Source: Phorcus lineatus
Lineage: Eukaryota; Mollusca; Gastropoda; Trochida; Trochidae
Assembly: GCA_921293015.1 (NCBI GenBank)
Contig: OV121097.1
Coordinates: 28,183,429-28,247,428, forward strand
Reading direction: 5' to 3'
DNA length: 64,000 nt
Made by a program: the position numbers and the translations under genes. Numbering within the stretch: the stretch's first letter is position 1; each line of letters starts with the position of its first letter. Shown in pieces: positions 1-64,000 of the stretch. Under the pieces are notes generated by a model, which saw only the letters and a list, made by a program, of their open reading frames with translations, searched no databases and was not told where the DNA came from.

Positions 1-3000
1 TTTATGGGCACTTTTGAATCAAATTAATTTCTCTCGCAATTGACGTGATACGCAAATGATGAGATACGCTTACCTATAAGACTAAAATAACTTTGTTTCA
101 TTCATTTCAAATTTCGTGCAAATATAATGTAAATTGGTGTTAATTTAAGATCGACTTAGTTAAAATAAATTAAGTCCATTATTTCAAACGTTTTATCTCA
201 TATAAGCAAACAAAATATTTCTAAGGATTCTCTGTGTGACAAATTTGTGTCAACGCTACATCGTAGTTGGTGTTCACCAAAGGAAAGTGAAAACGTGTCT
301 CCAAAGTCTCGTCCAGGACTCTGGTTTCTAATTGGGGGGAATGATAGCCTAATGAAGTTCCACACCAGACATAGTTCTTGGCTCTTTACAGAGGAAAACG
401 AAATCTCATTCTCTGTCCACTACAATAAATGTCTGAGAATCGTTAGGATAAACTCAACACAATGGGAGCTCTTCTCCATTTACGTGTTAAGTTTAACATC
501 AAACAACAATCAAATTAAAGTTATTCTGTCGTAGAGTAAGAGTGATTCGTTTGTTCATATATTCATAATGTTTTATGGCACGATGCAAACTGTCTTGACT
601 TTCACTTGACCAAAAGGAATCAAGAGTATATATAGTGTAAAATTCTCTTAGTAATGACTTACATGCATGTTGAGATTGCCCAAAGACTTAATATGTCATG
701 CATGCTTTATTCTATAAGGTATAACTAAATTTTATTCTGAATATGCATATGCATGTAACGTGGATACATTTTATCCATGTTTGCAGATTCAAAGAAAAAT
801 AATACAAACCTATCTATAGCTACCCTGAAATTAACAACTTTTACCTCTTTCCAAAATGAGAAAGTATGGTAAAATGTTTTCATGTCAGAAAAAAAAAATT
901 ATCTAGCGAGTAAGTCAGTAAGTAGTTACATCACATTCTTTAAAATGAACATTAAAAAATTCAAGAGTGAATGATATAACACAGTAACCAAGTTTGAAAT
1001 GAATAATAATTCTTTTTTTCAAATTCCATCAAAACCGCCTTTCAAAGTACTGCTTTTGAGAGATTATTTACTAAGCAATACACGTTACATATGTTCATAT
1101 GATCACTTACAAATCTGAACATTTGATTTTTGTGTGTTGAATATATCAAAATTTACGTTTCATTTCTATCATATACCTGTTCCTTTCCTGGCATATGATG
1201 CTACAATATCATAATAAGGAAACATGATTATCTTTGCCCTATGTAAGATGATACAATTCAAAGCGAAGATTGAATTGTTAATATCTTAAAATGTTAATGA
1301 AATTAAGAAAACAGCAGGGAACAATAAAAACGCCTTTCTGAACAATCTGTCACGGGACTTGTGCTGGTGTGTAAGCCGAGCACAAAATATGAGTGTATTG
1401 TGTGACTTACCACGTGACCTGATACTGGAAAGCAATATTTGAAACTGTGGTTGAATGCATGCAATTTGGACAACCATGATCCTCTTGTCTCAAACAAATC
1501 ATGGTTTATAACCTTTAACAGTTAGAATGTGAGAGGAACATTAATCTCTAGTAGTATGCACATTTCTAAATTCACTCAGCAAAGCCCATTTACATGAGTG
1601 TCAGTTTCAGGATCAGTTAAACCATAAGGGTATATAGGTAATTCTTTATGGTCTACTATTCATAATCTACAATCATAGAATCATATTGAAATTAGAAAGT
1701 TTGTTCTTTCGAAATATAATATCTATAACTTGGTGCAAGTACAATCAGGGCGCCCAAGTCATATGTAAAAGCACTGATATGATATTATGTGACCTGTCTT
1801 TTCTACAAGTGTATCCATTCAGATCTGCTAAGCATAATTCGTTTAATAATTCTAGCGAACATCAATACGATACCAGAAACGGATCTATCCAAGCCATCTT
1901 CATATTTCCTTCCTTATCTAGTATTTGATGTTATTGGTCTCTGGTCCTTTTAATGGTTGATCAATATCTGTCTGATGTAGCTCGTGTATAGAAACTCACC
2001 TGAACTCACAACACGCAAATTTTCGTTGTATGAAAAGAAACGCACTCACAGCATGAGATTAGTCAGGATAACAAGAGCAGGCGTTTGAAACCTTCAGGGC
2101 AGTTATCTTTTTAATTTTCTTAAATTTCATTATTCCGCTGATCATGCTGTGATTTACACACTTTCCTTTAATCTCGGTTTCGTAATTAAACCGTGGTGTC
2201 AAGTTCTTCCTTTGGTAATTCAAGGGTAATTCTCAGGGTACCTCACTCAACTAACAATGGAATGTAGTTACTCGAAGGGATTATTACGTTATGTTGAAGT
2301 TGTTGACATCGAGTTGATAAAGGTTATTTATCAACTTTTTTTTTCAACTAAATAAAAGCCAAATCAAATAAAAAATAACATCTTGTAAATGTTTAAAGGT
2401 AAATTTGAATTCAAGACATCAAGATTAATTTCCAAATTAGAATATTTTTGACATTGTTTCACAAATTCAACATTTGATAATCCTCAGACAAATAGGGCTG
2501 TTTTAGCAACATGATGTTAATTTGTTCAAAGACGTCATTTTGCTTGCAAGTCTAATGAATATGGCGACAACACATTTAATCAGAGTCGCCATTTCCAACA
2601 TAACTGAATCTTGTCATGACATTTACACGAGGATATTCCCCTGTGTTAATTCAACAATGGATAAGAGACGGAGAATTTTCAAAAATGTAAATGATCTTGA
2701 CAAAGAAGGTGTTGAGTACAGAGCCCTTTTGTAACATAATTCATCTCGAATACGTCCAGGAGGAACATTCTTTTACAAATATTGCAAACTGTGATAACGC
2801 CATTGTATAACAAAGTGTCAAAGTGTCTCGAAACGACAGTAACATGTGGGCTAGTTTGAGAATACAGCTGGAATTACGGTATCTGTCGACAGCCTAAGAA
2901 GGTTAATCAATGTGAAGACCCTGTTTTGTGAGTGTCAGGGGGCCGGGGAATGTTTCTTTGGGGAGAAGTTCATGTCTAAAGTCTTTTATTTTGGAATCGT

Positions 3001-3960
3001 GACTATATGTAAAGGGATTTTAAGTACTTGGACTAGATACAGACGGTTGGGAAATATTTTCCAACTTCCTTTTTTCAATGACCAATTCATTATTAAAGTG
3101 TTTGTTTAACATTGAACAATTTCTGAATATATACTAAACAACACAATCTTTAGTATTTATAAAATCGATCATTTCAAGAATAGTAAAACAGCAAAATAAC
3201 ATAGTTGAAAAGGTTTTTTTCTATAATAGCAGAGTTTTATTAGAAGTGGTTGATGTTGAGATTTACTGACTTCGACCCAATAATGAAGACATAGAAACGA
3301 GAAAGAAGGTCAACATTTGGTGCAGCCCAAATGAGCACAAATTGTTACCCCAAAACGTCTCCTATTTACTGAAAAAGATGCTGAGCTGGCTATGAGGCCA
3401 TTGCTTCCATATCGTTTTAATAATACATGTCAGAAAAGTTCTGAATATAACTAGAAACCCATATCGTGTTTGATCGCTAACAAAACCTAGGAAGAACTAA
3501 AGAGAAACTGCTTTTGCAATGCTTTATTTCATGTGTGTATAATACTTAACTTAGATTTAACTATTGGATGGTATAGATTTCAAAGGCTAATAAGTCTTAA
3601 CAAATATAGAAATAGGTCCTAAAAACAAAATCAACCGAGCTTTAAAGGTATCAAACTTTGAATAGTGTAAAGTATCAATCGCATACTACATATACCGGCT
3701 GCTTCATCAAGGTCATATATCTACCTCAGTATATCCCAAAAAAAGCACCTGGAAAGCTAATTGAATAACCTTTTATACAGTATGTAACCATGGTTGTATC
3801 TATCTTATCCAGATATTGGCTCAAGGATGTTAACGTTTGTCACACTAGACAGATTAAGATAATTCAGTCCCAGTTTTGATATATCAGGCTATGGCGGTGC
3901 AAAAATAATAATTCGAATAAGGTATAGATATAGATAAAGCATATGTTCTTATGTTGATAT
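1..3960. other. Unannotated AT-rich stretch
   Basis: No gene, RNA or mobile element is supportable here. The longest open frame (247-534, plus) is a chance-level frame; its only notable feature is a 'ctctttacag' acceptor-like site before position 392. A short perfect hairpin lies at 2,312-2,336. A donor-like CAG|GTGAGT on the minus strand near 1,998 has no convincing exon attached. Confidence 0.5.
2312..2336. repeat. Short perfect hairpin
   Basis: AGTTGATAAA (2,312-2,321) and TTTATCAACT (2,327-2,336) are exact reverse complements around a 5-nt loop. No flanking terminal repeat or target duplication was seen, so it is only a local hairpin. Confidence 0.6.
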
Positions 3961-3965
3961 AAGCT

Positions 3966-4268
3966 GAAGGGCAGGATTACGAAGTGGTTATCGCGTACGG
4001 CTTTGTATCAAGAGGTCCGTGGTTCGAATCCCGCTGGGGTCACGGCAACTTTCTCTGCAATATAGAACTGTTCTACACACACTATCCTATGGGTGCAATG
4101 ATTTTCAGCGCAGTACCATCCATGGTTCGCTAGTTCCAGCAGATGCTCGCAGGTTTCATCCCATAGCTACGGTGGCGTTGCGGGCTTCACTCTGCAATAA
4201 TACTAGCAGCTGTGATATATGTGAAATATTCTTTATAGCGGCGTTAAAACTCACCTCAGTTCCACTAA
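3966..4268 (+). mobile_element. tRNA-derived SINE, family 1, copy 1
   Basis: The left part is tRNA-like. An A-box-like TTACGAAGTGG lies near 3,977 and a B box GGTTCGAATCC at 4,021-4,031. The body then carries the family core (caggtttcat..., then 'gcaataatactagcagc') and ends in 'cggcgttaaaactcacctca'. Four other copies lie at 22.9, 37.7, 40.1 and 54.5 kb, and this is the only one with a clear tRNA-like head. SINEs of this kind are transcribed by RNA polymerase III and mobilised by a partner LINE. The open frame over it (4,019-4,339) is not a gene. Confidence 0.85.
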
Positions 4269-4269
4269 A

Positions 4270-6760
4270 GATTGAAAATGACTTCCCGCTGTCAAAGTCA
4301 AGAGTAGGTTATAATCATTGCCCACAAATTCTTGCATAACACAGGTATGTGCAACACTCACTGACAACACAAAGGAATTTTCAACCATAGAAGATTTGCT
4401 TTTTTTTTTTAAAAAGATATTCAGTGACAACATTTTTGGCAATTAATGCTAACATTGAATCTAAAAGTTTTAAAAATTGCCTAAATGTAATCATGTTTTC
4501 AGCAATATTTTGAACACAAGAGATTGACAGTCGAATGTTATCACTTTAATTACTAAACCCCAAGGTAGTAAAAGTAACTTAAAGAATACACAAAAGAACT
4601 CTAGATAGACATAAACTTTCCTAGTTTAAATGTTAACAAAATAGAATTAAGAACATATTGTGTACTTAACCTGTCAACTGGTCCCAAAAGACATACTCGC
4701 AGTTAACTATGTTTACACTGAGTTGTTAGTATTTTGGGAATTCAAACCATTTTAGAGTTCAGTATAAGATAAAAGATCAAAAGTAAACAGTGAAACCATC
4801 ATATTCACTTCAAACATCTGTTTAGTCGACCTTTCAAATGCCAAGCTGATCAGACCAGCTTGAGATGATGGTTCATTTATTTCTCAGTCGACTTTTCCAG
4901 AGAAAAAAAGAGTTAGTGAAATGCCTTTCAGCTATCATAGGCATAGGCTATCAAAGTAAAAGTCTTGATTCATTAGAAATTGGCCATCTTCAGATATAAA
5001 TAATACTTTTCGTTATGTTTACTTTAATCTCAGTGTCAAATTATCAATTTCTTCAGGATGGTTTATTAATATTTTCAGTAAAGTAATTGTTTAAATTTAT
5101 TTGTCAAATAAAGTCCAGAAAAAACTAGAAATGTTGCAGTGATCAAAGTTTAAGGGTTTATCCCTAATTGGAGAATCAAGTCTGGAATAAGCCTGTTTAC
5201 CCAAATGGCACTTCGTGACCTACTCATTGATCTAGTTAGTAACATGGTGGTCACACTGAGAGAAAACTTTTAAATGAAAATAAACAGTTGCCTCCCGGTT
5301 CAATTAACCTTCTTATTACCATACGCAGCATGACGCCTGCAACTTATATTTTGGCATTTCGTGTGACAGCATAGTAGCGACATAGTAATATGGCGGTGAT
5401 TATTTTGGGGGATGTTTTTGTATTGTGTGAAACAAAAAAAACACTACATGTTATAAAATATCCATACTTTTACAAATAGAAAATGAGAAAAGTGCTGAGC
5501 AATTCCTTGTTGGAATATAACTAGAATGGCTTCACTTTTTGTTGTTATTTCTGAGTGATTGTACGCTATTCTTTGTCCAATAGTCAAATACCCCAAAAAT
5601 TACAAATGTGTACTCAGTAACGACTCAACTTGACGGTGTCGTTATCATACATAAAATAGAACCTTCCTATGTTCCTTATATGTTTAATGTTGCAAGATGT
5701 AGGAATGCTAGCGTCAAGAGTATAATTATAATTTCATATTGATAAGGTCCAATTTATACAATTAATACTTTATTTTCAATCGGTTAATCGTAGGTATTCT
5801 TACTTTCAATCCTTTTCTATCCGCAAATCTTAAAAAATGAAATTCGATAATCCGCGGCTAATTTAATTGATGGAAAGTAATTTATAGAACAATTTAAGCC
5901 TTTAGTGAACGCTGAAATGTAAATTTTCGCAAACTCATGCTCATGACGCACTTACCTTTATGACGTCGTAAAGAACGCCACGTCACATCGCTACTTTCGT
6001 TATTTTCTTTGATTTTGTGACTTCGGCAATAAACAGAATATTATATTCGTGCCAATGACATACTATGTTTACGACAATCATGAAATCGACAATCGGGAAT
6101 AATTTTTATTGCGATATCATGCTATATCCTCTATATATTTGAAAGCTCGCTGTTTATCTAACACGGAAGTTTACGCACGTTTTTAAACATATCAATTTCT
6201 TAAAAATTTCCCAAATTATTGTTAGAGTATGTCAAATGCATTATTTTCAGACGGTCAAAATCTTAAAGCACAACTTTTTTCATTTGATTCGCGCAGCTTA
6301 ACCCATCGGAACTACCACTTTAGATTTAAAAAATTGTCTTGCAATTAGTAAAGTTCTTTTTTTTATTACCATAAAAATACTGCTTCTTATGAGGCAGATT
6401 TCTACAAACATTTTTTCTATATGTACTTATACGTAAATGAGTCAGAAGTTGTATAGGGAGAATTGTATGTAGACAATTACGTTTACAAGAAAGCTAAAAT
6501 TACAGAAGGGAAAGATCATATAATTGAAAAAGGTATTTTCTATTATTGTACCAAAATGAAAATATGAGACACAAAAAGCGACTTGTGAGGCCTACGATTT
6601 CTAGAGCTTGTTTCATTTTAGTAGCCGTGAAGAACATGTCCAAAATTTTCTTCTTGTAACAGATATTTGAAAATAATGCAGTTGCACAAAATTAATTTCC
6701 CCTGTAAGAGTCAATGTAAACTAGATATTTTAATGTGCAATACATTGCATTTCTGAAATA
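4270..6760. other. Unannotated stretch
   Basis: Nothing firm is seen. A weak block (4,800-4,900) resembles 24,370-24,480 and 35,190-35,290 ('caaatgccaa' followed by a 'gggtcatt'-type segment). A strong minus-strand donor, AAAG|GTAAGTGC, lies near 5,953-5,960 after a short open stretch of about 28 codons, but no good acceptor is visible. Confidence 0.4.
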
Positions 6761-6774
6761 TGTGAGATAAGCAG

Positions 6775-6928
6775 TGTCTACAGGGCCATTAGTCCCCAGA
6801 CTAGAATTATCGAGTCTTGCCAAAGATAATTTTGGTGGACTTATGGTATTTGACAGTGCAGGAAACATTCTGGACCCAGACTCATTAAAGCTTCCTGGTA
6901 GTAAATCTTGGTCAGGTCAGTCTGACAG
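6775..6928 (+). CDS. Isolated exon-like open segment, unknown product
   Basis: An open frame runs between an acceptor (ataagcag| before 6,775, or ctacag| before 6,784) and a consensus donor, GACAG|GTACGT, at 6,928/6,929. The predicted peptide looks protein-like: 'LAKDNFGGLMVFDSAGNIL' followed by 'DPDSLKLPGSKSWSGQSD'. Its base composition is less AT-rich than its surroundings. If unspliced, the frame runs to a TGA at 6,957-6,959. I do not recognise a family, and no neighbouring exon can be joined to it. It could be an internal exon of a gene with long introns, an exon remnant, or a piece of a mobile-element ORF. Confidence 0.35.
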
Positions 6929-7783
6929 GTACGTTGAAGAGATTGTTAATCAATATTGAAATATAGATGAATACATTGTAATCCCTTAGCAATCGTAGCT
7001 AAAGTAGAAATAAGAAAGTGTTCGAAACATGTTCTCAAATATCAAGTAATGTCAATTATTTTCCTTTAGTAGCTTAAAATGATACCGTTTGACAGATTAC
7101 AGATTAAATTTATACCCATTGATGAAGTCATTGTCGTAGATTTCCAAAGGTTTATTATAAAACAAAACATTTTAACTGCAACAAATACAACTTAAATGAA
7201 TGACAAGTCAAGAAATAAGAAAATTGTCATAAAAGCGGATGAGCCTAAAGACTGAATGATAAAAGCATTGCCAAAAAGCTTCTGTAAAAAGGAGAGCCGA
7301 GACACAGGTATTTTGCATATTTTCCTGCATTTGTATTCTACTGGCCGCAAGCTTAAATGAAGTAAAACATTGTAGATTTTCGGTGTTTCGCGGTTTAAAT
7401 ATTTATGTGGAAGGGAATACATGTACTTAACAACATTCATGTTTGGAGGTCACCTCCTGCACACAGCTACGATTCCACTGTGGACAGTATTCATTACATC
7501 TTCAATATTAACGTTTAATGGGTACTATGGTGATCATCTCTCTGCTTATTCACACTTATTACATACATTGTAACATTTTTCTCTAATGCAATCTCATCGA
7601 ATCTTAAACAAAAGATGAATTCAACCAATCCTGGTATTCATCACTTACATTAGTCACACGATGAAAAGTGGTCTTTTATATGTCCGCCCATTCATACCTT
7701 GTACCTGGTGCTCCATACATATCTGGTTTAAAATGTATGATTTATTGTGATTCGCTTTGGTCGTCACATGGTGACTTTTACAG

Positions 7784-7952
7784 AAATAAACGCTCTTGGT
7801 TGAACTCTCCACACCAAAAATATAACAGGTGTATGAGGATTGATGCTATAAAAGTGCGTGTATTCTCACTTTCATTCTTTCACAGGAAAATTAATCATCA
7901 TTCCTATAGAAAGAAACAGAAAGTACGTTTTGTAGAGAAACTTTCAAATTAG
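7784..7952 (+). other. Weak exon-like open segment
   Basis: An open frame follows an acceptor-like 'gtgacttttacag' and runs to TAG at 7,952. It contains the motif YNRCMRI, which resembles YNKCLRI in the frame at 392-534, with several differences falling in third codon positions. The phases relative to the putative acceptors differ, so the similarity may be chance. Confidence 0.12.
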
Positions 7953-8214
7953 AGATTGCATTGATAAGACATTGTTTCTTTTAAAACATCAAAGGTCAAC
8001 TGAAAAGTATTTATCCAGTACATAACTCAGTTAATTCCTACAGGAAACTTATTCCAAATTTAAGGTCGCGAAAGTATGAAGCCAACATTGTCTCTTGTCT
8101 GAGGGGCAAGTTAATTACCCCGGCTCCTATCTGCCACTTTATTTCAATTTAGTTTTTGTTCAGTCCTAAGAAGCTGTAAACTAATTAAGCTTAAATATCA
8201 TAATACTCGTCGCA

Positions 8215-8450
8215 CACCAAGGTGAAACACTTATGTGTTTTTGCTATCCTGACAATGCACCAAACCCTGACATATTAGATAATCTTGTATGTGTGGTCTT
8301 TCTAGCTAATGTGTTCTTCTCTCCTAGCTGACCTCACTTGGTGAACACTGCAATTCCAACTCTGGAACAATCATATGATTTCTTATCATTGCAATCCAGG
8401 AACTTCATACCTCTCCTGAAAGAGGAAATTTTATGATATATATTTGTGCT
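8215..8450 (+). repeat. Block B, diverged copy 1
   Basis: Shares the order 'tgtgttcttctctcc', 'gacct(c)ac', 'ctggaacaat(c)atatg.tttctta', 'cctctcctg' with the better-preserved copies at 13.0 and 19.3 kb. No coding potential is evident. Confidence 0.5.
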
Positions 8451-8789
8451 GAGACAATTAATAATAACAAGTCACGCATGTGTTTACTGTGCGTCTAACC
8501 CTTCCTTTATGTTAATGCCTCTTGACATGTGTGTTTATGTTAACATTATATCAAACAGGTAGTTGTTTAACGCATAGTTGGTAGAACTACTTTCTTTGTA
8601 TAATATCATAAGCCATAGCTGTATCGATGTGAATTTACATTTAATTATGGATATATCTCTCCTTTACTAGCTAAAAACAAAAGGTTATATACTTGAAATT
8701 GATTATCGTCGATTTGTTAATTTCATGTCTATTTCACAAACTAAATGCACGGTAAAATAGGTTATAAAATCCTTCGTCAACGATTCACG

Positions 8790-9153
8790 TGGTGGCACGT
8801 GCTCCTGTGCGAAGCTCAGTTGACCGATATCAGTAAAATTCAGCGATATCCGGCGTAGATCGCCGGATGGATGGGTTACCCGATCATTGTTCTATTAACT
8901 GAGAGTTCAAGGGTTATTGAACTGAGACGCGAGCTGAGAAACTTGCGGTGTCTCCTTAGGCAAGAGATTTTATTCAAAATGTGCTTCTGTTCACCCTGCA
9001 GTACTAATTTGGTACCGGGTATAGATTGTGTTTGAGGTGACCTTTAACCGGCAGCATGGTTTAGACCAGGGTAATAATGCAGGGAGCGCCTTGAGCATGC
9101 CTTCGGTGTGGATATGTGTGCTATGAAAATATCCTCATTATTATTATCATTAC
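8790..9153 (+). mobile_element. SINE with ATT-rich 3' tail, family 2
   Basis: The body carries words typical of SINEs common in marine invertebrates: 'ttaggcaagagattttatt', 'tgtgcttctgttcaccc', 'gcgccttgagcatgcctt' and 'gatatgtgtgctat'. It ends in a simple 'attattattatcatt' tail at about 9,130-9,150. The tail fixes the plus orientation. The 5' end is uncertain because no clear target duplication is visible. Family assignment is from memory of similar repeats. Confidence 0.75.
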
Positions 9154-9809
9154 ATTGTAAATAAGCTAACATGGAATTATGGACTCATTCATAAAAGTCA
9201 ACTGAAGGCAATAATTCATACCATGGTCTGTAAGACAGAATTTCAACCTTAAACCATTCAATCAGTAATCTCCGTTTGTCTCGGTGCTTGTTAAAATCGA
9301 AAACTTTAATCTCAAATACATTTGTATTTACTTTCCAAAACAGAAAGTACCGATACGCCATTTTTTAAATACTTTTAGTGTGGCTTGCATTCCAGACAAA
9401 TTATTAGAATAAGACGTTCGAATATCAAAAAAGTGTAAATGCAACAATTTTGTCATTTAGCACTTTCAATAACGAAAAATAAACAGTATCAATAGATTTT
9501 GTTGAGGTTGTAAGGGTCAACGACAATCAGAATTTATGCTGCTCTTATCTGATAAATACATTTTCATTGTATTTCATAACAGGAAATTAAGGAATATGAA
9601 AGCTTAACAAACAACATAGGACATAGAAACTGAGGGTGTTTGCTCTCTTAGTTGTAATGACATAAATGCAATGTCGCCATCTTGGCATATTCCCTATGCC
9701 GCAGCGATGTGAAAGTTCTTAATTCTTCAATTATTATTAATTATTTCTTCAAAATCCTACGTCATTGCTTTAGGTTATGTGACATAAGGTCATCGTATGG
9801 AAGTTCATT

Positions 9810-10020
9810 CCATTTCCAGGATGTATGTGTCCCCGCGACATCGTTACGGTGTGACTTTGGCCTTCAGCTATGTTCTGTCAGCCAAAAATTGCCAAGCTGT
9901 CAGCAGAGTCTTCGTGCTAATGAGAGGTGAGATAGTTCGATTGTGTATAGCACACGCCACACAGACATAACCCAAGGCTGTTTTCTGAAAGAATACTTTG
10001 AGTGTCACGCTCTTTGGCCG
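9810..10020 (+). repeat. Block D, diverged copy 1
   Basis: Matches other D copies in order: 'ggtgtgac..tggccttcagctat', then 'cagcacacgccacacagacataac' and 'ggctgttt'. In the right half of the window D follows A. Here it precedes the A copy at 11.4 kb. Confidence 0.55.
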
Positions 10021-10286
10021 CCCAACCATGATGCGAATAGAATTGATGTGAACTGAATTTTTATTTGAAAGTGAAATGTTATGTTATAAGGCCTTATTTC
10101 CAACAACATTTGAAATATCTTTTTCAGAATAGGGATGTATACTTAATATAGTGATGCAATGGTCTCCTCTGTTTAGATTCAACATCAAGGGTTATGCCTA
10201 TTTATCATATTCACTTTCAAGCCACTGTATCATCTTTCTTTGGGAAATATAGTGATCAAACGAAATGGAAACGATGGTTGCCATTG

Positions 10287-10319
10287 AAAGATAATCTTTT
10301 TACTAAGTGAAAGATTATC
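10287..10319. repeat. Short perfect hairpin
   Basis: AGATAATCTTT and AAAGATTATCT are exact reverse complements around a roughly 10-nt loop. No flanking element boundaries were seen. Confidence 0.6.
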
Positions 10320-10574
10320 TAAAATGAACATACCAAGTACGGTTGACCTACGCAATTCTGTTTGCCCAAATCAAATGGACAAAAGGTGTTCATACTAAAA
10401 TTGCCGCATGCAGTTTTCACTTGTTGCGTGACTTTTTCCGTCGACTTATGATAATGGGGTTGGGTAGTGAGATGTCTTTCTCTCTGAGCAATTCATATAA
10501 ACCTCTCAGTACATCAACCCATACATTATATAACCTTACTCTCCATTCGTGTGTTTAATCACGAACAAATCATG

Positions 10575-10660
10575 TCCTGTATCATCTGCATGATAACGGT
10601 GTCAGCATCTACACCGAAACGTCGCTACATTGCAATAAAGAAGTTGAAAATCCATAGAAC
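10575..10660 (+). mobile_element. Penelope-like 3' end with hammerhead-like core (remnant)
   Basis: Contains a 6-bp stem CGGTGT/ACACCG (10,597-10,602/10,611-10,616) followed directly by GAAACGTCGC. A polyadenylation-type AATAAAGAAGTTG and 'atccata' come next. The same order occurs in the fold-back at 32.7 kb. Penelope-like elements are known to carry hammerhead ribozymes with CUGANGA-stem-GAAA cores. Here the first core half is degenerate (TGATAAC). No reverse transcriptase is visible nearby. Confidence 0.45.
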
Positions 10661-11444
10661 TCTTTCTCATTGATCTAGACAAATTCTAAATGTCCTGCAA
10701 ACCATCGTTGGCTTTTTGTCTCCACACAAACATTCAAGTCAGACTGCAGCGTCTGAGGGACTCGGATACAAAAGGGTTTATTTTGGTATGACGGTTCTGG
10801 CCATTTATTCATACTGATAGTGTCCTTCTGTGTTTCTGCTAATGACCTATCTTTCTAGATATCTTTCTAGATATATCTGTCATCACTAACAACTGAAAAA
10901 CCTTATTGGTCAAACATAGCTGCAGATATCCTTCTCTGTCATAAGTAACTTTTACTACGACGTCAGTGAAAGTTAAGTTTCGCGAGGAGTCCTTGATAGC
11001 TCCCTATAGTTACCATAACTATAATGACTTTATGAATTAAGATACTCTGTGATTCGTGTCCCTCCATGGCGGATATTTTGACTCGTTTGTCTTCATCCAG
11101 GTTATACATTGCCAATTTGGGTTATTTGGATATATATGCAATACTTCTGCTTTAAAACCTGATACTGAAGAGAAATAAGTTAATGATAGTAAAAATTCAA
11201 TATAGGCTTAAAAGCAAATAAAGCAGCATACTTCTGTAAATAAAATAGAATATCATCGTTCACATTCGGGGCTAGATATACAATTATCCTTATATTATGC
11301 ATACGATTCAGATTATTTGGCCTTTTGATATAAATTAAAATAGTCCTACAAAGGTTTTGAGTACTATGCGTATTTTACACCCACTGGCAGATGTGTGCGG
11401 AAGTCATACAATATAATTACATGGTCACTGAGTAACAACAAACG

Positions 11445-11700
11445 CGTCTTTATTTGGTTTTCATATCAAGCAAAACTAGGCTGTGCAGAAGTCAATCTGT
11501 GTTTGTCACAGCAGACTGGACAGGTCAGTCTTGTCAAAAAAGGAAGACAAGAATGATAGGATTAGTTACACGACACCCGAGACCATTGTCCAGAAATCAT
11601 AGAGTGTCCAGCCATTATAATCATATCGTGCCAGCTTGAGGCTACAAATTGTTATTCACGCTAGGGGACGAGTATAATTTTATCACTTTAGGTATAGATG
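11445..11700 (+). repeat. Block A, copy 1
   Basis: One of six co-oriented copies. Shared landmarks are 'catatcaagcaaaact', 'gtcaatctgtgtttgtcac', 'gagaccattgtccag', 'atcatatcgtgccagct' and 'ttgttattcac'. Open frames through it are not conserved in length between copies, so it is treated as non-coding. Confidence 0.75.
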
Positions 11701-11900
11701 CGCTGATATGCTTTTCAAGCGCTTATCTCGTTTGACTTTTGCTTTTGTACATTTCTGCCATTGTACATTTTTGCCTTTTAAAACATGTTTGATGATATTT
11801 TGATTTATGAAGATAGAACACAGGCAGGTTCAAAGATCCTTTTTGTCGGTTTTAAAAATTGTTATAATCTTAAATTAATTGTCTGACATTGATTTACATA

Positions 11901-11925
11901 AATACATACACATACATACATACAA

Positions 11926-11968
<43 letters not shown>

Positions 11969-12002
11969 TACATACATACATACATACATACATACATACA
12001 CA
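11901..12002. repeat. Compound microsatellite (CATA)n-(CA)n-(CATA)n
   Basis: A run of CA dinucleotides (about 11,928-11,963) is flanked on both sides by CATA tetranucleotides, with minor CAAA and CACA interruptions on the left. It is likely polymorphic in length. Confidence 0.98.
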
Positions 12003-13000
12003 TTAATATTTGTATAGCGTCGATTACCAACTATACGCTGCTCAAATGCGCTTTGTTTTTTCCCTCGGTCATTGAATGTAAGGTTTGCAACTTAAGCAGC
12101 CATTTGACGTACCAAGTTTACACCATGCTCATCCTTACACATTCACGGCTGGGTGAACTTGAACACATGGTCACAGTGTTTTGTCCAAGTTACTAGACGT
12201 TTGCTTTACCTGCAACTAGGTGTATGCAGATCAGTATGGTTAATTTGATTGTTTAAGCACAAAAGTGTTTCTCTTCGAATCAAACGATTAATCAAGAGTA
12301 AATTTAAATATAAGAGTAGGTGGTTAAAAAATCTAAAAGTAATATTATCAATAACCCATTTTACGAACCGAGATTTCCTTTACCCAACCACTTACCTGTC
12401 GTGTATGTTTGATGTGCTGAGCGGAAAAATGACAAAATGATCTTATTGTGCAAGTAAAATCTTACCCTTAAATTACAATCCTCTGCATCTGCTTCAACAA
12501 TTATCTCTACAATATATTTTACGTATTTTCTGACTCATAATATCAGTGAATTTCACAGAAGCGTTCATACACCTCAGGGCAAATTTTCTAAAGGCACTGT
12601 TTCTCACTACAGGAAGTCTTTACAATCTATTTCAGATATTTTTCTCACGAACTATGTTTCATTTTCACAGATGCAAACTTAAACCCATAGGAAAAATATC
12701 TTAATGTACTGTTTCTTGCTCATCCTTAAATCTAACCAGGCGCGAAATGACATTCTGTTCTTATATGTGCTGGTCTTGTTCCTGATGTATTCTTCCTTCT
12801 CATCTTTCACCTCACAGATTAAATGAATTAAACTAAACTATGTGGCGTTTTAAACATCCTGAAATAAGCTCAAGATTTTAAAGAAATATGGAGCTTGGAA
12901 AATTATCCTAGCCTTAATCTGCCATATTTGAGGTACACTTATTTTAAGATCTAGATGTTAATGTTTCTGTCAAAAAATTCTATAAACGAATAATTTAAAT
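12003..13000. other. Unannotated stretch
   Basis: AT-rich, with only short chance frames. No repeat shared with the rest of the window was recognised. Confidence 0.4.
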
Positions 13001-13009
13001 TCGCGAACG

Positions 13010-13360
13010 AAGCAGCATATCAAGGTGAACAAGTATCTAAAGGTACGTGTTTTTCTTCATTCTGTAATGCAACCATTCACATCTTGTAAATGTGTGTCCT
13101 CTTTCTAATAGAGTTCTCTCCCCTTCCTGACCCCACATGCTGCACAGTGCACTCCTAACACTGGTACAATGATATGCTTTCTTAGCTGTGAATTCCAGGC
13201 ACTTTATGTCTCTCCTGGACCAGAAAATGGTGTGAGAGAGGCAAATGTTTCTGTCTGAAGGGCATTGCTGATATGTTAAATGATATTGTCAGTACAAAGA
13301 TCCTTCATTTATGTGTAGTGGTGTTTACATTATATCACAAGGATAGTAACTGTTAAGTTA
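13010..13360 (+). repeat. Block B, copy 2 with identical 84-bp core
   Basis: Contains an 84-bp segment (13,113-13,196) that reads base-for-base the same as 19,380-19,463, while the flanks (for example 'tctcctggaccagaaaatgg' against 'cgcctggaacagataatgg') have diverged. The core includes 'accccacatgctgcacagtg' and 'ctggtacaatgatatgcttt'. Confidence 0.85.
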
Positions 13361-15580
13361 GAATGCTGTTGTAAAATAGAAGATGGTGAAAACTGCGCTA
13401 TTCTTTTCTTTTAAAACGTATATGTTAAATTTTGACTTCTATAAATTCATTGGATTAAATTCGATTGTGAATTGAGCAACCTCGAACAGGGTCACCGCTA
13501 GTGCCGTCAGAACACTATTGTTTGTGACGTCATTGACTATTGTTTTTCACAAAAATATAGGAATATAGAATAGACGGCGCCTTAGATTTATTTATAACAT
13601 TAATGTTTTCTTTTATGAATAATAAAAAAACGTTTGTCATAGTGGTAATTTTTTTTATTATGTATACATTTTGTCGATTTAATCATGCTAAAGATTTTAA
13701 TTCATTTAATTAATTTTGAGTACAATATGTAACCAAATGTTTGTCCAAGATCAGTTATTGATGATAGACACTGTGTGAAATCATTTACGTTAATTTTTTC
13801 GGAAAAAGACGGAGTGCAACTATGTCATTAGGTTGAAAAAAATCACTGACAAACAATTCCAAATATATTCTCAAATGCAAAGCTCGTATTCCATCATTCC
13901 ATGTGTAATGATTAGCAAATTAAGAAATTGGATGCAAGAACTCTTCCCATTTCAAAGTAGTATCATTTCATAAGGTCATAAAAGCCTCCATCTCAGAATG
14001 CAATGATGTTAATAACAAGATATCTTGGAACATTATTCCATTTGTCACCAACATCAAGCTGACACATCGCTGTTGGCTGTTACAATTTTCGATAATGTCA
14101 CGAAACAGGAATACATTTTCACTTTTGTCAGCATGGAATATCCTCTATGACCATCCTTTACGTGTTACTAAAGGCTTCAGCTAATTAGCCTCTACCAAAT
14201 TTAGCCAATTATTCGACCATGTTTTCTTGTTAATAAGGAGATGGATTCCCAGACATAACCTTAGGGGTTTACTGAACCAATGTTGCGGTTGTTAAGATCC
14301 TCGTTCACTAGCTTAAGCTTGGCGCGACAGCACTTCTAGGAACAAGTAATGTGTTCGATGATTATGCCTTTTAAACTATGGTTACCTCCCCACCCGATGG
14401 AAGGACCTTTATTCATTTTGTTTACACAGATGGTTGAAACAAACATATCCAAACTGATTGGCTTCACAGGAAAAAGTAATCAGTTGGATTATTATAAATA
14501 CTATCAGAATCTGGTTTTGGCTCAACTTACTAAGAATATAATTGTTTATGTAGTTACGAGATGAATCCTAAATGTGTATGTACATATTAAAAAGGTTATT
14601 GTCCTTTCTATTTATATATACAACGTTATTCATTAACCTTTTGAACCATTTATTAAGACTTAATCTATATTAAATGAAAGTATTCACTATATCAAAAACG
14701 TTTATACTCTTACGAATCGGATACACCACAATTTTTTACGAAGTACATAGTAGCAAATAATTATGTTTAGTTCCCACACCCTTCTTCCTGTCTGTCGGAT
14801 ATCAATGACTATATCCTTTTGGCTTTTATATCATCACTACCATAACACTAACTTCTGAGATAAAGATAAAATAAATCTAGAATTCCTTGGTCTTCAGTTA
14901 TTTGATCTACAGTTCTGCTTTGGATTAAATATATTATATGGGTTACGTGGGGAGTCACGATAAGCTTACTCCTCTGATAACTGCTATAATCATCGAAACA
15001 TCTACTATCTTTAATACCTTAAATAGCTGAAAAATGCCTCTGAAAGAAATCTGAAAAATGGATGCAAATTTCTACATCAAGCTTATCTATACAGTATGTT
15101 GAAAAGAATACTCGCGATGCCTTGAATATTTTAGAAATGGTGTATGTGGTTACTTGGTTTATTATTGACAGACATAAATCCTTTAAAGCAAGTTAAATCA
15201 TATGCTTCTTCAAAATGCTTTAGTGGTTGATATAACTGAACAAAATTGTTAAGTATTAAGATATACAGTTCCAGAATTACGTTGTGTACACTGATTGTAT
15301 TAAATACGATTTATTGTCATATTTCTACACACCTTTAACGGAACATTGTTTAAGTTTTACACGCACATGGCACAAGTCAGAAAGGAATTTAGATTGTCAT
15401 GAGATAGATCACTTTGATGGTAATGATAAAATGTCTTCTCTTATGGTGTATCCATGGCTTATATGTTCAGTCATAATTATATCAATTATAAATATATCAA
15501 TGACTTTGTTTAATAGGATACGTCAATGAGGAAGAGTTCATTGGACTTTTCAACTTCCTTACTGAATTATAAGGAGCATA
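13360..15580. other. Unannotated stretch
   Basis: AT-rich, including a long T-rich run near 13,645. The open frames at 14,349-14,564 and 15,284-15,529 have no splice or family support. No shared repeat was recognised. Confidence 0.4.
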
Positions 15581-15745
15581 TTTGACTGAACGAACTGTTT
15601 ATTTATGGTTTCATCATTCTTACGGAGACAGGGGGAAATTATTCTTTTCTGAGGTGCAATCCTAGTCTATCATTCTTTGCAAACAAACAGTGCAATGACA
15701 TGCTTTAGATAGTGTAGTGAAGAGAAACAACGTAAACTAAAGTAC

Positions 15746-15799
15746 CTTCTAAAAGTTCCAGGTGTAACAATTCTTTGCGATGAGAATTATATTTTCAGG
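15746..15799 (-). pseudogene. 54-nt exon-like piece, copy 1 (internal stop)
   Basis: On the minus strand an acceptor 'aagttaatttcag' precedes 54 nt, followed by a donor-like GTACTT. The frame reads PENIILIAKNCYTWNF, a stop (TAG), then K. The duplicate at 20,821-20,874 has GAG where this copy has TAG and has a better donor (GTATGT). Equal length, conserved splice positions and the shared YTWNF argue for a once-coding micro-exon that is now disabled here. No family recognised. Confidence 0.45.
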
Positions 15800-16356
15800 C
15801 TGAAATTAACTTGATTGCAATAAGAGGTAGTAGGATGTTGCTGTAAACTGTATGACAAGAAAGACAAATAGCATAGGAAAGAAAAACATAATAAGAGTAA
15901 TAGTAGTCGTGTGTATACCAGTAAGTTTGAATCGTAATTTCAAAAAACTACTTACATATTTCATGTAAAGTGATGGAATTCAAGGTCAATGATTCTTTTT
16001 TAAGTTCCTTAAACATGTTTATAATTTGAAGAATATTTCAAATTTTGAGATCAAATGTCCCAAAAAGACTCTAATGTTGAACTTGTTTTTAGAAATCTTA
16101 ATATTGGATGGCTTCAAAACGATGTTAATGGAATCTAAAAACACTGTTGCTTTTTTACATTATGCATGTCATCATTAACATATGTCAAGGTCAAGGTTTA
16201 ACACTAATTTTCATGCTTCACAATGTGACAAATATACAGTTGTTTTTAAGCAGAATATTACCCTTTTAATAAATTCATCTACAATGATAACATGACAATT
16301 TGTTGCTGCATTTATAGTATTTGAAAAAAATGGTTTGCAGAATATTTGTTGCATCG

Positions 16357-16826
16357 CGTAAGAAATTCCATTTTCTCTCAACAGAGGTAGCTCCGTCATA
16401 AATGTCTATACAACGTTCGTCTTAATACGAAGGTTTCTCGGGCACGAAATGTAGAACGATGATTGGATGCAATCAAAGTTAGTTGTGCAATCAGCAACGT
16501 TGTTTCAAAATTTATCATTCAAATCGCCTAAGGTTTTTCCGTACGCTTTCCAAAAGCTAAACTTTATTCCAATATGCGCTTGCACTTTGAGTCGTCTTTA
16601 TAGAACACATACGCTTATTTTGCGTCTGCATCATTGCATAGGCTTCTGTGACAACAAGAATGTTATTCATGCATTCGGTTTTTTCATTGGCTGACGTAAT
16701 GTTAGGTTGCTAAGTTGCAATATTGCGCCGGTAGGGGAACTGCCTGAAGCCCGAGAACCCTTGGTATTAAGACAGAAGTTGTATAGGAATTTATGACGGA
16801 GCTACCTCTGTTGGGGGAGAATGGAG
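16357..16826. repeat. Inverted duplication around a minus-strand exon end
   Basis: The left arm (about 16,357-16,445) is the imperfect reverse complement of the right arm (about 16,737-16,826). Both contain 'caacagaggtagctccgtca', 'ctatacaac', 'gtcttaatac' and 'ttctcggg'. About 290 bp separate the arms. The right arm covers the 3' end and donor of the candidate exon at 16,806-16,934, so the left arm is a reversed copy of an exon/donor junction. The structure could also be a fold-back transposon, but no target duplication was seen. Confidence 0.8.
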
Positions 16827-16934
16827 AAATCCATGTTCATGAAGGTTAATAAAGTGACACCAGATGTAACATATTGCAGCATAAAAGTGTTTGTCCAACC
16901 TTCTTTATGGCATATTTCAATAGAATCACCTTGA
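16806..16934 (-). CDS. Exon-like open segment within duplication G copy 1
   Basis: On the minus strand, an acceptor 'tttacaggaacag' is followed by 129 open nt to the donor-like CAGAG|GTAGCT. The frame reads QGDSIEICHKEGWTNTFM, then further residues including 'TSGVTLLTFMNMDFSILPQQ'. The composition looks protein-like. No counterpart was found in duplication copy 2, and I do not recognise a domain. The acceptor region is itself tandemly duplicated just upstream. It may be an exon of the same minus-strand gene or pseudogene as 18,037-18,118. Confidence 0.33.
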
Positions 16935-17022
16935 CTGTTCCTGTAAATACTGCTAAAAAGTAAGGCATATTTCAATATAATCACCTAGTCTGTTGCTGTA
17001 AACACTGCTCATCAGTACAGTG
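16908..17022. repeat. Short tandem duplication (about 58 bp x 2)
   Basis: 'ggcatatttcaata.aatcacct' is repeated with about 58-bp spacing (16,908 and 16,966), together with 'ctgt..ctgtaaa.actgct'. The duplicated part includes the acceptor of the candidate exon at 16,806-16,934, giving two possible acceptors. Confidence 0.75.
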
Positions 17023-17190
17023 TATTGACTTTCCTTTCTATTTAGATAGATGGAAAAATAGATGTATGGAAAAAAGACATTTGAAAGAGGCTGTCTAACT
17101 CAGTGGAAGGAGATTTGTGGAAGTATTATTCAGAACATGTTCATATTACACAGTCTACAACATAAATATCCTTGTGTCACGAGGACATAC

Positions 17191-17287
17191 TTATTGTCCA
17201 GACGATTCTCTTTCGAATGATGTATTGGTACCATGATATATTGTAACGATGCTCTGTTACGAACCATCGTTACTGAATAGTTCATAA
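17191..17287 (-). pseudogene. Middle exon-like piece, copy 1 (acceptor lost)
   Basis: Aligns with 21,787-21,882. A donor-like GTATGT is conserved at the same place, but the acceptor that reads 'ctttcag' in copy 2 reads 'cttccg' here. One frame is open throughout (NYSVTMVRNRASLQYIMVP, then further). In copy 2 that frame has a TAG. A second frame shares 'IVTIYHG' but carries a stop in both copies. Confidence 0.35.
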
Positions 17288-18036
17288 CGGAAGACAGTTA
17301 TAGTGATGATGTGTGATACATATATGAAGTATATATATATGACAAATACGTATATCGTGTGAGTGTAGTTTAAAGAAAAGACATTATACGTATGTCTGGT
17401 AACTAGAATAGTTAAATAAGCTTACAGTAAAAAGGATAAACATTAAAATACATTGAAATACAACACTTAACATATCAGTTTAAAAACAATAGCATCAATA
17501 ATCTAAAAGGGTGGAGTACGGTTTCAGAAACGTTGTTTAGAAAATGATGGTTTTTATGTTAAACATTTTCATGTTACAACGATAGCTGAATATTTACCAA
17601 AAACAATAAGAACTAGTACTACTATTGCCTAAACATGTGTTGAATTTCTTTCAGGGCTTTTCTGTTTCAGTACCTCAGTATATCGGGACTACCATGTTGA
17701 ATAGATTTAAGTGGGTTTTGTATCTAAAATTTACATAAAAACATAACAACACGGATTGCGTAATGGATTGCATGGTTTAACAAAAAGCAGCAAAGGTGAT
17801 ATATAACCAAAGAATTTGAAGAAAACGAACTTTGTGTTTTGAGCTTCGTCTGGAGAGTCATAGTTCTTCTAGATTAAAAGAGGAAATAGTATATCTAGGG
17901 TGGCACTGTTCTGACTATATTCCTTCCAGTAAACAAACAAAACACAACGTATGTTTGAATAGTAAGTAGATGAGAATTAAAGTGTCCAATTTGCATACCT
18001 TGAGAGGAAAAAAGTTCCATGGGTGCCTTCACTTAC

Positions 18037-18118
18037 CAGACAGAAAGAACAGAATACTGATAGATATTACAGGTAGGAGGATGTTTATGTTGTACAAAAC
18101 AAACGAGAAGGAAAGCAT
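18037..18118 (-). CDS. Signal-peptide-like first exon, copy 1
   Basis: On the minus strand an ATG at 18,118 opens an 82-nt frame ending at a consensus donor, TCTG|GTAAGTG. The peptide begins MLSFSFVLYNINILL and continues with VISISILFFLS, so it is almost wholly hydrophobic, as expected of a secretory signal or membrane anchor. 'aaggggagatta' lies just upstream of the ATG on the same strand. The duplicate at 22,608-22,697 also has an ATG, a hydrophobic frame and the same donor, but its length differs by 8 nt, so the phase at the junction is not conserved. At least one copy is likely non-functional. Confidence 0.4.
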
Positions 18119-18831
18119 TTCCTAAGAGTGAGAGTAATCTCCCCTTCTATTCTATAAGTTAAGAATTGCTGCTGTACAGTGATCAATCATCAAATGTCCC
18201 GTGAGAAAGACCCAATTCGTAATGGATCCAATAGAGAGCAAATTTTCAACACACAGTAATAGTTAGTCCAACAATGCATGATGATGAAATATATAAATCT
18301 AATTGTGCTTAGATACGGATCCAGATGTTTATGCAGTTCTCCCGCGGGATCGACTCAATGATTGTTTGAAATATTCAAGAATGAAACTACCTTATTCATC
18401 ATGATGTTTATAGTGAAGAAAAAGATCTCACAAAAACGAAAGATGAGCTTTTGGGACGAGCTTTCTTTTGGGCGACATACGGGGCAAAGAGTGTGGATAC
18501 TTTCACAGAAATAAAATTCAATACTGACATATTTTTAGAAAACAAACTCTAAAGGTCGCCGTGTTTAACTATAATGATAAAGATACCATTAATGACTGTC
18601 TACGTACAAAATTATGTTTTTACTCTTTCCCATTGTCTGAGTGAGTGTCCCTTTGGCAATTCTTCAGCAGTAAGTGGTGTAAATTCGTTTGTCTAAATAA
18701 AAGAAATGAAACAATAAGGCAACCCAATTTATCAATTCACTGAGGTTTTCTATTCGTGGAAGTGGTCTTGATAAAAAAATAGTGTATACTCATAGTAATT
18801 CATCTATAAACATATTGATATATAGAGAATC

Positions 18832-19130
18832 TATTTATCATCCAAAATCCTTTTTCATTACATTTGATTGACAAATGAACATTACTGAACACCCTGCTGC
18901 CCTAAGACTCCAAATGCGGTGATGTCATAGCATTGTTGACGTCGTAGTGTTTATGACGTCATAGCATTGTGATGTCATTACTTGATGATGTAAAACAACT
19001 GTGATGTCATATACCTGACGTCAGAGGGGCATTGTTCAAAATCTACTGCCAAAAAGATATCTCCTAGGAGATATAGCTTGATCTTCCACAAGCGATATAT
19101 CCTGTGGAACAGAGTTTTGGATGATAAATA
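18832..19130. mobile_element. MITE-like element with TIRs and a cluster of TGACGTCA-like sites
   Basis: A 16-bp perfect terminal inverted repeat, TATTTATCATCCAAAA, lies at 18,832-18,847 and 19,115-19,130. The terminal TA could be the target duplication typical of Tc1/mariner-type MITEs. Inside are about six GACGTCA/GATGTCA motifs between 18,920 and 19,025, an 18-nt palindrome ATATCTCCTAGGAGATAT near 19,056, and a TCCACA/TGTGGA hairpin near the right end. There is no coding capacity. Confidence 0.7.
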
Positions 19131-19254
19131 TATGCAACCAATAAAGTTCCTAAAATAAACTCAATATTTTACAGAACAAGGGACAAGAAAATTACCCAAG
19201 CTGTTATATGAAATAAATAAAGGTACTTATCTAAATATGTAGTTAACGTTTCTG

Positions 19255-19600
19255 CCATAAAATGCTATAAACGAATAGCGTTTACACTTAAGGTGAACAT
19301 TGAATTTAAAGAACATCCTGTTACCGAACCAAGTGTGTCATACCAATCCCATCTTGTAAGTGTTTCATCTGTAAAATGGGTTCTCTCCCCTTCCTGACCC
19401 CACATGCTGCACAGTGCACTCCTAACACTGGTACAATGATATGCTTTCTTAGCTGTGAATTCCTGCCATTTTACGCCTCGCCTGGAACAGATAATGGTGC
19501 AAGAGAGGCAGACTTTCGAATTCTCTCTGAAGGGCATTACTAAAATGTTCAGATTCTAAAGTTGTGTGTGATGATGTTTACTTTATATTACAAGGATAGT
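19255..19600 (+). repeat. Block B, copy 3
   Basis: Partner of 13,010-13,360 with the identical 84-bp core at 19,380-19,463. Similarity continues outward at a lower level ('ggtg.gagagaggca', 'gaagggcatt'). A 90-codon minus-strand frame spans it (19,265-19,537), but the 13-kb copy breaks it outside the core, so it is not called as a gene. Confidence 0.85.
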
Positions 19601-20129
19601 AGCTGTTGTTGACTATAGTATGGTTTTTTGAGAACACTGATTATATTATATAATGTATCTTATTTTTATTTCAACAGTATCCTATCCTATCATTTCTCCT
19701 TATTGTTAATCGTAAGGTATATCATGATCTCATTATTCTAATATTCATAAAAGCTAATACCAGATGTTTCTAACAAGCCTTTGTTTCAAGAAGACGATCA
19801 CGAACTCAGTATGTGTTTTACAAACCTCCTAGTAGCATGCATAAGTGTTGATCCTGAGGGATTGTGTGAGTAAGAAACTGGAATATTGAGTTAACTGATT
19901 CCAGAATCAGTACTATCAACATGTATTTAATGATTAGGATTCAACTGTGAATTTTGACCAGATTAACTAGTAGTGTGATTTTGATTATTGCTGTTGACTT
20001 CGTGAACCATTGGTTTGTGTCGTCACTCAAAAACTTTACTTAAAGACGGAATAAGGCATATGTAACACTTTTTTCCTCGAAAAATTACTAGGAAGGCCTA
20101 TAAATATATGGTCAGAAAGCTGCTTCAAA

Positions 20130-20345
20130 GCATTTTTTTAAGATCTGTAAGGCTTTTCACTTCAAACAAAACCAGACGATGCAGAATCAATGCAATCTCT
20201 ATTTGTCATAATGGAATGGAGGGTCAGCCTATTTTGACAGAATTGTTAACAAAGAACGCTGAGACTAATTGTCCAGAGATCAGAGCGAGTCAAGCTATTA
20301 TACTAACATTGTGCCAGCTGTAGAATGCACATTGTGTAGAAAAGC
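20130..20345 (+). repeat. Block A, copy 2
   Basis: Shared landmarks with other A copies are 'caaacaaaaccagacgatgc', 'aatctctatttgtca', 'gtccagagatcagag' and 'attgtgccagct'. It lies between block B (19.3 kb) and duplication G copy 2. Confidence 0.65.
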
Positions 20346-20820
20346 ATCAAACAATGAAGCAACATCTCCCTTCTTTAAAAATCATTTGGTATGACGTTAC
20401 CAGAAACGGAAACTTGGCCTCCCAGGTGATAGGCAGACACTCAAACACCTGGGCTACGAGCCCGGTTACGTTTACAAGGCCATTCACAAACATAAAAAGA
20501 TTAGACTTCTTAGGAACAATGGACATAATTTACAATGATGCCAGACTTTTCAAACAGAACATTTTTGTTAAATACATTACAATAGGACACATAGAGTCAT
20601 GATACCATTAGGTGTGTGAATAAAATACACAATGGTTACAAGTGATGGCATATTTCACACAATGATACAACTATGTTATCAACATATTATTTATGCTGTT
20701 CATGATTCTTACGGAGTAAAATCGGAAATTGTCTTTCTTTTCTAGTCTGTCTGTTTTTGTAGACAAACAATAAAATAGCAGGTTATAGATAGAATAGAAA
20801 AAAGAACGAAAGTGACATAC

Positions 20821-20874
20821 CTTCTCAAAGTTCCAAGTGTAATCATTCACTGTGATGAGACTATAATTTGTAGA
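20821..20874 (-). CDS. 54-nt exon-like piece, copy 2
   Basis: Minus strand: a good acceptor (tttgttttctttcag|), 54 open nt in phase 0, then the donor AAG|GTATGT. It encodes STNYSLITVNDYTWNFEK. The counterpart at 15,746-15,799 has the same length and splice positions but a stop. Shared residues are N, LI, N and YTWNF. No family recognised. This is the best-preserved micro-exon of the duplicated minus-strand unit. Confidence 0.45.
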
Positions 20875-21786
20875 CTGAAAGAAAACAAATGAGTTTGCTA
20901 TAAAAAGTAGTAAAATATCGTGCACTGTATGACAAAGCAGACACGTAGCTTAGGAGAAAAACACATAATTAGAGTAGTCTTAGGTTTCCTTTGTTGTTCC
21001 TGTCAGATTGCATTGCAATGCACAGAACTGAATATACATTTATATACATTAATATAATATACATTAATACCGATTGAATATAGAGGATTATTAGGTTGTA
21101 ATTGTTGTGTAATTTGATTAATTGTTTTAAGTACGCCAATCATGGTTAATGAATTTGAAAATTCATTCAAATAAACGCATGATGGTTAACTTCATATCTC
21201 TACATACAAACTCTCCAAGTTATTGGATGACATGACAAAGTTGTTAATGGAATACAAAACCCCTGTTTGGTTATTTTTACATATATACATCATGATTGTC
21301 ATCCCTAAGGTATAACATTGTGGTAACAAGATGGTTAAACGCATAGTTTATTGCTTCAGTACTACTACAAATGATTTCAATGAACAAATGTTTCCTTTCT
21401 GACACATTCATGCACAACGAGAGCATGAACTAATTATTGACAAAGTTGTCGCCTCATTGGAAAGTGGATTAGGAGAATAAAAATCCTAACGTATGTGAAA
21501 AATACACGAGAAGCTAACAAATTGACGCATTAAAGTGATTGTCAAACGTTATTCATACTGTTATTACAATCGAAAAATATTCACTGTTCTTAAAATCATA
21601 ATTTGATTGATAATCTGTTTAGTATATTGTTTATATCATGATGTAACTTTTTTTTATGGCGGTTCGTTTTCTCAAATTAGTCAATCATCATTGATACAAA
21701 TATACCTGTGGAAGGTGTATTGTCTATAATGTTTTTTTATATAAGACAGTCTACAATATAGATATATTAGTCTGACAAGAACATAC

Positions 21787-21882
21787 TTGGTGTTTAGACG
21801 ATTCCCATTCCAATGAAGTGTTGGAACCATGATATATTGTAACGATGTGCCGTTATGAGCCATCGTTTTTGACTAATTCATA
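21787..21882 (-). pseudogene. Middle exon-like piece, copy 2 (stops in all frames)
   Basis: Minus strand: acceptor 'ctataactatctttcag', 96 nt, donor CACCAA|GTATGT. All three frames contain a stop within these bounds. One of them, TAG, is a sense codon in copy 1. An ATG-initiated frame inside it (MAHNGTSLQYIMVP) is shared with copy 1 (MVRNRASLQYIMVP). The splice signals are good but the coding is broken, which fits a pseudogene or a non-coding transcript. Confidence 0.35.
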
Positions 21883-22607
21883 CTGAAAGATAGTTATAGC
21901 GATGATGTGTGGTACATCCTAGAGGAGTATGACAAATCGATATACACGTTGCTATGTGTATATACACTTTGAAAAAAGAGCATCATAAATGTGTTTGGTA
22001 ATTTTTGGTAATAAAGGGTGAAACATTATAGAAACAAATTAATAAAAAAACTTAACATACCAGTTTAAAATTCTCATCGAGATGTATGATGTCCAAACAC
22101 AGTTTTGCAAAAATGATTGTACTCAAATGAGAGTTTTTGTGCTAATTTCTCACATAAGAACTTTTGTTATTCAAATATGTGACGAACACCTTAAAAGGCT
22201 GTTCTATTTCAGTGCCCGAAGTCTCTGGTTACTGTATAATGATAGACAGATTGAAGTGGTTTGTTTTTGTATTTAGTATTAACATAATTAGATATAAAGT
22301 AAAACTGCAAAGATTGCGTAATGGTGTACTTTCTTTAACGGAAAGCACCCATGATGTACTACCCTACAACCATGGAGCATGTTTAAATTGAAGAAAACGA
22401 ACTCTGTGTTGTTAGCTATGTTTACACAGTCATCGTTCTTGTAGGTTAAAAGAGTAAATAGTATATCATATTAAGGCACCCTTCTCAGTATTTCCCCTTC
22501 AGTAAACAAACAGAAGACAACATTTGTTTTGAATAGTAATAGATGAGAATTAAAGTGTCCAATTTGCATATCTTGAGAATGCATAATTTCGAGGTATATC
22601 CACTTAC

Positions 22608-22697
22608 CAGACAAAAAGAACCGAGTGTTGATAGGTAAAACAGGTAGAAAGATATTGATGTTAAAGAAAACAAACGAAAAGTTAAGGAGAGATACAT
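22608..22697 (-). CDS. Signal-peptide-like first exon, copy 2
   Basis: Minus strand: an ATG at 22,697 opens exactly 90 nt up to a consensus donor, CTG|GTAAGTG, in phase 0. The peptide starts MYLSLTFRLFSLTSI and continues hydrophobic to GSFCL. 'aaaaggggagataac' lies upstream of the ATG on the same strand. A second frame from an ATG at 22,758 also stays open across the donor and aligns better in sequence with the copy-1 peptide, so the true frame is undecided. Partner exon candidates on the same strand are 21,787-21,882 and 20,821-20,874. Confidence 0.4.
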
Positions 22698-22914
22698 GTC
22701 GTTGAAGATTCAGAGTTATCTCCCCTTTTAGTACCGCTGAACACTGGTCGTTTGACAACTATTTGTCAGAAAGGAAGAATTTGCCATGATATGCAATTTT
22801 AACATTTTTCATTTCAATGCTCGTTTACAAGTATAAGTGCCATCCTTGTCAACCCAATCTAAGTAAAATGCATTTCTGCATTAATTAAATTCAAGAAATG
22901 ACAGTACCATACAG

Positions 22915-23072
22915 GTAAGTTGGTGTGTAACGACGCTTTCAAGATTATTTCACTTATATCGCGGCTGCTAGTATTATTGCTGGGAGAAAGCCCGCAACAC
23001 CATTGTGGCTATGCATTGCGGTGAAACCTTCTGGAACTAGTATGCAGTACCATACAACACCGTTGACTGTCA
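22915..23072 (-). mobile_element. SINE family 1, copy 2 (truncated)
   Basis: Reads in reverse relative to copy 1. From left to right it has 'atttcacttatatcgcggct', 'gctagtattattgctgggag', 'aagcccgcaacacca' and 'gcattgcggtgaaacctt'. The tRNA-like head is missing, as in most retroposed copies truncated at the 5' end. Confidence 0.85.
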
Positions 23073-23828
23073 TATATATATAGTCCACTTTTACGTCTAT
23101 CAATCATATGTATTAAAAAGACAAAGGTGTAAAAAATTTGTAAAGACAAGACATTTGATTTTCTTTTATCTCATCAAAGAATAATATTTAAATTTGTGTC
23201 ACTTTGACAATACATACATGTACTATGTGCAAGACTACTGTACAAGAAAATCGTTGACTTCCTGTCCATAGTCTAGACATTTTTTTAATTGAGTTCCTAT
23301 TTGAAGATTATAAAGAAATCTTAATGAAAAGTTCAATGCCATGTCATCGGCATATTCGACAAATCTTAGCAAACCATGCATTTATAAAAAATAAAAAATA
23401 AAAAAAAAGAATATATCTATTCAAACAACCCAAATGTACGTCTTGAATGTAAAACGAGCAATATGAAACAGAGGTGACATACATTTGTAAGTTAAGCAAT
23501 TCAGTAGTGACAAGAAATTTTAAGATCAAATCAAATATCAAATGTGAAAAAAATCGGTGATTAAGAAATTATTACACTCGAAAGTGTGACATATAACTTA
23601 AGAATCTCGTGGCAAAATGTGATTAACCAACGCTCTCGCTAGGGTAATACAAACATTCACACTCGCTTTCTAAAAGTCATGTGACACACTTCCTTTTATT
23701 TATAATATAATTGATAATGCTCTTTGCATAATAAAGCTGACAGATATTTTCGAGTATTTCGCAAAAGCCATGAAATTTTCAAGCTGAAAATGCAATGAAT
23801 AGCTAATGTTTACGTTTTTCAAATACAG

Positions 23829-24040
23829 AAAGAACAAAAAAGGTGATAAACTCAATGAAGAATGCATCTGTCACAAGTATCGGCGCTGCAATTACTAGAT
23901 TTACGGTACATCGTACGTGCAAGGGGAATGCTTTTGATTTGTTTGCCCTTCGGTTCGAAACGCCAATAAGCAGCGTCACCCTAAACTGTAAAACGGGCAT
24001 AAAAATGAAAATCTTTGCAGACGCGACAGGAAATATTGGT
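23829..24040 (+). CDS. Isolated exon-like open segment, unknown product
   Basis: An excellent acceptor (tttacgtttttcaaatacag|) and the donor GGT|GTAAGTG at 24,041 bound a 212-nt open frame. The peptide includes VINSMKNASVTSIGAAITRF, then 'TVHRTCKGNAFDLFALRFET' and 'PISSVTLNCKTGIKMKIFAD'. The base composition is richer in G+C than the flanks. Unspliced, the frame would stop at a TAG at 24,050-24,052. I recognise no domain. An overlapping minus-strand frame lacks splice support and is discarded. Confidence 0.38.
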
Positions 24041-24884
24041 GTAAGTGATTAGACTTTTGCTCGTGAAGAATAATAGGTTCAGTTTAGTTGCCTTACAAAA
24101 GTGATTGTATGACTTTAAACATTAATCTGCTCACTGGAATGAATAAGCTCTTTTAACCCTCCTTTCGTTCCAAGAAATGAATAAAATCTCAATTTCTCAA
24201 CTGAACATAACCAAGAAATAGGGCTAAGCGATGTTTTCTATTTGAAACAATCGTTTTAATCAAGTAATATCATAACTAAAGTCTTCGATGTCAATCTTTG
24301 TCCACCTTTGTTTGATATTGATCATTAGTTGGTGAGAGAAGTCATACTGCTTGAGAGTAAAACTTGAAGCTTATCAAAATCAATTCAAGCATCTGGTAAG
24401 GTAATCCTCCAAATGCCAAAGTGACCTCCTCGTGGGGTCAGTAGGATTTAATAGATCGTTACCCTTTCATTCCCTGTTTTCCAGACAAGATGAAGAAGCA
24501 TCTCAGACATACGTCTTAAATACTAACGAACAGACAGACAGACAGAATTCACTCCCTCACAACTCAGACCCATACAACGTACATGTATTCTTTGAAACTT
24601 TGAACTACTGAATACTACTTGGAAATATTATGACACATAAATGTTTAGTATGTTGGAAATTGTGAAAAGAATATACGATAATTCTTAGGCATTTTGATCA
24701 GCTTATACAAAATTAACGAGACTTTGAAATATAAGATTAATCTATGCACAATGTAGGTACCCATTAACGCCTATTCGTTGAGCCATGACAGCGCTTGTAC
24801 CATCCAGGTTGCGTTTATATCAAAGGTCAATGCTTTCCTGAGTGCTTTAACGATGACTGACAGATTCTCTTATTACTTTTCTGT

Positions 24885-25130
24885 CTGATACATCCACCAT
24901 CGTTTTCTAACGCTCTTATTGGCCACTGACAGTGTTTATGACCTCCTCATTGGTCGACACATTCCTGCATGGCGGACTCAGTGATTAGATATATAGCGAT
25001 GATCAAATTGCTTGCCCAGATACCTCAGAAATTGGAAATTTATAGTTTCTGTGTGGGTCATTTAACCTGGAGAAGCCCAAGACACTGCGTGACGTCTAAG
25101 GATGTTGAAGTATAACAGTATAGCTGAAAT
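24885..25130 (+). repeat. Block F, copy 1
   Basis: Shares 'tgatcaaattgcttgcccag', 'tacctcagaaattgg', 'gggtcatttaacctg' and 'gtaagg/agatgt' words with 30.0 and 43.7 kb. No coding potential seen. Confidence 0.6.
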
Positions 25131-27540
25131 GGTTAGCAGTTTCTGGCTTAGCGAGCTCAACAGAACGATACAAAAATAAAGGGAAGATTGATCGTAATTT
25201 TTATCAAACCACCTTTAAAAAACAAGTGAAAACATACATGACTTCATAGTATATAGTCAACAAGCATTCTCGCGTAAGGTATATGTTATCTCCCTTGTAA
25301 CCTGTCATTTCAGATAAAGGATTTATTAATCCCAATACCTTCTGTTTTTAATTGCTTTACTTGTCAGTTATCGAGACTCATTGTTTTTTCATCAAGCTAT
25401 CTATGTGTAAGAGAAAAATTGTGATGCCTTAATGTGTTTGTAAAAAAATAGATTATTCAAATTTTTGTCCTGTACTATTCCCACAAACATCAGAAAGCAA
25501 AAATGACCTTTGATTAGAAATGAGCTTTGTCTTAATATTGTGATAGTGGTTATCTTGATTTTAATTTTGGCGTGTGGTTTTTGAAATAAACCTTGATTCT
25601 CAATTCTTCTTTTGCCTATTTTAAATTGTTGTTTAATCATATTTTAAGTTAAGATGACTTCTGCTTTAATTTCTCTTTGCCTATCTTATATATACTATGT
25701 ACATTATCGTCTTATTTGATACATATGAACATACGTCATGATTTTATTGAGTTAAATATTGGATAGGTAACATAAGATCTAATAAAAAAATTTATTTCAA
25801 TCCTTAATGTCACAATATGTGATTTTATTATATTATTGAAATAGATATCGTGAATCATAATGGATCACAGGCTTGGTTCTTTTTATCATCATATTAATCA
25901 ACATGTTAACACTGAAAGCAGTACTTAAATGATGCTTTTGGTATATTGCTTGCCAAATATCTGTAACATATATCTGTGACCTTTATGTGTTATATCAATA
26001 TGGTATTTGATGCATGTCCGATTTCTGTTACATACTGAGTATTCCTTTTCGGACAGCTCTATTGTCACTGTAACTCCTGATAAACAAGACTTAAATAAGG
26101 GGTCTAAAAGTTTGTGTAACCGAATCTATGGTGGATCTGTAGCTCTCATGATATGTCATTACATGATAAGTGATGGTTATCTCATCTACACTCAAACGGT
26201 TGGTTTGAACATACGAACGATACTTTAATCTGTTCTTAATATCATTGGCAAAATAGTTGCACACCTGGAGAGTAAAACAACAAACGTGAACTGAACGGCT
26301 CATTGCGAAAGTTTGTCAAGTACACCATGCATTGTCTTTGGAATGGGAGATGTGTCGCGGTTGTACCCTCATTGTATTAAGCAGGTCACCACCATTAATA
26401 CTCTTCTATGCTGAAGTTACACGAGACTGCTCTTGCAATCATCATATGTATCACTTTCAATAAGTAATATTAATTTCCAAATTTATTTTTTCTCTAAAAT
26501 TAATTTTTTCTCTTACACTGTGTATAAAACAATGCTGTAAGATATTAAACATAGGAATAAATTCGGTAAAATATTGAATTAACGTGCACTTTCTGACATG
26601 AAAAGATAAAATGACGAGGTTTCAACTTATTTGACTTGATCCATAGCTTTTGCGGACTCCTGTGAAAACTGCTCTTGACATATGTCTTCATTTACATGTA
26701 TTTATTATGAATTGAAGGAAGGATGTTTCCTCATTACAGAGTAAATGGTTCAGGGCCTGTTCCTTAAAGACATCTGCCCTCTGGTGCCACATGTTAACCT
26801 TTAAACCAGAAATACCCTTTTTCTTAACTCTCTAAGACCAAAGGTCTGATAGGAGTATGAATGCAATGAATTTTCTAGCATCGAAGGTATGAATGTAATT
26901 CCATCAAGAAATGGTACCTTCACGACAACGGGTTGGATAGGAGCTTGGTGAGAATAAAACAAAGACTCGGGGCCTCCTTCCACAATGCACTTAGATGATG
27001 TTAAGTCTCTAAGGTAACCTTAGTGCAATCTTTAAGAATTGGAAGTAAGTTAACCGTAGTAAAAGTTGCTCTGTGAGGAAAGAGCAGAAATGTATGACTA
27101 ATATAGTTATTTTTGGATCTGAAGGGAGAATGTTATTAATAATATTGATAATAAGCTGATATGTGAATATGTGAAAAGAAAATGACAACCAATCATATAT
27201 TTGATATTTATGCACGACAATTAAATAAGTTCATGGACGTAAATTTGCCCCTTTGGATATATGAATCTGAAGGAATGCAAAACAAAGATATATTCGATTC
27301 TATAGTATTCATTTGTGGTTTAATTGCAACAAAGGTGAAACTGAAATGATAAATCGACTAGGAATTTCATACATGTAAAGACTATATTATATTGAATTCA
27401 CACCAACGTTGGAGAAATAGGTAGCAAAAAGGAATAACATTATATATACAAGACTATTCCATTTGCAAAGGTCGTTTTAAATTGAATAGCATATTAAACA
27501 CTAGGATTAATGTACATCAAGGACGAAATTGTCTCACAGA
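25131..27540. other. Unannotated stretch
   Basis: Only short chance frames (25,401-25,640, 26,007-26,303, 26,801-27,215). A GTTATCTCCCTTG motif lies at about 25,287. No element was recognised. Confidence 0.4.
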
Positions 27541-28170
27541 CGACCATATCAAAGTATGAAAACATCATGAAACAAATGCATTATGCGATGGTAGATAATG
27601 TATTATAATGAGACCTTTCAAATGAACACAATATTTCAGAAATTGACAATCCATATACAACAGCTGTACGCTACAATATTGATAATTCCATTACGGAACT
27701 CAACACTCGCAATGTCTCAAACACACATTACCTTCCTTAAGAATCATCTGTTTTACAGATTTAGGGCATTACATAACATCATCAGCGAATTACTTTTCAC
27801 TTTCACGTGAGTGATTTTACACCTACTAATGGTGTCACAAGATATAGGAGATATGTTCTTTATATATTTGTTCCTCGTTCCTACTAAAATGCAAACGAGC
27901 GTGAACCAGTCGTGTTCTTTATGTGTGTTCCTTCTAGCGTGTGTGTGTTCTTCTCTTTCTTCTCTTTCGAGACATGCTACACACTGCATGTACAAATATG
28001 TTCCATTTTATCTCTCCTCAATGACCCTACATGCTTCACACAACATGGTTGTCTGCCTTTTGCCTCCAACTCTCTTCTCTGTCCTCATATGCGTCTCATT
28101 CAGAACATGCACGATACTTCCTTCATTGCTTTTGTTACCCAAAAAGCTTCACAGTGAATGAATGTTTTAG
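27540..28170 (+). repeat. Block B, copy 4
   Basis: Collinear with 36.2-37.2 and 58.0-58.4 kb: 'tgtctcaaacacacatta', 'catctgttttacagatt', 'acatcatcagcgaa', 'gtgtgttccttctagc' and 'gctacacactgcatgt'. Overlapping frames of 70-116 codons cross it, but they are not preserved in the other copies. Confidence 0.75.
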
Positions 28171-28582
28171 TCATGACAATTGCGATGCACATTTGCAAAG
28201 ACCGACCATAATAATAAGGAATATGTCCACAAATCTCTTTATCTAAGTGCATCTAGATAAGAAAATTCAAATATTTCATTTCATCCCTGACATTAGTGGT
28301 TTTATATACACTTGGAAAACAATCATGGTGTTAGATGTTAAAACGAATTTATTCATATAACAAAGTGTAACAAAATCAGTTCAGGTATTGTGTGAATGTC
28401 AAAGGCCCCCACGTTACGCCCTATTAAGAACTTTTATTAGTTATATCTGATCTCTCTATTCCTGAATGAAGAATAATCTCATGTAAGTGACATTAATTCT
28501 ACTTAATTATTATCCTGAAATATGATCATGTATTCAGGCATTACACCTAGTAATTTGTCAGTTAATGTATGTTTAAGTGCAG

Positions 28583-28801
28583 ACTCCCTCTGAGTATTTC
28601 TATTACTATTCTGATCCTGATATGTGTGAGCGACGCAAGGCGAGAATCAAACTTGAGGGTTGCTATTTTGTTAATGGTTTCTACATCGAGCCTGCCATTA
28701 GCATGCTTGCAAAACTTATACAAAATGAATCTAGTTTTAAAAAATGGGCTTCAGATGATTCTGTAACATTTGATAATGTTTCCAAATTCAACCGTCCTTG
28801 A
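28583..28801 (+). CDS. Possible terminal exon, unknown product
   Basis: After the acceptor-like 'tttaagtgcag', an open frame runs 219 nt in phase 0 to a TGA at 28,799-28,801. An AATAAA polyadenylation signal lies about 30 nt further on, at 28,832. The peptide is strongly protein-like: YFYYYSDPDMCERRKARIKL, then 'EGCYFVNGFYIEPAISMLAK' and 'LIQNESSFKKWASDDSVTFD'. I do not recognise a family. It has no in-frame ATG near the start, which fits an exon rather than a whole gene. A second frame over the same bases (28,569-28,766) is taken as a shadow. Confidence 0.38.
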   Translation, partial: TPSEYFYYYSDPDMCERRKARIKLEGCYFVNGFYIEPAISMLAKLIQNESSFKKWASDDSVTFDNVSKFNRP

Positions 28802-28831
28802 AAATGTGGGGGGTAAAACGCTTAAAGAGAA

Positions 28832-28837
28832 AATAAA
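28832..28837 (+). promoter_or_regulatory. AATAAA polyadenylation signal
   Basis: Lies 30 nt after the stop of the possible terminal exon at 28,583-28,801. The motif is common in AT-rich DNA, so it is supporting evidence only. Confidence 0.35.
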
Positions 28838-29034
28838 TTTATAAATTTAAATGATAAACGTTGAAAATATCAAGTCATCTTTAAAAGGAAACATAAGGAA
28901 GTATAAGTTTGCTACTTTGCAAAGGTAGAAAAGAAAACTTCTAATAAACAAACTCTTACTGACGTCTGACCATTTCAAAATTTCAATGGAAAACATCTCA
29001 TCATCTTTTACTCAAATTGTTCCGAAAACCATAT

Positions 29035-29090
29035 ATTGCACATATAAGGACATTGCAATCACATCAGGAGGCAAATCACTTTGCTTTAAG
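29035..29090 (+). repeat. Dispersed repeat R, short copy
   Basis: 'cacatataaggacat.gcaatc', 'acatcaggag' and 'tcactttgctttaa' recur at 58,510-58,575. In both places an acceptor-like site and a small open frame follow. Confidence 0.55.
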
Positions 29091-30004
29091 GCGATGCAAA
29101 CACTTTCCTTGAAATGAGCTTGAATCGGCGTAATTTCAGGGACTGTCGAGCTCGTTGTGTTTCAATATGTAATATGCTCTATTTACAGACCCATTTTATG
29201 CTTAGAAAATGTACTTTATATACTTTCTATGCAGAAAACACGCTAGGCAGGAATATGAGTTCGATCGTTAACTTCTTTGATCCATTTCATAACAAGTTCG
29301 TTCATTTACAACAAACGCCTGACAACAACTGAAGGTTTTGTGCGAGTTGTAATAATGTCACGGCAAAAAATTCATCGTCAGAATATGGCTAGGAGCTTGA
29401 GATTTTTATTCATTCCAATATTGGTAATGCCTTGGGTCTTATCTCTGTGGTAATGAGGTGAGGACTTGGATATCACCTCTTCAACACAGGAACTACAGAC
29501 ACAGCTTTCGGCTGTTTATATAAGAAGCAGTTGGATCCTTATGGGAACGGTTAAATCGAAGACACCATTGACGTCATTGAAGAAGCCGAAATCATGCATC
29601 CAATATAGGTTAATACAACTCAAACATCTTCAATCAAACTTTATCAATATCATCGTTATTGCTGTTTGCTTTAAAAAAAGGTTTTCGAAATTACATGTTT
29701 ATTATTGGCTAGCTGTTGTAGATTGTCTGGTTTTCAATTTACACGCTGTATGCCTCTATACTGCCAATATGGAACTTTGTAACATTATAATTCAGACAAT
29801 ATATATACATATTTATAATTGCAAGATTCAATGAGAAAAAATATGTTCAAAGGAATGTAATCTCTGCATAACATCTCTTTTCTAAGATCATCACTCATTC
29901 AATGTTATTCTTGACTGTTTTAATGTACGACTGACCAAACCATTTCACGGGGATTTATCCTAAGGGAACACCTTTCCAAATGACTTCCAAGTCTGATACA
30001 TCAC

Positions 30005-30235
30005 CGACTGGTCACAGAGGGGCTAACCAGCAGCATTGGCTCCCTGGTTGGTCAATACAGTACTGCCTGACCCAGTCATTGATCTAATTGCAGGAGGTGG
30101 TGATCGAATTAGGGATCCAGACATCTCAGAAATGGGAGAAGAGGTCGTTTCAATATGGGTCGTTTAACCTGAATTGGTCTCGACTCCGCATGTAGTCTTA
30201 AGATTTGCAGATGTAAACCAAAGATCAGTTTAATC
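30005..30235 (+). repeat. Block F, copy 2
   Basis: Shares 'ggctccctggttggtcaata', 'gacatctcagaaatggg', 'tgggtcgtttaacctg' and 'gcagatgtaaac' with 43.7 kb and, less closely, with 24.9 kb. Confidence 0.65.
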
Positions 30236-30438
30236 TTTTCTGTGGAGCTAATCCATCATCTAGACCTTTTAAAGAATTAAAATCAGAAGAAACTCTATAA
30301 ATAAGTGTGGTTCCAGTTGAAGCATAAGATATATCAGAAGCTATTTTCTTAATGTTTCATTTTAGAATTTAAATGTAAGCCTAAATTTCGAGGGAGCTTA
30401 TAAAAAAATCTCTTGTCAATTTTAAAAAATGATCTTTT

Positions 30439-30641
30439 TTATTTTCTTTGTCGGAGTAAGCCTAACGTCTCCGTGCTATTTAATGAAGGCATATAATGAC
30501 ACAAGACCAAATGATACCATTTGTTACTTGGATAAAAAATTGAAATTCCTTGTTGTGCAGGTATTACATTGACATGTTTATCTGTTTTTTTAATGGTTAT
30601 GAAATCGCTCTTTATAGAAACGAAGCAATATCTACATCTAC
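30439..30641 (-). CDS. Possible terminal exon, minus strand, unknown product
   Basis: Minus strand: an acceptor 'cgccatttccaacag' precedes 203 open nt ending in TAA, which overlaps an AAAATAAAAAA run that could serve as a polyadenylation signal. The peptide includes SIKSDFITIKKTDKHVNVIP and 'AQQGISIFYPSNKWYHLVLC'. Block H sequence at the acceptor end resembles 39.5 kb, where the frame is different. It may belong with the minus-strand frame at 31,029-31,259, but no usable donor joining them is evident. No family recognised. Confidence 0.28.
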
Positions 30642-30796
30642 CTGTTGGAAATGGCGGGATATGACTAGCAAAGAAATGTAGCCAGTTACTCGATGAACAT
30701 GTTTGGAACATCCGGTTTGTATGTATTGTAATAAAGCTTTACTCATGAAAAAATGTAACCACTGGGTAGGAATGTCTTTAGATTTTTGAGGAATTC

Positions 30797-31039
30797 ATGC
30801 AGGCATTTGGAGAGAAAATTTTTGTTTCACCTTATAAATGTTTGTGTTTGAAGTCCAAACCAAAGGAGTTCATTGATCATATAATTTTCAAATATAAGCA
30901 TCTGCCTTACGTCTGTACCAAGGGTGGCTTTGCGTCTGAATTATTCTACACTTTTTTTCAGCGTGGCTTGAAAAGACTATTTCCTCTCAGAACAAAACAT
31001 CTGCCTTCTGATAGCGCAAAGGAACCTTTTAACCAGTAA
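30797..31039 (+). CDS. ATG-to-stop open frame, 80 codons, unknown product
   Basis: The frame starts at an ATG and encodes a lysine-rich, protein-like sequence (KEFIDHIIFKYKHLPYVCTK ... 'FASELFYTFFQRGLKRLF'). It abuts, tail to tail, a protein-like frame on the other strand (31,029-31,259). There is no splice support or recognised domain. It might be a transposon ORF remnant or chance. Confidence 0.2.
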   Translation: MQAFGEKIFVSPYKCLCLKSKPKEFIDHIIFKYKHLPYVCTKGGFASELFYTFFQRGLKRLFPLRTKHLPSDSAKEPFNQ

Positions 31040-31259
31040 ATTCCATCTTGATGTATTCCACTAAACCAAAGGTGCTTAAGAATGTAGTGAATGTTCTCTC
31101 ATCACAGTTATGAATGTTATTCATCAAACAGTAGTTCTCAGGACTGCCTTCATACCAGGACAGCGGGGAACATTTATTGAAACATATAAACACACCTGGC
31201 TTAGATTTATGCAAGTCTTTTGGGACCAGTTGATCAAATTTGATAGGTAAATCAATCAT
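31029..31259 (-). CDS. ATG-to-stop open frame, 76 codons, cysteine-containing
   Basis: Minus strand: ATG to TAA, with a convincing amino-acid mix. MIDLPIKFDQLVPKDLHKSK is followed by 'PGVFICFNKCSPLSWYEGSP' and 'ENYCLMNNIHNC', with five cysteines. It has no signal peptide, recognised domain or duplicate elsewhere in the window. It could be a last exon of a gene further right, or a remnant of a mobile-element protein. Confidence 0.28.
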   Translation of the reverse strand: MIDLPIKFDQLVPKDLHKSKPGVFICFNKCSPLSWYEGSPENYCLMNNIHNCDERTFTTFLSTFGLVEYIKMEFTG

Positions 31260-32084
31260 AATAAAAGATGTATTTACGAAAAATAGTAATCATCCATATT
31301 CTTTGTCCTATTTCTAATCGTTAAAGTTATTTTCAAAAACTCATAATGACGTTGAAGACAATATCTTGCAGTCCTTCTAGAAAGAAGGTACAAGGATGAT
31401 ATCTCGATAACTGCATACTCAAGACGAAAAATAACATCGAAAAGCTTTAAAAAAAACTTTAATAACATACACCAATTCTCGAAGGTCCCAACCTTGGAAT
31501 TAGTTGTTGAATATGAGTTAAAAAATCATGAAATGCTAGAAATACATTAGCAAGGCTCAAAGTACCCTAAATATTAAATGATATTATTTCATAAAATAGT
31601 TCACAGTTAATTTCAGTTTCATAGCTTTAGTATATATGATTTTAGTTTATGTAACAACACCACGTTGTGTGATAGTTGTAATAGAGTGCTATTAACTTCT
31701 GCATACAAAGAAAAATTCCAGATGAGGTCTTTGGGACACAAGTGAATAAATACATATCACATGTTTATACATAGAGCCATGCAAATAGCTTTCACAGTTA
31801 TGTAATTCGAATCAAATATTTAAAGACCCTGAAAAGATATCTTATTTACTTAAACATGTTGATAAAGATAACGTTGCCATATAGTGTTTAACATAAAGAC
31901 TACTGGCAAGTCACTGTCTATTCCACTCATATCCCAGCAATAACAATACTAAGCCATAAATGACAACCATGTCTGAATAAGGGTGATTAGTACCATATGA
32001 CTTTGTATAGAGTGATCACTTTTAAGTTGAAAATCAAATCAGGAGAGAATCAACTATAATGTGTGACTGACAGTTAACCTTACT

Positions 32085-32230
32085 TAAGAGTTTTTCTGCA
32101 GCATTTAAACTCAGGTGTCTGTGGTCAGATTACAGCTAAACTAAAAGAAAACATGTCAACTGAATTAGAGATATCATGGTCATTGGAGCAGATCAACAGG
32201 ATTTAAAAGTTTCACGGATCAATTCCAACA
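32085..32230 (+). repeat. Block C, copy 1
   Basis: 'caggtgtctgtggtcagatt', 'aaaacatgtcaactgaatta', 'gatatcatggtcattgg' and 'gatcaacagg' match C copies at 40.5, 46.0 and 60.2 kb. It is followed by block A at 33.1 kb. Confidence 0.75.
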
Positions 32231-32680
32231 TGTTAAAATCCACGGTATGTCCGGTATAACGAGTGTGTTAGAAGTTCATTTTTAGTTCTGTTACAAAAGC
32301 GTTGTAAACTGTGTGCGATCACTTGCATCATGGACGACACGGCGACTTGATATGTACAAGTTGCAGAGATAAAGGCCAAAGGGCATTAATTATGTAATGT
32401 AATTAAGAAAAGAGTTTAGCGCGAAGAGTTAATTGGTTCTTAATTTTAGCTACAGCCGTGTATAACTTTTTAATTATGATAGTTATCTCGAACATACGAT
32501 TATATGAATTACATGACATGATAAACCAATTACTGAAAGTATCCTTGTGATTGGAAAAGGTATAACGTGACGTTTTCGAAAACACTTGAACTTCAGTTCA
32601 TTAATTGTTGACAGATATGAAGGATAGTCTGATCATTGAGTTATTTTGTTACAAGTAATGAAAAACAATGATAAAGACAT

Positions 32681-32835
32681 GAATACAAATATTTATGGAT
32701 GACAACTTCTTTATTATGAGAATGGGACGTTTCGATACAGATTCTTGTATCGTTGTCAAGCTGGTACACAAGAATCTGTATAGAAACGTCGCAATCTCAT
32801 AACAAAGAAGTTGTCATCCATAAATATTTGTATTC
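32681..32835. mobile_element. Fold-back repeat derived from a Penelope-like 3' end
   Basis: Two 68-bp arms (32,681-32,748 and 32,768-32,835) are reverse complements with four mismatches by eye, around a 19-nt loop. On the minus strand the left arm reads TTGACAAC, a 7-bp stem CGATACA/TGTATCG, AAACGTC, then 'aataaagaagttgtcatcca'. This resembles the hammerhead-ribozyme-bearing ends of Penelope-like elements and matches the remnant at 10.6 kb. An inverted arrangement of such ends is known for these elements. Confidence 0.65.
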
Positions 32836-33139
32836 ATTTGCTTCCAACTTATAAAATGTCATTTAATGAAGTTAATGATAAAGGCAGCGGCAAAACAGTG
32901 GGAATAAGCTGATTCGGGACATGCGCACTTAATATCAACACGACATGATCAGACAATTAGAACCATTAGATAGCATTTCTATTCAACAAGCCGGTCAGCT
33001 TTCTTGTGTTAAATCTGTCTTCGCATACTGGACATGTAAAAAAGCATGTCTGGCATTGAGAAAACACAGCATGTAGAAATTAGTTATAAACTGGCATATA
33101 TTAGAAAAAGCCACTACCAATAAATGTTTTTTTTGGCTT

Positions 33140-33430
33140 GATTTATCTTTTTTTATACCAAACAAAACCATATGCTTCATATGTTAGTCTTTGAGTGTCA
33201 AATTTGTCACAGTAGATTTGACTGATCAGTTGGGTCAAAAATCAAAACCAGGTTAACATGATTAGACATGAAAGTTAAAATAGTGTGAACAAGCTAAGCT
33301 GAGACCATTGTCAAGAGATCAGAGAGTGCCAAGATCTTATAGTCATATTGTACCAGCTGGGGGCAAAGTATTATGATTCATAGCATGGTGCCATATTCCC
33401 CGATAAACAATACCTTTAGCGACTGTGACT
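33140..33430 (+). repeat. Block A, copy 3
   Basis: Carries 'accaaacaaaaccata', 'gagtgtcaaatttgtcac', 'gctgagaccattgtcaagag', 'atagtcatattgtaccagct' and 'catagcatggtgc'. It is preceded by C (32.1 kb) and followed by D (34.04 kb). Confidence 0.8.
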
Positions 33431-34041
33431 TGAAAGGCAGAGTAGAGAAGAAGGTGGTGAAAACAATGACTACTTAAAAAATTACAACTATTTTTACTCT
33501 ATAAGTAGAATCCAATTTCTTTATAGGTGTCAATCCATTGCATTGTATTTATTCTCATATATTCATGTTATTATTTACAAATTGCAGGTTCTGTTCTGTT
33601 TGCCTGAGGTCTGAAGAAATCAAGAAGGATTGCTCGAGACTGACTTCGGTATTTGTTCACATGAATGAACAAAGTTTCAAACATGTTATTACAAACAAGA
33701 CTTCCTTTTGTTTGGTATATACACATTTTCTTTAAACCCTCATGACATTACAAACATTGAAAGGAAATGGGTGTAATATTAGATGCTTTGCCATTGAAAG
33801 TTATTTGATATTCATACAGAAACATTGGAGACGGAAATCACATTTCCAAGGAGATGACTCTATGTATGCCGATCAGCTGTTAGTGGAGCAAGAAATGACT
33901 CAAGCATGTATGGTTTCAATGTCCATATAGACACACTGCATTTGGTAGAATCAAAACAGATATCATGTATTGAAGGGTATCCATCACAAACACCAACATT
34001 CACCTCAAAGTTACATGTTTACACTGTTACATTGGTTGCCA

Positions 34042-34310
34042 TTGTCTGACATTTGTGATGATGTCACTGAACAGGATTCATCCGTGTCTGAAAACCCTGG
34101 TGATTCCAGGAAACACTGAATTGCCTAAGGGCCATCTTCTTGGTGTGCTGGGGTCTTCAGCTATTTTGTTTCTATAAAATGATATTCATTTGCGGTGTCA
34201 TGTCTTGGTTCTAATTAGATAGCTTAGCACGTGCTCAGCACACGACACACAGACACACCTCGAGGCTTTTGCAGATGAAGCTGATGAGCCTTCATGCTCT
34301 CTCACCTTTT
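34042..34310 (+). repeat. Block D, copy 2, with a single minisatellite-like unit at its left edge
   Basis: Begins with 'ttgtctgacatttgtgatga' plus 'tgtcac', a diverged relative of the 48-kb minisatellite monomer. The D body follows: 'gtcttcagctattttg', 'ttctaattagatagctta', 'ctcagcacacgacacacaga' and 'gaggctttt'. Confidence 0.75.
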
Positions 34311-36190
34311 CAAATGTGCATAAGATTAGAGAGATGGAAATTGCCATCATGAGGTTTCTGAACTGTGTTGCGTTTTTTCGATAATATTTTTAGAAATTAA
34401 TTAAATTTTCTATGAAATCGAGTTTACAACTTAAAATCATGTGTTCGAAGAAAATAACATGAACAGTTGATAAACTTTTTAGAATTAAATTCTTTACTCT
34501 GTTAACATTTATGACTCAATTCGACGTTTAAGATAAAGATTTCTTTGTTAGACATAGTAAAGACATAGCCATTATTTGATTACTACGTTATCATGTAACG
34601 TTTACAGTCGCGGAGAATGCGACTTGTGTCTTTCTATGGTAATGACGTCATACACTAGAGCGACTATGGGGGTCAAAGTGCCAACGCTACGCCACAAGAA
34701 TTTCAGTTTCAGCCAGCCTTTGTCTAGTGTTTGTAAAGGTTTTGCTGGCCTCTTCAAATTAATACTAAGCTGTCCAATGTATCATGTCGAACGACATTAT
34801 AAAAAGAAGTGATAAACTTATGGGCAGTTAAGTAACATTCTGAAACACTTTAAAAAACATTATAGCAGTATGTAAGTATATGGGAAATAAACACTCGCGT
34901 ATGAGTTATGAGATTCACCACCCTATTCTTTATAGACAAACTTGTATTTCTATCATATTTGAGCTTTTCCTTTTGGGTAATATTAACAATAACCAACTCG
35001 TGAAGGGGAATGTCAGATCATGTTTCCCTCGTTGTGTAATTCTCTCACCAAGGCTCGAGATTTTAGTAAATTAGTATACCTTGGGAAAGATAATCTGTCA
35101 CTTGTTAGTTATTGAATCGTCTAAACAAACCATTCGTAATTTTCAAAAACGGAATTACAGTAAATCAAGAGTAAATATTTAAATCCATTTTATCATCTTG
35201 AACATCTGTTAAAATGATCACCAAAATGCCACACTGACCCCCACCGTCCGGATAGATGGGTCATTTACTTCTGGTGCGATTTCTGCCGAGAAACAAAAAT
35301 ACACCAGTCAAATTATTTTCAGATGTCTTAAACGCTTTTGATCACTTCATCAGTCAAATACCATTCCAGGTGAAAATTGTTATTCCTGAAGTACTTTTGG
35401 TGGAAAAATCTTTTATGCGAAATGAAAACTACACGATACAATTTTGTTCTGTAGAATATTGAATAAGAATAGGAAATTCAATCTATGACGCTTAGGTGCA
35501 TTTATAATCATATCACAGCGTCCAAATCTAGACATTCATGAGACATTAGAAGATGATTAAAATTAAGATTTTTCCTACTAAAAAATGAAATCTTAGAATA
35601 GACCGTTCTTAACTAGTACCACAGACTTACTTTCACGGACCCATGAAACACAATAAATTTTGTCATGAGTTTCTTATCAACCTTCATATCCTTAATTTCA
35701 ATGACACAAAGTCCATGGCTTATTCGAAGTTATCATATTGATTTGCCTATACTATTATTTTCAACTCATTATGAACAATCATGTAAAGTACGTTTTCTTG
35801 TAAACCTTTGGATAAGGAAGACAATTTTACTATTTTGATAAACAAATCGCATATGTCGACACAAGAGAAATAAATTGAAGCCTTTAATTGACAATGATTT
35901 TTCGTTTACCGTTCATAATCAAGTGTAATACAATGTTAAAACCTGTATCTGATTAATTTCATAAAGTTGTCCCCTTTTCTTTGATACATTCATATAAAAA
36001 ATAGGGAAATCTTGGACGTTGCAACAGTTCATAAACTTCAAAGTTGCTTTCATAAAATTAAAATTAAAATTGCACAGCAGAGACGATTTTGATAATAATG
36101 GTTTACTTGTTTACTTTGCTGCTACAAATATCTAAAATTATAAACAAATCTGAATTTGATAAAATATGCGTTATTTGATTTAAATTGAGA
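34311..36190. other. Unannotated stretch
   Basis: Short frames at 34,576-34,812, 34,880-35,074 and 35,256-35,462 have no family or convincing splice support. A weak block at 35,190-35,290 resembles 24,370-24,480. Confidence 0.4.
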
Positions 36191-36194
36191 TGGT

Positions 36195-37240
36195 AGATAC
36201 TGTTCATAGAACACACTTTAAAATGAGCATAACTTTTTCAGGAATTATCATATCGTCTACAACAGCTGGCCTCTGTAATGTTTTGGTAATGGGATTCTTC
36301 TTTAAACCTCTTTATGATATTTTCATCATGAGACTTAAGACTCACAATGACTCAAACACACTTTACCTGACTGCAAAATTCTAAAAAATCTGCAGAAGAA
36401 GAATCTGTTTTACAAATTATGTGTATTAATATTATGAACGAATATTTCATTTTCCTATGAGGGCTATTACACTAATTAATGGTGACAAGAGAAAGGAGAA
36501 CTGTTATTTAAGAATTTGTTTACCGTTTCTCATAAACATGCATACAAGCGTGAAAAAGTCGTATCTTTATGTGTGTTCCATCTAGCTGATGTGTTCTTCT
36601 CATTCTTCATTGACTCGAACTACTGTACACTGAATGCATGTTGTTCCTCCTTTCCTTGAGACCTAATATGCTGCACACTGAATGTATGTGGCGGCTCTCC
36701 TCTCTCGACTCTTTGACCCTCCATACTGAAACTGAATGTTTATGTATTCCTTTAGTGAAACCTTCTTCATATGTGACTTCACTTCTTCAGACTGAATGCA
36801 TTTCTATTCCTTCAATGAAATCTTCTTCCACTGTGACTTCACTAGTTCAAACTGATTACATCCGGGATCCTCATTATATCTATTCTTTTTTTCAAAACGT
36901 TTTATTTCTTTAATTATTTATCAACATGCCTACATCTTTACTCTTTAACCTCAATACTGTACCCTCAATAGATGTGTGTTCCTATCTTTGTATGTCTTTT
37001 TTGCCTTTAATTCATGCTGCAGGCTTATTCTTGTGAATGCATGACGCCTTTTTCCCTTATATCTGAATGAACACTGAATGCATTGGTGTTTTCCTACGAC
37101 ATATCTCTTTCTTGACCACAGATGCTACCTAATGTGATATTAAGGTTTTTTCATATAAATGAAATGCCCAGTTAATATGTGTGTTCTCTCACTCCTCTAT
37201 CCGTAATCTCACACGCTGCCATTGCCCCTTCCAAATAATG
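36195..37240 (+). repeat. Block B, copy 5, internally expanded
   Basis: The left part matches 27.5 and 58.0 kb ('gaatctgttttacaaatt', 'tctttatgtgtgttcc.tctagc'). From 36,610 it becomes a degenerate tandem repeat. Further B-like words ('aacactgaatgcattggtgt', 'tctcacacgctgccattgcc') extend it to about 37,230. Confidence 0.75.
36610..36880 (+). repeat. Degenerate 58-66-bp tandem repeat with an in-frame 60-bp section
   Basis: About five units are anchored by 'actgaatgyatk'. The last units are 60 bp and in frame, giving repeated peptides of the type TEC(L/I)(C/S)IP..K.SS.VTSL.Q. A 91-codon frame (36,638-36,913) spans them but has no ATG-linked context or counterpart in other B copies, so coding is not claimed. 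Confidence 0.7.
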
Positions 37241-37654
37241 AAGAAATTACATGGTTAGTTACGTCTTGCTAACATTTTATGGAATTCTTGACAATTTCTT
37301 TATTCAATAATTCACATTACCGATGACGATCATGTTATTAATTTTTATATAATTTTTACATCTATGTTAACTGCATATTTGGTATGACGTTTATCTTTAA
37401 TCTTTAGATTTTTAATTTTTTTTAAAGTCTGTTTTAAATTGAGCGTATTTTTATAATTCATGATTTGAACAAATAACTACCTCTGTAAATATATGTTTCC
37501 TGTTGCCATTCCATGATGCCATTTGCAATTTTTTATACTTAACACATTTTTGCAAACATGTTTTCATATATTGTCACTGTTTCACCACTGCCGATAAGAT
37601 GAATTATTCACAGGTAGCAAACGGTGTAGGTTCGTTTTTATCTTCAAACTATAT

Positions 37655-37862
37655 CTCAAAGTTGCTTACATCACAACTGCTAGTATTAGTGCAGGGAGAA
37701 ATCCCGCAACACTATTGTGACTATGCATTGCGGTGAAACTTGGGAGTATCGGCTTGAACTAGCAAACCATGGGTGGTAGTGCGCTGATATTCAGTGTAGC
37801 ATTGCACCCGAACCTAACGCCAAACGGGCTAACCACAGCGGTAACCCGCACCCTATGATCAT
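37655..37862 (-). mobile_element. SINE family 1, copy 3
   Basis: Reverse orientation: 'ctgctagtattagtgcaggg', 'aatcccgcaacactattg', 'tgactatgcattgcggtgaa', then 'ccatgggtggtagtgcgctg'. The right end holds 'cgggctaaccacagcggtaa', which may be a worn tRNA-like head. Confidence 0.85.
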
Positions 37863-39400
37863 TCTAAAACACTCAACAACAAAAAATGTTGTTACAAATA
37901 TGTTATATTATCTTTTATCTCAATGTTAGCAATGTAAGATATTAATTTTGCTTAAGACGTAAGTGGCAGTGTCATAAAATATGATATTGTACAGGATCGG
38001 AAGACTCTTATTTTCAATTATGGTGTTAAATTTTATGACTGTTTGATATCTACAACAACGTGTAACGTAATCAGTTTAGGTATTGTTAGAATGTTAAAGG
38101 TTCACACATTATGGCGTATTTGGACGTTTAGTTACTTCAATCTGATCTCTCTGATTGTGCAGAGTGCATAAACATCAGCCATTGTCAGGGACCTTTGCTC
38201 TATGAAAGTATTATCTTGTAATACGATGATGGAGCCTGGGATTAAAACTAGTAATTTTCTATTTTATGAATGTTTAATTTCAGACTTGTCATTGTCGTTG
38301 GTTTTAACCAAAACAGCTTTGGCAATAAATTAGGATGAATCAAATATAAAAGCTTCACAATTTTTATGCTTCAGGTGAAGTTCAGTCTGCACCAGGAACC
38401 AGTTGTCGTGCTACTGTTTGCCTACATGATCGCGTGTGAAAAATTGGGTTCAAGGTTTTTCTAAATCGCATTCAAACTCTCAAATTACACATTGTTGTAT
38501 ATGTTGAGTCTGTATATAGTCGATTAAGAATAAAGATAAAGAAAGTCAAAGTAGGAGAATAGATCCAATGTATGACGAATAGAATACCTTTCTAGTTCTA
38601 TTTTATATTCTGTAAGAGTTTATCAAAAGTGCATGATAACAGTGAAAGCAAAAGGAAATTACATTTGACAAGATCAGTAACATCAACCTAACGGCATTTC
38701 TAGCATTGTTTTTGTAAAGATCAAAGTCACCGCCCATCCTTCGTACCATAATAAAGAATTATATTTAATAAATGACCTCACGAAACAATAGCAAATGACG
38801 TCAAGAACATTAGCGCTATGACGAAACCAACCATTGCCCTTGTAGATGATTTTGAATTCAAGGCCAAATTCGTATAATTACATTAACGTTTTTATGGGTT
38901 GAAATATAATATAAACGAGTTTAAATCGACATGCTTGACAAGAAATACAGTAGCCTAAACCACCATGTAACTTGCAATAAAGAACAGTTTTACACCTTCC
39001 GGACTCGCGATCGTGTTTTAACTATAATAGTTCAGGGCAAAACTGTGATAAGATAGCATGATAAGCCTACTCTATTTCTTAAATAAAAGGTATTCATTGT
39101 CACATGAAAGGTTCGATGATGTTTAAGAAGGGAGAAAACTGCAGCAGTTTGAAGGGTTTCAAAATTGTTCTTACGATAGTTCTGGTCAGAAAGCTATAAA
39201 GTTATGATAGTAATGGTTATCTTAGTTGTGTTCTCGTTGACTTAATGATATTAAGCATGTGTGTTTATTCTAATTAATGTCTGTTTTAACTTTAATCATA
39301 CTTTCAAATAATCCTCGCGTTGTTGATATCTATCAGCATTTGACCTTAACGATATTTTTTATGAAACTGCTCTAGTAAAAAAATGATAACATAAAACATG
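37863..39400. other. Unannotated stretch
   Basis: No gene seen. At 39,023-39,048 'taatagttcagggcaaaact' matches one arm of the hairpin at 52.5 kb, so a fragment of that repeat is present. Confidence 0.4.
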
Positions 39401-39479
39401 TATTTCTACCTTTGCAGGGAATCTAGGGGTATTGCTATCACTGACATAATGTATCCAGAGTTATATAGTAAGGCTTCTG

Positions 39480-39690
39480 TAGCGAAGGTAACCAATGAGC
39501 ATGTTTGGAACTTTTGCCTGTGTGCATTATAATATAACCATTCTAGTAAAACAGGAACCAACAGACAAGCATTTCTTCTTGCAGTTTTACTGGATTCGTT
39601 ATTAACTTGGAAGGAGTAAAAGACGGTGGGGTATCTATGCTTCATATTGGAAATGTTTCTGTTGAAGGCCATGCATGCAGTTGATGTTCT
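39480..39690 (+). repeat. Block H, copy 1
   Basis: About 175 bp closely match 42,781-42,958 ('aaaacaggaaccaacagaca', 'tggaaatgtttctgttgaag'). The left edge ('gagcatgtttggaac') also resembles 30.68 kb. The minus-strand frame through it (39,406-39,693) is not maintained in the 42.8-kb copy. Confidence 0.8.
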
Positions 39691-40127
39691 CAACTTTGAA
39701 ATTCATTTAATAATGAAATGTTTTCATTTGTGTGATTAAGTGATTTTTGGAACAATCAAATCATTTAAGAAAGATAATGAAAGTATTTACAAGTTACCAT
39801 GACATAACGATTTAAAACCTTTTTGTTTCCTTCATTCAAGAGAAGTAACACCATGACAATGTTTTTGTTCATTGCATATCCAAAACGTAAGTGATTTTTG
39901 AAAGCTTAAAATACTTTGAAATAGCATAAACTATGATCTACTCAAGCAATAGACAAACTGGGTGGTCTTTAAGAAGTAGTTTTGAAAAAGGAGTGATGTT
40001 TTTGGAAAAAAAACTTTAAAATTCATAGAATGAAAAGTCTGAGAAGAATACTGCAATCTTTAATTTTCATATTTAATAAGAAATTACATATCATATTTAT
40101 GTCGAGCCAGCATGAGTAGCAAGAAGT

Positions 40128-40345
40128 TAAGGTGAGGTGAGGTGAGTTGAAATGGATTTTAACGCCGTTTTCAAGAGTCTTTCACTTAATATATCATGGC
40201 TGCTTGAATTATTGCAGGGAGCACAGTTCGCAACACTATTGTGACTATGCATTGCGGTGAAACCTGCGAGCATAGACTGAAACTAGGGATCCATGGGTGG
40301 TACCACATTGAAATCGAGTGTAGCATTGCAACTAGTTTGGGCAGG
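40128..40345 (-). mobile_element. SINE family 1, copy 4
   Basis: Reverse orientation, beginning with a tandem GGTGA run ('aaggtgaggtgaggtgag'), which is the complement of the family's TCACC 3' end. Then 'ttttaacgccgttttcaaga', 'tcatggctgcttgaattatt' and 'gcattgcggtgaaacctgcg' follow. Confidence 0.88.
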
Positions 40346-40544
40346 AAAGGTCCTGCATCATGAATGTGTATTAAATAAAATCCTTTTAATACTGTTTGGG
40401 TCCATAGTCTAGATTGACAACACTCATATGAAATTAAGAGCCCGTAGAAAAGAATACATATAGACTAAATTTTAGTCTAGGCAGGAAAGATCTTGAACAA
40501 ATAACGACCAGGTTTGAATTAGAGTTATCAATCCCGTTTGTCTT

Positions 40545-40790
40545 CGTTTCAAGGTGGCCGCCACGAAGTCACATCAGGGAAGAACTAGCTCCAATGTCTG
40601 ATCGACAGTTTCTGTGTCTGGTTTTACAAAATTAAGTGTTTTGTCTTTAAGAGATTAACACAGGGGTCTGTGACCGTATTGCAGGAAGACTAACGGGAAT
40701 GTGTCAACTTAATCAGAGATTTTATGGTTACTGGACTGTTCATACGGCAACAAATTACACAAATCAGTTGTCAAGTGACGGTGTGGGACG
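40545..40790 (+). repeat. Block C, copy 2
   Basis: 'aaggtggccgccacgaagtc', 'agctccaatgtctgatc', 'caggggtctgtgaccgtatt' and 'gtgtcaacttaatcagaga' match C copies at 46.0 and 60.2 kb. Block A follows at 41.5 kb. Confidence 0.8.
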
Positions 40791-41489
40791 GTAACGTGAT
40801 TGACGAAAGCTGCAAAGATGAGAACAAAAATCCATTGAAATGGTTTGAAATTATAATAATTTAACTGGATTTTTGCATCAAGGCCTGGTGGTCGATTTGA
40901 AAGCGGTTTGTACATAACCCGCAACGGGCTTTACCCAAAAAGTTTGAATGATTGGCAATATTGCAGATGGTGTGGCCCAATATAACAAAAAGCTACGGTG
41001 ATGGGCTTTTTTTATACACAAGGTGTTACAAAGAAAACATAAAATGAATAAGGATTTTTTCTGAGTGTTAAATCCTCCATTATTAAGTCTTGGGATTAAA
41101 ATTATACAGTTCAAAACACTTTATATTTGAGTTCTTTATGAAAATCGTTATAATGAAGCATTTTAGCTCAGTTTATGCATATGGTTGCAGGGATTTCATT
41201 TACGGGGAATGAACAGTCAAACGTGCAGAGGTAGAACCTTGTGAATATGAACTGACAGACATAGACGTAAAGGAAATTAATCAGCAAAATATTGTCAGAA
41301 CGACATTACAAAACAAGTCATTTGGTAAGCATATGCTTTCACATCAAACAACATGTGTCAAAACTGTAATAGAAGACCGGTCATACCAAAACACATAGAA
41401 TCAATGTAACGTAGCGGGCTGGTCTGTAGCAGTACCCAGTATATGTGACCTGGCAGATTTGATTGTCAGTTCCAGTTCATGTTTATTTG

Positions 41490-41745
41490 CTTTGGATATT
41501 TCTTTAACATCAAGCAAAAATATAAGGTACAGATGTCAGTCTTTGTGTGTCAAATCTGTCACGACAAATTGGACTGGTAAATCTTGATATAAAAAAGCAA
41601 CACCAGGTTCGGCAATATGTCATATAAAAGTTATTTAAAACAATCCATGTCGAGACCATTGTCCAGTGATCACAGGGTACCCAGCTATTAAGTGTTATTG
41701 TGTTGGCTTTGGGCAAGATATTGTAATTCACAGCATGGTGCAGAA
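41490..41745 (+). repeat. Block A, copy 4
   Basis: 'gtcagtctttgtgtgtcaaa', 'gagaccattgtccagtgatc', 'agatattgtaattcacagca' and 'tggtgca' match the other A copies. Block D follows at 42.7 kb. Confidence 0.8.
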
Positions 41746-42687
41746 TTCAATCCTCCTAAAACATGATTTCTGAATTCTTTTCTTGGTAGTTTAAAAGATC
41801 ATCAATGACAATTTCTCTTTCACTAATTCAACTTTGGTTACATTGTGTATATATATATCATGCTATTTTCAGTTTTCTCATTAATCTATATTGGTAAATT
41901 GTAAAAGACAGTAAACAACTGTTAATAAATTGTTCTTATACATTTTTTGTCAGCCATTCCATGATCTTTTAAACGATCCATGTTCAGCCCGATTCAAAAG
42001 TAGAATGAATTATCGTTGAGCGCCTACCATTAGCGGATTTGCTGAAATATTGACCATGTAGTGGTAAACAATTAAGAAGAGACCATTTATTCATGCCTAC
42101 TGTAAAGAAGTTGACATTATGTAACCTTCAAATAACATGATAACATTTCCCTAAATGAGATCTCACGTTTTTTTAACTTTCAGAAATCAAATTTCATTAT
42201 TTCATTAACTTGGAATAGAACATAGAAATAGTATACCAAATTACATACCAGGAAATGTTTTGTGGGCTATTTCCATGGTTAAGTATCTTTCGTAGATTTT
42301 AATATTCGTTGTAAGGAATTTGTGCAAAAGTACAATTCGTGGATTGTTATTTTTGTTCGAAAATTTTCGTGTTTTGAAATGTTATGGGTTCAAGATTTTT
42401 ACCCGAAAATTTCCCGTTATACGGTATAAGACAAATACGAAACGTAACAACATTATTATCAAATTTATGCTAAACGGTGGATAAAATATCACTGCTCTTC
42501 AGTAAATCTGTTCTTCTATAATCACCATTCATTCATCATTACGACTGCTGAATACTTTGCATGTACAGGATTTCAATATTCAATATTTTCTTGTAATAAA
42601 ACTTCTATTGTGTTTGAATGAAGTGCAGAACATAATGTCTTGAAGCGTTCCCATCACTCACATTAGGATACCAGAGAGTTATAGCAT

Positions 42688-43240
42688 TGTGACATTATGT
42701 GATAATGTCAACGCATAGGATGCATCGGAGACCGAAAACTCCAATGGTTGTAGGACAGGGAACAATGAATTGTCCGCAGGGCAACTTTTGCCTATGTGCA
42801 TTGTAATATAACCATTATAGTAAAACAGGAACCAACAGACAAGCAATTCTTCATGCAGTTTTACTGGACTCGTTGCTAACTTGGAAGGAGTAAAAAAGGG
42901 TGATCTATGCTTTACATTGGAAATGTTTCTGTTGAAGGTCATGCATGCAGCTGCATGTTGATTATGTGATAATGTCGACGCATAGGATGTATCTGAGACC
43001 GAAAACTCCAATGGTTGTAGGACAGGGAACAAATCATTTGTCCTCAGGGCATTTTCTGGGTTCAACTATTTTCTTTCTGCCAAATGTTATTCATCACGGT
43101 GCCATATCTGAAGTCAAATCAGATAGCAATTAGATAGCTTAATAAGCGTTCAGCACACGACACACAGACATACCTCTAGGCTGTTTACAGACAAAACAGC
43201 TGGGTCTTCATGCTCTCACGTCTTTAACTTGGGCCTAGAA
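42688..43240 (+). repeat. Block D, copy 3, split by block H
   Basis: The D left edge occurs twice (42,694-42,770 and 42,961-43,046): 'tatgtgataatgtc.acgcat', then 'gaccgaaaactccaatggtt' and 'gtaggacagggaaca'. Between them lies a roughly 178-bp block H. The rest of D ('gcaattagatagcttaataa', 'cagcacacgacacacagaca') follows only the second copy. Confidence 0.85.
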
Positions 43241-43734
43241 ATTTTTGTTGGGTTGTTTGGTTCTATTTTATTGGAAAATTTGATTTGTGTTGACTACAAA
43301 TGAAGATATAGAGATTGAGTATATATACATATATTATGTATCTTAAATGCTATGCTCTGCCCCATACCAAAATTAGATGGGTAAATTTTACAATTATTTT
43401 CTCCAGAAAGAGGGGGAAAGATCCTAAGATATTGAGGTTCATATAAGAATGGTCATAAAAGTGTTATTCATATTGGGAATGATTATTCTTGCAGAAATGG
43501 TAAGATATTTTCCTATGGCACTTCTGAAAAAGAAATGTAAAGAATTTGCAAGATACTTAATATCAAATTTTTCCCTTCATCGTTCCCTTTATCGTTTAGC
43601 TCACTGAAGGTTTAAATGAAACATCATTTGTATGAATTTGTCTTTGTCCCGGAAACCAAAATCACTTTTTGGTTCCAAACACCATATCTTACGCTCCGGA
43701 AGCTTACATTAGTCACAGACGCACAAACAATTAA

Positions 43735-43920
43735 GACTGGCTCCTTGGTTAATACAGGACTTCCAGACGATGGTTTTATTTATTGTCGATGGTGGACAAA
43801 TTACTAGACATGACATGTCAGAAATGAAATACAAATTGCTTCAATGCGTGTCATTTAACTTGACTTCGTAACGACTCAGCATATAGAGGAAAAACTTGCA
43901 GATGTAGACTAAACGCTGGG
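43735..43920 (+). repeat. Block F, copy 3
   Basis: 'ggctccttggttaatacagg', 'gacatgtcagaaatgaaat', 'gtgtcatttaacttgac' and 'ttgcagatgtagact' match 30.0 and 24.9 kb. Confidence 0.6.
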
Positions 43921-44589
43921 CCGACATTGATTCTTAAGATGTTTCAAATTGATAACTGTCCATATGTAGAACATATTGACCAATATAGTATTTCTTATAT
44001 TTGTCAAACTTCATCGTTATTGTCTGTACATAATTTAATGGATATTAAGTGGATTTGTGTTTTTAAAAGAAAGAAGAAAAGTTTGTTAAAGTAATCGAAG
44101 GACCTTAAGAAGTGACTTTAGAAATATACAGTGTTGTAGTCTTGAGCTCAGATAAATTATCATTCAATGAATTTGTGACTTATTTCTATGCACTTTTATA
44201 TTCTATGCACGATATTTACGGATAAGAAGACAGGAAAATAAAATCGAAATGAAATTATGTATTATCAAAAATATGAAATTGGTATATTAACAGCTATGAA
44301 CATGTGAATGTCCTGTAATAAGAGATTTAAATTATCGATACTGACAGAATATTATAATGACGACAATCCTTCTTTCCAAGACGTTCTTAGTATCTGTGAT
44401 AGTGGACACAATGTTCAAGGCTTGTTTGCAATTCACACATTAATAAACCTACAGTTGTATCCCCTATCTAGTAGTGCAATTAGCATGTAACGCATGCTAT
44501 CTTTTAGTCATTGAATTAACAAAAGGGTATAAAAGAAGAAGAAAGATACTTGAGTGCAGGTAGTCCGTTGGAATTTTTGAGAAAATAAA

Positions 44590-45520
44590 TCTGCGTGCAT
44601 CGTCATGTAGAAGAAGTAACCTACAATCATGAAATTCTTCGTGTAGTTTTATTGGAGTCGCTTATACACATGGGAGAATGGGATGGGATGTCTGCGCAGC
44701 TCATTGTCAATGTTTGTGTAAGAGATCATGCGTGTACTCGAAATCATGTGTGGAACAATGTTTCAAGGTTTTCTCCTTTACAGAGTTAAGATGTCACCAT
44801 GACCTGCATTTATTGCATCTTCAGTACTTAACCGAAACAAGGGTTGTTGCTTATGCCTGATCCTGATTATGACGTATTCTAAGCTCATCATTAGCACAAA
44901 ATAACCTTGTTGCTGTACACATCAAAGCTTCACAGGTAGTAGGAATACATAAAATGTTATGCAACAGTTTCTAAGTAACGTTAACATCAAGCGGTTCCTC
45001 CTTGAGAAGAGATAGGAAAGGCGAAAATGGACTTTATGTTCCTCGTTTCACTTTATCCAGGATTATCGACACTCAAAAGGTGTTTTTGTATGCCATATAT
45101 AATGAAAATATAATAATGCCATAGATTTTAGGGGAATATGAAGGAAGCAAAATCTTTCAAAAGCTGAAAAACTTGAAAGCTCTAAAACTTAGAGCTGACG
45201 CATGCATAGTTAAATTCATTGTGAAAACAAATATTCCAGGTTAGAACACTTTAGAAGCAGTTGTTTTCTTACATTACTTGACTGCATAAGTATCTTAAAC
45301 ATCTGATTTTGAGTTTGTAGCTTTATATTGCATCATCAACAAATAATGATTTCATTTTACAGAAGTGATTTTACATTTAACAATGATGTTAAGGTTGATC
45401 TGGGGAAACTATACATGTTTTTGAAATCTCCTTAACTGTAGCCATTTATGAAGAAAATAATGTTGCTCTTGGAATACCGTGATCTCATATGTTGCACGGT
45501 GCCATTACCTCGTGTTCAAT
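44590..45520 (+). repeat. Blocks E and B, copy 6
   Basis: E (44,590-44,870) matches 57,430-57,640: 'gtgtagttttattggagtcg', 'taagatgtcaccatgacctg', 'catttattgcatcttcagta' and 'ttaaccga'. B landmarks follow ('ttgcatcatcaacaaataat', 'atgttgcacggtgccattac'). Confidence 0.75.
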
Positions 45521-46039
45521 GCATCTAGATATGCATTGTTATTTATAATGTTGGAACTATAACCCTTATATCCAAAATTTATTTTACATATGTAACTATA
45601 TTTCATGATTTTACATACAAATATAAACGTTATAAATTTCTTTAATATTTTCTTTTACTTCATTGCTTAATAAATCACTTTAATTGTATTGAAAGATATC
45701 ATATCCAACCCAAAAACTTTTCTCTCCACAGAATGTCGTTTCAGGATAACATTTTGTAAATGAAAATGTAGGTTATGAATCAATAACGATTGGCAAGCCA
45801 GAGTTTTACATATTATAAAAGCCTTAGCCAGCCTATGGAGAACACTATAGAGATTGATTTAGTTTTAATTATGACATCTCAATATCTATTAAAAATTTAA
45901 TCTAAGGTTTATTGACTTGTTTTCATTTCAGAGACTAATCATTAACCAACCTAGATCAACACCGGCAAAGACTCCGTAAGATGTGACTAAGAACATGTCT
46001 CAATTGGCCTGATTAGTTCATGATGTTTTTGTTTCCAGG

Positions 46040-46260
46040 TGGTCGCATTGAAGTAACATCAGGACGGAATCAGCTCCAATGTCTAACTGATTGCAGGTTC
46101 TACCTCAATACTCTAGTCTGTAACCTTTAACACAGGTGTCTGTGATCGTGTTTCTGGAACACTTAAAGGAAAACATGTCAACTCAATTAGCGATTTCATG
46201 GTAACTGGACCGGATCACCAGGCTAATTACAAATTACACGGATCATTGGTCACGTGGACG
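46040..46260 (+). repeat. Block C, copy 3
   Basis: Its 46,138-46,253 part is almost the same as 60,273-60,390: 'aaaggaaaacatgtcaactc', 'aattagcgatttcatggta', 'ctggaccggatcaccaggct' and 'acacggatcattggtc'. This is the most similar pair among the long blocks. Confidence 0.9.
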
Positions 46261-46844
46261 GATTGTTGATGTTTATTTGATGGAAGAAACCTGTAGTAGT
46301 TTAATGAAGATATTGGTCTTATTGAAAACCAAAGACAATAAACGAACATTTTAGACCGTTCAATCCAAAAAACGGTATACAAAATATATATAAACTTATC
46401 TAAGGGGTTCAATTGCTCAAAAAGGACTTAGGTTAACTTCCGGTGGAGGCTGTGATAGGAATATTCCAACATGTAAAAAAAATCATATTTATTAATTCAG
46501 AAACGAGCTTATTAACATTGTTTTCATAAAATATGTTATTCAAAAAATATTACACTTACAGATTACAACAGATTAAACAGCTTAAACAATCGATTTTAAA
46601 AAGTACCACTTTTCGTTACAGAGATTAACAAGGAAGTATATACAGTAATATTAGTCAATAATTCATTTTCAATCAATAAGTTCTTGTTAATTGTTATTGT
46701 AACTAATGAAAAAACATTGTAATATAAGGAGCCTGTAGTACCTCAGGCAGTACACAGTGAAAATAAACTGGCAGATGCAAGATCTAATGCATATAATCAG
46801 TGCCACGTGGTATCAAAGTCATAACAAATAGGCATTTACTTGCT

Positions 46845-47110
46845 TTGAATATGCTTTTCATATCAAACAAAACCATACGGTGCAGATGTCAATCTTTGTG
46901 TGTCAAACCTGTCATTAAAGCCCTTGAATGGTCAGTCAGGTCAAAACAGCAAGACCAGGCTGACAATATTTGACATGAAAGCTGGAAAATTGATAACGAC
47001 CCACGCTAGCCATTGTAGAGAGATTAGACGCTTTTGTAGCCATATTGTACCAGCTGGACTTGATATTGTTATTCACAGTACAATACGAGTCTCTCTTAAG
47101 ATGGTCGTTT
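46845..47110 (+). repeat. Block A, copy 5
   Basis: Close to 60,925-61,200: 'caaaaccatacggtgcagat', 'tttgaatggtcagtc', 'tgacaatatttgacatgaaa' and 'tgtaccagctggact'. The 89-codon frame (46,900-47,169) is broken in the 60.9-kb copy and is not called as a gene. Confidence 0.85.
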
Positions 47111-48011
47111 CAGTCTTCCATCAACATTTTAGAGGTTTAACTGACAAAGAAGTAAGACATTCTATTTGATAAAAAACCTATATTTTGACTGAATACCCTT
47201 TGTTCTTAAAATTGAAGAAAGCAGAGTAGTTTTACAGAATACATTTTGTTGAGTATGAAAACTGTCCAGGAGAAGCATTTATAAAGGCATTTGCTGCCTG
47301 TTTGTTTATCCTTTTTCCTTTTTGTATACATATTCTGATTGTTGTGTGTAACATATTTTATGGAAATAAAATACTGTCCAAATCAAAACTGTCTTATTAC
47401 CGTTACCGTTACATATTCATATTAATATCACATTGTTACATGTTCATTGTGAGAAAACGGGTAACATCATTGCCGTGATTATCATTTATCTATCACTATG
47501 AATATGTCACAAAGTGAATAACGTGACCAGTAGATTGGTATGTTATCTCTCTTGCAATTGACAAAAAATCTTTTACCTATGCTTTGTTAAAGGAAATCTC
47601 AACATATGAGTTTAATAAGTAAGATAGTATACAAAATAAATATGCTCTAAACAAAGGCGTTTGTCTATGTGAAATATTATCTGTCATTTTCTCATTGTGT
47701 CACTTACAAGTATAAAGGTCAGCTTTTTCCTTACACTAAATACTCTATTAACTTTTTTCACCTTCAAACTGGAACAAACACAAATATTATTGTTGGCATC
47801 TGATGAAATATAAATTATGCACAAATGTGTCCTGCTTTATGGAAACATCACTTTGTCGCATCAGTCACCCAACGTGTATGTGCACTCTTACCGCTTAATC
47901 ATAATCACACAAGACAAATACGGGGATATTTTCAATGAGAAACATCTCAGTACATCTATTATATGCACAGAACTAATGTCTTTATGCTCATCGATATCTC
48001 ACACTCTGTCT
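47111..48011. other. Unannotated A-to-array interval
   Basis: AT-rich spacer between block A and the minisatellite, equivalent to the 0.6-0.9-kb A-to-D intervals in other modules. No gene seen. A GTTATCTCTCTTGC motif lies near 47,542. Confidence 0.4.
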
Positions 48012-51000
48012 GTGACATTGTGAGATAATGACTACGTAAGAGGTAGGCAAGTTTTGTGACATTGCCAGATAATGTCATTACACAAGAGGTAGCCATGCTT
48101 TGTGACATTGTCAGATAATGTCATTACGCAAGAGGTAGCCATGCTTTGTGACATTGTGCGGTAATGTCACTACACCAGAGGTAGCCATGCTTTGTGACAC
48201 TGTAAGATAATGTCACTACCAAAAGGTAGCCATGCTTTGTGACATTGTGAGATAATGTCCCTACAACAGAGGTAGCCATGCTTTGTGACACTGTAAGATA
48301 ATGTCACTACCAAGAGGTAGCCATGCTTTGTGACATTGTGAGATAATGTCCCTACAACAGAGGTCGCCGTGCTTTGTGACTTACACATTTCACAAGAGGA
48401 AGCCATGCTTTGTGACATTTTGAGATAATGTCATTACATAGGAGGTAGGCATGCTTTGTGACATTGTAAGATAATGTCACTACAAAGTAGTAGCCATGCT
48501 TTGTGACACTGTAAGATAATGTCACTACCAAAAGGTAGCCATGCTTTGTGACATTGTGAGATAATGTCCCTACAACAGAGGTAGCCATGCTTTGTGACAC
48601 TGTAAGATAATGTCACTACCAAGAGGTAGCCATGCTTTGTGACATTGTGAGATAAGGTCCCTACAACAGAGGTCGCCGTGCTTTGTGACTTACACATTTC
48701 ACAAGAGGTAGCCGTGCTTTGTGACATTTTGAGATAATGTCATTACATAGGAGGTAGCCATGCTTTGTGACATTGTAAGATAATGTCACTACCAAAAGGT
48801 AGCCATGCTTTGTGACATTGTGAGATAATGTCACTACCAAGAGGTAGCCATGCTTTGTGACACTGTAAGATAATGTCACTACCAAAAGGTAGCCATGCTT
48901 TGTGACATTGTGAGATAATATCCCTACAACAGAGGTAGCCATGCTTTGTGACACTGTAAGATAATGTCACTACCAAGAGGTAGCCATGCTTTGTGACATT
49001 GTAAGATAACGTCCCTACAACAGAGGTCGCCGTGCTTTGTGACTTACACATTTCAAAAGAGGTAGCCGTGCTTTGTGACATTTTGAGATAATGTCATTAC
49101 ATAGGAGGTAGCCATGCTTTGTGACATTGTAAGATAATGTCACTACCAAGAGGTAGCCATGCTTTGTGACATTGTGAGATAATGTCCCTACAACAGAGGT
49201 CGCCGTGCTTTGTGACTTACACATTTCACAAGAGGAAGCCGTGCTTTGTGACATTTTGAGATAATGTCATTACATAGGAGGTAGGCATGCTTTGTGACAT
49301 TGTAAGATAATGTCACTACCAAGTAGTAGCCATGCTTTGTGACACTGTAAGATAATGTCACTACCAAAAGGTAGCCATGCTTTGTGACATTGTGAGATAA
49401 TGTCCCTACAACAGAGGTAGCCATGCTTTGTGACACTGTAAGATAATGTCACTACCAAGAGGTAGCCATGCTTTGTGACATTGTGAGATAAGGTCCCTAC
49501 AACAGAGGTCGCCGTGCTTTGTGACTTACACATTTCACAAGAGGTAGCCGTGCTTTGTGACATTTTGAGATAATGTCATTACATAGGAGGTAGCCATGCT
49601 TTGTGACATTGTAAGATAATGTCACTACCAAAAGGTAGCCATGCTTTGTGACATTGTGAGATAATGTCCCTACAACAGAGGTAGCCATGCTTTGTGACAC
49701 TGTAAGATAATGTCACTACCAAAAGGTAGCCATGCTTTGTGACATTGTGAGATAATGTCCCTACAACAGAGGTAGCCATGCTTTGTGACACTGTAAGATA
49801 ATGTCACTACCAAGAGGTAGCCATGCTTTGTGACATTGTGAGATAATGTCCCTACAACAAAGGTCGCCGTGCTTTGTGACTTACACATTTCAAAAGAGGT
49901 AGCCGTGCTTTGTGACATTTTGAGATAATGTCATTACATAGGAGGTAGCCATGCTTTGTGACATTGTAAGATAATGTCACTACCAAGAGGTAGCCATGCT
50001 TTGTGACATTGTGAGATAATGTCCCTACAACAGAGGTCGCCGTGCTTTGTGACTTACACATTTCAAAAGAGGTAGCCGTGCTTTGTGACATTTTGAGATA
50101 ATGTCATTACATAGGAGGTAGCCATGCTTTGTGACATTGTAAGATAATGTCACTACCAAGAGGTAGCCATGCTTTGTGACATTGTGAGATAATGTCCCTA
50201 CAACAGAGGTCGCCGTGCTTTGTGACTTACACATTTCACAAGAGGAAGCCGTGCTTTGTGACATTTTGAGATAATGTCATTACATAGGAGGTAGCCATGC
50301 TTTGTGACATTGTAAGATAATGTCACTACCAAGAGGTAGCCATGCTTTGTGACATTGTGAGATAATGTCCCTACAACAGAGGTCGCCGTGCTTTGTGACT
50401 TACACATTTCACAAGAGGAAGCCGTGCTTTGTGACATTTTGAGATAATGTCATTACATAGGAGGTAGGCATGCTTTGTGACATTGTAAGATAATGTCACT
50501 ACCAAGTGGTAGCCATGCTTTGTGACACTGTAAGATAATGTCACTACCAAAAGGTAGCCATGCTTTGTGACATTGTGAGATAATGTCCCTACAACAGAGG
50601 TAGCCATGCTTTGTGACACTGTAAGATAATGTCACTACCAAGAGGTAGCCATGCTTTGTGACATTGTGAGATAAGGTCCCTACAACAGAGGTCGCCGTGC
50701 TTTGTGACTTACACATTTCACAAGAGGTAGCCGTGCTTTGTGACATTTTGAGATAATGTCATTACATAGGAGGTAGCCATGCTTTGTGACATTGTAAGAT
50801 AATGTCACTACCAAAAGGTAGCCATGCTTTGTGACATTGTGAGATAATGTCCCTACAACAGAGGTAGCCATGCTTTGTGACACTGTAAGATAATGTCACT
50901 ACCAAAAGGTAGCCATGCTTTGTGACATTGTGAGATAATGTCCCTACAACAGAGGTAGCCATGCTTTGTGACACTGTAAGATAATGTCACTACCAAGAGG

Positions 51001-51537
51001 TAGCCATGCTTTGTGACATTGTGAGATAATGTCCCTACAACAAAGGTCGCCGTGCTTTGTGACTTACACATTTCAAAAGAGGTAGCCGTGCTTTGTGACA
51101 TTTTGAGATAATGTCATTACATAGGAGGTAGCCATGCTTTGTGACATTGTAAGATAATGTCACTACCAAGAGGTAGCCATGCTTTGTGACATTGTGAGAT
51201 AATGTCCCTACAACAGAGGTCGCCGTGCTTTGTGACTTACACATTTCACAAGAGGAAGCCGTGCTTTGTGACATTTTGAGATAATGTCATTACATAGGAG
51301 GTAGGCATGCTTTGTGACATTGTAAGATAATGTCACTACCAAGTGGTAGCCATGCTTTGTGACATTGTGAGATAATGTCACTACCAAGAGGTAGCCATGC
51401 TTTGTGACATTGTGAGATAGTATCCCTACAACAGAGGTCGCCGTGCTTTGTGACTTTGACAGATAATGTCATTACAAAGAGGAAGTCGTGCTTTGTGATA
51501 TTGTGAGATAATGTCACTGCACAAGATGTAGCCGTTC
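48012..51537. repeat. 45/46-bp minisatellite with 173-bp and about 1,183-bp higher-order units
   Basis: The 45-bp monomer runs GTGACATTGTGAGATAATGT, then CACTACCAAGAGGTAGCC, then ATGCTTT. Variants are 46 bp ('gtccctacaacagaggtcgc'; 'ttttgagataatgtcattac'), and a 36-bp short form has 'gacttacacatttca'. One of each (46+45+46+36) makes a 173-bp unit, seen back to back at 49,852-50,370. A 1,183-bp super-unit repeats as 49,188-50,370 and 50,371-51,553. An earlier partial copy starts near 48,352, offset by 836 bp. The left edge (48,012-48,230) and right edge (51,420-51,537) hold the most diverged monomers. Many overlapping minus-strand frames of 67-112 codons result from the repeat and are not genes. 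Confidence 0.97.
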
Positions 51538-51700
51538 CAGGATACCACACTGTTATAAGTAGGGAACAAATAATATGTCTCAGGGTCATCGTCAAGGATT
51601 GCATGGGGCTTCAGCCATTTCTTTCTGTTCAATGAAACCAATTTGTTTACAACGTCTGGGTTCCAATTAGATAGCTTAATGCGTGTTCAGGACACGACAC
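51538..51700 (+). repeat. Block D, copy 4, directly after the minisatellite
   Basis: 'gtagggaacaaat', 'ggcttcagccatttctttct', 'ttccaattagatagcttaat' and 'gtgttcaggacacgacac' match D copies at 34.1, 43.0 and 61.8 kb. This marks the array as an expansion at the D edge. Confidence 0.8.
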
Positions 51701-52373
51701 AAATAATCAAACAAACGAAACAGTTGAATATCCTCGCTTCTTTATATCAAAACGTGGGATGTGTTCCCCTGATAGGTCTTTGTAAGGATTGAGTTATCCA
51801 AAATGAAATTAAAAGTCAGTAATGCAAACCAATATTTCGATGTATGCAACAAATGCACTATTAATGAATATCTCTTGAAATTACAAACTCAGGTAATCTA
51901 CCTCGTGAGTTATTTAACTAATATGCAGTTACTCAGATTGCAAATTGGATTTGCATTAAATCTGCGCATGCATGGACTACGATATCAGAAATATTCAAAT
52001 TTTGCCTACAGCCAGAAGGGCAAAAACGGCAGCCGCTGTCTTGATCCAATAACAATGCTAATGCTACATTTTAAAAGTCGGTTAAGTTTTTAAAAATGCT
52101 CAAATAAACAATATACAGCCTTTGTTCTCAGTTCAGAGTTTAGGTAAATTCAAAAGCTGCACACAGTACTAGTAAAGCCGTTTTCAACTTTCCATTTCCA
52201 CAGCTGACCATAGATTTGCATCGGTAGAAAGTTTAAGCAAGTGACTGTATCCTCATATGCCTTAAACTGGCCAATTTGAACCGAAAACGTGTGCTACAGA
52301 GACTGCTGTTTTCCACACAACTTCATATAATGATAAAGAGTGAATAAATAACAAGCTCTGTTAAACAAATTTA

Positions 52374-52449
52374 GTCATTTAATCCATTTTTTCTGTCATT
52401 TAATCCATAATTCTGCCACTTAACACATTCCATCATTTAATCCATAACT
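52374..52449. repeat. Short tandem repeat, about 20-22 bp x 4
   Basis: 'gtcatttaatccat' recurs three times, with a diverged fourth ('gccacttaacacattcc'). Confidence 0.75.
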
Positions 52450-52501
52450 GCGTTATTGTTATTATCATTTATTAGCTTCAACAGTTATGTCTTTTAGTAA
52501 T

Positions 52502-52596
52502 AAAGTACAGGTCTGCCCTGAACTATTTCAGATAAGGTACGAGACCGAAAGCCGAGTGGTTTGACCTTCATAATAGTTCAGGGAAAACTGTACTTT
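52502..52596. repeat. Hairpin element with 25-26-bp arms
   Basis: The left arm 'aaagtacaggtctgccctga' plus 'actatt' (52,502-52,527) pairs with 'aatagttcagggaaaactgt' plus 'acttt' (52,572-52,596), leaving a 44-nt loop. A related right arm occurs at 39,023-39,048, so this is a dispersed small element. Confidence 0.75.
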
Positions 52597-54504
52597 GTTG
52601 CAAAATATAAGATGGTTGAAGCTTTTCTGTGTCTTTACTGCATGGTATGTCGAATTTAATTCTTACAGTTTATCTTTCAACATAAATATATGTAAGTGAA
52701 TAAATATGAATTGCTTCTAATTGAAATAAATCCTCGTCTGTCAGTTTATTAGATAATATGATTTTACCGAAGCAGCAATTATACAAACTTAAAAGGGATA
52801 GATGAACTTATCTTGTAAGAACATGAAAACTAGGTGAAAGTTTAAAGGAGCAGGAGTACGCTTTTCTGAAATATTTAATTCTTCAAAATTATAAGTATAT
52901 AAGTTTACATAAGTTTATGACAACTGTATTATCTCCAAAAAACATCTGATTAATCAACCTGGTCATCCGTAGTCGTAGAGGAAATAATAAAATCAAGGAA
53001 AATCAATGGCGGACATTTTGATGTGAACACCTTTAATTTTTATAGGGAAATGGATTTGCATTTCTTGACCAATGATGCTACTTTCGTTTTATAACAAAAA
53101 CATTGCCTTGCAAATTGAAACATTTATTTTCGTTAACTTTTTTTTCTAAAACGTGTTACTGCTCAAATAAACTGCTTGATCAAGTTAATAATTATTTCAA
53201 TATAGACGAGATGTTCATGTGGAGCCACCTAGTGTGTATAAACTTTGTTATCTCCCCTTGCATCAGGTTATTAGGTTGTGAAATATTGATAAAAAAATGT
53301 TTTCAAACATCGTATTTGGGTTGATAAAATCAAAGGAAATGCATTGTTGAACAGGTGAATGTCCATGTACAAATATACAAACAAGAAGAAAAGAAGAGCT
53401 ATTCGGTCTGAGTATTCTTCCCTTGTGTAGAAAGATTTGCAATTAGTCCACTGAATATAGAATTACTAAACATTACATCATTTTTACTAAATCTACAAAC
53501 TTTGTATTTTTGTTTATAACTAATACATGTAGAGCTTTATTGACAAACAATGTTATCTCGAAGAAAAGTTTCTCTCTTGATAAATTCCAGGAATCTACCA
53601 TTATATTGATGTAACAAGAGACCATGCCCAAAAATGATTATTAGTAGCTTTTTTACCTCTGTGACACGTGCCTGTGCACAAGGAGCAAGATCACGTGATG
53701 TTCAGCCTTTCTAAAAACGAAAATTGATAATGAAAAATAATAATCTCCAATAATGATTACACAAGACTAGTCGACTAGACTTTTATTCTTTGAATGTAGG
53801 ATTTCATGTCTACATTCATGTTATCACTGTTTTGTCATTCAATTGAAGAAAGTCTGTTTATCTTCAGTGTACATGTTTATATTTGTTACATTTATGAAAA
53901 TCACACAACAGATAATATGGGAAATTTACTCTCAGTCATTATAAATTCAATGAATTTCAGGATATGTAACCATCGCATGAAGGATAATGCATTTTCGCTT
54001 TCTGCCATTGCCTTTTTAGCAATACTAATGCCACAAAAAAATGCATCAATTTGTATAATTAACCTGCCAGCTTAAGCTGGAATTGCGAGAAAGCAGAATA
54101 AACAATGGTTTTAATGTGTTGGAATGTCATTCACATATATCATCACACTTAAGTAACCCTTAGCGTCACTTAAAACAAATATATATGTTGTCTTCCACAG
54201 TGGTGTAATATATAATTGTAAGTTATAGCGAAGAAATCCAAAAGAGAAAAAAGAGGCAGTGTGATGTTTCACACGTTAAAAATGATAACGAATAGAGTGG
54301 ATTAACAAGTCACATGTTCACTCAGCTTGTACTGTCATGGTTTCAAACATTAATTAAAGTAATTGCCATATATATAATATGTATAGATAAAAAAATATAA
54401 TTCAGGCTCAAACACGCGGCTGTTTCGGTATTTTACATTCAGGTTATTCTGATGCAATGAAAACATATTTGTAAATCCAGGATGACAGTTAAGTACATTC
54501 TTGT

Positions 54505-54690
54505 TATCAAGATTATCTCGTTAGTGCGTTCGGCTTCTGATCATGATGTTCATTCCAGCTGATCGCGCAGGTTTCACCGCAATGCAAAGCCGATTGGCGT
54601 TGTGGACTTTCTCCCTGCAATAATACCGGCTGCCGCGATATAAGTGAAATACTCTTCAAAGCCACGGTAAACCCTCCTTACCTCACTTCT
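54505..54690 (+). mobile_element. SINE family 1, copy 5
   Basis: Plus orientation: 'ctcgttagtgcgttcggctt', 'gcgcaggtttcaccgcaatg', 'tctccctgcaataataccgg' and 'ctgccgcgatataagtgaaa'. It ends with 'ccttacctcacttc'. The head is partly tRNA-like but lacks a good B box. Confidence 0.88.
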
Positions 54691-57420
54691 AGATGATCTC
54701 ATTGCATTTATACAACACATCAATATATACTTTCAAGAGTACTTTCAAATGGTCCAAATCATATCCAAATTATGGTTCTTTGAAAATGTCTGAACCTGTT
54801 ATTCTAAATAACCAATATGGCGATCCAATGTATATGCTAAAGGCTTCCATCACTACATGAAAGTGTCTACCGTCGTACATCAGAGAACCATCTGATATGT
54901 GTCGGTACTAAACACTATCAGCAACACTAGCTGCTGCACTGCTAACAGATTTATGGTTTGTTTGTTTACAAACAGTTGGTATATTAGCGATATTCACATC
55001 ATCTGTAGTGTTTGTGTGTGTCAACCTGTTGAGTTACTGCATTGATGATGTTTGTTGTTTTAAGGTTAAGCCAGTGTGTGTTTACAAACAGTTGGCTCAC
55101 AAACCGTAGCAATCGCTTTATTTCTGTCTGATGACTTTCTGTCTAGGTTACATTTCACACTAAATCAGTGCTTGCTGAACTTCCTGTCACGAGTTCAGTC
55201 AAGTGTGCACTTAAGGTGTTGGTGCAATGATATAACTCGGTGGTGTACAATCTATACAGTTGCATGCCAAAAGTTTTTTCACATACTACAGTACACTAGT
55301 GAAAATATCATGTAATTTGAGATGCCTTTGAGGTATCGTAGCGTTGCGAAAAAGAAACGTATAATATTGAATTTTCAATACACATATACTGATCCATTCT
55401 TCTTTAAGGCAAATGTTCATCGTGCCCCACAATTACCCGTAACAGTTTTTGCAGGTCATTGAAGTGACCAGGGGTCAAATTTCCGAAAACACTAATTTTT
55501 ATTTTCTCAATAAAATCCTTTTTAAGTTATAATCTTTTTTAACAATAAGTCACCTTCGTTCCTTAGCACAAAGTCAATGTGATTATTTTGGTTTAAATCT
55601 CAGAGAGTCGATATGGAATATTTTATTTGACATTTAACGAAACTGAAATTTCGAAAATGTGACCCCATCTGTCTATATCGATATGCCAAAATTCGAATTT
55701 TCGCACGAGAGAACAGATGATCCAAAAATTCGTTCAAGAGTGGCTATTTCACACATGGACAGTGGGTGATCATTTGTCAGTTTTGAAACGAAACCCAAAT
55801 TACATGATACTGTATTTGCACTACGATTCAGTAGTAAGTGAACAAACTTTCGGTATGCAGCTGTAAATTGATGATTCAGCTGACCTTTGACCAATCGTAG
55901 GGGCAGATGAACAGCGAGTCATGCATAGGGAGTTTGAAGGAAACTATTTGCATGAAATAATATATGAAAAAATATTTGTCATCATTTCATCTCATCTTTG
56001 ACTTTGAAGTGTTTCGGATTTTATTAGATCATTGTTAAGATAAGAGGTAAAGTTATTGAATAGCATGCGATTGTTTTTAAATTATCTTTTGATGCCGTTG
56101 ATCGTAAATTTACTTAGTTTGTCTATTATGTAATTTGAGCACTGCAATACACTTATATCACAACGTTCACTTATTTCAGGTTTTAAATGACATTCTGGAT
56201 TCTATTTGGTGTAAGGTGTAATATCAACAACGAAAGCTGTAAACAAAGTGTGAACTCACAAATTCAAAATATGTTAAAAGTCCGAAATCGGTCACTGAAT
56301 TATCTATCTTTACAAAACGACGGCCATTTTTGATAATTGGGAATTGATCATAATTATTTTTGCTGTAAGTCAAGAAACCATTGAAAATTAAAATATAACA
56401 TGAAATAATAATAATGTGAACCAATATGTTGCAAATCTCTATCGCAATATAGTGCGTTACGGAAATGAGATCGATATCCATCCTTAAAGCTTATTTATCA
56501 TTTATATCGTTACATAGTTTTATATCCATCTTTTACTCAAAACATGTGGAGATCTTGAAAGAGTGTGATTTACAATAACCTTTGAAATGGAAGATGTCAC
56601 TGCAAGACATCAACTACAAGACTTACGGTTGTTTTAATCACCAATAATTAATGAATATGATACATTTGCAATTCCCACTACCATCTCTTCAAAGTCATAT
56701 CGTGATACCAATACATGTGGCCTTCAACTTGCCATCAACTAAGGCTTTCGTTTTGTAATGGCTGTAACGTCACATGGTTTTATCGTGTTGAAGCATTAAT
56801 ATCTATCAATAATTAACCACATCAACCTTCATATATAACAATAGTACAATCTATTAATTTCTTCAAACTTTGTCATCATAATATTTTTATCTTGAAACAT
56901 TGCTGTGTTTCCATAAGTCTTTAGAACAAAATCTGAAACCTCAAATTGACGTTCAATCATTTGTAAAATACATCATTTGTTCATCCTCCCACAACTTGAA
57001 CCTGTACATGTTTTTTCTCTGCATAAAGGACATGTGTCCCCACTGATATTGCGTTTCATGCAAAACGGCAACTTTTAATTGTTATTACTTTAGATTAACC
57101 CATTCTGAATAATTCAATCTCTTAAAATTTAAAACCTATATTTTGGGATGAACAATAAATGACATTTCTCATACGTTCCTACTTATTAATGTTTATAATC
57201 GTTTGTGTTTATGCATCATGGCCTAGTGAGCATTATGGAAACTTTGGAAACATTATGAAAACATTTATGTGAAAATGAATTGCAATAAAACAGATCCACT
57301 ATATGTAAACTAAGAGAAGAGTAAAATAGGTTGTCAGTTTTAAGAGCACTAAATTATATATTGAGTGCCGACAAGCAATGTATTTTTTGGATACATGTGT
57401 TGTCAGTGTGTATAGAAGGA
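54691..57420. other. Unannotated stretch
   Basis: Frames at 55,076-55,315, 55,673-55,894 and 56,224-56,481 have no domain or splice support. No element was recognised. Confidence 0.4.
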
Positions 57421-57429
57421 AACGATGGT

Positions 57430-58400
57430 CATGAATCTCTCCATGTAGTTTTATTTGACTTCGTTGTAGACTTAAACATTAAAACAGTATGAGGTGTCTG
57501 GACTTCGCGTTGTCGGTGTTTGTGTAGGAAACCATGCATGTAGCATGTGGAAATGCGTGTAGAGGTTTTATTCTTTATAGAGCTAAGATGTCACAGTGAC
57601 CAGCATTTATTGCATCTTCAGTAGTTAACCGACAAGAGGGTTGTCGTTAACAAGTTGGACTTCACCTGATTTTATCGACTTTATAACTTCAGACTTAATC
57701 ATTGTCAAAACACAACCTGAACTCATCAATCTAAAGCAATAAAAGTAGAAGGAGTGTCTTGAATGGTCCCATCAAAGTATAGTTTTCCATCCGGCAATGA
57801 CTTTCACAGTAGCGTTCACACCAGCACAATAGGAGAAATGAATGTTGATGGTTTACATCGATGAAGGTACATTTTGTCGCATTAGGAATATTTATCAATT
57901 TCTAAAAAATGGCCCGCACTTCAAAGGACAAGATATTTTAAACTCCTTTTAAACCTTAGATATTGCTGTCACAGGAATGATAAAATTCAGTATTTAAAAC
58001 CCAAAACAAATCTTCGAGGTCATATTGTACACGTTATTGAATATGTTCTTTCTTTACACAACTCAGCACTCAAGAAACCCAATGTCCCAAACGCACATAA
58101 CTTGACTGCACAATTGTTTTACCATCTGTTTTACAGATTGTTTGCTTATTACTACATCATCAACGAATAATGGTTTCCTGATTTTACACTAGGTTTTGAT
58201 GAGTCAAGACCCTTAAGAGACCGACGTGTTCCCTTGCCTCTCCTGAACTGCAACACTGTATGACACATCAGTAACATACAGAATGTGTTCACTCTTAACA
58301 ACCAAACTCCTTTTTTTACCTCAAACGATGCACGCTGTCATCCTATCTTTAGAACAGTCACATGCTTTCTTGGCACTTTGTTGAAGTCTTAGAACTGAAT
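57430..58400 (+). repeat. Blocks E and B, copy 7
   Basis: E (57,430-57,640) matches 44.6 kb ('catttattgcatcttcagta'). B (57,990-58,400) matches 27.5 and 36.2 kb ('accatctgttttacagatt', 'catcatcaacgaataatgg', 'acatgctttcttggcac'). Confidence 0.75.
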
Positions 58401-58429
58401 AGAAGTGAGGAAGTTTTGTTTATTAAGTT

Positions 58430-58620
58430 GATAAAATCAGGTTAGGATGATGCCATAAGTACATATATTGGTTGAACTTGTTCAGATATGTGCAACTATT
58501 TAGTGTAATGATCTCTTGCACGTATAAGGACATAACAATCTCATCAGGAGCCTGTCAGGTCACTTTGCTTTAAAGAGTCATATATGCCAAAGTTAATCAA
58601 TGGTGTCATTTGATCGCGAA
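58430..58620 (+). repeat. Dispersed repeat R with further copies at 59.0 and 59.8 kb
   Basis: 'atgtgcaactatttagtgta' plus 'atgatctctt' (58,490-58,515) recurs at 59,099-59,130. 'agagtcatatatgcc' followed by 'gtatcgactgttacc' recurs in diverged form at 59,815-59,880. The 58,510-58,575 part matches 29,035-29,090. Confidence 0.65.
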
Positions 58621-58671
58621 GTATCGACTGTTACCAAAAAGACACATTTTAAAGCTTATTGATTTTTACAG

Positions 58672-58792
58672 TGGCAATATGAAGGCAGAAAGTCGCAATT
58701 ATGATCGAAAACCGGACAGTGGCGCGCGTCAAATATTCAAAAGTAATTTTGGAGACCTATCTAAAACAGCCAGGAGGGCAGTTAGGAGTTGA
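58672..58792 (+). CDS. Possible terminal exon, basic peptide, unknown product
   Basis: The acceptor 'cttattgatttttacag' precedes an open frame to a TGA at 58,790-58,792. The peptide reads GNMKAESRNYDRKPDSGARQ, then 'IFKSNFGDLSKTARRAVRS': basic, with a composition unlike chance AT-rich frames and with CG-containing codons. It follows repeat R, whose copy at 29.05 kb also precedes an acceptor-like site. AATAAA signals occur downstream (about 59,030 and 59,440). Family unknown; it may be part of a mobile-element protein. Confidence 0.3.
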
Positions 58793-60159
58793 AAGTGTTT
58801 GTTAGGTTATATAACTAGTATCCATGTATAATTGACGTGGTATCTACAACCAGGGCATCTATAAGGCTGTTTTTATATTTTCATGGAAAACCACTATTTG
58901 TCATATATATGTCTTTTGGACATTTAAAATCAAGATGTTTTGATTTTATATCACCACATATGACATAAAGGTTCGCATCAAAGGTTAATAATATCTTATG
59001 AAAATCACGGAGTGGCTCTGTAAGTTGATAATAAATACAGATATTGGTTGATGTTCATTCGTGATGTTGAAAATTTTTTTAATAAGAACTTGTTAAAATA
59101 TGTGAAACTATTTAGTGTAATGATCTCTTCATCTACATCTTTAGCTATTTTTATAACATACCTTTACGTTGAATGCTATTGTCATTTAGGAAATATGGAA
59201 AGATTCTGAAACTATACCTTGCTATAAAAATATCAAAGGTAAATCCCAAATATGATGTAATATTTTGAATGAAAGAATTTCATTATGTAAGCTTTGAAGA
59301 CAAATATTTTAAAATATGAAATTGTAATCTGTTATAATTTAAAATTTTGGAGGAATGAGAGACATGTGATGAAATGATTTCTGCTGTTTATGTAAGATAA
59401 ATCCTTCTTCACTGTGATATGTATTTTTCTTGAAGGAAAATAAAGTCATTGAAATTAACTAAAAGCATTGTTATAGAACGTTCTGTAATATTTCTAGCGC
59501 AGTTGAATTCAGTTTTCAGTATTATCAGTTTAAGCGATTTTCACAATAACCAAACTGGGGTCAAAATGATTCAATATTATGTTAATTAAGAATGCAGCTG
59601 AGTGCTTAACGAAAAGTTAACGAGTAAGATATAGTAGATTTCAGCTACCGAAAGCAAGAATGATATAATTTAAGAACAATATCTAAAAAGGATGTAAAGG
59701 AATGAATTGATGAAACATAAGGTGAGCAATATATCAGTCATAAATGCATTAATTATTTAGCCTAGAACTACAAACTAAAAGCAAGGGTAAACTGCTAAAG
59801 AGACATTTGATTGAGTCACATATACCAACTTTTATCATTGGTTTTGTTCTATCAAGGAAATACTGACTGTTTCCGATAAGTATCAATTAAATGCTTATAA
59901 ACTAGTGTTCATGTTATTTCGGCTACAGCACACACATAAAGATGCTGTTCAAGATTCATTAATAATAATAATTGTCATGTATTTGACAGGTTTGGATAGA
60001 TATTTGAGCTGTTTTGAATACATAACACCATAATTGGTGTTCCAACACAAATAGCAAAATAAAGTACATAGAAAAACGGGGAAATCTCCGATTTTCTGTT
60101 CAAGACAAAATATACAACCAGGGCTCATTCAAAACAATTAGTCCCTCGTGTTTTTGTTT

Positions 60160-60420
60160 CAGGTGCCGCTGGTGGTCGCCATGAAGTTGAAGTCCCATCA
60201 GGACAGAATCAGCTCCAATGTCTGACTGACTGAAAGTTCCATGTCAAGTGTTGGACTGGGATAGAAAAACACAGGTGTCTGTGATCGTATTTCTGTAACA
60301 CTCAAAGGAAAACATGTCAACTCAATTAGCGATTTCATGGTATCTGGACCGGATCACCAGGCTAATTACAAATTACACGGATCATTGGTCTCTTAGACGG
60401 CTTGTTGACGTTCATTTGAT
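60160..60420 (+). repeat. Block C, copy 4
   Basis: Near-identical over about 115 bp to 46.14-46.25 kb, and shares 'agctccaatgtctgactgac' upstream. 'tttttgtttcag' precedes it, as a similar site does at 46.04 kb. Confidence 0.9.
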
Positions 60421-60924
60421 GGGAGAAAGCTGTAGTGGTGTAAAGAAGATAATGTTATTGGTTTGATGGGAAAGTAGAAAGGAAGCAACGAATGTAGATG
60501 AGATGAGTTTTCTTCTTCACAAAACGCTAAAACAGAACAATATCATTAAGTGATGGTTCTTGCGATTGTGTAAAATGTCATTGTCATTACTTTAACAATG
60601 AAAATAATAAAATGTGCAGTGATTACTGATAATTTGACTCGAAGGCAAGTGCTTGTTTCTGATAACTAGACAGCTGGCTGAACATAGAAACTACAATGTC
60701 ATTTTCATGTATATCTAACACACACGAAAAAACAGACACTATATGAAACATAAACAATATAAAGTATACAATATATAAAATTTTATTAATAAAAAATTAC
60801 TTAAATCTAAATATTGAATATAATGTTTCGCTTTGATCTAGTATAACTTAATTTGTTTGACAAATGAAGGTTCTAAAGCCTTAAAGCGTCACCACATGGC
60901 CACCTTGTATTAACAAATACGCAT
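60421..60924. other. Unannotated spacer between C and A
   Basis: AT-rich; nothing recognised. Confidence 0.4.
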
Positions 60925-61200
60925 TTATTTGGTTGGTTTGGATATGCCTTTCATGCCACACAAAACCATACGGTGCAGATTTGTGTCAAACCTGTCAATT
61001 TAGCTTTGAATGGTCAGTCTGGTCAAAGCAGCAACACCAAGTTGACAATATTTGACATGAAAGATTGATTATTGTCACCAAGCAACCCTGTGGCCATTGT
61101 GCAGAGATTATAAGCTAGTGCAGCCATAATGTACCAGCTGGACTGAATATTGTAATTCATAGTAGGGCACTATCTTGATATGTCCTTTCACTGTTTAATG
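60925..61200 (+). repeat. Block A, copy 6
   Basis: Close partner of 46,845-47,110 ('caaaaccatacggtgcagat', 'tgacaatatttgacatgaaa', 'aatgtaccagctggactgaa'). Confidence 0.85.
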
Positions 61201-61785
61201 TCATTTAAGAAAATTTGAAGTAGAATATTATTCAAATGAGGGAGATTTAAGACAGGTTAATTTATATACAACGCCTTTATTCTATAAGTGTGGTATCAAT
61301 ATATTGTAGACTGAAATTTAGTCTATGAAAAATTTTCATAATTTACCATAATATTTTTTCTTAGCCCTTCTAATTTCATATCTAGATTTGCTGACTGATA
61401 TGTGGACCTAGACTGTATTAAAGGCTCCTCTTTATACACAGTCGTGAAGCAGGACTAGATATATTGTTTAATAGCAGGTTAGAATTTTCTATCTATGACA
61501 ACGTTTCATTTTCCTTTATAAATTAATATTTGGTAACATGTATTTTCAAATTTCATTTCTTATCTGACTGTGCTGAAATTCCCTTTTATTTGATATGCAT
61601 CACCCTTACATATCGCAATAAATGAATGTTAAACAAAAGATCACTTCATAGGTATGCTTGCAAGTTTTCTTATATTTACCTGATAAAGATTGATATAATA
61701 TGAAAATATGTACATGGATTAGTCATCTTTACATGTATATGAACGAATATCTCATTGTGGTCCTATTAGGAACAAATCCATGCGC

Positions 61786-62075
61786 GTCGTTGACATTATC
61801 AGAGAATGTCTTTAAGCAAGAGAAAGTAATATAGAAATAGTCAATCATTGTGAGGGGGTCACTTTGCTTAGGTGTGCCTCCGTCCTCAGCTATTTCTCTG
61901 TCCATTGTGATCAAACCTTGTCTTGTTCCAATTAAATAGCTGAATTAATGTACAGGTCATGACACACGTACATACCCCCGGGCTGTTTACAAACGAATCA
62001 GTTGGGCCTTACGCCCCACTCTGATATAACTTGGACGTGTGCCCCTCACTTCAATGTTTTGTCAGGGTATTGAGT
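61786..62075 (+). repeat. Block D, copy 5, with a single minisatellite-like unit
   Basis: Starts with 'gttgacattatcagagaatg' plus 'tctttaagcaagag', the single-unit relative of the 48-kb monomer. Then come 'cctcagctatttctctgtcc', 'ttccaattaaatagctgaat', 'catgacacacgtacataccc' and 'gggctgtttacaaac'. Confidence 0.8.
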
Positions 62076-62251
62076 TCTCCAAATTGAAAGAAAAGAAAAT
62101 TTTCGTTTTTGAAACAGCATTATATATTGATGTATGAATAAAAGTCCTGTAAAAATATCAAGCTCTGTTTAACATGGTTCTGAAGTTCACATGAACTGAT
62201 TTCTACACGCCATCATTAGCATAGTCTAATGTTCTACGTGTTCTAACACAG

Positions 62252-62517
62252 AGGAAAGTCAAACTGATGATACTGAAGATGGGGACACAAATGATGAAGA
62301 CCCAACATTATCTGGAGAATCAGAAGTTACAGAAGTGTCTGCAGTTCAGGAATTGACCGACAATATATCCCAGAAGCGGAAGTTAGCAGCTGCCGCCCAG
62401 TTTCGACAAGCGGAAAGGATGGTCAAAAGAAGCAAAATTGTCATGGCTCCTGGTACTGAAGGTGACAACGCTGCCATACCAATTCCATCAGAAGACCGAG
62501 GCAGGGAAGATCTATGA
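62252..62517 (+). pseudogene. Truncated integrase-like (KRBA2-like transposon) C-terminal exon
   Basis: After the acceptor 'ttctaacacag' a 266-nt open frame runs to a TGA at 62,515-62,517. It begins with an acidic stretch (DDTEDGDTNDED), then a basic helix-like part (KRKLAAAAQFRQAERMVKRS) and GDNAAIPIPSEDRGR. From memory, invertebrate KRBA2-like, transposon-integrase-derived proteins carry a linker followed by a 'GD.V.IPIP..DRGRGDPRN' C-terminal domain. Here the frame stops right after DRGREDL, so the rest of that domain is missing. AATAAA overlaps the stop region. This is most likely a decayed or exonised transposon piece. The upstream integrase core is not in the window. Confidence 0.5.
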
Positions 62518-62542
62518 AATAAAACATCAATTCATCAATAAA
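62518..62542 (+). promoter_or_regulatory. Two AATAAA polyadenylation-type signals
   Basis: AATAAA at 62,518-62,523, immediately after the TGA of the integrase-like exon, and again at 62,537-62,542. The first is unusually close to a stop. Confidence 0.4.
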
Positions 62543-62594
62543 TCTCTTTCTCATATATAGGCAAAAATGCCTGTTACTAAAATGCCTGGTGGGG

Positions 62595-62628
62595 TTTTTT
62601 CAGTCATTTAGTTAAATGACTGAAAAAA
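62595..62628. repeat. 34-nt perfect palindrome
   Basis: TTTTTTCAGTCATTTA and TAAATGACTGAAAAAA flank a GT centre. It shares the GTCATTT/AAATGAC core with the palindrome at 62,659-62,680. Confidence 0.9.
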
Positions 62629-62658
62629 TTAGCTTTTTTGTAAAATTCCTGGTGGTCA

Positions 62659-62680
62659 TAGTCATTTGATCAAATGACTA
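62659..62680. repeat. 22-nt perfect palindrome
   Basis: TAGTCATTTGA followed by its exact reverse complement. The roughly 64-nt spacing and shared core with 62,595-62,628, plus repeated 'aaaatgcctg/aaaattcctg' words around them, suggest one structured element. Confidence 0.9.
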
Positions 62681-62699
62681 AATCGTTCAGGGATTTGGC

Positions 62700-64000
62700 A
62701 AAATGACTTATTTGACATATTGACTGTAACATATATATAATATTTGTGACTCATCTTCACCATACATTCTGTGTCTCCAATGTATTGTATTGTATCATTC
62801 ATTCTATATAAGCATTTGATATACAAGATTTTAATTGTCCTTGTTTATGCCGCGTGATATACGGAATGCGAAACATTACTTTTATAAATATAAAGTTGAG
62901 ATATGGTCAGGATGTATAAACTCGTTTACCAGGCAGGTATTAGTATCAAGAAAGCTTTTATAGAACAACGTTTCATTTGCGAAGGGTGAGATGAAATATA
63001 TCTGGTGAGATTTCAGGGAAAGTTAAAGCTGCCTGACCAAACTAATAATTAGTTCATTATCGACGACTGATACCTGCGGCGCCCCCTGTTGTGTAGAAAG
63101 CTGGTTATCACCCTTTGCTCTAGGTCATTGTGTGGTCAAATATTGGCTAAAACTTTGGTAAACAGATGGTATTTAGGTTAGTAAGCTAATTAGTTTTAGA
63201 AATTCTTTTGTTGTTCTTTACAATGCAAGGTAAATATCGTTGTATGCTTACTTAATTGATATCTTCGTATATTGGTTTAATGAAATATAAATATTATTGA
63301 TCTTATGATTTTGAAAAGTTAATTTTGACATGTACATGCACCTTGATATTTCACATATCGTTTAATAGTACGTTGATGTATATGAATATTTATAGGAAAT
63401 ATAATAGAAATATTTTTCAAACATTACACCTTTAACTATTGTTGTTTTATATGCTATTATAAGTTGTTATTTATTTATTCAAAGAAAAAGGATACGTCAT
63501 AGGTAAAGGATATATGTGTTATTTTATTTAACCCCGAAGAACTTGTTTAATTGGAGACATCAATTATTGATGCCTTCCTCGGAGAAAAGGTAACTGATCA
63601 AGTCTGTGTCAGAGTAACCTCGCCGTCTTCTGATGTGCTTGAGAGATTACTGATAGTTTTGACTTCTTTATCTTGGTAACCTAATCTACGACTATGTTGG
63701 CGGTCTGGTGATATTTGGGGTTCGTGAGGAATCTTGATTATCTCCCTTTAGTGAACTTTTCCGATAATGGGTATATACATGGAGATACCCCCTGTTTTTA
63801 TTACCTTACACGTCGGATGTTTCGTCTTCTATTTCTCACAGGAGATGATATATGGATTAAAGAGTAAAATCTATAACCTTCCAGAGAATTGAGACTTCAT
63901 TTAAGAAGTTTGCATGGAGTGATGAATATGCTATTTTGATCAGGTAAACATGGGGTGTCAGGGTCAAGTTGCCATTGATTCACTTGACGAATGCAAAAGG
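62700..64000. other. Unannotated right end
   Basis: AT-rich, with a few richer stretches (for example 'gcggcgccccctgttgtgta' near 63,076 and a 'gattatctccctttagtg' motif at 63,735). No open frame or element can be supported. Confidence 0.4.

Follow-up and report, generated by a model that had tools for sequence, protein, structure and literature searches.

The 64,000-nt stretch of Phorcus lineatus DNA analysed here (contig OV121097.1, positions 28,183,429 to 28,247,428; hereafter the window, with coordinates counted from its first nucleotide) lies within a region of approximately 120-200 kb that has no recognisable genes and is composed of many copies, mostly in the same direction, of ordered sets of noncoding blocks. 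The best explanation is an ancient tandem array, restricted to a single locus, of noncoding functional modules that are most likely cis-regulatory, a reading that, judged from sequence, has about an even chance of being correct.

Extent and organisation of the array

An earlier note on the window described an array of ordered, co-oriented duplicated blocks. Self-comparison and profile searches show that this array is real and larger than described: it is present in the range first given (8215-62075), but those limits are too narrow, as ordered copies span about -47 to +71 kb, with extra groups at -95 to -85 and 80-106 kb. The block order C-A-D, which had been reported at four places, was recovered on the + strand by both methods at 32-34, 40-43, 46-52 and 60-62 kb. 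Colinear, same-orientation pairs in the self-comparison include 46012-46324/60137-60460 (81% identity) and 46822-47080/60911-61164 (78%), as well as 32024/60184, 33124/41479 and 34156/43061. Profiles placed C at 32030, 40539, 46024 and 60149, A at 11452, 20145, 33130, 41482, 46835 and 60928, and D at 320, 9856, 14170 (weak), 29390, 34146, 43056, 51600 and 61875, all on the + strand. By profile search, the window and its surroundings contain about seven units, and some five more lie to the left. Units are approximately 5-14 kb in size, with some 3-10 recognisable blocks of 0.1-0.5 kb and spacers mostly of 0.2-2 kb. Identity between copies is about 66-90% and limited to patches, and there is no homogenised unit.

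With tandem repeats masked, and palindromes and direct pairs of less than 500 bp excluded, the window has 32 same-orientation pairs within 20 kb versus 5 inverted pairs, while the one 60-kb stretch that served as formal control (C39: 10.0 Mb) has 3 of each. The 16 profile hits in the control belong to families 0, 2, 10, 11, 21, 45, 48, 74 and 75, none of which is a family of the ordered array. An informal second control, 110-164 kb of the same region, carries short doublets and dispersed families and no ordered units.

The order test and the motif count followed manual removal of the families judged to be dispersed; in the former, 42 of 42 tokens in the window were on the + strand. Family 3, which was among those removed, occurs twice on the minus strand of the window (26660-26917 and 30982-31294), and minus-strand copies were also found for families 33 and 47. 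Recurring neighbour pairs exceeded permutation in the window (p=0.005) and over 7-71 kb (p=0.0002), and likewise in the left and right arrays (p=0.0002 each; third array, p=0.13). A looser order-consistency statistic gave p=0.35 for the window and p=0.38 for 7-71 kb, and was significant for the left array only, the right and third arrays failing. The D block is common to the left and right arrays by profile search, and block 56 (plus the possibly dispersed 22) also recurs in both; the two arrays do not form one detectable family throughout. Cross-family profile hits at E 0.01-0.05 numbered four, versus two on the opposite-strand control. Taken as a whole, the array structure is well supported.

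Blocks of the left and right arrays

All blocks described in this section are on the + strand. The left array is represented in the window by the D of its last unit (family 31; 320-415, nhmmer 5e-18, D core with one mismatch), followed at 1333-3924 by left-array blocks 39 (1333-1406), 40 (1823-2306), 32 (2512-3015) and 41 (3700-3924). These four are colinear with a segment beyond the window, -8483 to -5279, the identity of block 32 being 85%. Unit 1 of the right array opens with block 56 (7315-7493, nhmmer 2e-36) and continues with block 42/50 (8102-8563, 5e-110), D (9856-10013, 3e-36, D core without mismatch) and A (11452-11662, 3e-54). Unit 2 has block 42 (12851-13354, 71% identical to 19142-19607), a weak D (14170-14272, nhmmer 6e-5 only) and, at 15599-18148, blocks 44 (15599-15899), 46 (17141-17321) and 47 (17816-18148). 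The last three are colinear with 20687-22729 of unit 3, where the same blocks occupy 20687-20976, 21738-21917 and 22388-22729 (self-comparison, profile and genome search), after block 42 (19142-19607; self-comparison and profile) and A (20145-20336, nhmmer 3e-40).

Unit 4 carries two copies of D. Block 56 (26253-26390, 1e-27) is followed at 27680-28585 by blocks 50 (27680-27962) and 51 (28320-28585), which are 70-71% identical to 36315-36608 and 38015-38286, and then by D (29390-29543, 1e-27, D core with two mismatches), C (32030-32223), A (33130-33384) and the second D (34146-34301), the last three by profile. In unit 5, blocks 50 (36315-36608) and 51 (38015-38286), recovered over 36315-38286 by self-comparison, profile and genome search, precede block 54/56 (39548-39684), C (40539-40812), A (41482-41735) and, at 42694-43217, small blocks 55/54/55 and D (43056-43217, D core without mismatch), with C, A and this last group found by profile. 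The segment 39509-39688 is 90% identical to 42783-42959.

Unit 6 has blocks 56 (44606-44812; 44627-44847 is 72% identical to 57429-57644) and 50 (45271-45393; self-comparison and profile), followed by C (46024-46293), for which the genome search gave four places, all in the window, and A (46835-47079; profile and genome search). Between A and the D of this unit (51600-51701, profile) is a satellite array with periods of 91, 173 and 309 (48011-51533, no strand assigned), which looks like an insertion rather than a conserved block. The tail of the unit, at 53169-55099, consists of blocks 58 (53169-53288), 62 (53949-54363) and 59 (54899-55099), and the order 58-62-59 repeats after the D of unit 7, at 63026, 64991/68480 and 70585. 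Unit 7 comprises, at 57412-58400, blocks 56 (57412-57609) and 50/42 (58062-58400), both by profile, then C (60149-60432) and A (60928-61163), which correspond to the 81% and 78% pairs given above, D (61875-62014, nhmmer 2e-28) and, in its tail, block 58 (63026-63145, 72.5% identical to 53169-53288).

Genomic distribution of the blocks

In DNA searches of the genome, which miss strongly diverged copies, blocks C, A, 54, D, 30, 40, 32, 46, 47, 50 and 51 were found only at the array locus, all on the + strand. Matches to 17130-18150 (blocks 46 and 47) were confined to this locus, and the same was true of blocks 50 and 51 and of the unit 5 blocks at 42694-43217. The D core, at up to two mismatches, has 10 matches in the genome, and all four with at most one mismatch are at the array locus. 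Two long queries were swamped by dispersed elements and are uninformative on C, A and D; in every other block search, genome-wide dispersal, which the earlier note had named as the observation that would speak against its proposal, did not appear. Dispersed elements do occur inside the range, at 32679-32855 and 58575-59024, and are not members of the array. A dispersed transposon family was rejected, the searched blocks having no copies at many loci or in both orientations. With blocks that are ordered, co-oriented and, for those searched, confined to one locus, and that have recurring neighbours, the array fits tandem segmental duplication rather than transposons, as had been proposed, and is probably old.

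Coding potential

The earlier proposal that the array is a gene cluster with mostly decayed exons was not supported. The Pfam search covered 487 of the 520 frames selected in a 264-kb region; the other 33, namely 24 of the 261 window frames and 9 of the 259 flank frames, were satellite or simple repeat. Selected frames had at least 52 aa in the window and 66 aa in the flanks, were not of low complexity and did not cross 10-kb locus borders. Among these 487 open frames there was a single match at E<0.001, a Transposase_1 remnant (0.00025) in a flank; the best match in the window, among 142 proteins, had a value of 0.0023. Shared open frames did not exceed the longest of 40 column shuffles in any of 16 families tested (equalling it in three), in a test that dropped rows with more than 40% gaps and so used fewer copies than exist in 5 of the 16. 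The most conserved parts of the blocks have no coding signature by six-frame open frames, codon-phase counts (for the rows shown), substitution scores or shared frames. The array has no recognisable coding sequence.

These data bear on the possibility that small protein genes, fast-evolving or decayed, are clustered here in tandem; the blocks would then be promoters, UTRs or pieces of introns, and the coding exons would be too short or diverged for detection. Such exons may be present: the coding score is weak for short exons, simulated coding windows of 75 nt having a median z of 2.5-3.7 and noncoding ones a median of 1.0-1.3 with a maximum of 3.3; the highest z observed in the array was 3.3. 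Weak Pfam matches are also about twice the expectation (30 versus approximately 12 at E<=0.05 in the window; 10 versus approximately 5 at E<=0.02 in the flanks), each in a different family, and tandem gene families commonly make arrays of this kind. Against this stand the absence of Pfam matches below E 0.001 in the 487 frames, Transposase_1 excepted, the lack of a coding signature in the most conserved parts, and the prediction that blocks and spacers of a dead cluster decay equally, which the better-matching unit pairs contradict. The small-protein interpretation is considered improbable.

Divergence of blocks and spacers

Block identity is as high as 80-87% in the better-matching unit pairs, the spacers of which are near saturation. 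Of 46 comparisons of spacers between paired blocks (overlapping, and so not independent), 34 gave z<5 against shuffles. One example, with spacers of 497 and 450 bp flanked by blocks at 81% and 78%, gave z=0.3. Some similarity (z>=5) is retained in 12 of the 46, including one (z 29.6) that contains another block. When uniform rates were simulated, with HSPs at 68-78%, 78-100% of a 6-kb unit was aligned in 20 of 20 runs; the segment from -46.8 to -40.8 kb is aligned with its copy over only about 40% (summed by hand), with HSPs of up to 87%. At a uniform rate most of a unit should have stayed alignable; the spacers are instead near saturation, and the blocks are not simply decaying. At the highest simulated uniform rate (HSPs of about 68%), patchy coverage of 18-46% also arises, so that the argument is valid for the better-matching unit pairs and not for the oldest, and the rate contrast, itself one among paralogues, was found in the former only.

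The cause of this contrast would be purifying selection on the blocks, to which turnover by insertion and deletion could add. A competing account is that the tandem segmental duplication is old but neutral and lies in a gene desert, indels and local conversion having erased alignability outside the blocks. It fits the frequent length differences between paired spacers, the remnants of mobile elements between blocks and the patches that uniform evolution yields for the most diverged pairs. A same-position test within blocks alone, which was weak (21 of 29 contrasts positive, 1 of 29 with p<0.05), also agrees with it. Spacers of nearly equal length between blocks of 78-81% identity are unalignable, which speaks against it, as does the uniform-rate simulation at 68-78% identity. 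With the flanks included, moreover, the 15-column bins favoured by disjoint copy pairs coincided in 27 of 29 contrasts (p<0.05 in 7 of 29), conservation of block over flank being common to these pairs. Neutral duplication is considered very unlikely.

RNA and splice signals

The blocks might instead be exons of + strand transcripts from a tandem family of multi-exon noncoding RNA genes, with the spacers as introns. Block sizes and spacing are exon-like, the blocks are co-oriented, the would-be introns are near saturation, and there is a slight G-over-C skew (0.04 in blocks versus 0.004 in spacers). Splice signals do not agree: none of 12 families, the edges of which are known to about 15 columns, has both an invariant AG at its left edge and an invariant GT at its right edge, nor the complement, although family 67 has the former and families 28 and 32 have the latter. 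No Rfam family and no tRNA was found in the window. Folding of the alignments gave no supporting covariation in A, where the covariation term was penalising, or in D, which formed no pairs, and the scattered low alifold z values among 16 families (as low as -5.1 in a small number of windows) fall on energies of only -2.6 to -7.7 kcal. Overall, the noncoding RNA explanation is on the unlikely side, and the blocks are more likely to be cis-regulatory than spliced RNA exons.

Relationship to known systems

Tandem gene arrays consist of head-to-tail units, arise by stepwise duplication and keep conserved segments in a fixed order. The Phorcus array shares these features and differs in that its conserved segments have no coding signature. 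Satellite and macrosatellite arrays are also repeated head to tail, but the present copies show patchy identity of about 66-90%, near-unalignable spacers and no homogenised unit. Genomic regulatory blocks, or clusters of highly conserved noncoding elements at developmental genes (PMC2688929), resemble the array in having conserved noncoding blocks, fast-evolving spacers and a gene-poor stretch; they differ in that the array blocks are paralogous, ordered in tandem and known here within one genome. Duplicated conserved noncoding elements (PMC1896008) are comparable as paralogous noncoding elements that outlast their surroundings. Those accompany duplicated genes, whereas no gene was found with the array copies, which form about a dozen units at a single site. 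Among the literature matches listed, none describes such an array in its title or the start of its abstract.

If selection on the blocks were confirmed across species, the array would exemplify the tandem multiplication of regulatory or RNA modules with no detectable protein gene, and its internal replicates would make it possible to follow what becomes of paralogous noncoding modules. The array is also a caution that a tandem array poor in genes is not necessarily a dead gene cluster.

A possible regulatory array

Under the preferred cis-regulatory reading, head-to-tail duplication of a unit of about 5-14 kb would have occurred many times, presumably through unequal exchange, after which the spacers would have diverged close to saturation while purifying selection held the blocks, for the most part with their order and direction unchanged. 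The blocks would then be cis-regulatory modules forming a repeated enhancer or insulator landscape, with a putative target gene outside the 284 kb examined. The fuller form of this proposal, that a cis-regulatory landscape has grown like a gene family to a dozen or so units across 120-200 kb at one molluscan locus, with its modules selected and the rest saturated, is advanced tentatively, at somewhat below even confidence.

Some of the 24 motif patterns counted have a higher density in blocks than in spacers (e.g. GTCTG 2.1-fold and CAGCTG 2.4-fold), values that are inflated by homologous copies. The nearest listed homeobox matches on C39 are at 27.636 and 27.653 Mb, approximately 410 kb past the left end examined, a proximity that is unremarkable given the 13 listed homeobox matches on this 44-Mb contig (among 150 scored of 354 candidates).

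Order and orientation of the block copies

An earlier note had described blocks C, A and D as recurring in that order, in one orientation, at 32–34, 40.5–43, 46–51.6 and 60–62 kb, and this order is borne out by self-comparison, which gives colinear same-orientation pairs at those places (window start, position 1; negative values lie to its left). With tandem repeats masked, and palindromes and direct pairs less than 500 bp apart left out, the window (28183429–28247428 of contig C39) holds 32 same-orientation against 5 inverted pairs not more than 20 kb apart, compared with 3 against 3 in a single control of 60 kb, taken at 10.0 Mb on the same chromosome. Iterative profile searches across 264 kb (the window and 100 kb to either side) recovered C four times, A six times and D ten times, always on the plus strand. 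Near -88 kb, families 33 and 47 each have a single copy on the minus strand.

Order was tested after families judged to be dispersed, family 3 among them, had been removed by hand. Recurring neighbour pairs numbered 27 in the right array (window and just beyond; permutation mean 13.2, p = 0.0002), 33 in the left array (mean 4.1, p = 0.0002) and 25 in the window (mean 16.1, p = 0.005), while the 11 of a third array were not above permutation (mean 7.9, p = 0.13). Of the same four, the left array alone was significant by a looser statistic of order consistency.

Anatomy of the arrays

Units of the right array start at about 7.3, 12.9, 19.1, 26.3, 36.3, 44.6 and 57.4 kb, and their usual order, by block family, is 56 - 50/42 - (51) - C - A - D - 58 - 62 - 59. 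Block content varies between units, and some blocks are absent from some of them: C is absent from units 1 to 3, units 2 and 3 carry blocks 44-46-47, and additional copies of D or 56 occur in units 4 and 5. The left array (-47 to +4 kb) comprises about five units, three of which carry D, with the order 19'-18'-26-27-23'-28-29-37-38-30-33-D-39-40-32-41, with gaps; a prime denotes a family on the minus strand by the chosen labelling, consistent in every left-array copy. At -64 to -55 kb, blocks 18, 19, 22 and 23 are reversed relative to the copies between -47 and -34 kb, and so there seems to have been an inversion within the left end. A third group at 80–106 kb is less ordered, a small further group lies at -95 to -85 kb, and 110–164 kb has short doublets and dispersed families only. 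Copies extend past -100 kb, as family 4 is found near -109 kb (inverted) and family 18 near -117 kb.

Several dispersed elements lie among the blocks. Two fall within the range first proposed for the array: a palindromic short element (32679–32855), found genome-wide in both directions (40 of 820 candidate places scored), and an element within unit 7 (58575–59024) with at least 39 other copies at 91–92% identity. Family 2, a short dispersed repeat, occurs in both directions (3969–4262, 22913–23032, 37665–37818, 40121–40333 and 54553–54689), with 17 copies in the 264-kb region and two in the control stretch. Family 3 has minus-strand copies at 26660–26917 and 30982–31294, and its other copies make up the -95 to -85 kb group; it may be either an array block that has moved or a mobile element. 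A 3.5-kb satellite (48011–51533; periods 91, 173 and 309), with a short inverted repeat in its units and a GC content of up to about 0.41, separates A from D in unit 6. Part of dispersed family 7 forms a short tandem array at about -106.3 to -105.1 kb, in steps of about 160 bp that are 95% alike.

Confinement to one locus

Whole-genome DNA searches (957.8 Mb, 74 contigs) found plus-strand matches at this locus only for 45250–47100 (blocks 50, C, A; 7 matches), 42690–43230 (54, 55, D), 17130–18150 (46, 47) and 27680–28590 (50, 51), each of these three with 3 matches, and a left-array query (30, 40, 32; 6 matches), although such searches are insensitive to diverged copies, the D-bearing query having recovered one other D of ten. 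A query with C alone matched four places in the genome, all inside the window. With 40 of 68 candidates scored, the third-array query gave at least 44 matches. Ten are at this locus, and all of the other 34, which lie elsewhere, match a single short dispersed part of the query. A degenerate D-core pattern, allowing two mismatches, had 10 matches in the genome against 1 for a reversed control pattern; all four with at most one mismatch are in the array on the plus strand, and of the six with two mismatches, two are likewise in the array on that strand and four elsewhere.

Divergence of blocks and spacers

In the better-matching unit pairs, spacers have diverged far more than blocks. Spacers were aligned for 46 consecutive-block pairs across the 264-kb region (not independent, as they overlap), each set against ten shuffles; z was below 5 in 34 cases, with flanking blocks 66–89% identical. 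The clearest case is unit 6 versus unit 7, where the spacers, 497 and 450 bp long, align at z = 0.3 between blocks of 81% and 78% identity. Neutral duplication, which we rank fourth and consider unlikely, can be set beside a simulation in which duplicates diverged at a uniform rate. Under the four slowest rates (20 of 20 runs; HSP identity 68–78%), 78–100% of the length stayed alignable, which makes patchiness informative where blocks reach 78–87%; at the highest rate (5 runs) HSPs were still about 68% identical but coverage fell to 18–46%, so that patchiness says little about the oldest pairs. The segment at -46.8 to -40.8 kb aligns with its copy over about 40% (summed HSPs), with blocks at 69–87%.

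With flanks included, disjoint copy pairs agree on the 15-column bins that they favour in 27 of 29 contrasts (7 at p < 0.05). The signal is weak when only the blocks are considered, with 21 of 29 contrasts positive and one significant, and so the blocks appear to have been retained as wholes more than at fixed positions inside.

Coding potential

The earlier note had also suggested a gene cluster with mostly decayed exons. No coding sequence is visible in frames, Pfam, codon scores or shared frames, and in the better-matching pairs the blocks are not simply decaying. Stop-to-stop frames in the window reach 128 codons at most. When 237 of the 261 frames selected in the window and 250 of the 259 selected in the flanks were scanned against Pfam, the only match at E < 0.001 was a Transposase_1 remnant, which lies in a flank. 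A cluster of small or decayed protein genes, ranked third, is improbable. Weaker Pfam matches came to about twice chance expectation, with 30 at E ≤ 0.05 among window frames and 10 at E ≤ 0.02 among flank frames, no two of them to the same family. Codon-substitution scores reached z = 3.3 at most (27 families, 14–108 windows per family); in simulation this score separates coding from noncoding only partially for single short windows. Frame-breaking gaps are general among aligned copies, and no codon-phase pattern was seen among the rows listed. In all 16 families examined, the longest open frame shared by the copies used was no longer than the longest from 40 shuffles, and in three (32, 43 and 4) the two were equal.

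A 95-codon open frame at 62230–62514, rich in acidic residues, resembles an integrase-type element protein; Pfam gave it no support below E 0.001.

Possible function

The edge, covariation, Rfam and motif results determine how the readings are ranked. A noncoding RNA gene array comes second and is rather unlikely: invariant AG and GT at both edges occur in none of 12 families on either strand, A and D have no covariation support, and Rfam has no match in the window. A putative cis-regulatory array is placed first, at about even odds as judged from sequence. Some of 24 motif patterns tested are enriched in blocks relative to spacers, such as GTCTG (2.1-fold), CAGCTG (2.4-fold) and a Sox-type pattern (1.45-fold), and others are not; such counts are raised by homology among the copies. 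As to a target gene, the homeobox matches closest to the array among those listed lie about 410 kb past the left edge of the region examined and are unremarkable. Conserved noncoding element clusters, duplicated elements and tandem gene arrays are all known; among the open-licence papers listed, titles and abstract openings yielded no ordered tandem array of noncoding modules lacking a detectable gene.

Other loci in the genome

The haemocyanin beta-sandwich domain (PF14830) has 16 matches on contig C12 in two groups of eight, a pattern suggesting that the genome is that of a mollusc, perhaps a gastropod, with two haemocyanin genes of eight units each. On contig C11 (13.42–13.53 Mb), at least 18 homeodomain matches are identical in score and many are spaced about 2.8 kb from one another, which suggests a tandem array of recent origin whose unit carries a homeobox.
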